Source of the DNA: Hygrocybe punicea
Taxonomy: Eukaryota > Basidiomycota > Agaricomycetes > Agaricales > Hygrophoraceae
Direction: 5' to 3'
Length of the DNA: 64,000 nucleotides
NCBI GenBank assembly: GCA_963556145.1
Contig: OY744463.1
Coordinates: 2,790,001 to 2,854,000, forward strand
Shown: piece by piece, positions 1-64,000 of the stretch
Layout: every line of letters begins with the position of its first letter
How positions within the stretch are numbered: position 1 is the first letter of the stretch
Made by a program: the position numbers and the translations under genes
The notes under the pieces: generated by a model
The model's input: only the letters and a program-made list of their open reading frames with translations
Databases searched by the model: none
Told to the model about the DNA's origin: nothing

Positions 1-789
1 GTCCGTTTGTACTGACGCGAACACGAAGGTGTGTGGGGTCGTTTGGGCTGACTTTGACGCGTGGCGCGTAGTTTTCGGTGTGGGGGCACAGGTGGGGGCC
101 GGTGATATGTAGACTTGCGGCGTCGTTGACGCAGACGCGTGGATGGACAGTTCTGTCTGGGTCGACGTGTGGTGTGTCGTTTTCGGAGTGAGCGGGTGAG
201 CTGGGGTTCTGGTTGCGGCTGAGCCGATGGACAGCGTTGTCTGTATGCTTGTAGCAGTGTAGGTGAGTGCCATTTGGGTCGACGTGGATGCGTAGATGGG
301 CCGATTATGTTGGGTTGGCGGTTCCGTTTGTGTTGTTGCTGATATTTTCACTAGCGGTGTGCTGGTTTGCACGGTGTCAGGCGATTGGCAGGCTGCATCC
401 GAACAGCCATCGTTGTACCCTTCGGTATAGCCGTCGTATTGGCCAAAGTCCTTGCCATCCTCATACCCTGCTTCGTATCCTACCAATCGGCCATCGTTGT
501 AGGCTCTTCGTTGGTCTTCATCTGCTTTCACGGCTCTTTTGGATGCTTGTTCGGCTGTTGTCAATTGTCCAAGAGCAAATGCGATCTCGAAAAATTCTTT
601 TAAGGCATTGGCCTTGTCGAATGAAGCGTCGAACTCGTTGACGGCAGCTTTGCGGATGTTATCTTTATATTCGACCGTGTATTTGTCTATCGTAGTCGAT
701 TCGCTAAGTGTGGTAGCTCGAGTTGGCTTGACATGGTGTGCGGCTTTTGCTTTCTTTGTAGCAGCTTTTTTGTTGCTGGGGCCTGGCAT
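1..789 (-). CDS. Partial gene, unknown function: YxxG repeat N-half and TQT-rich tail
   Basis: The frame is open from an ATG at 787-789 to the left edge (263 codons, no stop), so the 3' end is missing. The first ~40 residues are Lys/Ala-rich. Next comes a charged, probably helical stretch (about residues 40-110). Then there is a run of Tyr/Gly repeats (DGRLVGYEAGYEDG, later YDGYTEGYNDG) with Gly every fourth residue, like the GX3 arrays of Yae1-type proteins. From about residue 140 the protein is Thr/Ser/Pro/His-rich and repeats a short S/T-x-Q-T motif (TTQTE, TSTQM, TSIQT, TSTQTE, SVQTD). No catalytic domain is recognised. The TQT motifs resemble LC8 dynein light-chain ligands, which is only a suggestion. 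Other basidiomycete Pro/Thr-rich repeat proteins in this window (7.5-11.7 kb) have a similar composition. Codon use is GC-ending and the frame is intact, so this may be a live gene. Confidence 0.55.
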   Translation of the reverse strand, partial: MPGPSNKKAATKKAKAAHHVKPTRATTLSESTTIDKYTVEYKDNIRKAAVNEFDASFDKANALKEFFEIAFALGQLTTAEQASKRAVKADEDQRRAYNDGRLVGYEAGYEDGKDFGQYDGYTEGYNDGCSDAACQSPDTVQTSTPLVKISATTQTEPPTQHNRPIYASTSTQMALTYTATSIQTTLSIGSAATRTPAHPLTPKTTHHTSTQTELSIHASASTTPQVYISPAPTCAPTPKTTRHASKSAQTTPHTFVFASVQTD

Positions 790-829
790 GTCGATTGCGA
801 AAAGTAAGAGAGCTGGGATGCAAATGTGA

Positions 830-975
830 AACGCGAGGACGCAGGGTGTAAAACGCGGAGACGCAGGCACGAAACCTTAGAGACGCAGAGAGGCAAAGAC
901 GCAAAACGCGGGAACGCAAAATCACTGAAACGCTAAGACGCTGGACGCTGAGACACTAAGATACTGAGACAAAAG
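830..975. repeat. Degenerate GACGC/AACGC short tandem repeat
   Basis: About 145 bp of imperfect 8-17 bp units built on GACGC and AAACGCG lies just upstream of the minus-strand gene that starts at 789. It is CpG-dense compared with its surroundings and could lie in that gene's 5' region. No protein-coding signal is seen. Confidence 0.6.
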
Positions 976-1444
976 CACCAAAGAGACTTGGGATGCAACA
1001 AGAAAGCAGGAGCAGGCGTGTTAAAGGTCGAATCACGCTCTCATCACCACGATGGAGAGGTGCCGATGGGCTAGCAGGGAGTCCTCTAGCTCAATCGCTA
1101 AGCTCGAGTCACTAAGATCAATCCTAATCCTACTGACTACCAAACAGAGCTATCTACTGAATCCAACCGTGGGAAGGTCACGTGATCTACCAGATCTCCC
1201 TACCACACCGTGGGCGCCTTATTTATGTGGTCAAGGTGGGCCCTGTGGGGCTGTTCTATGTAAAAAAATGTCAGTAAAATATGAAATAAAGTCATTACTC
1301 ACCGTGGTTGTTGAGTAACGTTAGTGTTGAGTCGAACTTGAAGTTGCGCGCGAGTATGTTTAAGGTCACATGACCTAAGTTCACGCGACTGCATAGAAAA
1401 AAATGTGAAGGATTAAGTAAATGAGTATCTACGTAGGTAACTAT
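976..1444. other. Stretch without recognisable gene
   Basis: About 470 bp with no convincing coding frame. It holds two CACGTG/TCACGTGA-like palindromes near 1178-1190 and a CATGTGACC-like motif near 1365-1375. I see no gene, tRNA or element ends here. Confidence 0.4.
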
Positions 1445-1602
1445 ACATTACGGTTCGCGGTTTGAACCGCATGTCAGTGCCAGAACCGCAAACTTAACCA
1501 GCGGTTCGGTTCAGCCAAATGGCTGAACCAGAACCGAACTTCCGGTTCGGTTCGCGGTTCAAACCAGGTTCGGATCGGTTCCGAACCGAACTTCGGCATC
1601 AC
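1445..1602. mobile_element. Right end of a MITE with GAACCG-rich arms
   Basis: This fragment ends in CTTCGGCATCAC followed by TA. The same terminus and TA duplication flank the complete copy at 32229-33405. The body is made of GGTTCGGTTC-type palindromic repeats. The matching left terminus (GTGATGCCGAAG) is not present upstream, so the copy is truncated. Its right edge coincides with the truncation of the B1 LTR at 1605. Confidence 0.65.
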
Positions 1603-1604
1603 TA

Positions 1605-2075
1605 GAAGGGAGTGGAGTACGAAGACTAATATGGGGACGATACGAAGCAAGGACTAAGAAATAGAACTGAAGGGGAGCGATAACCTGTATTTTCTATATG
1701 ATGGGATGTAATATATGGTTGTAGTATAAGGGTACATCTTTTATACTACTGGGAGAGATCCTGTGCTCTAGTAACTATGTACTACAACCGAAGGCTGTAA
1801 CTGATAGGAGAGGAGTGGAGCGGAGTATAGGAGGAATGATGCTATGTACTAAGTAACGGGAAACGAAGATATATCATATGTAACTATATACGTACTGATT
1901 CCGGGTCGTTAGAGACATCGCATCTTGAGTATGAACGATTCCGGAGGCGGAATCCGGAGCGGAATTGACGGAGAGGACCGGAATCGGACGGAATCGACGA
2001 TACGTGAATGGGAATGGACGGGGACGAAGTGGGATATGAAGAGGATTCGGGTCCAGAGGGCCCAGAGCCTCTACA
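1605..2075 (-). repeat. B1 3' LTR, truncated
   Basis: Near-identical to 5957-6428 but lacking the first ~140 bp. It ends CCTCTACA at 2075. On the minus strand it carries the family TATA/hairpin block. Confidence 0.85.
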
Positions 2076-2412
2076 TCCGGTCAGGACTCAGATAGAGACC
2101 ATCCCTGGTCGATCCATATGAAATAACGAAGATACCGGGGTCGTGGGAATAAATGAGCGGATGCAATGTCAAAAACGGACGGAAACGGGAGTACAACGTG
2201 AGCGGAGTTGAAGCTGGCAGGTATCGAAGCGTCGGGAGGCAGTGGTCCGGAGCTACTGAAAGAGGGTGGGGCGAAATGGCTGGATAAAGGAACAATGGCC
2301 ACGTGACGGGGCAACAAATACAAACAAGAAAACTTTTCAACGCGACTTCAACCATCTCGACAACATCCTCAACAAGCCCAACAAACCCAACAAACACCAA
2401 CACCAACACCAG

Positions 2413-3862
2413 ATGTCGACAGAATACGACAATTTCCTCAACAATCTCGATGCGGAAACGTGGCAAGATTTCGAGAGCGCCGTGGCCGAGTTACTAGAAG
2501 TCGACGTGGCTGGAATCGATATCATACGTGACGGATTCGAGAACGAAGCACGGCAATGGGTGGTGAGACGACGACGGGCCATGGTAAGAGATCCCGTTCC
2601 TGTAAACGGCACGGACTAATGATACCCGGCAGCGGAACTACAGGGGAATCTTGACGGAAATCCGGGACAACGGAATCGACGTGACGGAACCGAGGGATTT
2701 CTCGATGGGCGGAGAGATGGTGGTGGAGGTCGAGGAATGGTTGCGGAGCTGGGAAAACTACGAACGGGAACGGAAAGAGGCGAGGCGTCGGGAAGCTGTA
2801 CGGTTGCAGGAGGAAAAGGAGGAGGAAGCGAGGAAACAATGGGTCGAGCGGCAACGGGCGGAGGAATCGCGTCAGTACGAAGAGGAGATGAATAGGAGGT
2901 GGAAGCGGAGAAGCGGATCGAGGAGGCGGAAAGGGCGAAGGCGGCAGAGGCAGCAAAAAGGGAGGCTGATGCAGCCGCGGAAAGGGACCGGGAGGAGGCT
3001 GCACAAACCAGCTATCACGGAAGCGAGGACGAGGAGGGCACCTGGTCCGATCAGCAACTATGAAAATACGAGCGGCTTCAAGCACTCAACGCGATCAAAC
3101 ACAAAAAGCTCAACCGGGATAAGAGGGTCAACCGGGACGACGAGACCGTTCACGGGGACTACAACAGCGGCAAAAATTTCTCGAATGCGAGCAGGAACGA
3201 GGACGCAGAACCGAAGGGAAAGATTCCGGGGGTAAGTGATATCTCACGGACTCGTATATCCGTGGTGCCTAACTAATCCGTAGTACATGCAGTCGTTCCG
3301 GATCCGGCAATGCGATGCGTGCGTGACCGCCAATGCAGTTTGTCGCGGAATCGAGGGGTACGCGTGCGATCGATGCAAAAGGCTTAAACGACATTGCGGG
3401 TTATCGACAAAGGGACCGGCCACCGGATCTGGAAAAGCGGAAAGGAAAGGGAAGGCGAAGGCGGGTAGTCCAAAGAGGAAAATCATCGCGAAGAAAATAC
3501 CAAAGCCCGTGAGGAAGCCTAGATTGTGGACCGGAGAGGCGTCGACGAGTAAGCGGATGTTGACCGACGTCGAACCGGATACGGAATTGGAGCGGGACGA
3601 AGGGAGACGAGGAAATCCATTCAAGCACCCGTGGATCGGAGCCGGAATCAATGACCATGTCTGGGCAGTGCGCAAGATGGCGACGGAAACGCAGAGGGAG
3701 ATATCGACGATCGCGGACGGCCTCTCGGAGTACGTTGCGGAGGTCCATTCGAAGCTAACCCGTTGGACAAAGGAGCTGAACCAACTACGCGCGAACCAAG
3801 CCCATATCTTTGGCCAACTCGACATCATCGACACAAAACTCGACGAAAGGAGAAGGGAGTAG
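2413..3862 (+). pseudogene. Antisense C6 zinc-cluster/coiled-coil gene of B1, decayed copy
   Basis: Three exons run antisense to gag: 2413-2583, 2633-3231 and 3284-3862, with introns of 49 and 52 bp (GTAAG donors, ACTAAT branch sites, CAG/TAG acceptors). Exon 1 encodes a 57-residue acidic helical domain starting MSTEYDNFL. Exon 2 encodes a Glu/Arg/Lys-rich coiled coil. Exon 3 encodes six cysteines spaced CX2CX6CX7CX2CX6C, then a Lys/Pro-rich linker and a C-terminal helical region (ending DTKLDERRRE). Compared with the intact copy at 50280-51745, exon 2 has a one-base deletion near 2900, a 15-bp shorter segment, and a TGA at 3061-3063 where the other copy has CGA. The zinc-cluster spacing fits fungal Zn(II)2Cys6 proteins. 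Basic residues lie between the last two cysteines rather than after the second, which is unusual, so DNA binding is a hypothesis. Confidence 0.75.
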
Positions 3863-5613
3863 AAGGGAAATGGACGGAAAAGGAGGGGAAACAAACCGCA
3901 GGACAATGTACATAAAAATAAAATGAGTACATAATAAAATCTATAACGGAAAGGGAGAAACGGGTAACTACATAAGCCAGAATCTGGAGGTTGAGGTGGA
4001 GGGCGGGACCGGAATACAACGGACACGGAATGGGATCGAAACAAATGGGAAACAAAGAAAACTATAAACGGAAACGAAAATATAAATAAGTGGAGGCCGG
4101 GAGCGTGAACGGAAAGCGGAACGGAGGACGAAAACGCAAAAATGGGTGACGGAAACGGGTCTATATCCCCACAAGAGTTTCTGAAAGAAGGTCGGAGGCG
4201 GAACGACAAGAGGAGGCGGAGAACTTCTTGCAAACATTCGAGCGAGGTGTCGAGGGGGTGGAGGTCCAAAATGCGATGACAAAGTAGAATGAAGACGGAA
4301 ACGAGGAACAATAAAAATTTGAGAACCGGAGTGCCGACACCAACACGATCCCATATAACGGGTGTGCCACGTGACGGGTCTAAAAATGATGGGGTGCCCC
4401 AAGCGGGCGAAGACAGAACCGACAACGATACGGGAGCGGAAACGATGAGGGGAACCAGGAACGAAGGGGTCGACATAACGGAATCAGAACCAGAATCGAA
4501 ATCAAATACAAGGGGTGGAATGGAGTCCGGAATGGGAACGGGTACGGAATACTCAACCAAAGTTGACGGAATCCCGATAGATGGTGACGGAGGACAATAT
4601 GGCGGCAATATCGGGGACGGAATGTCTATTTCTGGAGAATCCGAGGACAATGGGAGCGGGTCCAGTACGAGTTCATGGACGGAAACCGGAGGGGATGAAA
4701 CCGGAGACGATGGGGACGAAATAGGAAACGAATTGGATAAATCGGTGACCAGCATCGATAAATCGGGAATGGGATCGGACGGGGACGACACGGGACTGGA
4801 CGACAATACCTGTAAACAAATGACGGTCTCGACGGGCACCGGAATAAATGGGTACGGAATATGTGATGAAGGGGACGGAGTATATGTAGGACCGGAATGA
4901 ACGTGGGCGACGGAACGAACGACGGTGGGCGGGATCGAGGTCAGAATCGGGACCGGAGATGACAAAGCTATGATGGGTGGGGGACTGGGACCGGAATCGG
5001 GACTAGAGATGGTAACGGCAAGGGAAGGGGATTTCAGAACAGAGCGACAACCGGAAAGCAGGAATAAGGCGGCATCGTGGAAAACGTCGAGCGGGTACGG
5101 ATCGTCGTGGTAATGGTCAGGATGAAGGTAATGGAGGCGTTCTTCAATACGTAGATGAAGGTCTGAGTCGAATCCGTTGGCAAAGTATGTGTTCCGTTGC
5201 TTATCCGATAGACGGCCGTTGTCAAACAAGACACCGGAAATGCGTATGAAATCCCGGAAATATTGTCCTAAGTCCACTTTGTTCTCTATACCGTAAGCCG
5301 ATTGTTGTCGTGTAAGTTGATCGAGATCCGAGATTGTATACCGGATGGAATCCGTAGCACCGGGATAAAAGTCGAAGATGGCACATTGGAAAGCGATGAA
5401 GTCTTTAGTGGAGGCGGTGGGAAGTGTCGACCAGAGTTCGTAATCGTTGTTGTTGAGGTACCGTAGCATGTAGCGAATCTTCAAAGCGTCCGTGAGTCCA
5501 CAATCGGAACCGAGTATGTCGATTTCGTTGAAGAAGCGGGGGAGGTCGAGTTCGTTTCCGTCGAATGTCGGGGCTGAGGGATCACCTCGGAGAGGCATGA
5601 ATCCGTATGTCAT
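3244..5613 (-). CDS. gag: B1 Gag-like protein with hydrophobic C-terminal segments
   Basis: Frame of 789 aa from ATG 5611-5613. Residues ~1-195 align along their length with the Gag of element C (shared features: MPLRG/MPTRG start, APTFDGN, a YGI..K..LGQYFRDFIRISG block, a final FHDAALFLLSG block) and form the capsid-type domain. The rest is Pro/Ser/Val-rich low complexity with two hydrophobic stretches (around LLFLVSVFILLCHRI and LFIFSFPFIVFFVSHL). There is no zinc knuckle. In copy B2 the equivalent frame stops before the antisense gene. Here it reads on through the antisense gene's exon 3, so the last ~200 residues are probably not part of the native protein. Confidence 0.7.
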   Translation of the reverse strand: MTYGFMPLRGDPSAPTFDGNELDLPRFFNEIDILGSDCGLTDALKIRYMLRYLNNNDYELWSTLPTASTKDFIAFQCAIFDFYPGATDSIRYTISDLDQLTRQQSAYGIENKVDLGQYFRDFIRISGVLFDNGRLSDKQRNTYFANGFDSDLHLRIEERLHYLHPDHYHDDPYPLDVFHDAALFLLSGCRSVLKSPSLAVTISSPDSGPSPPPIIALSSPVPILTSIPPTVVRSVAHVHSGPTYTPSPSSHIPYPFIPVPVETVICLQVLSSSPVSSPSDPIPDLSMLVTDLSNSFPISSPSSPVSSPPVSVHELVLDPLPLSSDSPEIDIPSPILPPYCPPSPSIGIPSTLVEYSVPVPIPDSIPPLVFDFDSGSDSVMSTPSFLVPLIVSAPVSLSVLSSPAWGTPSFLDPSRGTPVIWDRVGVGTPVLKFLLFLVSVFILLCHRILDLHPLDTSLECLQEVLRLLLSFRLRPSFRNSCGDIDPFPSPIFAFSSSVPLSVHAPGLHLFIFSFPFIVFFVSHLFRSHSVSVVFRSRPPPQPPDSGLCSYPFLPFRYRFYYVLILFLCTLSCGLFPLLFRPFPFYSLLLSSSFVSMMSSWPKIWAWFARSWFSSFVQRVSFEWTSATYSERPSAIVDISLCVSVAILRTAQTWSLIPAPIHGCLNGFPRLPSSRSNSVSGSTSVNIRLLVDASPVHNLGFLTGFGIFFAMIFLFGLPAFAFPFLSAFPDPVAGPFVDNPQCRLSLLHRSHAYPSIPRQTALAVTHASHCRIRNDCMYYGLVRHHGYTSP

Positions 5614-5797
5614 ATTGGGAATGTCTAAGAATGTCTAAATCGGGATGCGGGTCGGAAAGCGGGTCGGGTCGAGGAGGTTCGAGGTCGAGGTCGAAGTCGT
5701 AAGTGGAACTAAATAACTAGAGTCGGGTAGAAGAGGGAAACGTCATGAAAGTCAAAGCCGACCGTGGGGAGGGTATGAAAAGACAAAAGAAATAAAC

Positions 5798-5815
5798 TCC
5801 TCGCGGTGGGCTCCA
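5798..5815 (-). other. B1 primer-binding site
   Basis: Minus-strand sequence TGGAGCCCACCGCGAGGA begins 2 nt inside the 5' LTR. The same 18-mer follows the 5' LTRs of A (53345-53362) and C (46987-47004). Its complement has the layout of a tRNA 3' end with CCA, U at position 73 and C at position 61. U73 suggests tRNA-Cys (inference). Confidence 0.7.
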
Positions 5816-5817
5816 GT

Positions 5818-6428
5818 TGTGATGGCGAGTTCTGTTGTAGACCCGAATGGGAATCTACGGAAAGGGTTGATCAGCTAAGAAGTGATCAGAGGAATTTAGT
5901 TTCTATAGTGTCTAGTCAATCCAACCCGAATCCGGGGTTCCGGATCAGAGGGGAAGTGAAGGGAGTGGAGTACGAAGACTAATATGGGGACGATACGAAG
6001 CGAGGACTAAGAAATAGAACTGAAGGGGAGCGATAACCTGTATTTTCTATATGATGGGATGTAATATATGGTTGTAGTATAAGGGTACATCTTTTATACT
6101 ACTGGGAGAGATCCTGTGCTCTAGTAACTATGTACTACAACTGAAGGCTGTAACTGATAGGAGAGGAGTGGAGCGGAGTATAGGAGGAATGATGCTATGT
6201 ACTAAGTAACGGGAAACGAAGATATATCATATGTAACTATATACGTACTGATTCCGGGTCGTTAGAGACATCGCATCTTGAGTATGAACGATTCCGGAGG
6301 CGGAATCCAGACCGGAATCGATGGAGAGGACCGGAATCGGACGGAATCGACGATACGTGAATGGGAATGGACGGGGACGAAGTGGGATATGAAGAGGATT
6401 CGGGTCCAGAGGGCCCGGAGCCTCTACA
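5818..6428 (-). repeat. B1 5' LTR (611 bp)
   Basis: Termini TGTAGAGG...CATCACA on the minus strand. It contains the family TATAAAA inside a GTAGTATAA/TTATACTAC inverted repeat, the likely promoter. The right flank begins ACGA. Confidence 0.85.
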
Positions 6429-7063
6429 ACGATGTCTGTGTCAATGACGTATTGAGGGGTGATGTCTTGTCCTGTCTGTGGAACAATGCGGTCCACCTGA
6501 TGTCGGTATTCGTCCAAGAAAGGATAATGTTGTAAATGAGTGTGGGAGGTATCAAGATTATAGATGGAAAAGGATAAATGAATGTGGGTCCAGGTTTCGA
6601 GTCATGGCATAAGTGACAAGCTGTGGGAACAAGTCATCGGGTACTGCATTGAAGCAGTGTCATGCGAACAATATACGATAGGGGTTGGTTCACTGTTTGG
6701 GAAGTCGTATGGTCTGTGGTCAAAGTCCAAAAGAGTACGCTCCGGCAATGGTCGGATTAGAGAGAACAGTGAAATGTCTTGTGCTCGGGGATTGTTCAGA
6801 GTTCGCATGCAGGTGAGGAATGTCGTCGGATCGTCAGGGAGGATAATGGTAGGCACAGGGTATCAATATGGAAACCAAATATCCGAGAATGGCAATTGTC
6901 AATTACGTGTCGATATATTGTCAAGGTGGAAGTCGGATGTATCAATGGTGGAAGGGCGTCTATGCCAAAGATAGATCATGACAATGTAGAAACCGATCAG
7001 GAAGGTGATGGCAATGCTGCCAATAACAATTACAGTGATGAGCTGTGTCGGGAGTACAGCCAT
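6429..7063 (-). pseudogene. Broken single-pass membrane protein gene
   Basis: One frame runs from ATG 7061-7063 to the B1 LTR junction at 6429, interrupted by three TGA codons (about 6897, 6864 and 6599) with no frame change. Residues ~6-32 form a hydrophobic membrane segment (TVIVIGSIAITFLIGFYIV) followed by basic YLWHRR, suggesting N-out/C-in topology. The remaining ~170 residues are soluble and rich in Pro, His, Asp and Tyr. The 3' end is cut by B1. Each TGA could have been Arg CGA (CpG transition). No family is recognised. It diverges from the gene starting at 7524. Confidence 0.5.
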
Positions 7064-7523
7064 TGTGATCGGTTTGTCGTGGGATAGAGTAAACAAGATA
7101 TTGAAGGGAAAAGACAATGTCGGTGACGTCTGTCAGCAAGGAGACTATTCGGGTACAACAAGGTCACGTGGGATATGTCCATGGTCGGTCTGGATTGTTC
7201 TAGAAGAAGGGACAAAAAGAGAACAAGAATAAGAAAATACAAGGATGTCCAAATGAAAAATGAAGACAAAGGACAAAATGAAATGAAAAAGGAAGGTTTG
7301 CAGTGCAGAATCATCATGGTGGGTATCGGAATGGGCATCGGGGTTGGAAGCGGAGTTGGAAACGTAACAGGAGCCCACCGCGAGGATCTGTCAGCTCACT
7401 TCACTCTCCTTGTATTTTCTATACCCTGTTTGCCATTTTTGGCATAAAAACCCTCCTTTTCGGCTGCAAAAAAGATTTCCTGCGCCTCGTCGTCGCCTCG
7501 TAGCTTTAAAAAGCTTCCTGAAG
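7064..7523. promoter_or_regulatory. Shared intergenic region of two divergent genes
   Basis: 460 bp between the starts at 7063 (minus) and 7524 (plus). A GCATAAAAACC box at about 7441-7451 lies ~75 bp before the plus-strand ATG. A pyrimidine-rich tract (7395-7440) precedes it. No other feature is seen. Confidence 0.35.
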
Positions 7524-9687
7524 ATGTTATCCACCCTCTACTTGCTTCTGTGTAGGTTTCTCACACCTCACCGATCGCAGCCATTCCCCCTCGCAAGTCC
7601 CAGAGCCAGTGACATGTCACATGCCAATGAAACCGACTTTCATTTATTGTCCATTTTCCTCAGCTTCGGTCTCTCTTTTTCTTATGTTCTCCTGTATTAC
7701 ATCACCATCTACTTCCATTCCTTTGTTTTCTGCCCAACTTCCGCCTCCAAAGACCCCAAAAACGACAAAAATCTGCCAAGTGTTGCACAAGTACCCGAAA
7801 TGAGTCGGGTTCAAGTAGAAGAACTACACATTGGATTAGCTGAAAAAGAGAAGCAAGGTGAAGGCTTATGTGCCTGTGGACAAAAGTACGTACTGGTTAG
7901 TTGTTACAGAGGGTCCCGCATGGGTAAGCATATCCAAACCCGTCGAACCCGCCGCCAACCTGTTCCGCTGTAGATGCAGGTTCTTGGTGGCTTCGGAACT
8001 ATATAAAGAAATAAGATCCTAACCAGAGGGTGTCAGCGTAGAAGTGACTGGATAAGTCAGTGTCGGGAATAGTAGTAAAAGGAAGGGAATGTTAGTAAAA
8101 GTAAAGCTGCCACGTAAAACTGGACTAATAACGACGAATCCGGTGATGAACGGAGTAAAAACGGACAAATAATAAAGAACCCGACGATGCCGACAATGTC
8201 GGGTACGGCGGGTCAGGTCGGGTCGGGTCGGGTCGGAAACAATGAATGAATATACGGAAACAACGATAAAGACGACGAAGTGGACTATAAAAAGCTAAGG
8301 GTCTACATGGACGAGCATTTGAAGGGATTAAAAGGTGATTCTGACTAAAGGGAAACGGGGACTAAGGGTATCTTTTTTTTGTACGGTCGTCGGGGACCGT
8401 TTTTATAGTACATGAGTGTGTAGCTACTTTCGGACATGTCTACTTCGGCCGATAGAAACTACAAAGAAACACTGGAATGGGGAAGTGGAAAGGGGGGTTG
8501 CAAAGCAACGAAGACAGGAAAGTGGAGGGGAAAACGAATATCCATGAAAAAGATTGGAAAAGTCCTACATACCTCCGAAAGGACGAGGGGATGCATAAAT
8601 AAGGTAAATCCGAAGTCGGGGATTGAGTCCGAAGAGACCCATCTCCTGGAATTGGAACTCCGAGGCGTTTGAGGCTGCCGGATTTAGTCCGAAAGGGGCT
8701 GTGATGAAGCGGCATACGTCGGGTTACGTCGGTCACCTCGGGTCACGTCACATCGGGTTATGTCGGGTTCGAATGCGAGTTGAATGGAGGCAGCGGGTTT
8801 GTCCGGATTCATGATATATCGACGATACGGTCTCAGAGGGACGTCGACCCTCTACACCGCTGCCACCAGACAACGCTTGGACACCCCCTCACACCCCCTC
8901 TAAACTCAACAGAACTACGTACGTGGATTCGATATGCCAGATGCAGCCCATGCGGCCGCTTTCCATTGTCTCGGATTACCAACAATGCGCAGCGCCCCAT
9001 CATGGTGACACCCCACCTGGCACACCCACATTTGACGTCCAATGCCCCCATTTCGTGTCCCAACAGCCCCCGTTTGCCGCCAACGTCCCAGACGAGCCAT
9101 TCCCACCCCATTTTGACGAACCAGACATGCCATGTCACCAATCGCAAACCTGTGTATCCAGGCCACCAACCGCATCACCACGCATCTACCCCCCACGAAC
9201 CACCTTGTCCACATCCGTATATGCCCCAGCACACCCCCGCACGATGACGTCACCGCAGCACGTCCAGCCCTGTGACCCACAAGCCCCAGAATACATACCC
9301 ACGTCTCCCTGCCTCCCTCCACACCATGGACCCTTGCCCACACACTCGTACACTCCCCCGTTTGCCTCTAGGGCCCTTGATGCGCTGTTGCTGTGTGTAA
9401 ATGGCAACACGGCTGCCTGCCACGTCACCTCGCTTCGTGCCTCAGCCAAGTCGACATCCCCAGAACCCCACACACCTCCGTTCAACGTCCCACGTCCCCG
9501 TCTCGCATCCCAATACCCTCCGTTCGCCTTCGCCGTCCCAAACGAGCAAATCCGGCCCCGGTTTGGACACCCCGCCAACGTGCCACGTCACCATCAACGA
9601 ACTTGCGCACCCAGTCTGGCTCCCATGTCCCCACGCATCCTACATCCACAGACCACGTTTTATGCATCTGTACAGGCCCCGGTGTAG
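7524..9687 (+). pseudogene. Gene of unknown function split by solo LTR A1
   Basis: Exonic sequence 7524-7968 resumes at 8861 after the LTR and one copy of its 4-bp duplication. The join keeps the same frame through to a stop at 9685-9687 (~420 aa). The start is chosen at 7524 (MLSTLYLLL). A hydrophobic segment at about residues 45-70 (SFSYVLLYYITIYFHSF) suggests a membrane anchor. It is followed by a charged region (EELHIGLAEKEKQGEG), a CACG motif, an Arg-rich patch, then a long Pro/His/Thr-rich tail with imperfect repeats related to those at 9.8-11.1 kb. The function is unknown. The solo LTR disrupts the gene between the Arg-rich patch and the Pro-rich tail. Confidence 0.55.
7969..8856 (-). 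mobile_element. A1: solo LTR of family A (888 bp)
   Basis: Plus-strand ends TGTAGATGC and CCTCTACA. Flanked by CCGC at 7965-7968 and 8857-8860. In the sense orientation (minus, by comparison with element A) it has a TATAAAA box followed by a short hairpin. No internal region, so a product of LTR-LTR recombination. Confidence 0.9.
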
Positions 9688-9935
9688 AGATTGATATCTC
9701 TCTGTGTGCGTATTCTCTTATTTTCTATTGTTACAGTTTACCTTATCTTCTTTACAATCCCACTTCACCATTTCTTCACCACAGTCCATTTATAGATACT
9801 ATACAGTACCTATATAGTGGCTTGTGTACATAGTTACAAACAAGAAGAGTTTTGGGTTTTGACCCCAGTGACAACGATCTCACACACCCCGAATCCGCGC
9901 CTACCCAGGCAGCGTTCACCACACCGGCACCCTCA
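9683..9935 (+). repeat. Direct repeat, copy 1
   Basis: About 250 bp similar to 11798-12045: starts TGTAGAGAT, contains a matching run around CTATACAGTACCTATATAGTG, then TGTGTACATA, then a block ending GTTCACCACA. The pair brackets the Pro/Ser/Thr-repeat gene. No matching short duplication was found at the outer edges, so tandem duplication is as likely as LTRs. Confidence 0.6.
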
Positions 9936-11672
9936 CACACGTCGTCGTTGCCATGGTGGACCCAGTCCGTCGAGTCCCAGGCCCTACAACATCAGAAATG
10001 CAACCCCGCATCTCTCGCGTCCCCCCGGCTTTGTACCACCCCGCAGACCATCCCCTATGCATTCGTACAGCCCCCCATGCACCTCAAACATCCCAAACAA
10101 TTCAGTCCCACGCATTTACAGCGATCCGACTGCGTTCCAGGTCACCCAGCCTCGCGACTCCGCGTATTCGACATCCCCAGCCTATACCACTTCTGTTGGA
10201 TCACCCGATGCGTCGTACCGTGTGCCAGAGCCCTACACTGTCCATTGCGAGCCCACACAGACCATCCCCGCCGTTATCGAGTCCCCAACCGCGTCTCACG
10301 TCACCCAGCCTCATGACCACACATATTTGACATTCCCAGCCCCTCACGTGTTCATTGGACCACCCACCAGTTCGTACAGGCCCTCATTTGCCTCAAACGC
10401 CCCAGACAAGCAGGTCCCCCACGTTTATAGCAATCCAGCCACCTCCCACGTCACCCGGCCTTGTGACCCCGCATATTGGACATCTCCGGCATCTACCACC
10501 TCCGTAGGATCACCCACGCCCACGCACCATGCACCAGGGACCCACATCGCAAGTCCTGAGCCAATACAGGCCGCATCCGCCATGTTTGAGCCCCCTTGGA
10601 TTCACCACGTCATCCTGCCTCAGGCCCCCATTTACTCGACATCCCCAGCTGCTCATGCCTTTGTAGAACCCACTGCCGCCTCGTACCATGTCCCAGACAC
10701 CCACACCGTCTTTCCCAAGCGTATACAGGCCGCCTCCACCGTTAGTGAGTCCCCAAACGCATCCCACGTCACCCCACTGCATGCCCCTGCCTATTTGACA
10801 TCCCTGGCTATCCACGCATCCAACAGACCACCCACGACCTCATACCGCATCTCAGACCCCCACATGACCAGTCCCGAGCCAATACAGGCCGCACCTGCCG
10901 TTATCAAAGCCCCAACGCCATCCCACGCCAACCCGCCTTGTGCCTCCACCAACTCGACATACCCAACCTCTAGCACTTTCATTGGACCAACCCCTGCCTC
11001 GCTCAACCTTCCAGGGAACCATACCACTGTCCAGGACCACGTACAAGCCGCCCCCACTGTTATTGAGACCTCACCGCCATCCCCCACGCATTCCACCAGC
11101 CACGACCAATGACGACCATGCACACCAGCCCCCACACCTTCATTCATGCACCCATGCCTCAGTACGCCCCTCTCCAGTCCCAAACAAAGTCCCCACACCC
11201 GACATCGACCTCACCTTCATCTGTCCGCCCCCGATACCCATCTTCTCAGAGCCCCGTGTGGCCAGAAGATTCACTGAGCACCACTGTTTCTATCGTTTCA
11301 CAGCCATTACTGACTGACCGCAACTACATCCATCCTCTCGGAGCCCCGTGTGGCCAGAGGATCACCCGAACAACATCGCCCCTGCCTCCCCAGTCCCCAT
11401 CCTCAATACCCGACGAGCCGATATTTGTAGGATATCATTGTGTCCAACCAACGTCACCTCCACCTTCATCACCTCTGACCCCAATACCCATCTCTATCTT
11501 AGTTGAGGCACTTCTCAGGCTCAAGCCCAACGAGTCCCCTTTCGCCAACGAAGTACTGCCAGAAATGTCAATTGTTACCGACCTAGTTATGTTCGCCATC
11601 AGGGCCACCCGGAAGCTAGAGCAGGAGATGTTAGAGAGGTTAGAGAACTTGGAGAAAAGGTTTTTGGTTTGA
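9838..11672 (+). CDS. Pro/Ser/Thr repeat protein with C-terminal helix
   Basis: An open frame runs from about 9838 to a stop at 11110-11112. The next frame overlaps at ATGA (11109) and runs to 11672, so the two parts are joined by a frameshift or an unseen intron. The first part has about seven imperfect ~48-residue repeats with a pattern like Q-A-x-P-A-V-I-E-x-P-T-x-S-H-V, then YSTSPA, then VGPPxASY. The second part ends in a charged helix (EMLERLENLEKRF), a possible coiled coil. There is no in-frame ATG near the start, so an upstream exon is likely, perhaps the gene at 7524-9687. No enzyme domain is seen. The repeat resembles coding regions in elements A and E. Confidence 0.5.
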
Positions 11673-12145
11673 GAATCTGTTGCTTCTTTTTATTTCAAGT
11701 ATTTTCCCACCCACTTCCATTCCCTCCCTTTTTTATTATTTCTTTATTATCCTTGTGTTTATGACTGAGGGCAGTCATTATTAGAGTCCCCTGTGGATGT
11801 AGAGATCCATATCTCTGTGAGTACGTATTCTTCTACTTTCCTTCATCCTTCTTCCTTCTGCATTCCCCTCCATTCATTAGATTCCATTTTCTTAGTACAC
11901 TCCCTTTTATAGATACTATACAGTACCTATATAGTGTTTTGTGTACATACATACAAACAAGCTGAGTTTTGGGTTTTCACCCCAACGACAAGAACTTGCA
12001 CACCCCGAATCCACGCCTACAAAGGCCACGTTCACCACATCATAGAGACACTGATCAGGTTGATATGTTTCAGTAGATTTGATGTTTACCACCTCTTCTC
12101 CTAACTAGCCTGTGCAGAACACCGCCTTGTTTAAGTACTATAAAA
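11673..12145. other. Spacer with second direct repeat
   Basis: A T-rich 3' region of the preceding gene, then copy 2 of the direct repeat (11798-12045). No further gene is seen. Confidence 0.5.
11798..12045 (+). repeat. Direct repeat, copy 2
   Basis: Starts TGTAGAGATCC and matches 9683-9935, including the ATACAGTACCTATATAGTG core and the block ending GTTCACCACA. Confidence 0.6.
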
Positions 12146-12478
12146 TGTAGAGATAGTTGTACCAATAATACAAGTTGACTCTTCACCCCAAAATGCACAG
12201 AACTCTTTCATACTAAGTCTCTCATCACTTTCCGTTATCCCATAACAAACCCACCTTTACTATATCTAAAAACTCTCCATCAACTCCATGACCCAACCGA
12301 ATCTGATTCCCAAATCAATCCGGAAACCAACCTGACCAATCGGATAGGTCCAATCCTCTCTGGTTCTCACTTACGTGACCTCGGATTCCCTACTTGCCAC
12401 TCCTTTGATCACTTCTACTAGCTGATCACCCTTCATAGTAGATTCCCATTCGGATCTACAACCCCACTCGCCATCACA
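12146..12478 (+). repeat. Degenerate 5' LTR of Gypsy remnant G
   Basis: The last ~80 bp (TGATCAC...CTCGCCATCACA) match the end of family B LTRs in sense orientation. The start is uncertain; TGTAGAGAT at 12146 is the best candidate. Confidence 0.45.
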
Positions 12479-12480
12479 AC

Positions 12481-12498
12481 TGGAGCCCACCATGATGA
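12481..12498 (+). other. Primer-binding site of G
   Basis: TGGAGCCCACC followed by ATGATGA, 2 nt after the LTR end. It matches the A/B/C primer-binding site except in its last seven positions. Confidence 0.6.
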
Positions 12499-12639
12499 GT
12501 GGTTCCAGTACAAATAAACCCAGGTCCCCTATTGCTTCCTGACTCCGGTCACATACATGAACCCTTTGAGAAGAACTTTCGCTTTCCGTTAATGATCCGA
12601 CAAACCAGGAGGAAGTATTATTTGACGTACCCGAGCACC

Positions 12640-13681
12640 TAGCTTTGCACACTGCTCTTCCACTTGTGTCAGGATCTGGCACCCCTTTATTTACTCCATC
12701 CAATAGTCCAGAACCTATCGATTTACCCCTTGAAATCCCGGTCATCCGCATCTCTTCGGACGAATCTTCTGAATTAAGCTCACCCCCACACCAACTTCGT
12801 CGTCTTTCGCTCAACAACAATCGGCTTCTGTTTCTAGTACTGTTCCATCTATCGTCCCATCTTCAATTTCATCTCCCGATCCTGTTCCAACATCTAGTAT
12901 CATCTCATCTGCCTCCTCGACATCGTTATCCACGAATTTTAGTGTTCCGCCTCCCAATTTGTCAAATATTGTGATCTCGTCTCCTATAGTTTTTACATCA
13001 TTGATTCCGGTTCCTGTTGTTCCCATCCCATCTACATCTACATCCTCGATCCCTGTTCCTACACCTGTCATGTCCACTACCCGACAAATGCCTGCACGTG
13101 GCCACACCACGGCTCCGACCTTTGACGGGAACCCGTTAAATCTTAAACGTTTCTTTGACAAAGTCAACCTCTTAGCAGACAAGGCCAAACTTGACAACAG
13201 GGGCAAAATTAAACATAGTCTTTGGTATGCCAGTATAGCCAACTTCGAGATTTGGGATTGTTTACTGACAGCGGCCGGTGCCGATTTTGATGATTTTTGA
13301 AAAGCGGTTATACAATTATATCCCAGTGCTGAGGACAATCGACGATATTCGGTCGTGGACCTTGATCAACTTACTATTACACAAGCCTGACATGGGATCC
13401 GTACCTGTGCAGAGTTGGGAGAATATTATAGAGAATTCTTCCCTATCGTGGGTTTCTTACTTGACAGGAAACGGATCTCAGAACGTGAACAAAATCTGGC
13501 ATACGAGGCTGGATTCGACCCTGAGCTCAAACAGCAGGTTAAAATGAGGATGCAGTATAGCAAACCCGATCATTTCCACGACAATCGTTATGATTATCAA
13601 GAATTTCACAACTGTGCTCATTTCCTGTTGGCCAGAACCGCAGCTGACCAAGGATCCTTTACCTGATCCACGTATACTCAT
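12640..13681 (+). pseudogene. gag: Gag remnant of Gypsy G
   Basis: A Ser/Pro/Val-rich leader (12640-13070) is followed by a capsid-type domain homologous to element C Gag: RGHTTAPTFDGNPLNL near 13098, then a frameshift around 13300-13415, then GEYYREF...GFLLDRKRISEREQN and FHNCAHFLLA ending near 13640. A TGA at 13664-13666 interrupts it. The frame continues in the 17 bp after LTR B4 (21453-21469), so B4 inserted into this gag. Nothing of pol is present. Confidence 0.7.
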
Positions 13682-13779
13682 TGTGGTGGCGAGTTCTGTT
13701 GTAGACCCAGAAGAGGAATCTACGGAAAGTGGTGATCAGCTAAGAAGTGATCTGAGGAATTAGTTTCTTTAGGTCTAGT

Positions 13780-13980
13780 TAGTGTTGCCTAAAATCAGCT
13801 GGTCAGAAAAAGCTGATCCTGGTCCTGATTTTTTGGTGCACAACCAGCTTTCTTGCTGACTGGTATTTGGTAGCTATGGTCTATAGCTACCAAATACCAG
13901 TCAGCAAGAAAGCTGGTTGTGCACCAAAAAATCAGGACCAGGATCAGCTTTTTCTGACCAGCTGAGTTTAGGCAACACTA
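13780..13980. mobile_element. Near-perfect palindromic hAT MITE (201 bp)
   Basis: Termini TAGTGTTGCCTAAA / TTTAGGCAACACTA. The two ~95-bp arms are almost exactly complementary with a tiny loop near GGTCTATAGCTACC. An 8-bp duplication GGTCTAGT lies at 13772-13779 and 13981-13988. The TAGTG terminus and 8-bp duplication fit the hAT superfamily. No coding capacity. Confidence 0.9.
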
Positions 13981-14218
13981 GGTCTAGTCAATCCAACCCG
14001 AATCCAGGGGTTCCGGAATCAGAGGAAGAGTGTGGGGAAAGGACGAAGAGTGGTGTAGACGATACGAAGAGTGGACTAAGAAATAGAACTGAAGTGCGCT
14101 GTAATAACCTGTATTTTCTATATGGTTTTGTAGTATAAATGTGCTACTTTTATACTACTGTGAGGGATCCTGTGCTGTAGTAACCATGTACTACAAGCAA
14201 AGGCTGTAAGTGATAGGG

Positions 14219-14776
14219 TGTTACAGATCGCTGTTCTTATGGCGGACTCTGGCAACAACAAACCAAACGAGGATGTAATAAGAAAGAAGCGAGTACAAAC
14301 AAGGAAAAGGAGAGAGGAGTCTGGGTTTCTGGTAGTGGTCGAGGGAAGAGTAGCTAGACTAAACTTAAAGATTACTGACTATGAATGTCCATGATTATAT
14401 ACTAGTAAACGACTTTAGGGTCGGCTTCTTCGTCATGTGTGGTTGCGGGGAGGACGAGCTCCGAGATGAATGGCGTCTTGCTTGACTTCATGGTCGACGT
14501 GTTTTGGGGTGCCAACGTGGTGGCCAACGGCTGCGTTGTGGGTCTGGTGTCAGCAGACAACTGATCCGGTGATTGTGTTGTGCAGTGTTGTTAAGTGCCC
14601 GTATGAGCGTGTATGATGTATCGGCAGTGATCGGGTGATGAGGGTAATCATATGGATTAGGATACCATCGTCGATTGTCGTCAATGATGTTCTGAACCCA
14701 GGTTATGACGTTGTTTTGGGATGTGGAATCAGAGACGGGGTCGGAAGCGGGGGTTAAATCGGGGTGAAACGTAACA
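14219..14776 (-). repeat. D 3' LTR
   Basis: 558 bp, TGTTACAGATCG to AACGTAACA on the plus strand, paired with 20621-21178 and of equal length. Confidence 0.92.
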
Positions 14777-15229
14777 ATACCCCTGGAACAAGGGGAATCG
14801 TCCCGATTAACCGGAGGGAACACGGAGTCATACACAGCAGCACAATCGATGAATTCGCGGTAAGGATTGATGGGTTCATCGGTGAACCAAACAGGAACAG
14901 TTGGGGGAACAGCAGGAGAGTGGGATGCGTGGAGTAGAAAGTTCGGGGGGCAAAGAAAAGATCAACGCCAAGATGAGCAATAGACAATGTAGGGTGGATG
15001 GAGCCGAAGGAAGAAGGGGACATTAAGTCGACGGCGAAACGGACATCTCGGTGACAAAGGTGACACTTCGAACGAGGGATACGAAAGCGAGGGGGAAGGA
15101 GATGATGATATGGGGAAGAAGGAAGATATACAGTGGAGGCAGACATGGGGGAGCGAAGGTAAGGAGTAAAGAGAAGAAAAGAAAAGAAAACAGACTACAT
15201 ATACAAAGAAGGAAGATTAGGGCAGGCAA
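14777..15229 (-). other. D 3' non-coding region
   Basis: Between the integrase stop and the 3' LTR. Purine-rich on the plus strand at 15100-15230. No convincing gene is seen. The minus strand ends CCAGGGGTAT at the LTR, a weak polypurine tract. Confidence 0.45.
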
Positions 15230-16906
15230 TTAATACACGAGGTGATCGGGATTAACGGGATGATCGTGGGTAAAAGAAGAAGGAAGAAGAGAGAAACGAT
15301 GTGGGGTTGTAATGTCATATTCGTGTGAAAGGGCGGCGGAGGGGATTGGCGATGGAAGGCGATAACAATGGACGATCGGGAAAGCGTAAGGACAGAGTTT
15401 CTTGCGTGAGTTGAAATCGAGATTACTGAACCCAGTAGTGGCAGTAATCTGGGCAGGAGTGATGACGGGGGAAGAGATTTCGATGATGGATGTGATGGCA
15501 TCAATGGGGGCGGTTTCATAGAGATATGCATGCGTGATGCCGGGAGGAAAGAGGTATTTGCGGAATTTGTGGTTTTTTGAACCGTCAAGGATGAGGGTGG
15601 CATTGTGTGGGTAAATAGTGAGCAGAATGGAAGAGGAAGAAAAAGGAGGGATGACGGAAGGGGGAAGAGTGAAAAGGGAGCGAAGAGATAACGAAGAGGG
15701 AGCACGGGGATGTAATTTATGGAAATCGTCGACGAGATCCTGGCAGTATGTAGTTTCAGATGTGGGGATCCAGGAATCTTCGTCGCGGGGATAGTCGAGC
15801 CAATGTACTAAATAATATAATTTGTTACGGCGTATGCGGGAATCAAGGATATGTTCTATTTCGTAATGATCGTCATTGTCGATAATTTCAGGAGGGGGTC
15901 GAAGATGGTATTTGTGTTGGATGGGGGAAGAAGGAGGTTGGAATGGAGAAAGGAGAGCAACGTTGAATACGGGGAAGATTTTCCAGGTTTTCAGTAACTT
16001 CAGTTTATATGACGATGAACCGATTTTGTTGAGAACGATGAAAGGACCGAATTTTTGATTGTCGAGTTTTTTGCTGGGACGATCTGTGGTTAAATTCTTT
16101 CCATTCAGCCAGACTTTATCACCAGGGGAAAAGATAATTTTCTTGACATGACTGTCATACCTATCCTTCATTGTCTGTCTTGTGACATCCGCAATTTCGC
16201 CAATTTTTTGTTGTATGCTCTTCATTCGCGTGATGAAATCATGGACAGCTTCATTTGCGATTGGAGTATGTGTATCGAGGTCAAGACCCATCCATGGATG
16301 TTGTCCTTGTGTCGCAAAGAAAGGAGAAGTCTTGATTGTGGATGATTCACGATTGGCTAATGCAAATTCTGCAAGGGCGAGCCAGTCGTGCCAGTCATCT
16401 TGTCGATAATTGGTGAAGAAACGAAGGAAGATTTCGAGTTCTTGGTTCATCCGTTCTGTTTGTCCATCAGCACGTGGATGATATGCTGTTGTGGGTCGTC
16501 CCATGATGCCGATCAACGAATATAATTCTGTGATGAATCGTGAGATGAAAACAGAACGGCAATCCGAGATGACGAAACATGGCATGCCAAAACGTTTGAA
16601 GACATGATCACAGAACAATCGTGCCCATCCTTCCGATGTCAATGTTGTGTTCGTGGCGATGAAGATTGGATGTTTTGATCGTTTTTCGACAACAACCAAA
16701 ATGGCGTCAAAGCCATGTGATTCTGGTAGGGGACCAATCATATCGACGGAAATTGTATGCCAATTGTATGGCGGGACATCGTGGGGGAAAAGTTGTCCAA
16801 GTTGTTTCCCACGTCGTGGTTTGTTCTGTTGACACTCAGTACAACCATTAATATATCGTTCAACATCTTCCTGGATGGTTGGCCATGTCGTTGTTTGTGA
16901 AATCAA
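15230..16906 (-). CDS. D integrase with chromodomain
   Basis: 558-residue frame. The zinc-binding region is partly retained (CTECQQNKPRRGK). The catalytic core has VDMIGPLP (first Asp), VISDCRSVF (second Asp; the usual DRGS is altered to DCRS) and ADGQTERMNQELE (Glu). A GPY/F-like segment (KKLDNQKFGPFIVLNKIG) follows. A chromodomain lies at about residues 350-405 (YEIEHILDSRI, YYLVHWLDYP, DSWIP). A ~150-residue C-terminal extension of unknown role follows. The chromodomain places D among chromoviruses, which target modified chromatin. The upstream zinc finger and link to RNase H (16907-17187) are disrupted, so this is a piece of a damaged pol. Confidence 0.88.
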   Translation of the reverse strand: MISQTTTWPTIQEDVERYINGCTECQQNKPRRGKQLGQLFPHDVPPYNWHTISVDMIGPLPESHGFDAILVVVEKRSKHPIFIATNTTLTSEGWARLFCDHVFKRFGMPCFVISDCRSVFISRFITELYSLIGIMGRPTTAYHPRADGQTERMNQELEIFLRFFTNYRQDDWHDWLALAEFALANRESSTIKTSPFFATQGQHPWMGLDLDTHTPIANEAVHDFITRMKSIQQKIGEIADVTRQTMKDRYDSHVKKIIFSPGDKVWLNGKNLTTDRPSKKLDNQKFGPFIVLNKIGSSSYKLKLLKTWKIFPVFNVALLSPFQPPSSPIQHKYHLRPPPEIIDNDDHYEIEHILDSRIRRNKLYYLVHWLDYPRDEDSWIPTSETTYCQDLVDDFHKLHPRAPSSLSLRSLFTLPPSVIPPFSSSSILLTIYPHNATLILDGSKNHKFRKYLFPPGITHAYLYETAPIDAITSIIEISSPVITPAQITATTGFSNLDFNSRKKLCPYAFPIVHCYRLPSPIPSAALSHEYDITTPHRFSLLPSSFTHDHPVNPDHLVY

Positions 16907-17187
16907 TTCGATTGTTTTGTCACAGCCTGGGTGGCCTGCAATAGGATTATCGTGGTGTAACGAAATAATATTGTCATTCGTGGGAGACGTATGGAGTATT
17001 CATCGAATCGATTGTTCTGGTGGAATAAAAGTGAGTCAGGGAGACCAATCATACCTTTGTCGTCCATTTCTTTTGGTTTATGATCAACTTGTCATGATAG
17101 GAGATCGGCTTTCTTGTTTTGTGAACCCTTTCGATATAATAAACGGAAATTATAGTCCTGTAGGAATGCAATCCAACGAGCCTGTCG

Positions 17188-19370
17188 TCAGGTGAGATCT
17201 TGTGGTTTTCGATAATATTCTAAATTGCGATGATCGGTGTAAACATCAACTTGTTCTCTTGCGCCAAGGAGGAAATGACGCCATTCTTCGAAACTCCATA
17301 TGATTGCGAGTAGTTCTTTGTCAAAGATTTGATAATTTCGTTCGGCTGGTGTCATTGTTGTCGACATATAGGCCACAGGGCGGAAAAGACCGTCAGGTTG
17401 TTCTTGGGATAAGATAGCACCGATTGCATAATCTGATGCATCGCACTCGATGGTGAATTTTTTGTCAGGGACGGGTAAGACGAGAATTGGATCAGTCGTT
17501 ATGATGGTCTTCAGATGATCGAATGTGTTTTGCTGTTCTTCTGTCCAATCCCATTTTGCCTTTCCCATCAGTTTGTGTAACGGACTTGCAATCTGTGAGA
17601 AATTTTCAACAAAACGACGGTAAAAATTCAAGAAACCAATGAATCGCTGTAATTCAGTTTGATTTGTTGGGATGGGCCAATCAGTGATGGCATTGGTTTT
17701 GATTGGGTCCATTTGGACTTGACCATGTCCGACGATGAGTCCAAGGTAATCGACTTTTTCTTTATCGAATGTACATTTCTTTGGTTTCAGGAATAGATTA
17801 TTTTCGCGGAAAATCTTCAATACTTGTTTCGTTCGCTTCTGGTTTTCTTCAAGGGACTTTGAGAAGATTAGGATGTCATCCATGTAGACCAACAACCATC
17901 CTTCACGTATTTCGTATTGGAAAATGTGGTTCATCAGTCGTTGGAATGTCGGTGGTGAGTTCTTCAGGCCAAAGAACATGACTGTTGGTTCGAATAAGCC
18001 TTTGGTGTCAAAAAGGCGGCTTTGTGTTCATCACCTTCCTTGATATGGACATTATTAAATCCCCATCGTACGTCAAGTTTCGTGAAGTATTTCGCATTGG
18101 CTAGTTGATTGATGATGTCGTTGATCACTGGTAATGGGTACTTGTCGTCAACCGTCCATGAGTTTAGCCAACGATAATCTTGTATCGGTCGTCGTTCGGC
18201 TGCATCCTTTTTTGATATGAAGAAAAAGGGAGAAGCGTACGGTGATTTCGATGGTTGAATTTGTCCTGTCTTCAGATTTCCATCAAGGAATTTGTCGAGA
18301 TCTTGTTTCTCAAGTGGTGATAATGGATATAACTTGCAATCATGATGGTCTGGTGCATCTGGTTTCAGGGTAATCGCGTGGTCCTCCATTGTCTCTTCCA
18401 TCACTTGGTCAAACCAAAGAGGTCGTTCCCAGACCACAGTATTGAACTCGGTCGACCGTATTGTTGATGGCTTGCCACAACCAGAAAGACATCGTGAGAA
18501 TTTGATTTCGTTTTCGCACCAATCAATTTCTGGGTTATGTTTCTTGAGCCAATCATACCCAAGGAAAATGTCCATTTTCACCAATGTCGTTACTGCAAAA
18601 TGAAGCAATTCCTGATGGTCACCCAGATGCATTTGCAATTTGCAATATTCCGTGATCTGTCCTGTTTTCAGTTGTGTTCCATCACTCATGTATGAGTTGA
18701 ATGGGTTCAGATATGGTTTCGTCGGAATATTGTATGCTTTGACGTAACCAACATCAATGGCGCAAATGGTACAACCACAATCAATCAAGCCTGTCATGGG
18801 GTATTGTCATCCATCTTGTACGACAGAAACAAAGCCATGGACCAACAACGCCATACGAAGTTCGGAATCCTTTTGCGTTACCGCGCGTATTGGTTCTAAT
18901 GTCCATGGTTCATGTGGTGAATCTTGTGGCATATTTTGTACCAACCATTGTACCGCTTCATTGATTGGCTGTCGATTGAGTGTTAGGACCAACCCTGGTG
19001 ATATCTTTTCCATCCATTGTCCATAGATATCGAAGTCATGCAAAAGGTCGAGGGCGTAGCCCATCGTGGTTGAGCGAATGGTGACAATTGTCTCCATTGC
19101 GTTGAATTCTGACTTGACTGTTGTCTTCCTGTGTTCTGTTAAGGGAATCATTTTCTCTTCTTCGTCGTCCATAACATGGGTATCTTGCCACGTGTTACTT
19201 TCCTCTTTCGGCTCTAGTTTCGTTGTTTCTTTCAGGTCATTGCGGAGGACTTTGAGTTTGGTGAAAACGTTGTTGAATTGTTTACATACGCGTACATCAT
19301 TCTCGAGTACATCATTCTCGAGTCGTGCGATCGTGGCCTCTTGCGCTTCACGTCGCTTTGTCAAAAACCC
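17188..19370 (-). pseudogene. pol: D protease, reverse transcriptase and RNase H
   Basis: Starts in the -1 frame relative to gag at the slippery site 19364-19370. A charged ~185-residue linker ends at TGA 18807-18809, in frame with what follows. Next is a retropepsin (GLIDCGCTICAID, where D-S/T-G has become D-C-G), then RT (PIQDYRWLN, FTKLDVRWGFNN, and after a one-base frameshift near 18005, MFFGLKNSPPTFQRLMN and VYMDDILIFS), then RNase H (ECDASDYAIGAIL, YTDHRNLEYY). TGA at 17188-17190 falls where the family has Arg before RQARW. The order Gag-PR-RT-RH-IN is typical Ty3/Gypsy. This copy cannot make a full polyprotein. Confidence 0.87.
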
Positions 19371-20590
19371 TCCTGCTTCAACTTCAATGCTGTCAACTCA
19401 TTCATCAATGCTGCGATCCGGGCGTCCTTGCCGTCATCTTCTTGTTGTTTCACTGTCTGTGGTATCGTTTGCATTGAACGAATCTGTTGTCGTCCTTGTT
19501 GCTCCGGACAGTTACGAGAAACATGTCCAGGTTGTCGACATTTGAAACAAATCCCTTTCTTCATGTATTCTTGTCGTTGTTCATCCGTCAAACATGTAAA
19601 CGTTTGTTGTCTTGGTTGGGTTCGTCGGGTATCGACGTCCATTGGTACGGATTCCGACTGGGGACGGGATGTCGATGTCTGTTGGGGATGAGGAGTTGTC
19701 ATTGTGGACGTTGCGGCAGGATTGTATCGTGTCTTCATCGTTGTTATATTCATGGACCGTATCTGATCCTGGCGACATCGCCATTGCTGGTCAAGTTTGA
19801 CCGTCTGTGCTTGCCATTCCTCAACGGTGGATGGAATGGTCATGCCTGTGTAGATCTGATCGATCAAAGGCTTGTTCATGTGCAATTCAATGAGTTGAAT
19901 GAGGTAACTCTCATTCAGGATTTCACCAAGTCCAGCGATGTGTTGGAGAGTATCAAACTCGATCCAAAATTCATCGGCCGTCATTTTTCCCTGATGCAAG
20001 TCATTCAACTTTGTCAATGCATCTTTCTTCTGATCCGGTTTCTCGAAATGTCGTCTGAATTCCTTGGTGAAATCGTCCAAGGATCCGAAGTTGACGGGGG
20101 AGTGCTGCAGGGCGATGTCGACGTATTCATCTGCCCATCGTCCAGCAAGTCCTCCCTGTAAATACGAGAGGATAAAAAGGATCTGTTTTTCTTCTGTGTC
20201 GAACGCGGCCCTGTTGGCCCGGATATAGATGAAGGCTCCACGGAAGAATGTTTTAAATCCTTCTTTGTTTCCATCGTACTGAGCCGGCGGAGCAATATGA
20301 GATTTCGGAGGTGACAGGGCTGCGGGTGCTGAAGTGGTAACGTCTTGGGTTTCATGGGTTGTTTCGTCTGACATTCTGGTTCGTGATTGAGTTTGATGGT
20401 GAGAAGTAGGTGTTGGAGGAGAAAATGATGACGAGGGGAAAGGCGCGGTTCGGAAGTCGGTCTGTGTTGCGATGAAATGGTCGAAGTCTTCGTCAGAGGA
20501 ATCTGACGTTTCGGGTGCGAGGTGATATTCGTCATCTTGATCGGAATCTGGGGTTCGATATCGTCGAGGTTCCAGGTTGTCTTGGTTCAT
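19361..20590 (-). CDS. gag: D Gag with zinc knuckle
   Basis: 409 aa from ATG 20588-20590, only 30 nt after the 5' LTR, to TGA 19361-19363. The N-terminus is acidic/Pro-rich, the capsid-type region is at ~110-255 (YDGNKEGFKTFFRGAFIYI, DDFTKEFRRHFEKPDQK, MTADEFWIEFDTL), and a CCHC knuckle at ~350 reads CFKCRQPGHVSRNC (CX2CX4HX4C). The end is Lys/Gln-rich. It forms particles and packages RNA in this class. The frame is intact. A slippery heptamer lies just before the stop. Confidence 0.9.
   Translation of the reverse strand: MNQDNLEPRRYRTPDSDQDDEYHLAPETSDSSDEDFDHFIATQTDFRTAPFPSSSFSPPTPTSHHQTQSRTRMSDETTHETQDVTTSAPAALSPPKSHIAPPAQYDGNKEGFKTFFRGAFIYIRANRAAFDTEEKQILFILSYLQGGLAGRWADEYVDIALQHSPVNFGSLDDFTKEFRRHFEKPDQKKDALTKLNDLHQGKMTADEFWIEFDTLQHIAGLGEILNESYLIQLIELHMNKPLIDQIYTGMTIPSTVEEWQAQTVKLDQQWRCRQDQIRSMNITTMKTRYNPAATSTMTTPHPQQTSTSRPQSESVPMDVDTRRTQPRQQTFTCLTDEQRQEYMKKGICFKCRQPGHVSRNCPEQQGRQQIRSMQTIPQTVKQQEDDGKDARIAALMNELTALKLKQEGF
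19364..19370 (-). promoter_or_regulatory. D gag-pol -1 frameshift site
   Basis: On the minus strand GGGTTTT is read G GGT TTT immediately before the gag stop TGA, fitting the X XXY YYZ slippery rule. The pol frame is -1 and open from here. Confidence 0.65.
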
Positions 20591-20607
20591 TATTGAGGGA
20601 GTAGAGA

Positions 20608-20618
20608 AAGTTTAGTCT
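20608..20618 (-). promoter_or_regulatory. D predicted self-primer binding site
   Basis: Minus-strand AGACTAAACTT, 2 nt after the 5' LTR, is the exact complement of AAGTTTAGTCT at 20768-20758, the predicted first 11 nt of the transcript. This arrangement matches the self-priming of Tf1-type elements. Confidence 0.65.
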
Positions 20619-20620
20619 TA

Positions 20621-21178
20621 TGTTACGGATCGCTGTTCTTATGGCGGACTCCGGCAACAACAAACCAAACGAGGATGTAATAAGAAAGAAGTGAGTACAA
20701 ACAAGGAAAAGGAGAGAGGAGTCTGGGTTTCTGGTAGCGGTCAAGGGAAGAGTAGCTAGACTAAACTTAAAGATTACTGACTATGAATGTCCATGATTAT
20801 ATACCGGTAAACGACTTTAGGGTCGGCTTCTTCGTCATGCGTGGTTGCAGGGAGGACGAGCTCCGAGATGAACGGCGTCTTGCTTGACTTCGTGGTCAAC
20901 GCATTTTGGGGTGCCAATGTGGTGGCCAATGGCTGCGTTGTGGGTCTGGTGTCAGCAGACAACTGATCCGGTGATTGTGTTGTGCAGTGTTGTTAAGTGC
21001 CTGTATGAGCGTGTATGATGTATCGGCAGTGATCGGGTGATGAGGGTAATCATATGGATTAGGATACCATTGTCGATTGTCGTCAATGATGTTCTGGACC
21101 CAGGTTATGACGTTGTTTGGGGATGTGGAATCAGAGACAGGGTCGGAAGTGGGGGTTAAATCGGGGTGAAACGTAACA
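20621..21178 (-). repeat. D 5' LTR
   Basis: 558 bp with TATATAA on the minus strand at 20803-20797, ~30-35 bp before the predicted transcript start at 20768. Confidence 0.92.
20768..20803 (-). promoter_or_regulatory. D LTR core promoter
   Basis: TATATAA (20803-20797) and a predicted start at 20768. The start is inferred from the 11-nt complementarity to the primer site. Confidence 0.6.
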
Positions 21179-21469
21179 TAGGGGCAAGTGGAGTGGAGAA
21201 TAGGAGGAATAGTGCTATGTACTAGGAGACGGGAAACGAAGGTACATGATATATAACAATAAATGTACTGATTCCGGGTCGTTAGGGACATTGCATCTTG
21301 AGTAGGAACGATTCTGGAGGCAGAATCTGGAGCGGAATTGATAGGAATGAGCAGAATTGAGCAGAATCGATGATATAGGAATGGGAATGGATGGGAGCGG
21401 TGTCAGATATGAAGGGGAAACAGATCCACATGATCTGGAGCCTCTACATCGTCCCACTCCTGAACCCGT

Positions 21470-22077
21470 TGTGACAGCGAGTTCCATTGTAGACCCGGAA
21501 TAGGAATCTACTAGAAGGGGTGATCTGCTAGAAAGAGATCAAAGGAGTAAAGTGTTTCTATGTAGTCTAGTCAATCGAACCCAAATCCAGGGTTCTGGAT
21601 CAGGGGGGAAGTGAAGGAAGTGGAGTACGAGGACTAATATGGGTGGTACAAATAGTGGACTAAGAAATAGAACTGAAGCAGAGTGATAACCTGTAATATG
21701 ATAGGATGTAATATGATATGGTTGTAGTATAAGGGTACATCTTTTATACTACTGGGAGTGATCCTGTGCTGTAGTAACTATGTACTACAAGCGAAGGCTG
21801 TAACTGATAGGGGAGGAGTGGAGTGGAGAATAGGAGGAATGGTGCTATGTACTAAGTAACAGGAAACGAAGATATATCATATGTAACTATATACGTAGTG
21901 ATTCCGGGTCGTTAGAGACATTGCATCTTGAGTATGAACGATTCCGGAGGGGGATCCAGAGCAGAATCGATGGAGAGGACTGGAATCGGGTGGAATCGAC
22001 GATACATGAATGAGAATGGACAGGGACAATGTGGGATATGAAGAGGGTTTGGGTCCAGATGGCCCAGAGCCTCTACA
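21470..22077 (-). mobile_element. B5: B-family LTR (608 bp)
   Basis: TGTGACAGCGAG to GCCTCTACA on the plus strand. Flanks CCGT (left) and ACGG (right) do not match, so the locus is probably a recombinant or deleted element. Only 21 bp of G gag sequence separate it from B4. Confidence 0.8.
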
Positions 22078-22697
22078 ACGGTCAAGAGAATACTGGCACG
22101 GGATCACCTAGCAAAGAATGAGAGGAATCACACACTACAGCATGCTCCTACTTATGGGATGTAAGATCCTCCCATTCAGCACTAAGACAACTGTCTTCAA
22201 GACTTTCTCGTGCTAGAAGACCATATTGGGCCTTGATCATGCGCTCCTCACCAAATTTGGAAGACGACGTTGACATTATCAAAGGCATCTCAATAATTCG
22301 GGCCTTGTTCAGGGAATCTTTGTTGCCATCATCATAAGCAGAAGGATGGATCATGTCTTGTAAATTCGCATGTTTCCGCTTCTTTTTGAACTTGACACAT
22401 GGTGATGCCTCAAATGCGGCACCCACAGATCAGCGTCGAACATGGCCGCCACCACCCAGCACCTAGCAGTCCATGAGCACAAAATAACAGTCATTCAAGG
22501 CATAAACATGATTAAAACATCAACCTACACTAATCATTGTATCGTCATATTTCATGGGACTATGCATGCTGTTGACACTGAGCATAGACAGGGGACGGAG
22601 TTGATTGTGTGGCAAAAGGTGTTCATCGAAAAGATGGCCATGAGGCGGGTGCTGTTTGTCGTCACCGAATACTGAGTCGGAAGACATGGAGGACCGT

Positions 22698-24408
22698 TGT
22701 AGTAGTGGGTAGTGCCCCACTACTACTAGTAGATCACGTGATTGTTCCGTAGGATTACATGATGTCTTAGATAGGATATGAGACTTCGGCTTGTCACACC
22801 ACCCCGAGACCACTGAGGCACCAGTAGGGACCCCTAGTCCCTACTACACCTGGTGATGAGAGTGTGATTCGTCTCACGTTTGCTTTTCTCACCAACCTCT
22901 GGCTTTGTTTGAGCTTTTTTTGAGCTTTTCTACTGGTTTTCTCGCCCTTACAGTTTTTTCACGCGGTATCACCACTCAGTTGCAGAGCGACCCCCATTCT
23001 TCATCCATGCCCAGCTACACGGCCACCCGCATCCTCGCCAGACACTCTGCGAGCCCTCGCATCTGACAGAAGTGCCATAGCCGCCGTTTTTCAAGACAAA
23101 ACGGCCAATCCGCGCACAGCCAACGTCACTGTTTTAGCTGCCCCGTCTTCATAGTTCATAGCCCCACAACACGACCACACGACCCCACGAATCTATGTAT
23201 GACATACCAAGAGCCCCCGTCCACTTGCGTCACCTCAAGAGGGACGTAGCCGGCCTTTATGGCCGTCCAGCGACGCGCCACGTCACCAGAAGTTCGACCC
23301 CCCATTTTCCGTGTACCCAAGCCCTTCAACATGCGCGCTCGATGCGCCCGGTTCGCTAACGGCCCACGTCCCAGAGCTCCATGTACCCCATGTACGCCCT
23401 ACGCAAGCCACCCCCACTGATTTAGAGCCCCCGCGTTCCGCCACGTCACAAAAGTTCAACCCCGTTTTTCATGTACCCAGGCCCCACACGTATTCGCGCC
23501 AGCACCCACCATCATGATTGAAGTACCAGGAGCCCCCGTCCACACGCGCTACCCTAAACGAATGAACGCCGGCCTTTACGGCCACCCCACAGACACGCCG
23601 CATCACCCAGAGTCTGACCCCCGTTTTTTGCCACCCCAAGCCCCACATACCCCCATTACATCCCACAAACCCACGCGCGAGGCCGGAGAACCTTGCGTTC
23701 ACCCCTCGTCACCCCACATAGCCCCATATTTTGTCATAGAGCCGAGTTATTGCCAGCCCACCTAGTTTTTTCGTAAGTTCCCCATCCCGTGTTCACCCTT
23801 TCGACTCCCCACAGCCCGTTCAACACCCGACGACCTGCTGTTACCCCAAGTTCACTGAAACAAACCAAAGTTGTCCCTTTTTAACCTACCACCATACTGT
23901 CTCATCACCCCATATGCCCATTTTTGTTTTGTTACCCATTACCCTCCATCTAGCCTACATTGTCATTGTCCCCAATCATTATTCCCCATATCTAGTACCC
24001 CTACCCCATGCCACACCAACACATTACGAGTTTTTCACGTCCCTTCGAGAGTTACACTCTGAGCACAGGCGATTCGGTCGGCAGGCGATATCTTGAGCTG
24101 GTGGTGGCATCCACTGGGGGGCATATCACTGTCGGCAGCGTTTCATAAGTCCTCGACGGAGTTGGAGTTTTGAGTTGGAGTTTGGGAGTTTTTGTGAGTG
24201 TTGGTTTTTTGGCTCCACAGTGGTGAGGACACCACTGTTTTTTTCGAGGGGGGTACATGTAGTAGTGGGTAGTGCCCCACTACTACTAGTAGATCATGTG
24301 ATCGTTCTGTAGGATTACATGATGTCTTAGATAGGATATGAGACTTCAGCTTGTCACACCACCCCGAGACCACTGAGGCACCAGTAGGGACCCCTAGTCC
24401 CTACTACA
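22698..24408 (+). mobile_element. E: small non-autonomous LTR element (1711 bp)
   Basis: 151-bp LTRs at 22698-22848 and 24258-24408, ends TGTAGTAGTGGG and CCCTACTACA. Flanked by CCGT at 22694-22697 and 24409-24412. Two nt after the left LTR comes TGGTGATGAGAG, a primer-site-like start. A GAGGGGGGTACA polypurine tract abuts the right LTR. The LTRs differ at a handful of transition positions. No gag or pol. Only a Pro/His-rich coding stretch lies inside. Size class and structure fit TRIM/SMART-like elements. It splits gene P. Confidence 0.88.
23311..23765 (+). pseudogene. Pro/His/Thr-rich coding remnant in E
   Basis: Two overlapping frames (23311-23517 and 23514-23765) encode Pro-rich sequence with motifs such as VPELHVPHVRPTQATPTDLE and FHVPRPHTYS. 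These resemble the repeats at 8.9-11.1 kb. No start context, no domain. Probably a degenerate relic of the repeat protein. Confidence 0.4.
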
Positions 24409-27400
24409 CCGTTGACCAGTCTTGTTGAACAGGGAATCATCCATGGAAGACCTCCTATCATTGTCCAGAATCGAATCAAATGACGAACGATTCCCGAGAC
24501 GTTCATTCGCAACACTCTCAGGAGGGGACGCTGAAATTGAGGTCAGCGGCATACTCTGCTCACACTTCTCAAACATCTTGTTGCCCATCACCGAAAACTC
24601 ACTTGTCATTGAATCGATCAACAGTTCCTGACGATGTTGAGCCAAGCAGCCCTTCCACCATGCGCCCCATACATTGCATATGAATGTGCCACCGAACTGG
24701 CACCTGCACTGGAGTCACTCCGTCGATGACCACCAAAGCTCTGGTTGTATAAACTGATTGGTGGTCCTTGGGAGGCGATGGACATGATTGAGTTGTGCCG
24801 ATGGTGCTCACGGTTGCACGGCTGTATGACTTGTGACAATGCCGGTGCCCAGAAATAGAAACTCGATGCGTCACTGTCCACACGCCTACGCTGGGGCAGT
24901 TGATGGATAAACGAGAATGTATCGTCGACATTCATCGACATGGAGTGAGTCAAATCTTCGGATGAAGGCCTCTCGGATAAACTGGGCAGGCCATACTCAA
25001 ATGGATCAATAGAGCCGGGGTTGATGATGAATCCATACGATGACACCGAGGCAATGCTAAACAGAGACTCATGTCGCCCATGCACTGCTCTGCATGATGA
25101 CACGTTAACGGAAGGGTAGAATGCAGGCCTGTTGGCAAATTCGAAGCCCCGTCATACCTCCTTGAAGGACTCAAATCCTGCAAAGCTGAGCTCGGAGGAG
25201 TGTCTGAAGTGCCTACTGGCATGCATGTTCAGCGGAGTGTCCCTTGCTTGGCGTTTAGAGCTGGAGTCCGAGTTGAGATGCATCTGGGGGCCTGCAGGGG
25301 GATATCGACAGCATTAGCGAATATGGATTTGAGTACTGCACTGTCTTCTTCTATCGCTGACGAGTTTGACAACGAACAAGGATGTGAGGGAGGGGGGATG
25401 ATATCTGACAAAGTCAATGGCTTCTTCGGTTGCTTGGCCTCCTGTGGTCAACCACCAAACTTGAACTCTGTGTTGAGCTGCCCATCTGATGGCCTGGAAC
25501 CCATGGATGATTGGCTCTTTGATAGGTGGGGAGAATAGTCGTGGTTCAAAATGAAGTTGTCCTGAGACTCCTCCGTGATGCCCAAGCTGTCAGATCCAGG
25601 GAGCAATGTTGGTTCCTTCACATCAATGATCCTTGAAGCTGAAAACTCATGAAAGCCTAGCTGCAGACTGAACACACCCTCGGAGCTCTCCTCCTTTGTT
25701 AGCTCGGCTGCGAGCACTCACACGGCAGGTGTAGGCATGGTTTGTACAGGGGGGATCTCGACATCCAAAAATCCATTCTTGAACCCATACCACAGGTGAA
25801 TCTTCGTGGGTGTACGGAACGCATTCTCAAGCTGCTCAACAAAGCTACGCCGATCCGACCCACCGGATTCGTTCAATTTTTTGAGCTCCCCAGTGAAATC
25901 AAATGACTTCTTGGTATCATCCTCGGAAGATGAATGACACCCCTCGTCAACTTCAACAAGGTTCTGCTCATCGTCAATCAACTGAGTGCAGAACATGGGT
26001 AAAGGGGCAGCAGGAGGAGTAGGAGCTACATCGACTGCCGCTGGTATCAGAAGCAGCTCCACAGGTGGCAACCCAGGTGACGGCAGGGAGGGTTTCACAC
26101 CTGCTCCAGAAAACTCTAATGTATCCTCCAAATACCAACCACCCTCCTCATCTGACTGGCCCGCCAAGATGACTTGCAACTCATTCGGGATATCAGAGTC
26201 TGGATCATTTGCATCTAGAGGAGGCTCTGCATATCCATCTTCTACCGATGCCCCCATTGTCCCACCTAATCCCATCACGCGCTTCGCTTCAGGTGGGATT
26301 GGCATGCTTGCACCCCCCTGGCTGCCTCTGAGCTCTGTGGGCACTATGGATGAACACTTCCTTGCACATGAGTAACCTTCAGCTCCCTTGAATACATGGC
26401 TCGGCGAAGGCGACGCTCTGGCGTCAAAGGAACCAGAGTGCAAGGACGAGCAGGAGCCAAAAGTGAGCGACATAGCGCATGAATAGTCCAGCTGACATGG
26501 TGAATGGTAGGTGTTGGGGATGCCGAGCGCGCACTAGTAGCAGGGGTTACCCATTTTCCCGGATGGGACATAGTGGCTGAAACACTGGCAAAGGATTGGC
26601 AGCCGGGGAAGGTGTCATGGTGCATTTGTGACTCAAGTGGAGCTTATGACCTTGAGCCAAGGGAGTCGATACTGAATCTCCAGTTGTGGCCAGAGTGGTT
26701 GTCTTAATGGGAGTATTGGACAGAGAAATTGAGTTGTTCAAAGTTGCTCCACAGTGCTATTTCTTGACCGATGAGTCCCATAGCCGAGTGGGACGTTGGC
26801 TTTTCCCAAGACTGAGCATATGGCTGCAACTTGAAAGAACCTATAGATGCCAGACTTTTATGCAGGCCGCCTTTCAATGGACTGTCAGGGACACGATCCT
26901 TGTTTGTTGGGCTATTACCGTTGGCATGCAGGTCTGAAGTGAGGGGGGACGGGCACAAGGGCGTCATATCGGGTGTTCCAGGCATCGCCTGCAGGTTGAG
27001 ATGGTCGATCAACTGGGCAAGATCATTGGTAGCAGCATCTAGAATAAAAATGACACCTGGAAGAGGAATCAACTCGTCAGCCAATGTACTAGATACAATA
27101 GAAATACATCAATACACACCATCTTCATCCTCACATATCCCTTGCGGCCTGGCTTTCCTGAGCAGCTGCTCCGAAACTGGTTGTGGGTGTGCCCTCCTCA
27201 CTGGTGTCCCAGGAGTCACACAGTTGCCAAGGTCCACCACCATCTTATCTTCTGGTGCATAGTGTCCATCCACAGTGGCCTCCTCAACAGTCACACACCT
27301 TCAACAGCAAAGTCCACCTTCTCCCTTCCAAACTGTGTCTGCTCTCCCTCTACTCCGCTTCCCTCCATTTCGCCTCAACCTCCACTTCCTTATCAGCTTC

Positions 27401-28877
27401 AACTTTGTATTCCCACCAATCTCTCGCTCCTGCCTTCGCCGCTCCTTTGCCGTCTCCAGGCACTCCTTGTCCCACTGTGCAGAATACCCGGATGATAGGC
27501 AGGATGTCCCTGATGCAGATGAAAGTGGGCGCAGAGATGATCCACTTGACATCGTAAATCCGCTATGTGTCCGCACACCCACATGTGTATTTCCGGGGGC
27601 AGGAACTGACTCGAACGGCAGCCGATTACTGGACACGGTAGACCCACCGCGCAGTGTGGGCATGCGGATTGACACGGGAAGTCCAAGACCGAGAATGCTC
27701 TGCTTCTTCCCTACCATCTTCACCTTGCCCGCTGGGCTTGCCGAGCTTAGGGCGCCGGCTTCAAAACTGCTTGTCGACATGTGTGCCATTTGCACCTTTG
27801 TGGCAACTTCTCCCCCTCAATCTCCTTGTGCTTCCTCAATTTCTTCTCCTTGCCTTCCTTCTTCTGCTTCTTCTGCTTCTGTCCTTCGACCCCATCATAT
27901 TTCATTTCTTGTGCTTGCATCCTCAGTGCCTTTGAGTTGAGCCCAACTGTCAATATGCGCTAGAGAGCGCACGGACCAGATCGCATGCGAGGCGATCGAG
28001 CCCGAGCCCGAATGCCTGGCCAAAGCTGCAGGGGGACCGGTGCCACCTGGAACAGCGAGCAACCCACCAGTCGTGGGTGTGCCTGATCAGGAGTTCATCA
28101 GAGGTGGGGAAGGATGAACACTGTCTTGTGAGGTATTATCGAAGGGAGAATTAGTGGGTGAAGGATCCCGGAATCGAACAAGTTAAAACACATGCAGGCT
28201 TCCAGAGAAATCTTACTGGGTTCAGGGGCTGCGGAAGAAATGGGAGGATGTCAATATTAATTCCCCAGAGCAGTGGATGCAGGGCAGACAAAAATAACCT
28301 ACATTTCGCATGTGTCTCAAGTTCATGTTCCTCCTTTTGTTTCTCCTTCTCCCCCCCCTTGGAATCCTTCCTCCTGCGGCTGATACTCCATCACTTATCC
28401 CTGTCCCTCTCCTTCTCCTGGACCTTGAGCCAGAGTACTGACTGATTCTGGGGAGCAATTGATGGTATATTTGTGACCTTGTCCAGAACACCCCAGTTCA
28501 TCCCAACTGCTTCTTCTTCGCCATGACGATATCACCGATGTCTGGGTCTTGTGTGGAGTCGATGAAGATCTCGAAACCGTCGTGGCCAGAGGACCCATGA
28601 CCCACGGCATTTGAGAGATTCCGGGCACAGTTCCAATCCTGGTCCTTGTCCCTGGCGCCTACTATGCCAAGAAGGCTAAGCTTGGACTTTTTTAGGATGA
28701 GCAACAGCATCAGAGTGGGGTGGAAGGTGCACCAGGAGGTGCTGCTGGCGAGAGATGCAGAGGGGAGCTGACAGGTCGAGGTGACTTGGAGGGGTATAAG
28801 GTTGATGGCATTCAAGTTCATATCCTGCTCGTCAGCCTGAGCGCTCAGTGCAAAGTCAGACATAAACACTATAAAAA

Positions 28878-30875
28878 TTAAAATACGGATTCAAACATGT
28901 GATGATCGGCATATTTGTTGACATAGAATGCTCAAAAACTGTCAAGAGAGCGAGAAAAATGAAAACCAGGTGGTAAAAAACTATTGCCATATACTCCAAT
29001 GAGATATGCAGCACAGACCACACAGTCAAGGTGAATGACAGCAAGGGGTCCATCAGCATTTGGTGTGGGTTTCACCATCCACATGCCAGTGTCAACATCA
29101 GGTCCATCGCCAATGTGTGAGAACCAATGGATCAGGGCACAGGGATAGGTAGTACCACAGAAATTGAAAGAAAAAAAACACAATACACGTGCGATGTCGA
29201 GACCACGCATGCCTTCAAGGTCCTGATTTGAGTTCACGAGCACACAGTCATATCGAGATGGGCCCTTTTGCCACAAGGGGGTTGCACAAATACGTTCACG
29301 ATGCATACCACCAATCCCACTGGGATCACTAGGTGCATAATACGTGGCAACAGCTGATAGGTAAACAGCAACCTTCCCATCAAAGGATGGGCAGGCAGTG
29401 AGTGGAACTTCAGAAGACGTTAGAGGGCCATTGAGGTGAAGCTGATCATAGAGGAACCGGTGCATAAGAATGGGAAAATGGGGGACATTGAGTTCGGTGG
29501 CTAGCTGTTCCACCCAATATCGTTTATAGACAGTCCTGGCGAGATCAACCTGTGCAAGGTCGGTTGGCCCAGCAACAGCTCCATCCTCATCATTATCCTC
29601 ATCATCTTGGTCAACAGAGTTGTGAGTGGTGTCATCGGGATTGTGACCTTGATCCTGCCCTGTGTCACATTAAATAATTTGCCAGCTGAATTGGTGGATG
29701 CTGCTTACTGGCTAGAGAGATGGCAGTGGAAAGACAGGTACCATTGAGCATTCCTCGACTAGTAAAATCAACACGACTTGCTGTGATTTTGTCGAGCCAC
29801 TGATTTGTCAGCAGCATTTGCCCGAGGGCTTCATAATGACTTGACCGCTGCCACGGTTCCTTGACAGCCTTGATGTGTTTTGATTCTGTAATTGAGGAAC
29901 ACAAGCCATTTGGCGCACCAAACATCCAAATAAGGTGGAGGTAATGAATAAGAGTGTTGTCGTGGAAGGGAAAATTCAGTGGGATGAACTCCGGTTGTCT
30001 GGAAGATGACGCGATGCTTATGGAATCATTCAACTGCATCCTCCAGCTGTTGAAGGCTTGTTTGGGTGTGAATATTGCGCTGAGCAAGGTAACAGAAATC
30101 CAAAAAGGCATTAAATGTGCGGACCATGTCCCAAGGTACATGCCCTTCAATTGCTGGAAGGTACACCTGAAGTTTTGGCAAATTAGACTGATAGAAATCA
30201 AACTCGCGGCATACAAACCTTTATCAAGGCATTAGAGTCATCCCCAGTCCATTGTTTGAAACCTCGACCCTGTGGGAATCGCCGTAGACCAGAAAAGGGA
30301 GCAACGGCCGCAATACTGATTCAGTATAATGAGTGAGATGTAAAAATGGTAAAAGAATGGCAACAGACTGATGATCAATGTCATCTAATATTTCATTAGC
30401 TCGTGCTGGGCCATGGGCCTGAATAAGGTAATCTTCTACCCATGTGACCAAATGATCCTTAAATGTGCCTTTGACGACTTGGTGGAGAAGGTCTGGAGCG
30501 ATGAGCTCGTGTATGTCAGCTTGCGGAAAATCATTTGTAAATGGCTGGGCATCAATAGAATGTAAGCAATGACTCATAGCGAACAATATCTATGCTACTC
30601 ACAGTTACATCGCCAACAACACCAAACTCGTCCCATAAAACACCTAATTCCAATGTTTCGACCAGTAAATCTGTATGCTCATGGGACCAGCATCCCCCAT
30701 CAGGCTCGCTGTCAAGGTCTTGGCGTGGTGCTCTGCACCTAAGAATCCAAGGTTTAGAATAAAATAAATCAAAGCCAAGGGGTGACTTACCGTGGACACC
30801 AGCCTTGAATGATGCATGAAAGGAGAGCCTGTTCAGGATAATCAGCAATATATGGTCCAAGGCCATATATCACAC
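28878..30875 (-). pseudogene. Plavaka transposase, C-terminal half
   Basis: Continues the gene started at 55747. The first codons after the insertion junction read VIYGLGPYIADYPEQALLSC, then an intron (GTAAGT donor near 30790). Further blocks are CWSHEHTDLLVETL, IHELIAPDLLHQVVKGTFKDHLVTWVEDYL, FGAPNGLCSSITESKHIK, AVKEPWQRSSHYEALGQMLL, and the C-terminus VYGNSFLPPGFHFSRSLDSF, TGA, AFYVNKYADHH. Exons are separated by short introns. The final TAA is at 28878-28880, with the next gene (P) starting 15 bp on. The motifs are those I know from basidiomycete Plavaka transposases. In-frame TGAs make it inactive. Confidence 0.85.
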
Positions 30876-31763
30876 TGTAGATGCGGGTTCTAGGTGGCTT
30901 CGGAACAATAAAGAAGATGATCCTAACCTGTGGGTGTCAGCGTAGAAGTGACTGGATAAATCAGTGTCAGGAATAGTAGTAAAAGGAAGGGAATGTTAGT
31001 AAAAGTAAAGCCGCTGCGTAAAACTGGACTAATAACGACGAATCCAGCGATGAACGGAGTGAAAGCGGACAAATAATGAAGAACCCGACTATGCCGACGA
31101 TGTCGGGTACGGGGGGTCGGGTCAGGTCAGGTCAGAAACGATGAACAAATAACGAGAACAATGATAAAGACGATGAAATGAACTATAATAATCTAAGGGT
31201 CTACAAGGACGAGCATTTGAAGTGATCAAAATGATTCTGACTATGAGGGAAACGGGGACTAAGGGTATGTTTTTTGTACGGTCATCGGGGACCGTTTTTA
31301 TAGTACAGGAAATAGTAATCTACTTTTGGACATGTCTATTTCGGCCGATGGTAAGCTACAAAGAAAGGTTGGAATGGGGATGTGGAAAGGGGGGTTGCAA
31401 AGTGACGAAGACAGGAATATGGAGGGGAAAACAAATATCCATGAAAAAGATGGAAAATGTCCTACATATCTCCGAAAGGACGACGGGATGCATAAATATG
31501 GTAAGTCCGAAGTCGGGGATTGAGTCCAATGAGATCCATCTTCTAGAATTGGAACTCCGAGGCGTTTGAGGCTGCCGGATTTGGTCTGAAAGCGGCTGTG
31601 ACAAAGCGGCATGTGTCGGGTTACATCAGTCATGTCGGGTCACATCACATCACATCACGTCGGGTTACGTTGGGTTCGAATGCGAGTTGAATAGAGGCAT
31701 TGGGTTCGTCTGGATTTGTGATATATCGAGGATACGGACTCAGAGGGACGTCGACCCTCTACA
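30876..31763 (-). repeat. A 3' LTR (A2)
   Basis: TGTAGATGCGGG to GACCCTCTACA on the plus strand, 888 bp. It shares subfamily-specific variants with 53365-54274 (for example near 31365-31400). Confidence 0.9.
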
Positions 31764-32228
31764 TCTCCAGGGTACTTTAAATAAAGACCATCCCTGGTCG
31801 ATACTAAGTGGACTCGGGACTCGGATGCGTGAGATGAGGCCGACGTGGTGGTCGTGGAATCGGGTTCGATGGGACAAGGCAGGTTGTGGACAATGTGAAG
31901 GGGGAGAGCGGGTGGTGACTAGTGGAACATGGTGGAGAGTCGGAGGGTGGAGAACAAAGGCGGGTGATGCCGGTGTCCGGAAATACATAGAAAAGAAACT
32001 ATAGTGACAATATAACCAAGCGGAAATGAAGGAAGCAGCGGAAAGCTACAAGGGTGGGACAAATATGCAGCGGAAATGCAAAATAGATAAAAGGGAATAA
32101 ATGTCGGTGATCGGAAAGGAAGGTTACAGGGTAAGATCAAAATGTGAAATGGGATCAAGGGTGGGTGACAGAAATAACAAAGGCATGAGTGGAAACACGT
32201 AGGGCATAAGCGGAAACGACATAAAGTA
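31764..32228 (-). other. A interior next to 3' LTR
   Basis: Begins TCTCC..GGG, then AAAGACCATCCCTGGTCGA, a block also found inside the 3' LTRs of B1 (near 2095) and C (near 37865). So it is a conserved element-end motif, possibly part of plus-strand priming. No gene is seen. Confidence 0.5.
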
Positions 32229-33405
32229 GTGATGCCGAAGTTCGGTTCAGAACCGGTCCGAACCCAGTTTGAACCACAAACCGAACCGAAAAACCCGGTT
32301 CGGTTCAGCCAAATGCTGAACCGAAACCGATGGTTCGGTTTGCAGTTTTGTGGTTTTGAGCGGTTCTGAACCGCGTTTGAACCCGGTTCGAACCGCGAAC
32401 CGATAGATACGGTTCTTCCCGTCATTTTGATCCACTGATCATCCAAAACGGTCAAGTATTGAGTGAGTTATGATTAAAACAACTTTTACTCACAATATAT
32501 ATATATATTGGATTTTAAAAATGGCAATAACATTGTAAATAAAATAGATAAAATTACCAAATTATTTGAGTACATTGCCCACACTAAATGATAATTGGTC
32601 CTCTGCTAAGATTAGTTAATTTAACCAATATCTGGTCACTCATTAAACTGACTTCAATTTGTAACCAATTATGCAGAAATTCCAAGTTGGTCCAATAGGT
32701 GAGTGGATATTGATTATATTAATTAATGTTAACAGAGAACCCATTACCTTTTGATGAAATAATTTGGTAATCTTACCTATTTTACTTATAATGCTATTTT
32801 CATTTTTTAAAATCACAATCTATATATTGGGAGGACATCCGTAACGATAAAAATATTCTGGGCAATAAACAGGGTGCCAGTCGGGGTTGGAACCGCTTTG
32901 CTTATATCAGTTTGGGATCGTTGATGGAACCAATAGATGACATGCCAGTGATCGGCATAGCCCACTTCAGGAGGTCGGACCTTGAAAATAGTTTTTGTAG
33001 TCTATTCAGGGGGTCGACCCCCTCCAATAGATATCACATCTCTGTATGATATCTGTACCCCGTTTAGGGTGGGGAGTTCAAATGTTTTTCTGGGGTCTTT
33101 GCAGTGTTGGAATCTCATCCCAACATGGGGAAACTATATCCGAATAAAAGATATGTTATGGATGTCCTCCCATTGTGAATAAAAGTTATTTTAATCATAA
33201 CTCACTCAATACTTGACCGTTTTGGATGATCAGGGGATCAAAATGAAGCTGACAGGTAGGAGAAGCTTTAAATCAAATTGGTTCGGCGTTTGAACCGGGT
33301 TTGAACGCGAACCGAACGCTAAAAAACGGTTCGAAGCGGTTTCGGTTTCGGTTCAGGTTTTGCAAAAAACCGAAAAAACCGAACCGAACCGAACTTCGGC
33401 ATCAC
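32229..33405. mobile_element. X: TA-flanked MITE holding further nested inverted repeats
   Basis: Termini GTGATGCCGAAGTTCGGTT / CGAACTTCGGCATCAC flanked by TA at 32227-32228 and 33406-33407. The arms are GAACCG-rich. Inside is a second inverted repeat (arms about 32424-32489 and 33183-33244), and within that two more: an AT-rich pair (about 32512-32575 with 32750-32815) and 32828-33172 with TIR TGGGAGGACATCC. No coding capacity. The AT-rich core contrasts with its GC-rich surroundings. Confidence 0.75.
32828..33172. mobile_element. Innermost MITE (345 bp)
   Basis: 18-bp inverted termini TGGGAGGACATCCGTAAC / GTTATGGATGTCCTCCCA. Possible ATT duplication. Non-coding. Confidence 0.65.
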
Positions 33406-34413
33406 TAACATAAAGCGAAAGCGGATGACAAAAACGGTTGTAGTCGGGTCAGGTTAGGGTCAGCCGCTTCGGTGGCTGTGTCAACGGGTGGCGGAAATGG
33501 TGGTGGAAATGGCAGCAGAAAGCATAAACTGGTGACGTGGGCATAGGGATATGACAACGGAGATAAACATGATATGATGACGGCGGAGGTTCGATATGAT
33601 ATGACGACAACAGAGGTTCGATAGATGGAGGTTCGATGGACGATGGCGGAAGTTCGATAGGCGATGGTGGAGGTTTGATATGTCAATACTAATATGGGGG
33701 CGATAATCAACGGATGTGATATCAGCCTCATACTAGGCGGTTCAGCACCGGCTTGGACCCGTGGGGAAGCATTCTCCCCCATGGAGCTGAGAAATAAAGG
33801 TCAGGTGGGTTTCGAAACCGAGACAGGGAACATTGTGTCTGGGGTGAAACGGTGGCAAGACAGGTGGGTCGCGGAGAGCGGAGATTGATGTTGGTGGGTG
33901 AGCGGATGAGTCGGGTGCATGGGGAACGAGTGTAGTGGTGTGTCAGGTTCGTAAGTGGGTGTGTCGGGTATGTCAGGTGGATTATGTGGGTGGGGTGTGT
34001 GTCGGGAACAGGTGTATTTCTTTTTATCTTTCTTTTATCTCTGACGTTTTTCTTTCTTTCTATTTATTTAATGTATCTATGTATATATTTCTTATGCCGA
34101 TGGACGGTGAGGGGTTTTTCGTAGGGTCGGGTTCGGTGGGTATGGGGGTGCGAAGGTGGTGGGTACGGGATGTGAAACCAGAACCGGAAGCAGAGGCTCA
34201 AATTGAGCACCGCTGCTCGAATGGAGCCGGAACCGGGAGCGGATGCCGTGGAATCATTGGGAACGCGTCCGGGTTCGTAGTCGAGTGTTTGCTTTGTCGA
34301 AACGCAGTGGTGGTGATATGTCGGGTGACCGGTAAGTTGGGAATGGGTGTCGGGTTGGAGGGCGGGTATCGGGTCTGACGACGGGTCCATAAAGGGGACA
34401 ATGGTGGGGCTTG
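33406..34413. other. Element A interior without clear gene
   Basis: Includes a short-unit repeat (33560-33690), a 64-codon plus-strand open stretch at 33694-33888 without recognisable features, and a T-rich tract at 34015-34090. No confident gene. Confidence 0.4.
33560..33690. repeat. Degenerate 20-27 bp tandem repeat
   Basis: Five or so units of GAGGTTCGATA...GATGACGGCG type. On the minus strand they read as repeated YRTS. Confidence 0.6.
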
Positions 34414-36447
34414 TTAGATCACAGACGGGGACGGCACGGACACTGGAGGGCGTTCGGTTGTGCTTCGGGTGCTGTCGACTCGTTTTGGGGGGTTCTGGGT
34501 GGTGGATCCGACAACGCGGGTGTCTTGACTAGCGGAGGGATTCGTTCTTGGGCAACGGAGGCGAACATGGGACTGCGCGGGGTCGACCGTGGTTATGTAC
34601 GGCCGTTTGAAGTTGTGAAAGGTCAGGGAACGGGTAACAATTGGTCGAGGTTGGGGTGTAGAGTGAGGTTTGAGATGTGGGTCGACGGCATGGACTGGGG
34701 TGGAACGTGGGGCTGTGTGACATGGATCGTGGTTGCGCGGGGTCATTCGAGGTGGCGAGAGGTCGGGCAAGCAGGAAACAGGTGGTCGAGGGAAGCGGGT
34801 AACGGGATAGGGCAACATTGGGCGACGGAGACAGATGACGTGAGCGGACTAGGGCCGAATGTGGGGTTGCGAGACGTAGATCATGGTTGCGTGGGGTCCA
34901 TTGAGGTTGCGGGAGGCCGGGGGGCGAGAGACAGGTGATCGAGGTTGGGGGTCGACGTGGGGTGACGTGGCGGCTCGTGTGGGACGAAGAGGGTCAAGGG
35001 CGGACTTGTTTGGGATGGATGAGGGCCATGCTGAGGTGCGGGGCGTGAGCGTGGGTGTGGGGACTAGCATACGTGGTGGTCGTTGGCCTCGGATGGGAAA
35101 CGCGGTGGTAGGCTGTTTGGTGACATGGCGCAGCGTTGATGACTTGAGGGCAGCAAGGACGGCTTGTACGGGTTCGCGAGGGATGATGTGGGGTGCCGGG
35201 AGCTGGTACAAGGCGGCGGGTGGTTCAACGGATGTGTGAGGGGTCGGGGAGGTTGTATAGGCGGGTGCATGGGGCGGGTTGACGTTGCACAGCGTTGGGG
35301 ACTCGATAACGGTGGGGACGGCTTGTACGGACTTGCGAGGGACGCCGTGAGGTGCTGGGAGGCTGTATGAAGTGGCGGGTGGTTCAACGAATACATGAGC
35401 GGCCGGTGATGTCGTATAAGTGGGTGCATGGGTCAGGATGACGTGGCACGGCGTTACTGGCTCGATGATGGCGAGGACAGCTCATGAGGGCTCGCCACTG
35501 GCATTGTGGGGCCATAGGAAACGGTGCGAGGCGACGAGGAGGTCCAACGAGGACGTGAGTGGCCGGGGATGTCGAGTACGCGGCGTATAAAGTGGTTTGG
35601 CATGGCATGGCGTTGGGGACTTGATAATGGCAGGGAGGGCTTGTACTTGTTTGTGAACGATGGTGTGATACTCTGGGAGGCCATGGATGGCTGGCGAGAC
35701 GAGATGGAAACAGGGGCGAATGCGCTGGGGTTTGCTGGGCATTGATGTGGCTTTCCGGTGATGGCACCAGCGTAGACAGTAGGGCCATGTCACGGATAGC
35801 TTCTGGGGATGACTGTGAGGCCGTAGACACGAACGCGGGGCGAAACGGGGGCGAGACGGAGGGGCTTGCTGGGCTGCCTCGAAAACGGTGTTGGGCACGC
35901 GCGGATGTGTTTTTCCATGGACGGCTTCGGTTCAATGCTTGGGGACGGGACCGGGCTTGCCTCTGGGGATGACAGCGAGTCCGTGGACATGAACGGTGGG
36001 CCAACGGGGGTCAAACGGGAGTGGATACGGTTGGACGTGTCGAAAACCGCGTTTGAACGCGTGTTTCTGCATGGTTACCATGGAAACGGCGACGATGGGC
36101 ATACCTGGGGTGCACAGGCTAAACCCGTTACACTGTGGGCGTGTTCCTTCTGCTTCATGGCTCCATTCGTCTGTGTTTCGTGAGTGATGTGGTTGTTGTT
36201 GGTCGCGGTCGCTGGGCCGTTTTGGGGCTTTCCGGGCACGGATTTTCAACTGGAATCGGTGGGGCATGGAATTCCGAGTGCGTTGGGGTTGTAAAAACGA
36301 GTGTGGATCATGAATGTGATGGGGATCGAGACGTCGAGACGACAAAGGGTGTATTGGGTCGTGGCTGTGCAAGTTTCCTAAAGCGGTAAACGGCCGCTGG
36401 GTCGGCCGTACAAGAGCGGGTTCGAAGTTGTACGTGAAACTGAACAA
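34414..36447 (-). pseudogene. Pro/Ser/Thr repeat coding region of element A
   Basis: A chain of minus-strand frames (36447-35932, 36004-35384, 35898-35482, 35429-35064, 35211-34849, 34818-34414) encodes Pro/Ser/His/Thr-rich sequence. Repeats such as QVQALPAIIKSPTPCHAKPL followed by YSTSPATHVLVGPP match the 48-residue repeats at 9.8-11.1 kb. The frame changes between segments and no continuous protein remains. Its location in the sense orientation of A suggests the family carries this gene instead of gag-pol. Confidence 0.5.
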
Positions 36448-37025
36448 TTGTAGTCGTCAAAGAAGAGCAAATAAGGGGTTTCACGCATCCCAACTCGTGC
36501 CCCAACTCGGCCCCAACTTCGACCCCGATTTGAGGTCCTTTTTAGGCACCTTTTGTCAAGTTGCGGCAGAAGTCGGGGCACGAAGTTGGGGTTTGAAGTC
36601 GTGCTCGGGAGCACGATTTCAAACCCCAACTTCGTATGTCCCAACTTTGACCCCAACTTGACCGGAATTGCCTAAACGAGACTCCGCAACTCATCAAGTT
36701 GGGGCCAAATTGGGGCCAAGTTGAGGCACGATGTGACGGCGAGTTCGGTTGTAGACCCGAATGGGAATCTACGAAAAGGGTGATCAGCTAATTATTATAA
36801 GAAGTGATCAGAGGAGTTTAGTGTCTATGTAGTCTAGTCAATCCAACCCAAATCCAGGGTTTTGGATCAGAGGGGAAGTGAAGGGAGTGGAGTACGAAGA
36901 CTGATGAGACGATACGATGTAGAGGCTCCAGGCCGTCTGGACCCGAATCCTCTTCATATCCCACTTCGTCACCGTCCATTCCCATTCACGTATCGTCGAC
37001 TCCGCCCGATTCCGGTCCTTTCCGT

Positions 37026-37849
37026 TGTAAAGGCGAGGTCGGGGTGGCTGCGGAATAATAATCCTAGGCCTGTGGGGTCAGCGTAGAAGTGACTAGGAAT
37101 AGTCTAACAAGCTTCAGTAAGATAATAGGATATAAAAGGTAAGAAGCCGCCGAGTAAACTACTGAAATCTATCGAGACCGATCGAAGCTGACGAAGCCGA
37201 TGATGTCGGGTACGGCGGGTCGGGTGTCGGGTGACGAGGGACGTAGAGATAAAGGCGGTAGAACGACGGGGAGGGCGTCAAGGAATCCGACGAGCAATGT
37301 GTGCGATGGATTTTACTGAGAGACTAATTCTCAGAGAGAGGAAATGGGGGAACTGGTTTCTTATTTTGAGACGGCGCTTGGGCACCGTTTTTATACTACA
37401 AAGTTCTGTACCGAGATTCGGACGAGAGTCCTTGGCCGATGAGAGGAAACAAAGGAGAATAAAAATGGGGAAGTAGGAAGAGCGTTGCGAGGCGACGATG
37501 ACAGGGAAAATGGGTGGAAGATATAAAAAACCGCAAAAGATGCAAAATACTTTACTATATCCCCATAAGGGAGACGCTAGGCGTGAATAAGGCAAGTCCG
37601 ATGTCGGGATCCCAGTCCGATGAGATCTATCTTTGATATTTGAAGTTCCGCAAGTTTAGGAGATAGACCAACCAGGTACGTGAGCGGCCGTGCTAGTCGG
37701 TATGCATCGGGTTGCGTCGGGTTGCGTCGGGTTGCGTCGGGTTGCGTCGGGTTGCGTCAGGTTCAAACATAGATTGCTAGAGACATCGGGTTCGAGCGGA
37801 TTCGCTAGATATCGATGTTACGGCCTCAGAGGGTCGAGGACCCTCTACA
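37026..37849 (-). repeat. C 3' LTR
   Basis: TGTAAAGGCGAG to ACCCTCTACA. Contains a 10-bp tandem repeat GGGTTGCGTC, about five units (37705-37760). Confidence 0.93.
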
Positions 37850-38022
37850 TCTCCTTGGGTCTTCTAATAGAGACCATCCGTGGTCGAGAATATGGGGTCT
37901 CCGAATGCGGGTCGCGAATGTGGCCAATCACGTGAGCGGCCAAACAACGGCAAAGTAAAAAAAAGATAAAAAAAATTCTCGTTGTTGATCCGACCTTTCC
38001 TCTACACCATCACACGTTCACA

Positions 38023-39419
38023 ATGTCCCAAGTCTACGACAACTTCCTCGCCTTCGTCGAAAGCATCGAACCCGATGTCCGGGCGGACTACGAAGAGGCC
38101 GTCAACGCGGTCACCGTGTTTCATAGCGACGACCTTGTAACAATGGTGGACGGCAACGAGGGGATGGCCCAACAATGGTTAAGCGGCCGCAAGAAAGCGC
38201 TGGTGAGTTTCCTTATTGACTACGCGTGTCCTAAGATAGCTCATGTTGTCCTGCCAGCGTGCTTATAATGGAATCGTCGCGGAACTCCGAGCTGGTGGTA
38301 CGAGGCCAGTAACGCCACCGTTATGGGCCGACCGCCAATCGTACGCCAACGATGTCGAAGAGTGGCTGAAAGAAGCGGCGGACCGAGAGAGGCAGGAAAA
38401 GGAAGAAGCCAGACGGCGGGCGGATGAAGAAGCGGCTACGCGGGAAGAGGAGGTCAGACGGATGGCAGAGGCAAATGCACGATCGGAGGCGGAGAAAAGG
38501 TGAAAGGCGGCAGAGGAAAGGCGAGGGCGGCTTAGAATAGAACAACACGAGCAGCACTGGAATCAAGAAGCGGACCGGGTTGAAAGGGATGGAGCCGCGT
38601 ATCGGTGGCGGCTCAGCGAAGAACGGCGAGCTGAAGCAAACGCATCGGTCGCGGGTGAACCAAGGACTGAGTCGATTCCGGAGGGCGAAGCCGCAGTTGA
38701 GCCAGAGGAAGGCCCCGTCGACCCGGCACCAGAGACACCGGCCGATGTAGAAGACGTAGATACGCCGGGCGTAGAGACCGGAGACTTGGCTGGTACGATG
38801 GTGAGTTCTTGTGTCGGTTCATTTGTTCTTTAGTCACTGATCCTGGTAACAGTTCACCGGGCCGTTTCCTCTACAACCCTGCACCAACTGCGTCAAGGCG
38901 CAAGAGGCGTGTCGAGGCGTCACGGGCTACGTGTGCGAACGATGCCGGAGGCTGAAGAAAAGATGTACTAACGCTACACACCGGACGGGCGGGGGTCGGC
39001 GCAAGGTGGATACCGGAAAGGGCAAAGAGGTCGCGGTCGGCATGAGGAAGCCGTTGTCGTTCACGACAAAGCCCATCCGCAGTAGGCCTGTCCAGGCCTC
39101 AACGAGCAAACCGCGGGTCGAGGACGTGGAGTCGGTCGAGGACGATGACGAAGACGAGGAGGAGTCGGAGGAAGAGCGGCCGACGAAAAGGCTTAGGACA
39201 GCCTCGGCAGCGAACCCGTTCATTTTGACGATGGAGAATTACGAGCAAGTGTCGGCGCGGCTAGCGGTCCTTACGGAGGAGCTGGGAGCCCTGGGCACCA
39301 ACGTCAACCGTCACCTCGTCCACTTCGGTCAAGAGTTCCAGCGGCTTCACGTCGATCTCGAACGGTCGACTTCAAGGTTGGTGATGTTGAAGCGGGATTA
39401 CGAGACCGGCCGCCTCTAA
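38023..39419 (+). pseudogene. Antisense C6 zinc-cluster/coiled-coil gene of element C
   Basis: Exons 38023-38202, 38258-38800 and 38853-39419 (429 codons plus stop), introns 55 and 52 bp with GTGAGT donors. Exon 1 starts MSQVYDNFLAFVE and matches exon 1 of the B copies in helical pattern. Exon 2 is a Glu/Arg/Ala coiled coil with a single TGA at 38501-38503 (expected Arg) and an acidic Pro-rich tail. Exon 3 begins with six Cys spaced CX2CX6CX7CX2CX6C (CTNC...CRGVTGYVCERC), then an acidic linker (EDDDEDEEES) and a C-terminal helix (LKRDYETGRL). Exon number, boundaries and phases equal those of the B copies although the proteins are diverged. It converges on the integrase gene (207-bp gap). Confidence 0.8.
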
Positions 39420-39626
39420 GATAGACAAAAATAACGAGCCCGTTGTGTATATATATATATAAAATATCGTGTACATAAAAGACGTGTCAGCTTGTTCACC
39501 CAGCTAAGGAAAGCCGATCGGCTCCCGAAGACATAGGACTATTCGCATCATTCGTCATATCGTTAGAAAACTAAGAGGAACTAAATAAAATGGGGGTATA
39601 ACGTGGACAGAATATAAATGAAATGC

Positions 39627-42600
39627 TTAATCGTCGTCGGGTGAGGAGTCTATAGAGGGCGGGTACGTCGGATCATCAAGATCGTTTGAATTGGTATCGT
39701 CGGCATCGGGGTATTGTAAGAAGTCGTCCAACGGTATCGATATTTTTGAGCGGGCGTGGTAGGGTACGACTCGGAAAGCGGCAAATCGAGATTTAGAAAC
39801 CGCACCGTCAAGTTCGGCGAGTATGTAGGATCCACCTTCTGTTTTCCTGACAACAACCATGGGTCCAAAGTACCGTGGTTTTGCTTTACGATCGAGAGAC
39901 ATTTCGATATGTGAATTTCGGACGAGAACGAGGTTACTGGGTTCAAAGTCGTAAACTTTGATCGTGTTGGCGTATTTCTGCTCGAATTGCCGGGCAGACG
40001 CGAGCCGAGATTTGGTAAGCTTTTCTTTGACCCGATCGAGGTCGGCTTCTCGTTTACGAAGTTGTCGGGCGCGGATGACTATGAGGTCGGTCGTAGACAT
40101 CGTATCTTGCGTCGGAACCATGTACGTAGCTTCGGCAAAATTGAATGGAAAAAGCGGTTCTACTCCGTGTGCGATGTAGTAGGACGAGTATCCGAGGCTT
40201 TTGTGTGTCGTGACCCGTTCGGCCCAAAATACGGAGTGGGTTACGGTGTGCCATTTCTTTTCATCTCCGTCACAACTTTTCATAATGGCCTCCTGGACAT
40301 CTAGGTGGCGACGCTCAACGGGTCCGTTCGCTTGTGAGTTATAGGGCGAAATGCGGATGTGCCGGATACCGTAGCGGGAGGCGAGATAGTCGAGCGCTTC
40401 TACGAACGGCTTGCCGTTGTCGGTGACGATTTCTTCGAGAGCGCCCCAACGGCATAAGATGTCTTCGAACAAGAACGAGCCGATGGTGGAGCCGGTCTCG
40501 CGGCGTAACATGCGGAACTCAGGGTAGGCGGACAGGGAGCAACGGGCTTGGACGATGTATCGATAGCCGCCGGATCGTGGCATAAACATTGTGTCGACAT
40601 ACGCTTTACGAAATAGTGAGGCCGGTGTAGCGACGGTGGGCGGAATGTGATGATAACGCATTTGCCGTACTTGGCACTGATGGCAAGACTGGACGTACCA
40701 CTTAACGTCGTGGTCGAGGTGTGGCCACCAGAAACGATCGAGTAGCCGAGCGCGGACGGAGAATATACCTTTGTGGCCGAGAGAGTCGTGAGCGTCTTTG
40801 AGTAATTGAAGCCAGCGGTCGGGCGGTATGACGAGTTTGTGTTTTCCGTGACGGTCTTTGCGCCAAAGCTTGTTATCGGTGACGAAGAATTCAAGGGCGT
40901 ATCGTAAGAACAGACGGTATTCTTCGTCCGTGAAGTTCGCGGGTCGGGTTAGATCTCGTAACCAGATCTCGACGAGGGCAAGACGAGCGTCGGCCGCGTG
41001 GGCTTTATCGGATCGCGGTATGTCAGAAACAGCTTCCTGATTTGTGTAGACGAGGACAGCCGGTAATTCTTGGAGTCGGTCGGCTGTGGCACGGCAGTGG
41101 CCGCATACGGCAATCGGCTTAGACAGTATGGGGACGGGTCAGTAGTTGACGACTTCCATAAAGAAACCGTAGGAGTGGTCGAGCCAATCGTCGGAGTCGT
41201 TGATCTCCTCGGGGTCTTCTGCAGCGCGGGGACGTCGGGAGAGTCCGTCAGGTGCACCGTGTGCGGAAGCAGGTACGTGAATGAGTCTAAAGTCAAATAA
41301 GAGCACGCCGGCTATCCATCGGTTGATCGTTGCATTGGGCTGAATGTCAGGGTTGTTGAGCATTCCTTTTATGTACTTCGCGTCGACTTCAACGGTGAGG
41401 TTGTGGACGCCGATAATGAAAATCCGATAGGCGTGGAGGGCCCTGAAGAGACCGTAAAGCTCGAGCTTGGACTGAGAGTATCGGGCTTCGCATTCGTTCC
41501 ACGATATTGAACCAAAACGATTCGGATAGCGCTTTCTGTCGGCGCGGATTTGCATAAGAACGAAGCCGACTCCAAGAACGGATGAATCGATGGCGAGAAT
41601 CACTTCCCATTCACGCGTGTAGTCGATAGCGCGCAGCGCTGGCAACGTAATGACGGCGTTTTTGAGGTAGTCGACGGCGGTCTCTTCTTCTTCACCAAAT
41701 TTGAAGGGTATACCTTTGCGGGTAAGACGGACGAGAGGTCGGGAGTGGAGCGAGAAGTCCTTGATAAAAATACGCAAGACGCCGCAGATACTGAGAAAGG
41801 CGCGAACTTCGGTGAGGTTGGTCGGCAGTGGCCAATCGCGAATCTTCTGTACTTTGGAGTCGTCGGCTACTCTTCCTTCGTATGTGCATCGGTGGCCAAC
41901 AACGATGACTGAGGGTCGACACAACTCGAGTTTTTTGCCGTTGAAGGTACCGCCGACATAGCGGAAACGCTGAATGACGCGGTTGACACCTTGGAAGTGC
42001 TCCCAAATGAAACGTCGAATTGCCAGGTTCTTGGGTATAGTCTCGTAGGTACCGTCGGGTTGCTCGTAGCGGGTTGGAGGCCCTTTGACGGGAATATCGT
42101 CCATATATGGAACGGCAAGATGAGGGATTTCGTCACGGAGGATGTACGTGGAGTCACCGTGTAGGATCTGCGGGGAATTTGTGTATCCCATAGCAATCCG
42201 CGTAAGTCGAAGCGTTCCGAGAGGAGACTGAAAGGTCATATAGTCCCGAGACGAGGGGTGGACGAGGCGTTGGTCGAAAGAGACGAAGAGGTCGAAGGAA
42301 GCGTAGCAAGAGTGGCCGCCAAAGGCCTCGGCCAAGTGCTCAGTCATGGGCAGTACGGCGGGATCGCGGATAGTGACGGCGTTAAGCGGCTGTAGATCGT
42401 GGATGATTCGAAGAGACTTCCCATCCTTTTTCAAAACGCAGAACCAGCGGGAGCGGTATGACGAATTCGAGGGTTCATAGGTACCGGCGTTAATTTTGTC
42501 TTTGATGATGCCGATGACTTCGTTAAGGATGCCGGGTGGGATTGGGATATTGCAATGGACCCACGGGTCGTGCGGTACGGTGGGAATGTGGATCGGCAGG

Positions 42601-43320
42601 AAGTAGTCCGTATTGAACTGGCCTTTCTCGGATTCGTTCCAGGCGAAGGCGGCTTCTTGCGTTTTGATGATATGGTGGCCGAGTTTTTCTTCCTCAGGCC
42701 AAAGGAATCCATCCGGGTTCATCGGCATCGCATCGTGTCGTTCCTGAGTATAGCGGGTGCTGGGTGTAAAGTCGGGCGGATGAGTCAGGAGCGTGGGTAA
42801 ATCGGCTAGCGGGTCGCCGGTGATCTCACGTATGATACGGTATTCGTCGGGGAGAGTGGTAGAAATTGGGCGGATACGATCGGCTACCTTCTTATACTTT
42901 TTCTTGGTAACGACTCCTTTTAGGTCCCTGGTAGGGGGGGTGGTATACGAGATATAAGTAGTGTGTTCAGTAGAGGCCTTGTTACAAATATTCGAAGAAG
43001 AAATATGTGACGCAGGAGTGGAGACGGAACAAGACGAAGGAAGGGTATCGGTAGTACGTAGCTGATTTTGTACATCGGTCAACAATGAAATGTACTGGGC
43101 GGCAGTCTGAGGCTGAGACGAAGAGAAATCTAAATCGATAGAAAAACATAAGTCCTCTTCTAGGGGAAATGGCAAAAGGGAAGCATAGTTCGTGGTATAG
43201 GTGTGGTCGCTTTCGAGTGGCGGCTTCTCATCTCCCGGTGCGTCCTTCCCGAGAGGTATCTCCGGGTCCTCGACTTCTAAAAATCCGGTTTTCCGGTGTC
43301 GGACCGCTCTCGTCAGTTCT
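39627..43320 (-). pseudogene. pol: C Pol: reverse transcriptase, RNase H, integrase (one TGA)
   Basis: The pol frame is -1 relative to gag and overlaps its end. Spacer, then RT from ~42560 (RSRWFCVLKKDGKSLRIIHD, YASFDLFVSFDQR, VPYMDDIPVKG). RNase H has AIDSSVLGVGFVLMQ and VEVDAKYIKGML. TGA at 41139-41141 interrupts the same frame. After it come the integrase HHCC finger (HDSLGHKG...CHQCQ), core AYVDTMFMP / IVTDNGKPF / NGPVERRH, and a C-terminal region with YFGPMVVVRK. No chromodomain; the tail is acidic (DDTNSNDLDD). Apart from the single TGA, probably from CGA, the polyprotein is complete. This is the only near-complete pol of the NCGN-duplicating families here and the likely source of enzymes for A, B and E. 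Confidence 0.9.
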
Positions 43321-45535
43321 TTTGGTTGTGCTCGATGGTGGGCAAGGTGACAACGGCGCCGGTGTTTGGATCCGTGATCGTGACTTGTTGTTCTCTGTTT
43401 TTATAATCCTTCGTAAGGGCTTCGGAAAGCGTGAAGAATGGGCGGCCGATGAGGATCTCGTAGGGGGCGTCGTCGATGACTTGGACTTGGAGGAAAAGAT
43501 CGACGTCGCCAAAAGTGAATTTTAGGTTGGCGATCCGGCCGAGGGTGTCGTTGTCGCTTTTATTTGCCGACTGCATCCGCATCTTCATATTTTGGAGGCC
43601 GTAACCGAGTTTCTCCCAAATATCGCGTCGCATGCCGATGATCATGGAACCGTTGTCGAGGATGCACTCGAATACGAATTTTCCATTGATGAGCGGGTAG
43701 ACCGCACGGAGAGGGACTGAGTCGCGGCCGACGACGAGCGGGACGTTTTCCTGACAGTGTTGACAGGCGCGAGTGGGGATTTCGGGTGCGTGAAAATGGA
43801 AAACCTCAACGTTGTTACTCTCGGCGGTGACCTTTTTCGACGTAGTGAGGTCCTTCATGTGACGGCGGGCGTCGGACGACATGGCCAAAAGTTCTCGTTG
43901 CGAAATGCAGACTTGAGAATCGAGTGCGCGGTCAATGACGGATTTGGCGATACCGGGATCTTCGATGGGGGCTTGGTAGCGGTACTGGGGGTGCGATGCG
44001 GGAAGGTTCTGGGGAGTGCGTGGCATGAAGGCGGTCGGCTCGGTCGGCCGCATGTTCAAAGGTGGAACGATGGTGATCGGGTGCTCGTTGACAGGTCTGG
44101 TAGACGTTTTCTCGGCGGGTTTCAAGGCGGGGACGGACGTGGAAGTGGCGGGCGGATTGGGATACGTCTCTCTAGACTTGCCTTTCGCTTTAGAGGGGAT
44201 CTCTACGCCGTCAAATCTAACCCGTTTACGAAGCCGCTGCACTTCGGCTTCCAGAACCTTGATTTGTTCGTTGTCGTCGTCGATGTCGGACGTCGTGGAC
44301 TGAAAGATGTCGGCGTACTCGGTGGTGACCTCTGGTTCATAGGTGGGTACTTCGACGGCAGAGACGAAGTTAGCTTTGACATGAGGCGGCGGGTCGCGTT
44401 GGAACGGTTCTGTGGGGTTGCGGGCAGGGGGAGCGCGGTTGCCGGGGTTCTGTGCGTGCCACGCGTCGAAGCGTTCCCTCATATTTTTGCCGACGATAGC
44501 CTTTGGAAGATACATTCCGTTAGGCAACACGATGTGGCTGTGCTCATTCTTGTGGCATATCCCGTCTCGAGTGTACTGCTCGCAGATGGGACAATCGCGT
44601 ATATGATGGAACGGGTCGTCGCAAAAGAGGCAGTTGAAATTGGTGAAACCCTGTCCCGTGGTGGTCGGCTCAGTCCTATTTGCACACGGCTTTGGGGGGT
44701 TGTTACGTTCGGTGAGGGCTTGCGTGAGGACGGCGAGTTGTTGCGAAACGAGACGAAAGAGGTCGGATATGTTAGGTTCGACCGGTTCTGCTTTAGGAAT
44801 GACCGGGTCGTAGCGAGCGGGTGGCGGGTAGTGGGTGGCGGGTTCTATTGGAGTCGAGTACCGGATGGCAGCAGGCGATGTTGACGATAGACGAGAGACG
44901 GTGGACGGTTCGGCCGCGGTTCCGGCCAGTAGGAAGTGGGCGCAATTGTGGAAGTCCTGGAAGTCGTAAGGGTCGCTATGGAAATGGTTCGGTTTTTGGT
45001 ACTGCAGACGGGTTTTGATGTCCTTTTTAAGCTCGACATGAAAGCCGTTCTCGTACGCGATGTTGCGTTCTCGGGGAGAGATCCGACCCTTGTCTAGAAG
45101 AAACCCTGAGATTCGGATGAACTCACGGTAATATTCACCAAGTTCAGCGCGGGTACGGATACCGTAAGCGGTTTGGGTGTGCGTAAGACGGTCGAGATCC
45201 GCCATAGTGTACCGGTGGTCGTCTTCCGTGCCTGGGTATAGCACGAGTACGCTCCTTTTGAATGCGGCATAATTGACACCGGTCGCGCTAGGTAAACTTG
45301 CCCAAAGCTCGTAGTCGCTAAGTGACGCGTAGCGCAGACTATGCTTGATGCGTCCTGCGTCGTCGAGAGCAGCATCGGCAGCAAGTATCTCGACTTCTTC
45401 GAAGAAGCGGTTTAAATTGAGCGGGTTCCCGTCGAAGGTCGGGGCCGTGGAGTGACCGCGAGTGGGCATTTGTCGTGGAGTAACATGGGGAGCGGTAACG
45501 TGGGGAGCGGTCGAAGATCCAGAGGTCGAAGTCAT
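43313..45535 (-). CDS. gag: C Gag-protease
   Basis: 740 aa from ATG 45533-45535. Ser/Thr/Pro-rich N-terminus. Capsid-type domain ~25-235 (MPTRGHSTAPTFDGN, AYGIRTRAELGEYYREFIR, FHNCAHFLLAG). Zinc finger near 290 (CLFCDDPFHHIRDCPIC). Basic and Pro-rich linkers. A retropepsin-like domain occupies the last ~130 residues (CILDNGSMIIGMR, then ILIGRPFF). The protease is fused to Gag with an Asn-Gly active site (D-N-G-S) rather than the more usual D-S/T-G. Frame intact. Homologous to B Gag over the capsid domain. The upstream leader is interrupted by solo LTR A3. Confidence 0.88.
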   Translation of the reverse strand: MTSTSGSSTAPHVTAPHVTPRQMPTRGHSTAPTFDGNPLNLNRFFEEVEILAADAALDDAGRIKHSLRYASLSDYELWASLPSATGVNYAAFKRSVLVLYPGTEDDHRYTMADLDRLTHTQTAYGIRTRAELGEYYREFIRISGFLLDKGRISPRERNIAYENGFHVELKKDIKTRLQYQKPNHFHSDPYDFQDFHNCAHFLLAGTAAEPSTVSRLSSTSPAAIRYSTPIEPATHYPPPARYDPVIPKAEPVEPNISDLFRLVSQQLAVLTQALTERNNPPKPCANRTEPTTTGQGFTNFNCLFCDDPFHHIRDCPICEQYTRDGICHKNEHSHIVLPNGMYLPKAIVGKNMRERFDAWHAQNPGNRAPPARNPTEPFQRDPPPHVKANFVSAVEVPTYEPEVTTEYADIFQSTTSDIDDDNEQIKVLEAEVQRLRKRVRFDGVEIPSKAKGKSRETYPNPPATSTSVPALKPAEKTSTRPVNEHPITIVPPLNMRPTEPTAFMPRTPQNLPASHPQYRYQAPIEDPGIAKSVIDRALDSQVCISQRELLAMSSDARRHMKDLTTSKKVTAESNNVEVFHFHAPEIPTRACQHCQENVPLVVGRDSVPLRAVYPLINGKFVFECILDNGSMIIGMRRDIWEKLGYGLQNMKMRMQSANKSDNDTLGRIANLKFTFGDVDLFLQVQVIDDAPYEILIGRPFFTLSEALTKDYKNREQQVTITDPNTGAVVTLPTIEHNQKN

Positions 45536-45792
45536 TGTGGGTGGTAGGAGCTGAGATGTCAATGAAGCGGTTGTCGGGTGTACGATGAGCGGGTCGGGTA
45601 ACGTGGACGATGACGGCGTGGACGAAGACGAAGATGGGGACAATGACAATGACGGAGTTTTCGATGTCGAGAGCGAAGACGGAGACGATGACGATGACGA
45701 AGTTTTCGATGTCGAGAGCGAAGACGTGGACGGGGGTTCTAACGAGGTCGAAGTCGGGGACGTAGGCGATGCGGGTGTCGAACTGAGATCGG

Positions 45793-46713
45793 TGTAGAGG
45801 GTCGACGTCCCTCTGAGTCCGTATCATCGATATATCACGAATCCGGACCAACCCGATGCTGCCATTCGACTTGCATTCGAACCCGACGTAACCCGACGTG
45901 ACGTGATGTGACGTGACCCGACGTGACCGATATAACCCGACACATGCCGCTTTGTGACGGCCGCTTTTGGGCTAAATCCGGCAGCCTCAAACACCTCGGA
46001 GTTCCAATTCCAGGAGATGGATCTCTTCGGACTCAATCCCCGACTTCGGATTTACCTTATTTATGCATCCCCTCGTCCTTTCGGAGATATGTAGGACTTT
46101 TCCAATCTTTTTCATGGATATTCGTTTTCCCCTCCACTTTCCTGTCTTCGTTGCTTTGCAACCCCCCTTTCCACTTCCCCATTCCAGTGTTTCTTTGTAG
46201 TTTCTATCGGCCGAAGTAGACATGTCCGAAAGTAGCTACACACTCATGTACTATAAAAACGGTCCCCGACGACCGTACAAAATAACATACCATTAGTCCC
46301 CGTTTCCCTCATAGTCAGATTTGTTTTAATCCCTTCAAATGCTCGTCCATGTAGTTCCTTAGCTTTTTTATAGTTCACTTCGTCGACTTTATCATTGTTC
46401 CCGTATATTTGTTCATCGTTTCCGACCCGACCCAACCTGACCCGCCGTACCCGACATCATCGGCATCGTCGGGTTCATTCGTTTTCAGTCCGTTCACCAT
46501 CGGGTTCATCGTTATTAGTCCGTTTTCACTCCGTTCATCGCTGGATTTGTCGTTACTAGTCGAGTTTATGCGGCGGCTTTACTTTTATTTCACTTTCACT
46601 TCACTTATTATCCCCGACACTGAATTATCCAGTCACTTCTACGCTGACACCCTCTGGTTAGGATCTCTTATTTCTTTATATAGTTCCGAAGCCACCAAGA
46701 ACCCGCATCTACA
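45793..46713 (+). mobile_element. A3: solo LTR of family A in the leader of C (921 bp)
   Basis: TGTAGAGGGTCG to CCCGCATCTACA in sense (plus) orientation, flanked by TCGG at 45789-45792 and 46714-46717. Closer to A1 than to the A2/A4 pair. It is the innermost and so youngest layer of the nest. Confidence 0.92.
46252..46276 (+). promoter_or_regulatory. LTR A TATA box and hairpin
   Basis: TATAAAA at 46252-46258, then an ACGGTC...GACCGT stem (46259-46264 with 46271-46276). The pair is kept in A1, A2 and A4, so a 5' transcript hairpin is likely. Confidence 0.6.
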
Positions 46714-46717
46714 TCGG

Positions 46718-46986
46718 ATGAGTCGGGTGTAATGGTGATTATTGGTATATCGACCGATTCGAGACTGTCGGATGAAAGATATAGGGGGGTGTTTGACCCT
46801 GAGACGAGCGGGAGATTGTTATGTCGAGCGAGGTGGTCGGGTACTAGCTGGAAGAAGTCGTCGTCGATTGTCGGGTCGAAGGCGGCTAAAGAGAGTTCTT
46901 GTTGAAGAGTTCTTCGAGGAAGATCTCGAAGACGACGGTCAGAGGGAGGGATACGGGAAGAGGAAGCTATGGTGGTGCTAGACTAT
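46718..46986 (-). other. C leader, outer part
   Basis: Leader between primer site and A3. No gene is seen; it is contiguous with 45536-45788 once A3 is removed. Confidence 0.6.
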
Positions 46987-47004
46987 TCCTCGCGGTGGGC
47001 TCCA
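46987..47004 (-). other. C primer-binding site
   Basis: Minus-strand TGGAGCCCACCGCGAGGA, 2 nt inside the 5' LTR, identical to those of A and B1. Confidence 0.75.
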
Positions 47005-47006
47005 GA

Positions 47007-47830
47007 TGTAAAGGCGAGGTCGGGGTGGCTGCGGAATAATAATCCTAGGCCTGTGGGGTCAGCGTAGAAGTGACTAGGAATAGTCTAACAAGCTTCAGTA
47101 AGATAATAGGATATAAAAGGTAAGAAGCCACCGAGTAAACTACTGAAATCTATTGAGACCGATCGAAGCTGACGAAGCCGATGATGTCGGGTACGGCGGG
47201 TCGGGTGTCGGGTGACGAGGGATGTAGAGATAAAGGCGGTAGAACGACGGGGAGGGCGTCAAGGAATCCGACGAGCAATGTGTGCGATGGATTTTACTGA
47301 GAGACTAATTCTCAGAGAGAGGAAATGGGGGAACTGGTTTCTTATTTTGAGACGGCGCTTGGGCACCGTTTTTATACTACAAAGTTCTGTACCGAGATTC
47401 GGACGAGAGTCCTTGGCCGATGAGAGGAAACAAAGGAGAATAAAAATGGGGAAGTAGGAAGAGCATTGCGAGGCGACGATGACAGGGAAAATGGGTGGAA
47501 GATATAAAAAACCGCAAAAGATGCAAAATACTTTACTATATCCCCATAAGGGAGACGCTAGGCGTGAATAAGGCAAGTCCGATGTCGGGATCCCAGTCCG
47601 ATGAGATCTATCTTTGATATTTGAAGTTCCGCAAGTTTAGGAGATAGACCAACCAGGTACGTGAGCGGCCGTGCTAGTCGGTATGCATCGGGTTGCGTCG
47701 GGTTGCATCGGGTTGCATCGGGTTGCATCGGGTTGCGTCGGGTTCGAACGTAGATTGCTAGAGACGTCGGGTTCGAGCGGATTCGCTAGATATCGATGTT
47801 ACGGCCTCAGAGGGTCGAGGACCCTCTACA
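47007..47830 (-). repeat. C 5' LTR
   Basis: 824 bp. TATAAAA on the minus strand at 47376-47370. Differs from the 3' LTR at 11 positions. Confidence 0.93.
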
Positions 47831-47834
47831 CCGT

Positions 47835-48345
47835 CGATTCCACTCCGGATTCCGCCTCCGGAATTGTTCCTACTCAAGATGCAATGTCTCTAACGACCTG
47901 GAATCAGTACGTATATAGTTACATATGATATATCTTCGTTTCCCGTTACTTAGTACATAGCATCATCCCTCCTATACTCCGCTCCACTCCTCTACCATCA
48001 GTTACAGCCTTCGCTTGTAGTACCTAGTTACTACAGCACAGGATCTCTCCCAGTAGTATAAAAGATGTACCCTTATACTACAACCATATATATAGATTAC
48101 ATCCCACCATATTATATCCCACCATATCATATTGCATCCCTTCAGTTCTATTTCTTAGTCCTCGCTTCGTATCGTCTCATCAGTCTTCGTACTCCACTCT
48201 CTTCACTTCCCCTCTGATCCAGAACCCTGGATTCGGGTTGGATTGACTAGACACTACAAAGACACTAAACTCCTCTGATCACTTCTTAGCTGATCACCAC
48301 TTTCGTAGATTCCCATTCGGGTCTACAACCGAACTCGCCGTCACA
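47835..48345 (+). repeat. B2 5' LTR, distal part
   Basis: Continues 36918-37025 after element C. TATAAAA at 48057-48063 lies in a GTAGTATAA/TTATACTAC inverted repeat (48053-48061 and 48073-48081). Ends GCCGTCACA. Confidence 0.88.
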
Positions 48346-48347
48346 AC

Positions 48348-48365
48348 TGGAGCCCACCATGAGGA
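48348..48365 (+). other. B2 primer-binding site
   Basis: TGGAGCCCACCATGAGGA. Two positions differ from the B1/A/C site (GCG to ATG), both readable as decay around a CpG. Confidence 0.65.
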
Positions 48366-48461
48366 GTTTATTTCTTTTGTCTTTTCATACCCTCCCCACT
48401 GTCGGGTTTGACTTTCATGACGTTTTTCTTTTATTTCCGACTCTAATCGCTCACCCCGCTT

Positions 48462-50207
48462 ATGACTTCGACCCCTTCCTCGTACCTCCCCGACCCGACC
48501 CGCTTCCCGATTTGGATATTCCCCGACATGACGCACGGATTCATGCCTCTCCGAGGTGATCGTTCAGCCCCGACATTTCACGGTGACGAACACAACCTTC
48601 CCCACATCTTTGACGAAATTGACATGCTCGGCTCCGACTGTGGACTCACGGACACTATGAAGATTCGCTACACGCTCCGGTACCTCGATAACGACGACTA
48701 CGAACTTCGGTCTACCCTATGCGCCACTTCAGCAAAGGACTTCATTGCTTTCCGACGTGCTGTTTTCGTCTTCTATCCCAGTGCCACAGACAGTATTCGG
48801 TATATGATCACAGATCTCGATCAATTGGTTAAACGACAATCGGGTTATGGTATAGAGAACAAGACGGACTTAGGACAATATTTCCGAGATTTCATACGCA
48901 TATCTGGAGTACTATATGACAATGGCCGTTTATCGGACAAGCAGCGGAATGAGTATTTTGCCAACGGATTTGACTCAGATCTTTGTCAACGTGTTGAAGA
49001 ACGACTCCATTACCTTCTTCCCAGTCATTACCACGACGATCTGTACCCGGTTGATATTTTCCACGATGCTGCGTTGTTTCTCCTTTCCGGTTACCGTTCC
49101 GTTCCGGAATCCGTTGTCACTGCAGCCCCCGTTGCCATTTCTAGTCCCGATTCCGGTCCCGCTCCCATACCTGTCGCAGTCATTTTGCCTCCGGAACAAA
49201 TCCCGTCCTCGATCCTGTCCTCGATCCCACCCACTGTTGTTCATTCCATCCCCCACGTTCATTCCAGTCCTTCATATACTCCATCCCCGTCATCGTGTTC
49301 CCCGTCCCTGTCTATTCCGGTGCCTGTCGAGACCGTCATTTGTTTACAGGTATTGTCGTCCAATCCCGTGTCGTCCCTGTCCGATCCCATTCCCGATTTA
49401 TCGATGCCGGTCACCGATTTATCCAATTCGTTTCCTATTTCGTCCCCGTCGTCTCCGGTTTCGTCCCCTCCGGTTTCTGTCCATGAACTCGTACCGGACC
49501 CGCTCCCATTGTCCTCGGATTCTCCAGAAATAGACATTCCGTCCCTGATATTGCCGCCATATTGTCCTCCGTCACCATCTATCGAGATTCCATCGACTTT
49601 GGTTGAGTATTCCGTACCTGTTCCCATTCCGGACTCCATTCCACCCCTTGTATTTGATTTCGATTCCGGTTCCGATTCCATTATGTCGACCCCTTCACTC
49701 CTGGTTCCCCTCGTCGTTTCCGCTCCGGTATCGTTGTTGGTTCTGTCTTCGCCCGCTTGGGGCATCCCGTCATCTTTAGACCCGTCACGCGGCGCACCCG
49801 TTATATGGGATCATGTTGGTGTCGGCACTCCGGTTCTTGATTTTATTTTATTTCTCGTTTCCGTTTTCATTCTACTTTGTCATCGCATTTTGGACCTCCG
49901 CCCCCTCGACACCTCGCTCAAATATTTGCAAGAAGTTCTCCGCCTCCGACCTTCTTTCAGAAACTCTTGTGGGGATATAGACCCATTTCCGTCTCCTATT
50001 TTTGCGTTTTCATCTTCCGTTCCGCTTTCCATTCCCGCTCCCATTTCTCACTTGTTTATATTTTCATTTCTGTTTCTAGTTCTCTTTGTTTCCCGTTTTT
50101 TCCGGTCCCTTTTCGTTTCCATTGTATTCCAGTCTCGTCCTCCTCCTCGACCCCCAGATTCCGGTTATCTTATCTCATCATTCCGTTTCCCTCTTTTCCG
50201 TTTATAG
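48462..50207 (+). CDS. gag: B2 Gag-like protein
   Basis: 581 aa, ATG at 48462 (an internal MTHGFMPLRG at 48528 matches the B1 start). Capsid-type domain to ~residue 215 (GYGIENKTDLGQYFRDFIR, FHDAALFLLSG). Then a long Pro/Ser/Val/Asp-rich region (~230-450), then two hydrophobic segments near the C-terminus (FILFLVSVFILLCHR and LFIFSFLFLVLFVSRFF). No zinc knuckle and no protease. The frame is intact and stops 72 bp short of the convergent antisense gene. With no pol in the element, this Gag would have to work with enzymes from another element, most simply C. Confidence 0.8.
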   Translation: MTSTPSSYLPDPTRFPIWIFPDMTHGFMPLRGDRSAPTFHGDEHNLPHIFDEIDMLGSDCGLTDTMKIRYTLRYLDNDDYELRSTLCATSAKDFIAFRRAVFVFYPSATDSIRYMITDLDQLVKRQSGYGIENKTDLGQYFRDFIRISGVLYDNGRLSDKQRNEYFANGFDSDLCQRVEERLHYLLPSHYHDDLYPVDIFHDAALFLLSGYRSVPESVVTAAPVAISSPDSGPAPIPVAVILPPEQIPSSILSSIPPTVVHSIPHVHSSPSYTPSPSSCSPSLSIPVPVETVICLQVLSSNPVSSLSDPIPDLSMPVTDLSNSFPISSPSSPVSSPPVSVHELVPDPLPLSSDSPEIDIPSLILPPYCPPSPSIEIPSTLVEYSVPVPIPDSIPPLVFDFDSGSDSIMSTPSLLVPLVVSAPVSLLVLSSPAWGIPSSLDPSRGAPVIWDHVGVGTPVLDFILFLVSVFILLCHRILDLRPLDTSLKYLQEVLRLRPSFRNSCGDIDPFPSPIFAFSSSVPLSIPAPISHLFIFSFLFLVLFVSRFFRSLFVSIVFQSRPPPRPPDSGYLISSFRFPLFRL

Positions 50208-50279
50208 TTTTATTATGTACTCTATTTTTCTTTATGTACATTGTCCCGCATTCCGTTTTCCCTTTCCGTCCATTCCCTT

Positions 50280-51745
50280 TTATTCCCTTCTCCCTTCGTC
50301 GAGTTTGGTGTCGATTAGGTCGAGTTGACCCAGGATATGGGCCTGGTTCGTGCGTAGTCGATTTAGCTCCTTTGTCCAACGGGTTAGCTTGGTGTGGACC
50401 TCCGCGATGTATTCAGAGAGGCCGTCCGCAATCGTCAATATCTCCCTCTGCGTTTCCGTCGCCATCTTGCGTACTGCCCGGACGTGGTCGTTGATTCCGG
50501 CCCCGATCCGTGGGTGCTTGAACGGATTTCTTCGTCTCCCTTCGTCCCGCTCTGATTCCATATCCAGTTCGATGTCAGTCAACGTCTGCTTACTCGTCGA
50601 CGCCTCTCCAGTCCACAACCTAGGCTTCCTCACGGGCTTTGGTATTTTCTTCGCGACGATTTTCCTCTTTGGACTACCCGCCTTCGCCTTCCCTTTCCTG
50701 TCCGCTTTTCCGGATCCGGTGGCCGGTCCCTTCGTCGATAACCTGCAGCGTCGTTTAAGCCTTTTGCAACGATCGCACACGTACCCTTCGATTCCGTGAC
50801 AAACCGCGTTGGCGGTCACGCACGCATCGCATTGCCGGATCCAGAACGACTGCATATACTACGGATTAGTTAGGCACAACAGATATACGAGTCCACGAGA
50901 TATCACTTACCCCCGGAATCTTTCCCTTCGGTTCCGCGTCCTCGTTCCTGCTCGCATTCGAGAAATCGTTGCCGCTGTTGTAGTCCCCGTGAACGGTTTT
51001 GTTGTCCCGGGTGACCCTCTTATCCCGGTTGAGCTTTTTGTTTTTGATCGCGTTCAGTACTTGGAGTCTTTCGTATTTTCGAAGTTGCTGATTGGACCAG
51101 GTGTCCTCCTTGTCCTTGCTTCCGTGATCGCTGGTTTGTGCGGTCTCCTCCCTTTCCCTTTCCGCGGCTGCATCATCCCTTTTTGCTGCTTCTGCCGCCT
51201 TCGCCCTTTCCGCCTCCTCAATCCGCTTCTCCGCTTCCGCCCTCCAATTCATCTCCTCTTCATATTGACGCGATTCCTCCGCCCATTTCCGCTCGATCCT
51301 TTCCGCCTCCTTGACCCGTTGTTTCCTCGCTTCCTCCTCCTTTTCCTCCTGCAACCGTACAGCTTCCCGACACCTCGCCTCTTTCCATTCCCGTTCGTAG
51401 TCTTCCCAGCTCCGCAACCACTCCTCGACCTCCACCACCATCTCTCCACCCATCGAGAAATCCCTCGGTTCTGTCACGTTGATTCCGTTGTCCCGGATTT
51501 CCGTCAAGATTCCTCTGTAGTTCCGCTGTCGGGTATCGTTAGTCCGTGCCGTTTACGAGAACGGGATCTCTTACCATGGCCCGTCATCGTCTCACCACCC
51601 ATTGCCGTGCTTCGTTCTCGAATCTGTCACGTACGATATCGATTCCGGCCACGTCGACTTCTAGTAACTCAGCTATGGCGCTCTTGAAGTCTTGCCGCGT
51701 TTCCGCATTGAGAGTATTGAGGAAATTGTCGTATTCTGTCGACAT
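50280..51745 (-). CDS. Antisense C6 zinc-cluster/coiled-coil gene of B2, intact
   Basis: Exons 51745-51575, 51525-50911 and 50858-50280, introns 49 and 52 bp with GTAAG donors and CTAACTAAT branch site; predicted 454 aa with no internal stop. Residues 1-57: MSTEYDNFL helical domain. 58-262: Glu/Arg/Lys coiled coil (VEVEEWLRSWEDYEREWKEA, EAEKRIEEAERAKAAEAA). ~272-300: C6 cluster CX2CX6CX7CX2CX6C with KRLKRR before the last Cys. ~300-350: Lys/Pro/Arg linker (KRKIVAKKIPKPVRKPR), a likely nuclear signal. 390-454: helical C-terminus. It converges on gag. An open 454-codon spliced frame while neighbouring elements are riddled with TGAs suggests recent function. Possible roles are a transcription or restriction factor for the element, or a packaging/targeting aid. 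Confidence 0.82.
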
Positions 51746-52080
51746 CTGGTGTTGGTGTTGGTGTTTGTTGGGTTTGTTGGGCTTGTTGAGGTTGTTGTCG
51801 AGATTGTTGAAGTCGCGTTGAAAAGTTTTCTTGTTTGTATTTGTTGACCCGTCACGTGACCTTTATTTCCCTGTCCAGCCGTCTCGCCCATACTATTTTG
51901 GTAGCTCCGGATCGCCCCTCCTGACACTTCGATACCCACTGGCTTCGACTCCGCTCATGTTGTACTCCCGTTTCCATCTGTTTTCGACATCGCATCCGCT
52001 CATTTATTCCCACAACCCTGGTATCTTCATTATTTCGTATGGATCGACCAGGGATGGTCTCTATCTGAGTCCTGACCGGA

Positions 52081-52699
52081 TGTAGAGGCTCCGGGCCATC
52101 TGGACCCGAATCCTCTTCATATCCCACTTCGTCCCCGTCCATTCCCATTCACGTATCGTCGACTCTGCCTGATTCCGGTCCTTTCTGTCGATTCCGCTCC
52201 GGATTCCGCCTCCGGAATCGTTCCTACTCAAGATGCAATGTCTCTAACGACCTGGAATCAGTACGTATATAGTTACATATGATATATCTTCGTTTCCTGT
52301 TACTTAGTACATAGCATCATTCCTCCTATACTCCGCTCCACTCCTCTACCATCAGTTACAGCCTTCGCTTGTAGTACCTAGTTACTACAGCACAGGATCT
52401 CTCCCAGTAGTATAAAAGATGTACCCTTATACTACAACCATATATATAGATTACATCCCACCATATTATATCCCACCATATCATATTGCATCCCTTCAGT
52501 TCTATTTCTTAGTCCTCGCTTCGTATCGTCTCATCAGTCTTCGTACTCCACTCTCTTCACTTCCCCTCTGATCCAGAACCCTGGATTCGGGTTGGATTGA
52601 CTAGACACTACAAAGACACTAAACTCCTCTGATCACTTCTTAGCTGATCACCACTTTTGTAGATTCCCATTCGGGTCTACAACCAAACTCGCCGTCACA
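52081..52699 (+). repeat. B2 3' LTR (619 bp)
   Basis: TGTAGAGGCTCC to GCCGTCACA, preceded by the GACCAGGGATGGTC end block. Full-length reference for family B. Confidence 0.92.
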
Positions 52700-53344
52700 A
52701 CAAAGCGAGGACTAAAAGTGTAGAACTGAAGGGGGAGTGATAACCTGTATTTTTCTATATGGTTGTAGTATAAAGGTACATCTTTTATACTACTGGGAGT
52801 GATCCTGTGCTGTAGTAACCACGTACTACAAGCGAAGGCTGTAACTGATGGGAGAGGAGTGGAGCGGAGTATAGGAGGAATGGTGCTATGTACTAAGTAA
52901 CGGGAAACGAAGATATATCATATGTAACTATATACGTACTGATTCCAGGTCGTTAGAGACATTGCATCTTGAGTAGGAATGATTCCGGAGGTGGAATCCG
53001 GACCGGAATCAACAGAAAGGACCAGAATCGGGCGGAATCGACGATACCTGAATGGGAATGGATGGGGACGAAGTGGGATATGAAGTGGATTCGGGTCCAG
53101 ACAGCCCGGAGCCTCTACAACGAGTTGAGGCTGAGTTGGGGATGCGTGAAACCCCCTAATATTATGAGAATCAAACCCAAATGATAGTGCGATAGTTGGC
53201 GATTGGATGTCGGAGTGTTGGGTGTCGAATGTAAAGAAGTCAGGTAACGGGTGTCGGATGTGTAGAGTGCTGCGGCAAGGCTTGTTTCGAGATGATGAAA
53301 GGAAATGAAGGGCTATGGAATGAATGAATGATGACACTGAATTA

Positions 53345-53362
53345 TCCTCGCGGTGGGCTCCA
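53345..53362 (-). other. A primer-binding site
   Basis: Minus-strand TGGAGCCCACCGCGAGGA, 2 nt inside the 5' LTR of A. Confidence 0.75.
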
Positions 53363-53364
53363 GA

Positions 53365-54274
53365 TGTAGATGCGGGTTCTTGGTGGCTTCGGAACTATAT
53401 AAAGATAAAATAAAGATCCTAACCTAGGGGTGTCAGCGTAGAAGTGACGGTGGATAAGTCAGTGTCAGAAATAATAGTAAAGGAAGTGGAAATGTAAGTA
53501 AAATATCAAGCCACCGTGTAAAACTAAACAAATAACGATGAATCCGGCGATGAACAGAGTGAAAACGGATGAATAACAAAGAACCCGACGATGCCGACGA
53601 TGTCGGGTACAGCGGGTCGGGTTGGGTTGGGTCGGAAACGATGAACAAATAATGGAAACAATCAATAAAGACGATAAAGTGAACTACAAAAAGCTAAGGA
53701 TCTACGTGGACGAGCATTTGAAGGGATTAAAGAAGATTCTGACTATATGAAAACGGGGACTAAGGGTATGTTTTTTGTACGGTCGTCGGGGACCGTTTTT
53801 ATAGTACAGGAAACAGTAATCTACTTTCAGACATGTCTATTTCAGCCGATGGTAAGCTACAAAGAAAGGTTGGAATGGGGATGTGGAAAGGGGGGTTGCA
53901 AAGTGACGAAGACAGGAATATGGAGGGGAAAACAAATATCCATGAAAAAGATGGAAAATGTCCTACATATCTCCGAAAGGACGACGGGATGCATAAATAT
54001 GGTAAGTCCGAAGTCGGGGATTGAGTCCAATGAGATCCATCTTCTAGAATTGGAACTCTGAGGTGTTTGAGGCTGCCGGATTTGGTCTGAAAGCGGCTGT
54101 GACAAAGCGGCATGTGTCGGGTTACATCAGTCATGTTGGGTCACGTCACATCACATCACGTCGGGTTGCGTCGGGTTACATTGGGTTCAAATGCGAGTTG
54201 AATAGAGGCATCGGGTTCGTCCGGATTCGTGATATATCGAGGATACAGACTCAGAGGGACGTTGACCCTCTACA
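53365..54274 (-). repeat. A 5' LTR (A4)
   Basis: TGTAGATGCGGG to GACCCTCTACA on plus, 910 bp. Partner of 30876-31763. Confidence 0.9.
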
Positions 54275-55747
54275 ACGCGTCGAAAGTGGCCATCCAGGCA
54301 CCAAGTAACTTCAGGAGTCGTCATCCCAGCCTTAAGAGACTGAAGAATTTGGGAAAGGGAGGAATGGAAGAGCTGACAGCGGAATTTGCGGAAATTCACA
54401 TCATTCAGGTACTTCTTATCGGCTATGTCTTTTTCAGCACAATTTCACCAAAATGTACCAAATATAACTTACACTTCGGGATGGCAAGAAACCCTATTAA
54501 AGCAAGAGCATTGTGGTGCACACAGTGCACATTATTGTGAACATTTCCAATAGATGCATAAAGTGGGTAATATTCATTGTTTCCAGTGCCAACAGAAACT
54601 GTGGTCATGTCACTGCCAAGGATAATGGGCACAAACATGGCACCATGAGTGATGGGATCCTCGGCAATAATATCCTTGAAGACAACATAATCAGATATTA
54701 AAAGTGCAGTGAGATAACAGACTTACTGCTTGTTTCCAGGCCCAGTCGCCTGACATCAAATTTTTGTATTGCTGTTTGCCATTGACATTGAATTCACGAA
54801 ATGGAGCATAATCAATCTTGCCATCAAAATCAGCATTACCAAGCATGTTGCGTATAACCGTACGAGGGTCCTGGTACCAGGCATCATATCCACTGTTCAT
54901 CCATACAGGAACTTCACCGTCTGGTAGTTCACCATTGTTACTCATGGTAAAACTTCACCAGGGCACATCACCAAGTGGTGTCAAGTCAATGGTATCATAT
55001 AAATCCCGGTGGTCTCAAAAGGGTGGTTGGTCATCATGCTTGAACAATGTCGATGCCCAGAGATCAAGTAGCTGGTCAATATTGCCAGTGGACATCTGCT
55101 CACGGCAGTAGAGAAACTTGCCAGTTTCAAAACCAACACGGTCAGAGTAGGGGGTCCAGTCGTTTGGATCGGCATGGGGCCGGTGAGGTGGTGGAGGGGT
55201 ATCTGGCGGTGTGTCATTGCCAAGTTCATCACAAGGCTGCCCTGGATTAATTTCTTAGCCTAACAATCCAGCATTCATGCAGTCGCTCACCATATAACAA
55301 AGGATGGAAATCTTTCATAGCATTCGATAGGTTTGGGGGAGGGTGATTCCCCTCCAAGTCATTGGATGACGGAACGTGATTGTTGTCACCATCACCAATA
55401 TCGGCACTCAGAGTTGCAGGGGGGGTACCTCCATTATTATAAACATCAAAATCTTGATCAGGGTTGTCGCCTTCCATTCTATGCTGGGAGTTGACTTTGA
55501 CATTGACATGTCCCTCTGAGTCTGAACTAGAGACTGAAGATAATGGTGGAACCTGCGGTGGGCAACTCAGAGTAGGTCCAGTGGCTGGCTGGGATTGTTG
55601 CTGAGAGTGTCAGGAACAAACGTGATTGGTGAGTCCTGCCTGATTTCGAAACCACCGCCGACAGCCGACAAATATACATGGCAGGTGGTTGGGATTGTGG
55701 GATCTCGAAGGCCTTGTCATAGTAGTCGTATCACGAGGTCGGGCCAT
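54275..55747 (-). pseudogene. Plavaka transposase, N-terminal half
   Basis: ATG 55745-55747. A C2H2/CXXC-like motif (CIFVGCRRWFRNQAGLTNH), then a TGA (55610-55612), an acidic linker, and after a frame change PPHRPHADPNDWTPYSDRVG, MSTGNIDQLLDLWASTL, two more TGAs (PPF-stop-DH, PW-stop-SF), then YDAWYQDPRTVIRNML, DYAPFREF, GDWAWKQA. An intron (GTAAGT...TTCAAG) follows, then FVPIILGSDMTTVSVGTGNN, YYPLYASIGNVHNN, a second intron, and FRKFRCQLFHSSLSQILQSL, MTTPEV, DGHFRRV at the A junction. It continues at 30875. Plavaka elements are a basidiomycete-rich cut-and-paste group. The element's terminal repeats were not located. Confidence 0.85.
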
Positions 55748-55936
55748 TAGAAAATGAAAAAGTAAATATGGTAGCGGTCGATGTGAAGCCAAATGAAGGC
55801 CTTAGGTTGCCAGTGCCTGCCAGTGGTGCACAAAAATCGGATGGCGCCGTAAAAATTGGCACCTAATTTATGATTAAGTCTGACAAGCGGGAACTGAACT
55901 GTCAGAATTCACGAACCTTCCTTTCTTCCCATCACC
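55748..55936. promoter_or_regulatory. Intergenic between Plavaka and gene H
   Basis: 190 bp between divergent starts. Contains TTGCCAGTGCCTGCCAGTGG. No clear TATA box. Confidence 0.35.
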
Positions 55937-56254
55937 ATGTCCGAGCAACCTTTGCATCGTATCGCCACTCGCACTTCAAATGCTGATAAGCATCCTGGGA
56001 AGCAAGTACCAAAGTGAAAGCGACATACCCAGGCAGAGATGCAAGAGTTCAGGAAATCTCAAGAAGAAGCAAAAGAGGCCAAATGAATTGCACAACAAGA
56101 AAAATTTGAGCGCATCGCTATCCTCAAAAATAACATGGCAGAAGAAGATGTAGAGATAAAAAATGCTGCTAGATGAGCCCCTCTACCTCACCATGCTCAG
56201 CCTCTTCGTCGTAGAAGCACTCATGCTAAAATCACCATCATTCCAGATGCTGAG

Positions 56255-56898
56255 TAGGGCAGGTCAAGGGTATGCAATACCCCCAGGGGTTAAGAGTACG
56301 GGTACCACGGGTTAAGGGTACGAGTCCAGCCTCAGAATACCCGCAGTACCCACGCGGGTATGGGCTGTATTTTTTTTGGGAGAAGAAACATCAAAAACTC
56401 AATTTTTGGGATATTTTTCGCTATTTTTGAGGGATATAATGAGAATCATTGCTTGTAAAAATATGTAAAAATGCTCTCAACACTCCCCACAGTATTCTGA
56501 ACATTGTGCTCCTTTACACTAAAGGGATCCGACCAGTATTCCGTCCACAATAACCATAAAAACCATCAAAAACAGGTAAAAATGGGGTATTTTGCATGTT
56601 TTTGAGGGATATAATGAGAATCATTGCTTGTAAAAATATGTAAAAATGCTCTCAACACTCCCCACAGTATTCTAAACATTGTGTTCCTTTACACTAAAGG
56701 GATCCGGCCAGTATTCCGTCCACAATAACCATAAAAACCACCAAAAACAGGTAAAAATGGGGTATTTTGCATGTTTCTTCCTGTACCCCTGCAAAACCCG
56801 TGCCATACCCGTACTTTTGGCCTCGGGTACGTACCCGTGACGGGTACGGGTCCGAGTACAGCCCCAGAGCACTGCGGGTGTACCCCTGACTGGCCATA
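56255..56898. mobile_element. hAT-type non-autonomous element in H (644 bp)
   Basis: 8-bp duplication ATGCTGAG at 56247-56254 and 56899-56906. Imperfect TIR TAGGGCAGGTCAAGGGTA versus TATGGCCAGTCAGGGGTA. GGGTACGGGTACC-type repeats at both ends. No coding capacity. Confidence 0.82.
56415..56768. repeat. 175-bp tandem duplication inside the hAT element
   Basis: Two copies offset by 175 bp (TTTTTGAGGGATATAATG at 56424 and 56599), differing at only a few bases. Each includes CACTAAAGGGATCCG. Confidence 0.8.
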
Positions 56899-57842
56899 AT
56901 GCTGAGGATGAGCCCAATGAAAATGAGCCTGAACCGTCCCTACCGGACTGGCTCGAGCCAGAGGGAAGTGGGGATCCTACTGACATCGAGGACGAAACAC
57001 CAAAGAAGAAAAAAGTGAAAGTCACAGCAAGGGAGCGAATCAACGTGGTGCATCAAGCAGTACCCACCAGGGGGGGGGAAAGAAGGGGTAAGAATGTGTT
57101 CATCAGCGCTGAACTTGAATGTTTATCTGGTGCCATTTTAGCCATCTCATGATCTGACTCATGTTGATGGGAACTCACTTCACATCAGAGAAGTACAGAG
57201 GGTACGTGTACATGTCAAGTTACATGCTCATGCAGGGTTTATACTTATAGATTAGGATTGGTCTCGTGATTGTGATATGACACATGATGAGAACAATGGA
57301 CTGGCTGTCAACTTAAACAAGCGTAACAAGGGCAAACTCAAGTAAGTTGCTCATCACATGCTCATTCTCAACGAGTCTACTCTTTTCTTTTTTAACCGTA
57401 GGGTGTCGTCCACTTCTGAAACGAAACTCTCTGGACTTGTCCAGGATTGGAGGGTGGATGTCCCAGCCAACAGCAGGTCCACAATGCAGAGTGTTAAAAG
57501 TTCTTCCACACTTGCTGTTAGCACCACAGCCAAATCGAGGACAACATCCAGCAACAGCGTAGGAACATCGGCCACCTCAAATGAACCCAGCACAGCTGTT
57601 GGAAGCATCAATGAGCTTGGTGGTTTTGAGGATGAGGATGAGAGTCTTGAGCGTGAAGCTGCAATGTCCAGTCCTATCAAAGGGAACAAGAGGGTCACTA
57701 GCACGGCACGTCATTTTTTATAAACCATTTGCCATTGAACTGAAGATAAATTTGACTTAGGCACTTGTCAAAGTTGAAGCAAACGATCGCCCTTTGAAAA
57801 AGTTAAAGGCTGACCATGTTAGCCGTGTCACTGTGAAGTTTA

Positions 57843-58012
57843 TTGTCTTTTGCATGTGACTTTGCCAACGTCACAGTCACACATTTTTGCAAACTTCCAA
57901 CTTCAAATCATCATATCTCGTGCAATACTCAACCTTCAGCTTAGCGCTTTGAGATATGAGAGTGCGAATGTAATTTCTAGATGTTCACAGTGTAAAAAGT
58001 CCTAAAAATGTT
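57843..58012 (+). repeat. Tc1 left TIR
   Basis: Inverted match to 62685-62854. Differences are mainly C/T or G/A. Confidence 0.85.
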
Positions 58013-58241
58013 AAATTAAAAAATCACTTTTTCTCAATGTTGGTGACCCACGTGCATCCGCTCCAGCGCTTCTCAGTGGCTCAATTCTTCACATGCATCT
58101 TTGTCAATAACTTCTCTTCATCCTTGTACATAACTGTGAAGCCTTGTATCATATTCAAATTCAAAGGTCAGTTGAATTCACGATATTTGCCTAAATTGGG
58201 AAGTTCAACCAACATTCAACAGTTCAACTTCTAACTTTACA

Positions 58242-59437
58242 ATGACCACCATGGTTCAAGGGAAGGCCATTCCAGTCATAGTTCATTGGATAATTATCCA
58301 GCTTGGAACCACAATGGCGGAAGAAGACATTGCGATGTACACTGACGTCTCTGTTCATTCTGTTCGGAAGATTCTTGCATATTTCAAGTGCACTGGCCAC
58401 GTCAAACCTCCTGTGGATGGAAGGCCACAACTACATAAACTTCTTTGTAATTATGATGTTGAGGTATGTGGATTTCTTTGACTGCTCCTTCTCTGATACA
58501 TTGCAATATGTATAGTATATGAATCGAAGGTTGAACGAGTGCCCCGATCTTTATCTTGACCAACTGTGAATGGAGCTCCAGGAAACATGTGGAACCTCAG
58601 TATCTATTTCAACAATATGGAGAACCCTTGTGAAGGGCGGTTATACAATGAAAAAGGTACGCATTACTTGCAATTTCACAATTATTCTACTCATTGAATT
58701 CTAGCTCACTTGTACTGCTATTGAACAAAGCGAAGAGAAACGTAGCGATTTTGCTGCCCGCATAGGCACCTATGATGCCACACAATTGGTGTTTGTTGAT
58801 GAAAGTGCAGTGGACTGCCACACAACCTATCGGGGAAGGGCTTGGGAAATCCGTGGCCGCAAAGCAACACGCAAAGCGTTCTTTTGTCGTGGACGCCGGT
58901 ATTTTCTCTTGCAGCTGACTCCTATACTCATCTAACACTGCATTCATCTAGGTTCTCTGTTCTGCCAGCCTTAGTGCTTGAAGATGGTATCATTCATTGT
59001 GAAATCATTGAGGGTGCTTTCGACACAAACATGTTCTATTCATTTATCAACCATCTGCTTGATGAAATGCAACCATTCCCTGCCTCAAAGTCAGTCATTG
59101 TTATGGACAACTGCCGCATCCACAAGCACCCCGAAATTTTGAACCTCATCGAATCTCGGTAAGATTGCAAGTTCTTATTACCTTTTATTTTTCAACCCCT
59201 CATGCCATCTTTAGAGGTATGTGATGTGAATTTTTGCCGCCGTATTCACCCAACTATAATCCAATTGAACTTGCCTTCTCCGCCATGAAATATTCCCTCC
59301 GCCACAATGGTGACTATATCCGGATGGCTATGACAGAACTAAGCATAATGGATATTTATGGTGTGCTACTCAAGCCCCTGTATGAGATTAGTCCTTCAGA
59401 TGTTTTCGGATGGTTTAGGCATTGTGGATATGTGTAG
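58242..59437 (+). pseudogene. Tc1/mariner DDE transposase, five exons, two TGAs
   Basis: Exons 58242-58463, 58516-58656, 58705-58898, 58952-59158 and 59215-59437 (328 codons plus stop). N-terminal helix-turn-helix (IIIQLGTTMAEEDIAMYTDV, VRKILAYFKCTGHV). Catalytic motifs: VFVDESAVD (first Asp), VIVMDNCRIHKH (second Asp) and LPPYSPNYNPIELAFSAMK (Glu, the conserved YSPDLNPIE-type block). The DDE_3-like core fits IS630/Tc1/mariner enzymes, which cut and insert at TA, as seen at the ends of this element. TGA in exon 2 (DQL-stop-MEL) and at the start of exon 5 (GM-stop-CEF) probably derive from CGA; otherwise complete. Confidence 0.88.
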
Positions 59438-59649
59438 ATCTATTCCTTCTCACCGTACATTCTCTTCTTCTGAAATATATATCTTGTATTATGACAAAAG
59501 TTGAATAATTATTCTTAGGACTTCGGTTTAGCCAGCCAAACAAAATATGATTTGCATATGAAGAATATAATTGTACTACTCAGATCACCACCATCTTGAC
59601 TGAAAGCTCCTCCTCGCTAAAAAGACTCGGATACAATTTTGCTAATCTC

Positions 59650-60321
59650 CATCGCTTACTCAATTGCAACTCCAGTTCGTGCCGTGATTTGTCGCCTTTG
59701 GTCCATGACAGCAGTATTGGCAGGAAGGGCAGGTAAACCCAGCATGTTTGCTGAGGCAACACACTCCAGAGCTAAAGAGAAAGGTATTATCATTATCAAT
59801 AGAATACTGGAGAGACAAGCTACCTGTGAATTGCGTAAGATGATCACGGGTGGTAGGATTCGGTGCAACCATCAGTGGGTGAACACCATTAACAATCACA
59901 GCTGGGTTGCGAAGAGGGCCTTGGGGACCTGCTTGGCTATTGGCAAGGAGTACCAGCAGTTCGTCTGACTGTCGCAGCAGGATTGCGACATTGGCTGCAA
60001 TCTGGTTGACAGTTTGGGTGAGGCCTGCCAACCAGGGGGAAGCGGCAGCTCCTCCTGGGTTGTGAGAAAATGCAACAGAGGACTTGAATAGTTCAGCGGA
60101 CCCGATTTCAGCATCAGTGGCATGGAGGGCTTGTCCTGCCACTAAAATTAAGATCAATCAGTTATTATGATACCAGCAAAAACCTTTTCTCCCTCACATT
60201 TCAAATGTGAAAGTTTGTCAATGTACTCCTTTGCATTTGTGATATCGAGCAGAGCCGGTGGATCAGCAGTATTGGGAGGAGGGATTATGCCTGCAGCATT
60301 TGGAGGTGGGATGAGTATCAT
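59650..60321 (-). CDS. Unknown gene inside the Tc1 element
   Basis: ATG 60319-60321 (MILIPPPNAAGIIPPP). Exon to about 60195 (LLDITNAKEYIDKLSHL), an intron ending TTTTAG, then AEIGSAELFKSSVAFSHN, SPWLAGLTQTVNQIAANVAI and RNPAVIVNGVHPLMVAPNP. Pro-rich start, then helical segments. The 3' exon structure is unclear. No family recognised. Confidence 0.4.
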
Positions 60322-60523
60322 GGTGGTTGTGAGGAAATGACAGTAATTCTGGGTGTGTGGGTATATTTGTGCAAACGTACCTTTGCCCTTTGCCCAGTGT
60401 TTGATCTCAGTGTTCGATCTAGAAGAGGACCTACACAGAAGAGGACCTACATGGTTGGGCTATATTAGTGTTTTTAAATGCTGACGCTAAATTCTGGATT
60501 GTACTCACAGTCATTCCTCTACC

Positions 60524-62389
60524 ATGGGCCAAGGGGCTGTGAAAAAATGAAAAGAAGCCATCAAAGCAAAAAAGAAAGCCCTTGTCAAAGCATCAGCAGC
60601 TGCAGCGAATGACCACCAAATTCTCACCCCAGATCTCTCTACTGATGATGCATCTCTGGACTCACCTATTGACAGAGTTGGCCTTCGAACAGCCATGTTA
60701 CCTACCACAAAAGGGGCAGCTCGTTCTGCCAGTCGTGTGTCAAATAAGCCATCTGACTCTGGCACTTTCTTGAAGTCGGCCATCTCAACATCTACTTCTG
60801 AAGTAGATGACTCTGCTTCATCAATTCCATCATCAGAAAATACGAGACAAACCTTCACTCAGCCTACTCGTGCAGCTTCAAACCCAGTCAGGGCCCTATT
60901 TCATCGTATGGCTGTAGACCTCATCAATGAGCAGACCGGGGATGAATTTGAAGCCTCTGATGACATGAACCTGGGTGAAAAGAAGGAAGACGAACTGGAG
61001 TACATGGACAGAGAAATTGAATATTCAGAGGTTGAGGTGGTTGAGGGAATTGAGAAGCTTGCGGTGGCTCCCACGAAGTCGGTCCACAAGAATACCATGG
61101 TCCAACAAAGGAAAAAGACTGCGCTGAAGAAAAAGGCCCCAGAGAGGATTCCAACCGAGGATAGTGACAGCGATCTTGAGGTGATTGTTTTCATGAATTT
61201 ATGTTGTATTTGTTGCTCATTCTATCCCAGACTCATTCACATATATAATTGAGGTCAACGACAGAAGGCAACAAATTCGGATGGTTGAGGCCTTGAATTC
61301 AACAACTACCTGGTTCGGACTTGAGCAAAATTTGGCCGAACTGCTCAATATCTATCCTACGTCTCTCCACGCACAATACCGTTTTAGTACTGACAACAAG
61401 CTGTCCCTTCCGCTCAATCTCACCTCCCAAGGTCACCTGAATACTATGATCGCACTCCTTCGGCCGCTTGTGGTTCCTCTGATTCTTTCCAACGGCCGTC
61501 ATTCCAAAAAGCAAATGAAACCAGTTTTGGTCCAAATCTTCAATAAAGGTGATGAATCACAGCTCGCTGGAGACAACAAAGTAAGTACCGCATTATGTCA
61601 ACTCTGTATAACTCTTACCTTCGAAACAAAGAGTCGTGGTACTGGAAAGTCAACTGGGAAACAGGTGGTCATCGATCTGGATAGGCCGAAATCGGATGCA
61701 GATCGTTATCATGAACAGAAAGTGCAAGCACGTTCCGAGATTATCAATAACTTCCAATGTGATCTCCACAGCCTTCTGGGCAAGCCTGTTCCATGCTACC
61801 ACAATCCCCACACTGGCCTCTGTCACCCGATCACAGAGCAGAACATTAATCTATGGGCGACTTTGCACGTAAGAGTATTTGCCTTTACATACCATTCACA
61901 AGCTAATTTAGAAACTCTTTGCAGCTCAGGCAACCGAATCAGTATTCCACCAATAATATCCCTCCGGAAATTAATGTCACTGCCACTACACCTCACACTG
62001 GGGGCATGCATCATCCGACATCCCAGCAACCTCAACCTATTACTCAACCAGTAGTCCACGCCAATTTGACACTACCCACTCCCAATCCTCTCCCAAACCC
62101 AACCACTCGGGTTGAGTATCCACTTATATCAACTTGGCTTGCTTACTGTGATAATTGTTCTGATCGTGCTGGCGAAGATTTCATTGGACTCCTGCCAAAA
62201 TTCAATGAAGAAGGTTTCCGTCGACTTCACCAACTTACAGGGGATCGGATCAGTGTAGAGAAGCTTGCAGAATGGATCAGCATTGGACGAGGGACAGCGG
62301 ACTTGCTTATTCACTATGCTGAAGAAGATGTGGCACTTATCAAGGCAGGGGCCCCTTTGATTGCCGCACCGGGAGCAGGCAAGGTTTAA
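60524..62389 (+). pseudogene. Unknown gene with SAM-like C-terminus inside the Tc1 element
   Basis: ATG 60524, TGA at 60548-60550 in the same frame (KK-stop-KEA), then Ser/Thr-rich, an acidic stretch (EKKEDELEYMDREIEY), and a basic patch (KKTALKKKAPER). Intron 61180-61251, then FGLEQNLAELLNIYPTSL and ALLRPLVVPLILS. Intron near 61580, HEQKVQARSEIINNFQCDL, intron near 61870-61920. The C-terminus 62110-62389 (ISTWLAYCDN, GEDFIGLLPKFNEEGFRRLH, KLAEWISIGRGTADLLIHYAE) looks like a small helical SAM-like domain (by eye only). Not a transposase. It may be a captured host gene or accessory factor. Confidence 0.5.
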
Positions 62390-62684
62390 ATCAAGGAATA
62401 CTGGGTTTCTCTTTGCATATCTACGACTATCTCATTGCAACAGGTTTTGGGAGGCCATTTGATGGTGGAATATAAAGAGTTTTGCATGTTGTTCAAAAGA
62501 CCCTGAAGCCGAGAGTACATGAACAGTGCTTCTTGATGTAAATAATAAGAATATAGCTTCCAGCATTAAGAGGGATGGCGGGGGTAGATGCATGCAAAGA
62601 TTTGAGCCTGCTGGCAGACTCCTGGAGTGACCAGAGTGATTGCATGTCCATCACTCATATTGAAAATTTTTGATTTTTGAATTC

Positions 62685-62854
62685 AGTGTTTTCGGAACTT
62701 TGTACACCATGAACATCTAGAAATTACATTCGCACTCTCATATCTCAAAGCACTAAGCTGAAGGTTGAGTATTGCACGAGATATGATGATTTGAAGTTGG
62801 AGGTTTGCAAAAATGTGTAACTGTGACGTTGGCAAAGTCACGTGCAAAAGACAA
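62685..62854 (-). repeat. Tc1 right TIR
   Basis: Inverted match to 57843-58012, ending GCAAAAGACAA next to TA. Confidence 0.85.
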
Positions 62855-64000
62855 TAATAACTCTCATCTTCCCGATGGGTGTCAAGACACCAATCGCTGG
62901 CGCCGTACCTTTGTGCCGACCTTCATCGGCTATGTTGCTAGCTACCATGATCCTTGGAGTGTCACTGATGTTGATGGCGTTCGAGCCATGCAAATCAAGT
63001 CTACAACCAACCGAAGATAACGCATCAAATCGAGACCCAACAGGCTGTTTATTGCGTCGTAAGTCAACTGTGTCTTCAGATTGATCCTTAACCTCATCAA
63101 CCACAGGCCGAGCAACGTGTCTACGAGTGGCGATCAGGCTTCGGCTCGACTGCCTTGGCAATGATCAACCACTTTTTTGAAACCGGTGCCAACTTTGAGG
63201 ACTGTGTGGCATTCGCAACACTAATGCTGGAGAATCTCAAGTTCCTTTATTCTAAAGCGGACAGTGATAACCCAGAGGTATGGTTCATGTCCCTTGTCAT
63301 TTCCTGATGCTAATGTGATCCCAGGAGTACCGGGGTTCGTTCTGTTCCCAGTTCATATTGCAGACACTTGCCTTCCACTTCAATGCTGTCCGTGGCTGTA
63401 TTGAAGTTCCCAAACTCAAGAAATTGAAGCCCAAAGTTGCAATTGCTCTTGCGGCGGCGGCTGTATGTGAACTTCCAGTAATTGCTGTAAATTCTAATCC
63501 TGTCAGCAGGTGGAATGCGGCTTTACGTTGTGGGTGGCTGGGGATGTTACTCTTGAGTTGGTGGACAGCGAGGGGGGTCTAAAAGTGGCCAAAGCCATCA
63601 CCAGGGCAATCAATCCGGAGACCGGCAAGGAATCAAACAAGCCAACTGCATTTGGCGAAGCAAACTGGGGTCCTAACACTCGGCGGTATCTGCTTTCACT
63701 CAACGAGTTTCGCGATCAATCAATCAACAAGATCATCAACAAAGCACAGCAATTTGTCAAGAATAGCAGCCGAAACATTGGCTCAACGACCTCTGGTACC
63801 AATGAACTCGACGTGGTTGACAAACGTGCCCATGTCCGGGATGTGTCTGATGATTCTGACGAAGAGTGTAGTTTTTTTTTCTCGCATGCATGACATACTT
63901 ATTATTCACCAGTCACTATGTTAACAGGATAACATGCCACTCAGGCTGTGGCACCGCCGTGACTGCATGACAGCATTAATGGACTCCAATTCGGCTCCCT

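Follow-up and report, generated by a model that had tools for sequence, protein, structure and literature searches.

Mostly CG-centred target duplications in five LTR retrotransposon families of Hygrocybe punicea

In the LTR families A, B, C, E, and F1543, the 4-bp duplications of the target are mostly centred on CG, with a minority centred on CA or TG. A genome-wide check for CG at duplication positions 2-3, proposed in a preliminary description of this DNA, bore out the enrichment: classed by positions 2-3 of the 4-bp outer flank, the five families gave 281 CG, 84 CA/TG, 3 other, and 0 TA flanks (368 listed of 673 matched, with exact-pattern searching biased to young copies). Of the matches taken in contig order, the first 100 comprised 83 CG, 16 CA/TG, and 1 other for element C (of 147 matched), 72 CG, 26 CA/TG, and 2 other for family A (of 169 matched), and 77 CG, 23 CA/TG, and 0 other for family B (of 289 matched), while F1543 yielded 19, 3, and 0 (n = 22) and element E 30, 16, and 0 (n = 46). 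A solo LTR of family B (A1 in Table 1) served as a query against the genome, and a further pattern (100 listed of 217 matched) was left out of the tallies. CG was also found in 6/6 flanks of F1510 (3′ side only). In 20 regions sampled outside the window, meaning the whole 64-kb stretch analysed here, CG makes up 3.8% of dinucleotides, so its enrichment is ∼20-fold; over the 368 listed flanks, CA and TG are enriched ∼1.3- to 1.5-fold and TA is absent.

Within the window, CG accounts for 5.7% of dinucleotides, and the LTRs have TG...CA ends and short target duplications, as in Ty3/gypsy elements. Checked base by base, the eight 4-bp duplications previously listed as NCGN were all found in place, including three (A, B2, and B4) that carry CA in one copy, and the intact ACGA flank of a further family A LTR likewise fits NCGN. 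CpG-centred insertion of element C and families A, B, and E was thus correctly described, as was its absence from the chromodomain element D, whose 5-bp duplication lies outside the rule. The family A element ending at 6428 has its partner LTR, at the opposite end, cut off at 1605.

Table 1. Features of the 64-kb window with the target duplications or flanks read at their ends; labels are those of the preliminary description.
Feature	Label	Position	Strand	Remarks	Duplication or flank
One LTR of family A element		5818..6428		Sole readable outer flank	ACGA
Solo LTR, family B	A1	7969..8856		Base-by-base check	CCGC/CCGC
Family A LTR	B4	13682..21448		Split by element D	TCAT/TCGT
Element D	D	14219..21178	minus	Chromodomain element, negative control	TAGGG/TAGGG (5 bp)
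Family A LTR		21470..22077		Absent from the preliminary list; flanks differ, both NCGN	CCGT vs ACGG
Element E	E	22698..24408		1.7 kb, LTRs ∼150 bp	CCGT/CCGT
Family B element	A	30876..54274		LTRs ∼30876-31763 and 53365-54274	ACAC/ACGC
Family A LTR	B3	36732..53119		Split by nested insertions	ACGA/ACGA
Family A element	B2	36918..52699		Inserted in LTR 36732..53119	ACGA/ACAA
Element C	C	37026..47830	minus	LTRs 37026-37849 and 47007-47830	CCGT/CCGT
C integrase open frame		39627..41138	minus	H2C2 zinc-binding domain above Pfam cut-off
Solo LTR, family B	A3	45793..46713		Sits inside element C	TCGG/TCGG

Reconstruction of 53 insertion sites placed the signal on the central two positions (1.9 and 1.6 bits), with at most 0.14 bits at any other printed position. 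Flanks matched in 53/55 tabulated elements; L011 (CCGC/GCCT) and L056 (CAGT/TCGT), whose flanks disagree, were dropped before the count, as were L057 (no right edge) and 12 unpaired LTRs of 60, and the 55-row table omits B4 and the LTR at 21470. All 12 of the 12 F1543 copies, with 5′ and 3′ flanks paired by eye, carry an identical NCGN on both sides. The outer duplication bases and the sequence beyond them vary between copies, and element D, handled in the same way, shows no CG excess. It is hence scarcely credible that the pattern is an artefact of how LTR ends were set or of flanks held in common through segmental duplication, even though the first base of the search pattern had to be restricted to exclude LTR starts facing the element interior, and AAGA, counted among the three "other" flanks, resembles element-interior sequence. 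Partner ends of C elements were located in 7/14 and then in 2/5 cases, and the guessed partner ends of family A (L123-L128) gave an outer edge in 0/6. The copia family F1485 was left out, its 3′ end lying beyond the 2500 bases taken.

The surroundings of the insertions are ordinary in CpG. Within 30 bp of the centre, flank CpG is 4.7% (53 reconstructed sites), and over 700 bp the 86 flanks, one of which (L057, one side) probably lies inside an element, do not differ from the 20 sampled regions (p = 0.68). Regional targeting of chromatin rich in CpG, for example islands or promoters, had no finding in its favour and was rejected on these two comparisons; it is also contradicted by the single-base register, and we consider it extremely improbable.

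The CG rule is absent from two chromodomain families of the same genome. Element D has CG at positions 2-3 in 1/11 of its 5-bp duplications (the window copy and ten of 13 non-window pairs), and F1249 has it in 1/7 (one flank per copy; one end of 8, L171, was not where expected). A chromodomain was found in both D and F1249; that domain had no match in element C or in F1543's stand-in L003, which places neither among the chromoviruses.

The CA and TG centres appear to have two sources. All 10 mismatches among the 53 kept duplications fall on the central CG and are of the C-to-T or G-to-A type, so that CA or TG in a single copy looks like decay, which is how the preliminary description had explained its one-sided CA cases. 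This explanation suits the mismatches and probably does not extend to every CA/TG. The same CA or TG stands in both copies of 5/53 duplications (and in two more, L198 and L200, chosen because their 5′ flank was TG), none of the 53 combines CA in one copy with TG in its partner, and a likelihood ratio of 14.9 favours an original CA/TG fraction (assuming uniform decay and counting 12 F1543 pairs). Decay as the origin of all CA/TG is therefore disfavoured, and a small share of insertions probably went into CA/TG from the start.

We think it probable that a single account covers the CG rule, a bent pyrimidine-purine centre, a half-site preference for C:G, and shared mobilisation. The integrase would grip target DNA with a sharp bend midway along the 4-bp stagger, and such a bend would call for a flexible pyrimidine-purine step. 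The two halves of the complex would, in addition, each prefer C:G over T:A in their own half-site; CG would then suit both halves, CA or TG one, and TA neither. With decay taken to run at a uniform rate, this two-half-site model puts the expected share of TA at ∼0.04%, consistent with 0/368 listed flanks. A pyrimidine-purine centre is present in 365/368 listed flanks versus 25% of sampled dinucleotides, which, together with the precedent of prototype foamy virus (PFV), would also suit an integrase needing nothing beyond an easily bent pyrimidine-purine step. Such an integrase is quite unlikely, however, as TA is flexible too and is absent from the listed flanks, and CA/TG gain so little (∼1.3- to 1.5-fold) beside CG (∼20-fold).

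5-Methylcytosine resembles thymine, and the integrase or a tethered factor could be imagined to recognise methylated CpG, with TG and CA as half-mimics. The 10 mismatches are transitions at CG, the usual mark of host CpG methylation, and two duplications with the same CA/TG on both sides (L031 and L053) lie in nearly CpG-free DNA (observed/expected 0.04-0.11). Decay that follows insertion nevertheless tells nothing about the earlier state of the target; TA, which has a methyl on each strand, occurs in none of the listed flanks; insertions cluster in neither CpG-poor nor CpG-rich DNA; and a tether accounts for a region, not for an exact two-base register. We regard methyl recognition as unlikely. 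The fuller proposal that 5-methyl-CpG is read directly in the bent centre, that the elements home on host-marked DNA, and that the rule has two or more origins among fungal Ty3/gypsy elements seems improbable as well. The earlier suggestion that the C-type integrase recognises a CpG, perhaps a methylated one, thus stands for CG-centred insertion, whereas nothing in these data supports a methylated target.

The preliminary description knew of no such stated preference for Ty3/Gypsy, but one exists in the literature. Neumann et al. (2019, PMC6317226) state an NCGN insertion preference for Phygy, a Ty3/gypsy clade of Physcomitrella patens outside the chromoviruses, in which 4-bp duplications are commonest (PMC6911290). 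By stated features, Phygy and the elements here are alike in NCGN preference, lack of a chromodomain, and 4-bp duplications; Phygy, however, is from a moss and the present elements are fungal, and the passage on Phygy gives its preference in one sentence without frequencies. Our literature search found no statement of an NCGN preference for fungal elements. Plant LTR elements with 4-bp duplications have a GC-rich central dinucleotide, as here (Jedlicka et al. 2019, PMC6911290), although the motif described there is pooled over families, Phygy among them, unlike our per-family counts. In the Drosophila gypsy group, duplications are also 4 bp long and the target motifs are palindromic and specific to each clade (Linheiro and Bergman 2012, PMC3276498), but those motifs are AT-rich (ATAT, TATA) and reach past the duplication, whereas here the motif is CG and nothing clear is seen beyond its two bases. 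The duplications of PFV are likewise 4 bp long, and their centre is preferably a pyrimidine-purine step, at which the DNA rolls by ∼55 degrees (PMC4422553). PFV shares duplication length and pyrimidine-purine centre with the CG-type elements; its pyrimidine-purine step, however, sits in a weakly conserved palindrome, while CG is strongly dominant here. The PFV base contacts named in that account, Ala188 and Arg329, lie outside the central dinucleotide (PMC4422553), so a central base contact would exceed the PFV precedent.

We propose the integrase frame of element C (Table 1) as the source of the CG preference. Element C carries, on the minus strand, domains of protease, RNase H, and integrase, with RNase H in the minus frame 41139-43400, upstream of the integrase frame (Ty3/gypsy order); the Pfam reverse transcriptase model had no match in its pol region. 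The rve core domain scored 27.6 bits in the integrase frame, below the cut-off of 32.6, and the frame has 85 scored genome matches at 95-100% identity. No Pfam domains were found in the three long frames of family A. Because families A, B, and C have in common the LTR end TGTAGAGG and the adjoining GGGCTCCAG, A and B would be mobilised by the C-type integrase. The E LTR begins like that of F1543, and to judge from its sequence E may be mobilised by the F1543 lineage.

The CG rule occurs in two integrase lineages that are ∼21% alike (one via the stand-in). Prototype foamy virus integrase is the best PDB match of both the C integrase (E 1.9e-16) and L003 (E 3.6e-13). The D integrase best matches Ty3 (8.3e-35), and its match to PFV, at 1.6e-19, is stronger than that of C, so likeness to PFV does not separate the CG type from D. 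K243 of C, which aligns with PFV Ala188, is outside the conserved columns of a 33-sequence alignment and thus does not single out a contact residue.

Most descriptions of LTR-element integrases present them as weakly sequence-selective. A strong requirement for two bases, present in two distant lineages of integrase and missing from the chromodomain elements that share their genome, offers natural variation for studies of target reading. The CG-dependent elements would rely on a highly mutable dinucleotide, and their target supply would therefore drop as the genome decays. In two listings of 120, the named-species relatives among the matches listed were basidiomycetes.

All eight target-site duplications that the preliminary description listed as NCGN (4 bp with CG at the two central bases, positions 2 and 3) were located to the base in the window, which spans C3:2790001-2854000, and each matched its description. 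Searches of the genome assembly (92.2 Mb, 42 contigs) with the long terminal repeats (LTRs) of families A and B gave 60 copies with flanks; element C contributed 40 edge regions taken from 20 LTR copies or pairs, along with attempts at 14 partner regions. Both flanks were tabulated for 55 elements or solo LTRs (25 solo, 24 paired, and 6 from the window), and in 53 of these the two copies of the duplication were identical at at least 3 of the 4 bases; L011 and L056, whose flanks disagree, were left out of the duplication count. The central step was CG on both sides in 38 duplications, CG facing CA or TG in 10, and a same-way double in 5 (CA/CA in 3, TG/TG in 2). The 10 mismatches between duplication copies all fell at the central CG.

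Single flanks were read by pattern searches that display the flank letters, with the first base restricted (not C for A, B, and C; not T for E and for F1543, a further CG-type family elsewhere in the genome) so that inward-facing LTR starts drop out. These matched 147, 169, and 289 flanks for C, A, and B, with 100 listed for each, and 22 and 46 for F1543 and E, all listed. The expected genome-wide enrichment of CG at duplication positions 2 and 3 is borne out by the 368 listed flanks, which overlap with the duplication table and are not independent of it: CG was present in 281, against a background of 3.83%, followed by TG (44), CA (40), and AG, CC, and CT (1 each), while TA was found in none of the 368. 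Background frequencies, taken from 20 sampled 700-bp regions at round coordinates, were 8.3% for CA, 7.8% for TG, and 4.9% for TA. The chance of at least 232 CG among the 300 listed A, B, and C flanks at the background CG rate is about 10^-261. The CG-centred integration rule is real and strong.

The 53 reconstructed sites depart clearly from background composition at the two central positions only, where the step is CG in 48 (taking the CG-bearing copy) and pyrimidine-purine in all 53; CpG makes up 4.7% of their flanks. Observed/expected CpG in the 700 bp beside 86 outer flanks did not differ from that of the 20 sampled regions (medians, 0.76 versus 0.73; P = 0.68). When compared with the window and a few element loci, 21 of these 86 flanks had a match to one of them no more than 100 bp from the insertion site.

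The natural reading of CA or TG on one side alone is a deaminated CG. Same-way doubles occur, however, and opposite-way doubles (CA on one side, TG on the other) do not (0 of 53), a pattern that uniform decay by itself fails to predict. Two additional same-way doubles, L198 (ATGT/ATGT) and L200 (GTGG/GTGG), lie outside the 53 and were fetched because their 5′ flank reads TG. A simple model puts decay at about 9% per copy and the share of targets that were CA/TG from the start at 7%. The doubles L031 and L053 sit in nearly CpG-free DNA, compatible with decay or with an original target, and the surroundings of another double, L048/L052, are not nearly CpG-free (observed/expected, 1.04 and 0.90). 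Nearly CpG-free stretches (observed/expected, 0.04 to 0.11) occur in the flanks of L053 and L031 and in L179; both L053 flanks hold open stretches of 499 codons despite the near-absence of CpG.

Two further families, F1543 and F1510, were chosen from integrase-core matches in the genome. Their 3′ flanks were NCGN in 12/12 and 6/6 copies, a count that includes L157 (opposite strand) and L168 (one-base shift), read by eye; in F1543 the 5′ four bases equal the 3′ four bases in 12/12 copies, paired by eye. The stand-in integrase L003 is 65% identical to that of F1543 and 68% to that of F1510 over the fetched part of theirs. Because the C and L003 integrases share 21.5% identity (E = 1.1e-8), the NCGN rule is common to two distant integrase lineages, one of them compared through L003; C and the chromodomain element D share 21.0% (E = 1.6e-11). 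Species-named integrase relatives in two sets of 120 listed matches are basidiomycetes and belong to Leucocoprinus, Hypsizygus, Pleurotus, Sparassis, Heterobasidion, Mycena, Trametes, Psilocybe, and Lentinula, so that the host, too, is probably a mushroom-forming fungus. As negative controls, D duplications are 5 bp, identical in 10/10 fetched genome pairs and in the window copy, with CG at positions 2 and 3 in 1/11 (GCGAT), and F1249, whose integrase bears a chromodomain, has CG there in 1/7 readable 3′ flanks (TCGAT), read as one flank per copy.

The two-base register occupies the middle of the 4-bp stagger and so points to the integrase as its source. In retroviral integration, a central target bend is described as favouring pyrimidine-purine steps, and the shorter the stagger, the stronger this effect (PMC4422553). 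Since CG ranks far above CA/TG and TA is absent, each half-site would add a preference for C:G to this bend requirement. The best PDB match is prototype foamy virus (PFV) integrase for both CG-type integrases (C and L003) and Ty3 for D; D also matches PFV integrase, more strongly than C does, so the resemblance does not explain how the CG-type families differ from D. With that supporting line weakened, we still consider it likely that the integrase selects a bent pyrimidine-purine step plus C:G in each half-site. Recognition of a methylated CpG, raised in the preliminary description, is a hypothesis that we consider unlikely.

Searches of open-licence papers yielded no statement of an NCGN preference for fungal elements. 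The rule is of a kind already recorded in moss: plant LTR element duplications are highly variable except in Phygy, a Physcomitrella Ty3/gypsy clade, which prefers NCGN (Neumann et al. 2019, PMC6317226), and whose commonest duplication length is 4 bp, with GC-rich centres in plant 4-bp duplications (Jedlicka et al. 2019, PMC6911290). Clade-specific target palindromes are reported in Drosophila (Linheiro and Bergman 2012, PMC3276498), and duplications of 5 and 6 bp with variable sequence for two Cryptococcus gypsy elements (PMC12810828).

Features located in the window and, for F1249, elsewhere in the genome
Position	Feature	Observation
14219-21178	Element D	Chromodomain family
21470-22077	LTR absent from the first list	Flanks CCGT and ACGG differ, each NCGN
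22698-24408	Element E	LTR start TGTAGTAGT resembles that of F1543, which suggests that E is a short, non-autonomous element partnered with that lineage
30876-54274	Nest	Solo family B LTR in C; C in a family A element; that element in another family A LTR; whole in a 23-kb family B element
32422-33246	Possible small DNA transposon	0.8 kb bounded by 75-bp inverted repeats, 96% alike
C8:2214245 and C8:2219413	F1249-type integrase matches	Same orientation, 5,168 bp apart; perhaps tandem copies with a common LTR
56407-56776	Tandem repeat	Unit of ~175 bp, two copies, 95% alike
57840-58026 and 62671-62857	Inverted repeat pair	187 bp, 92% alike
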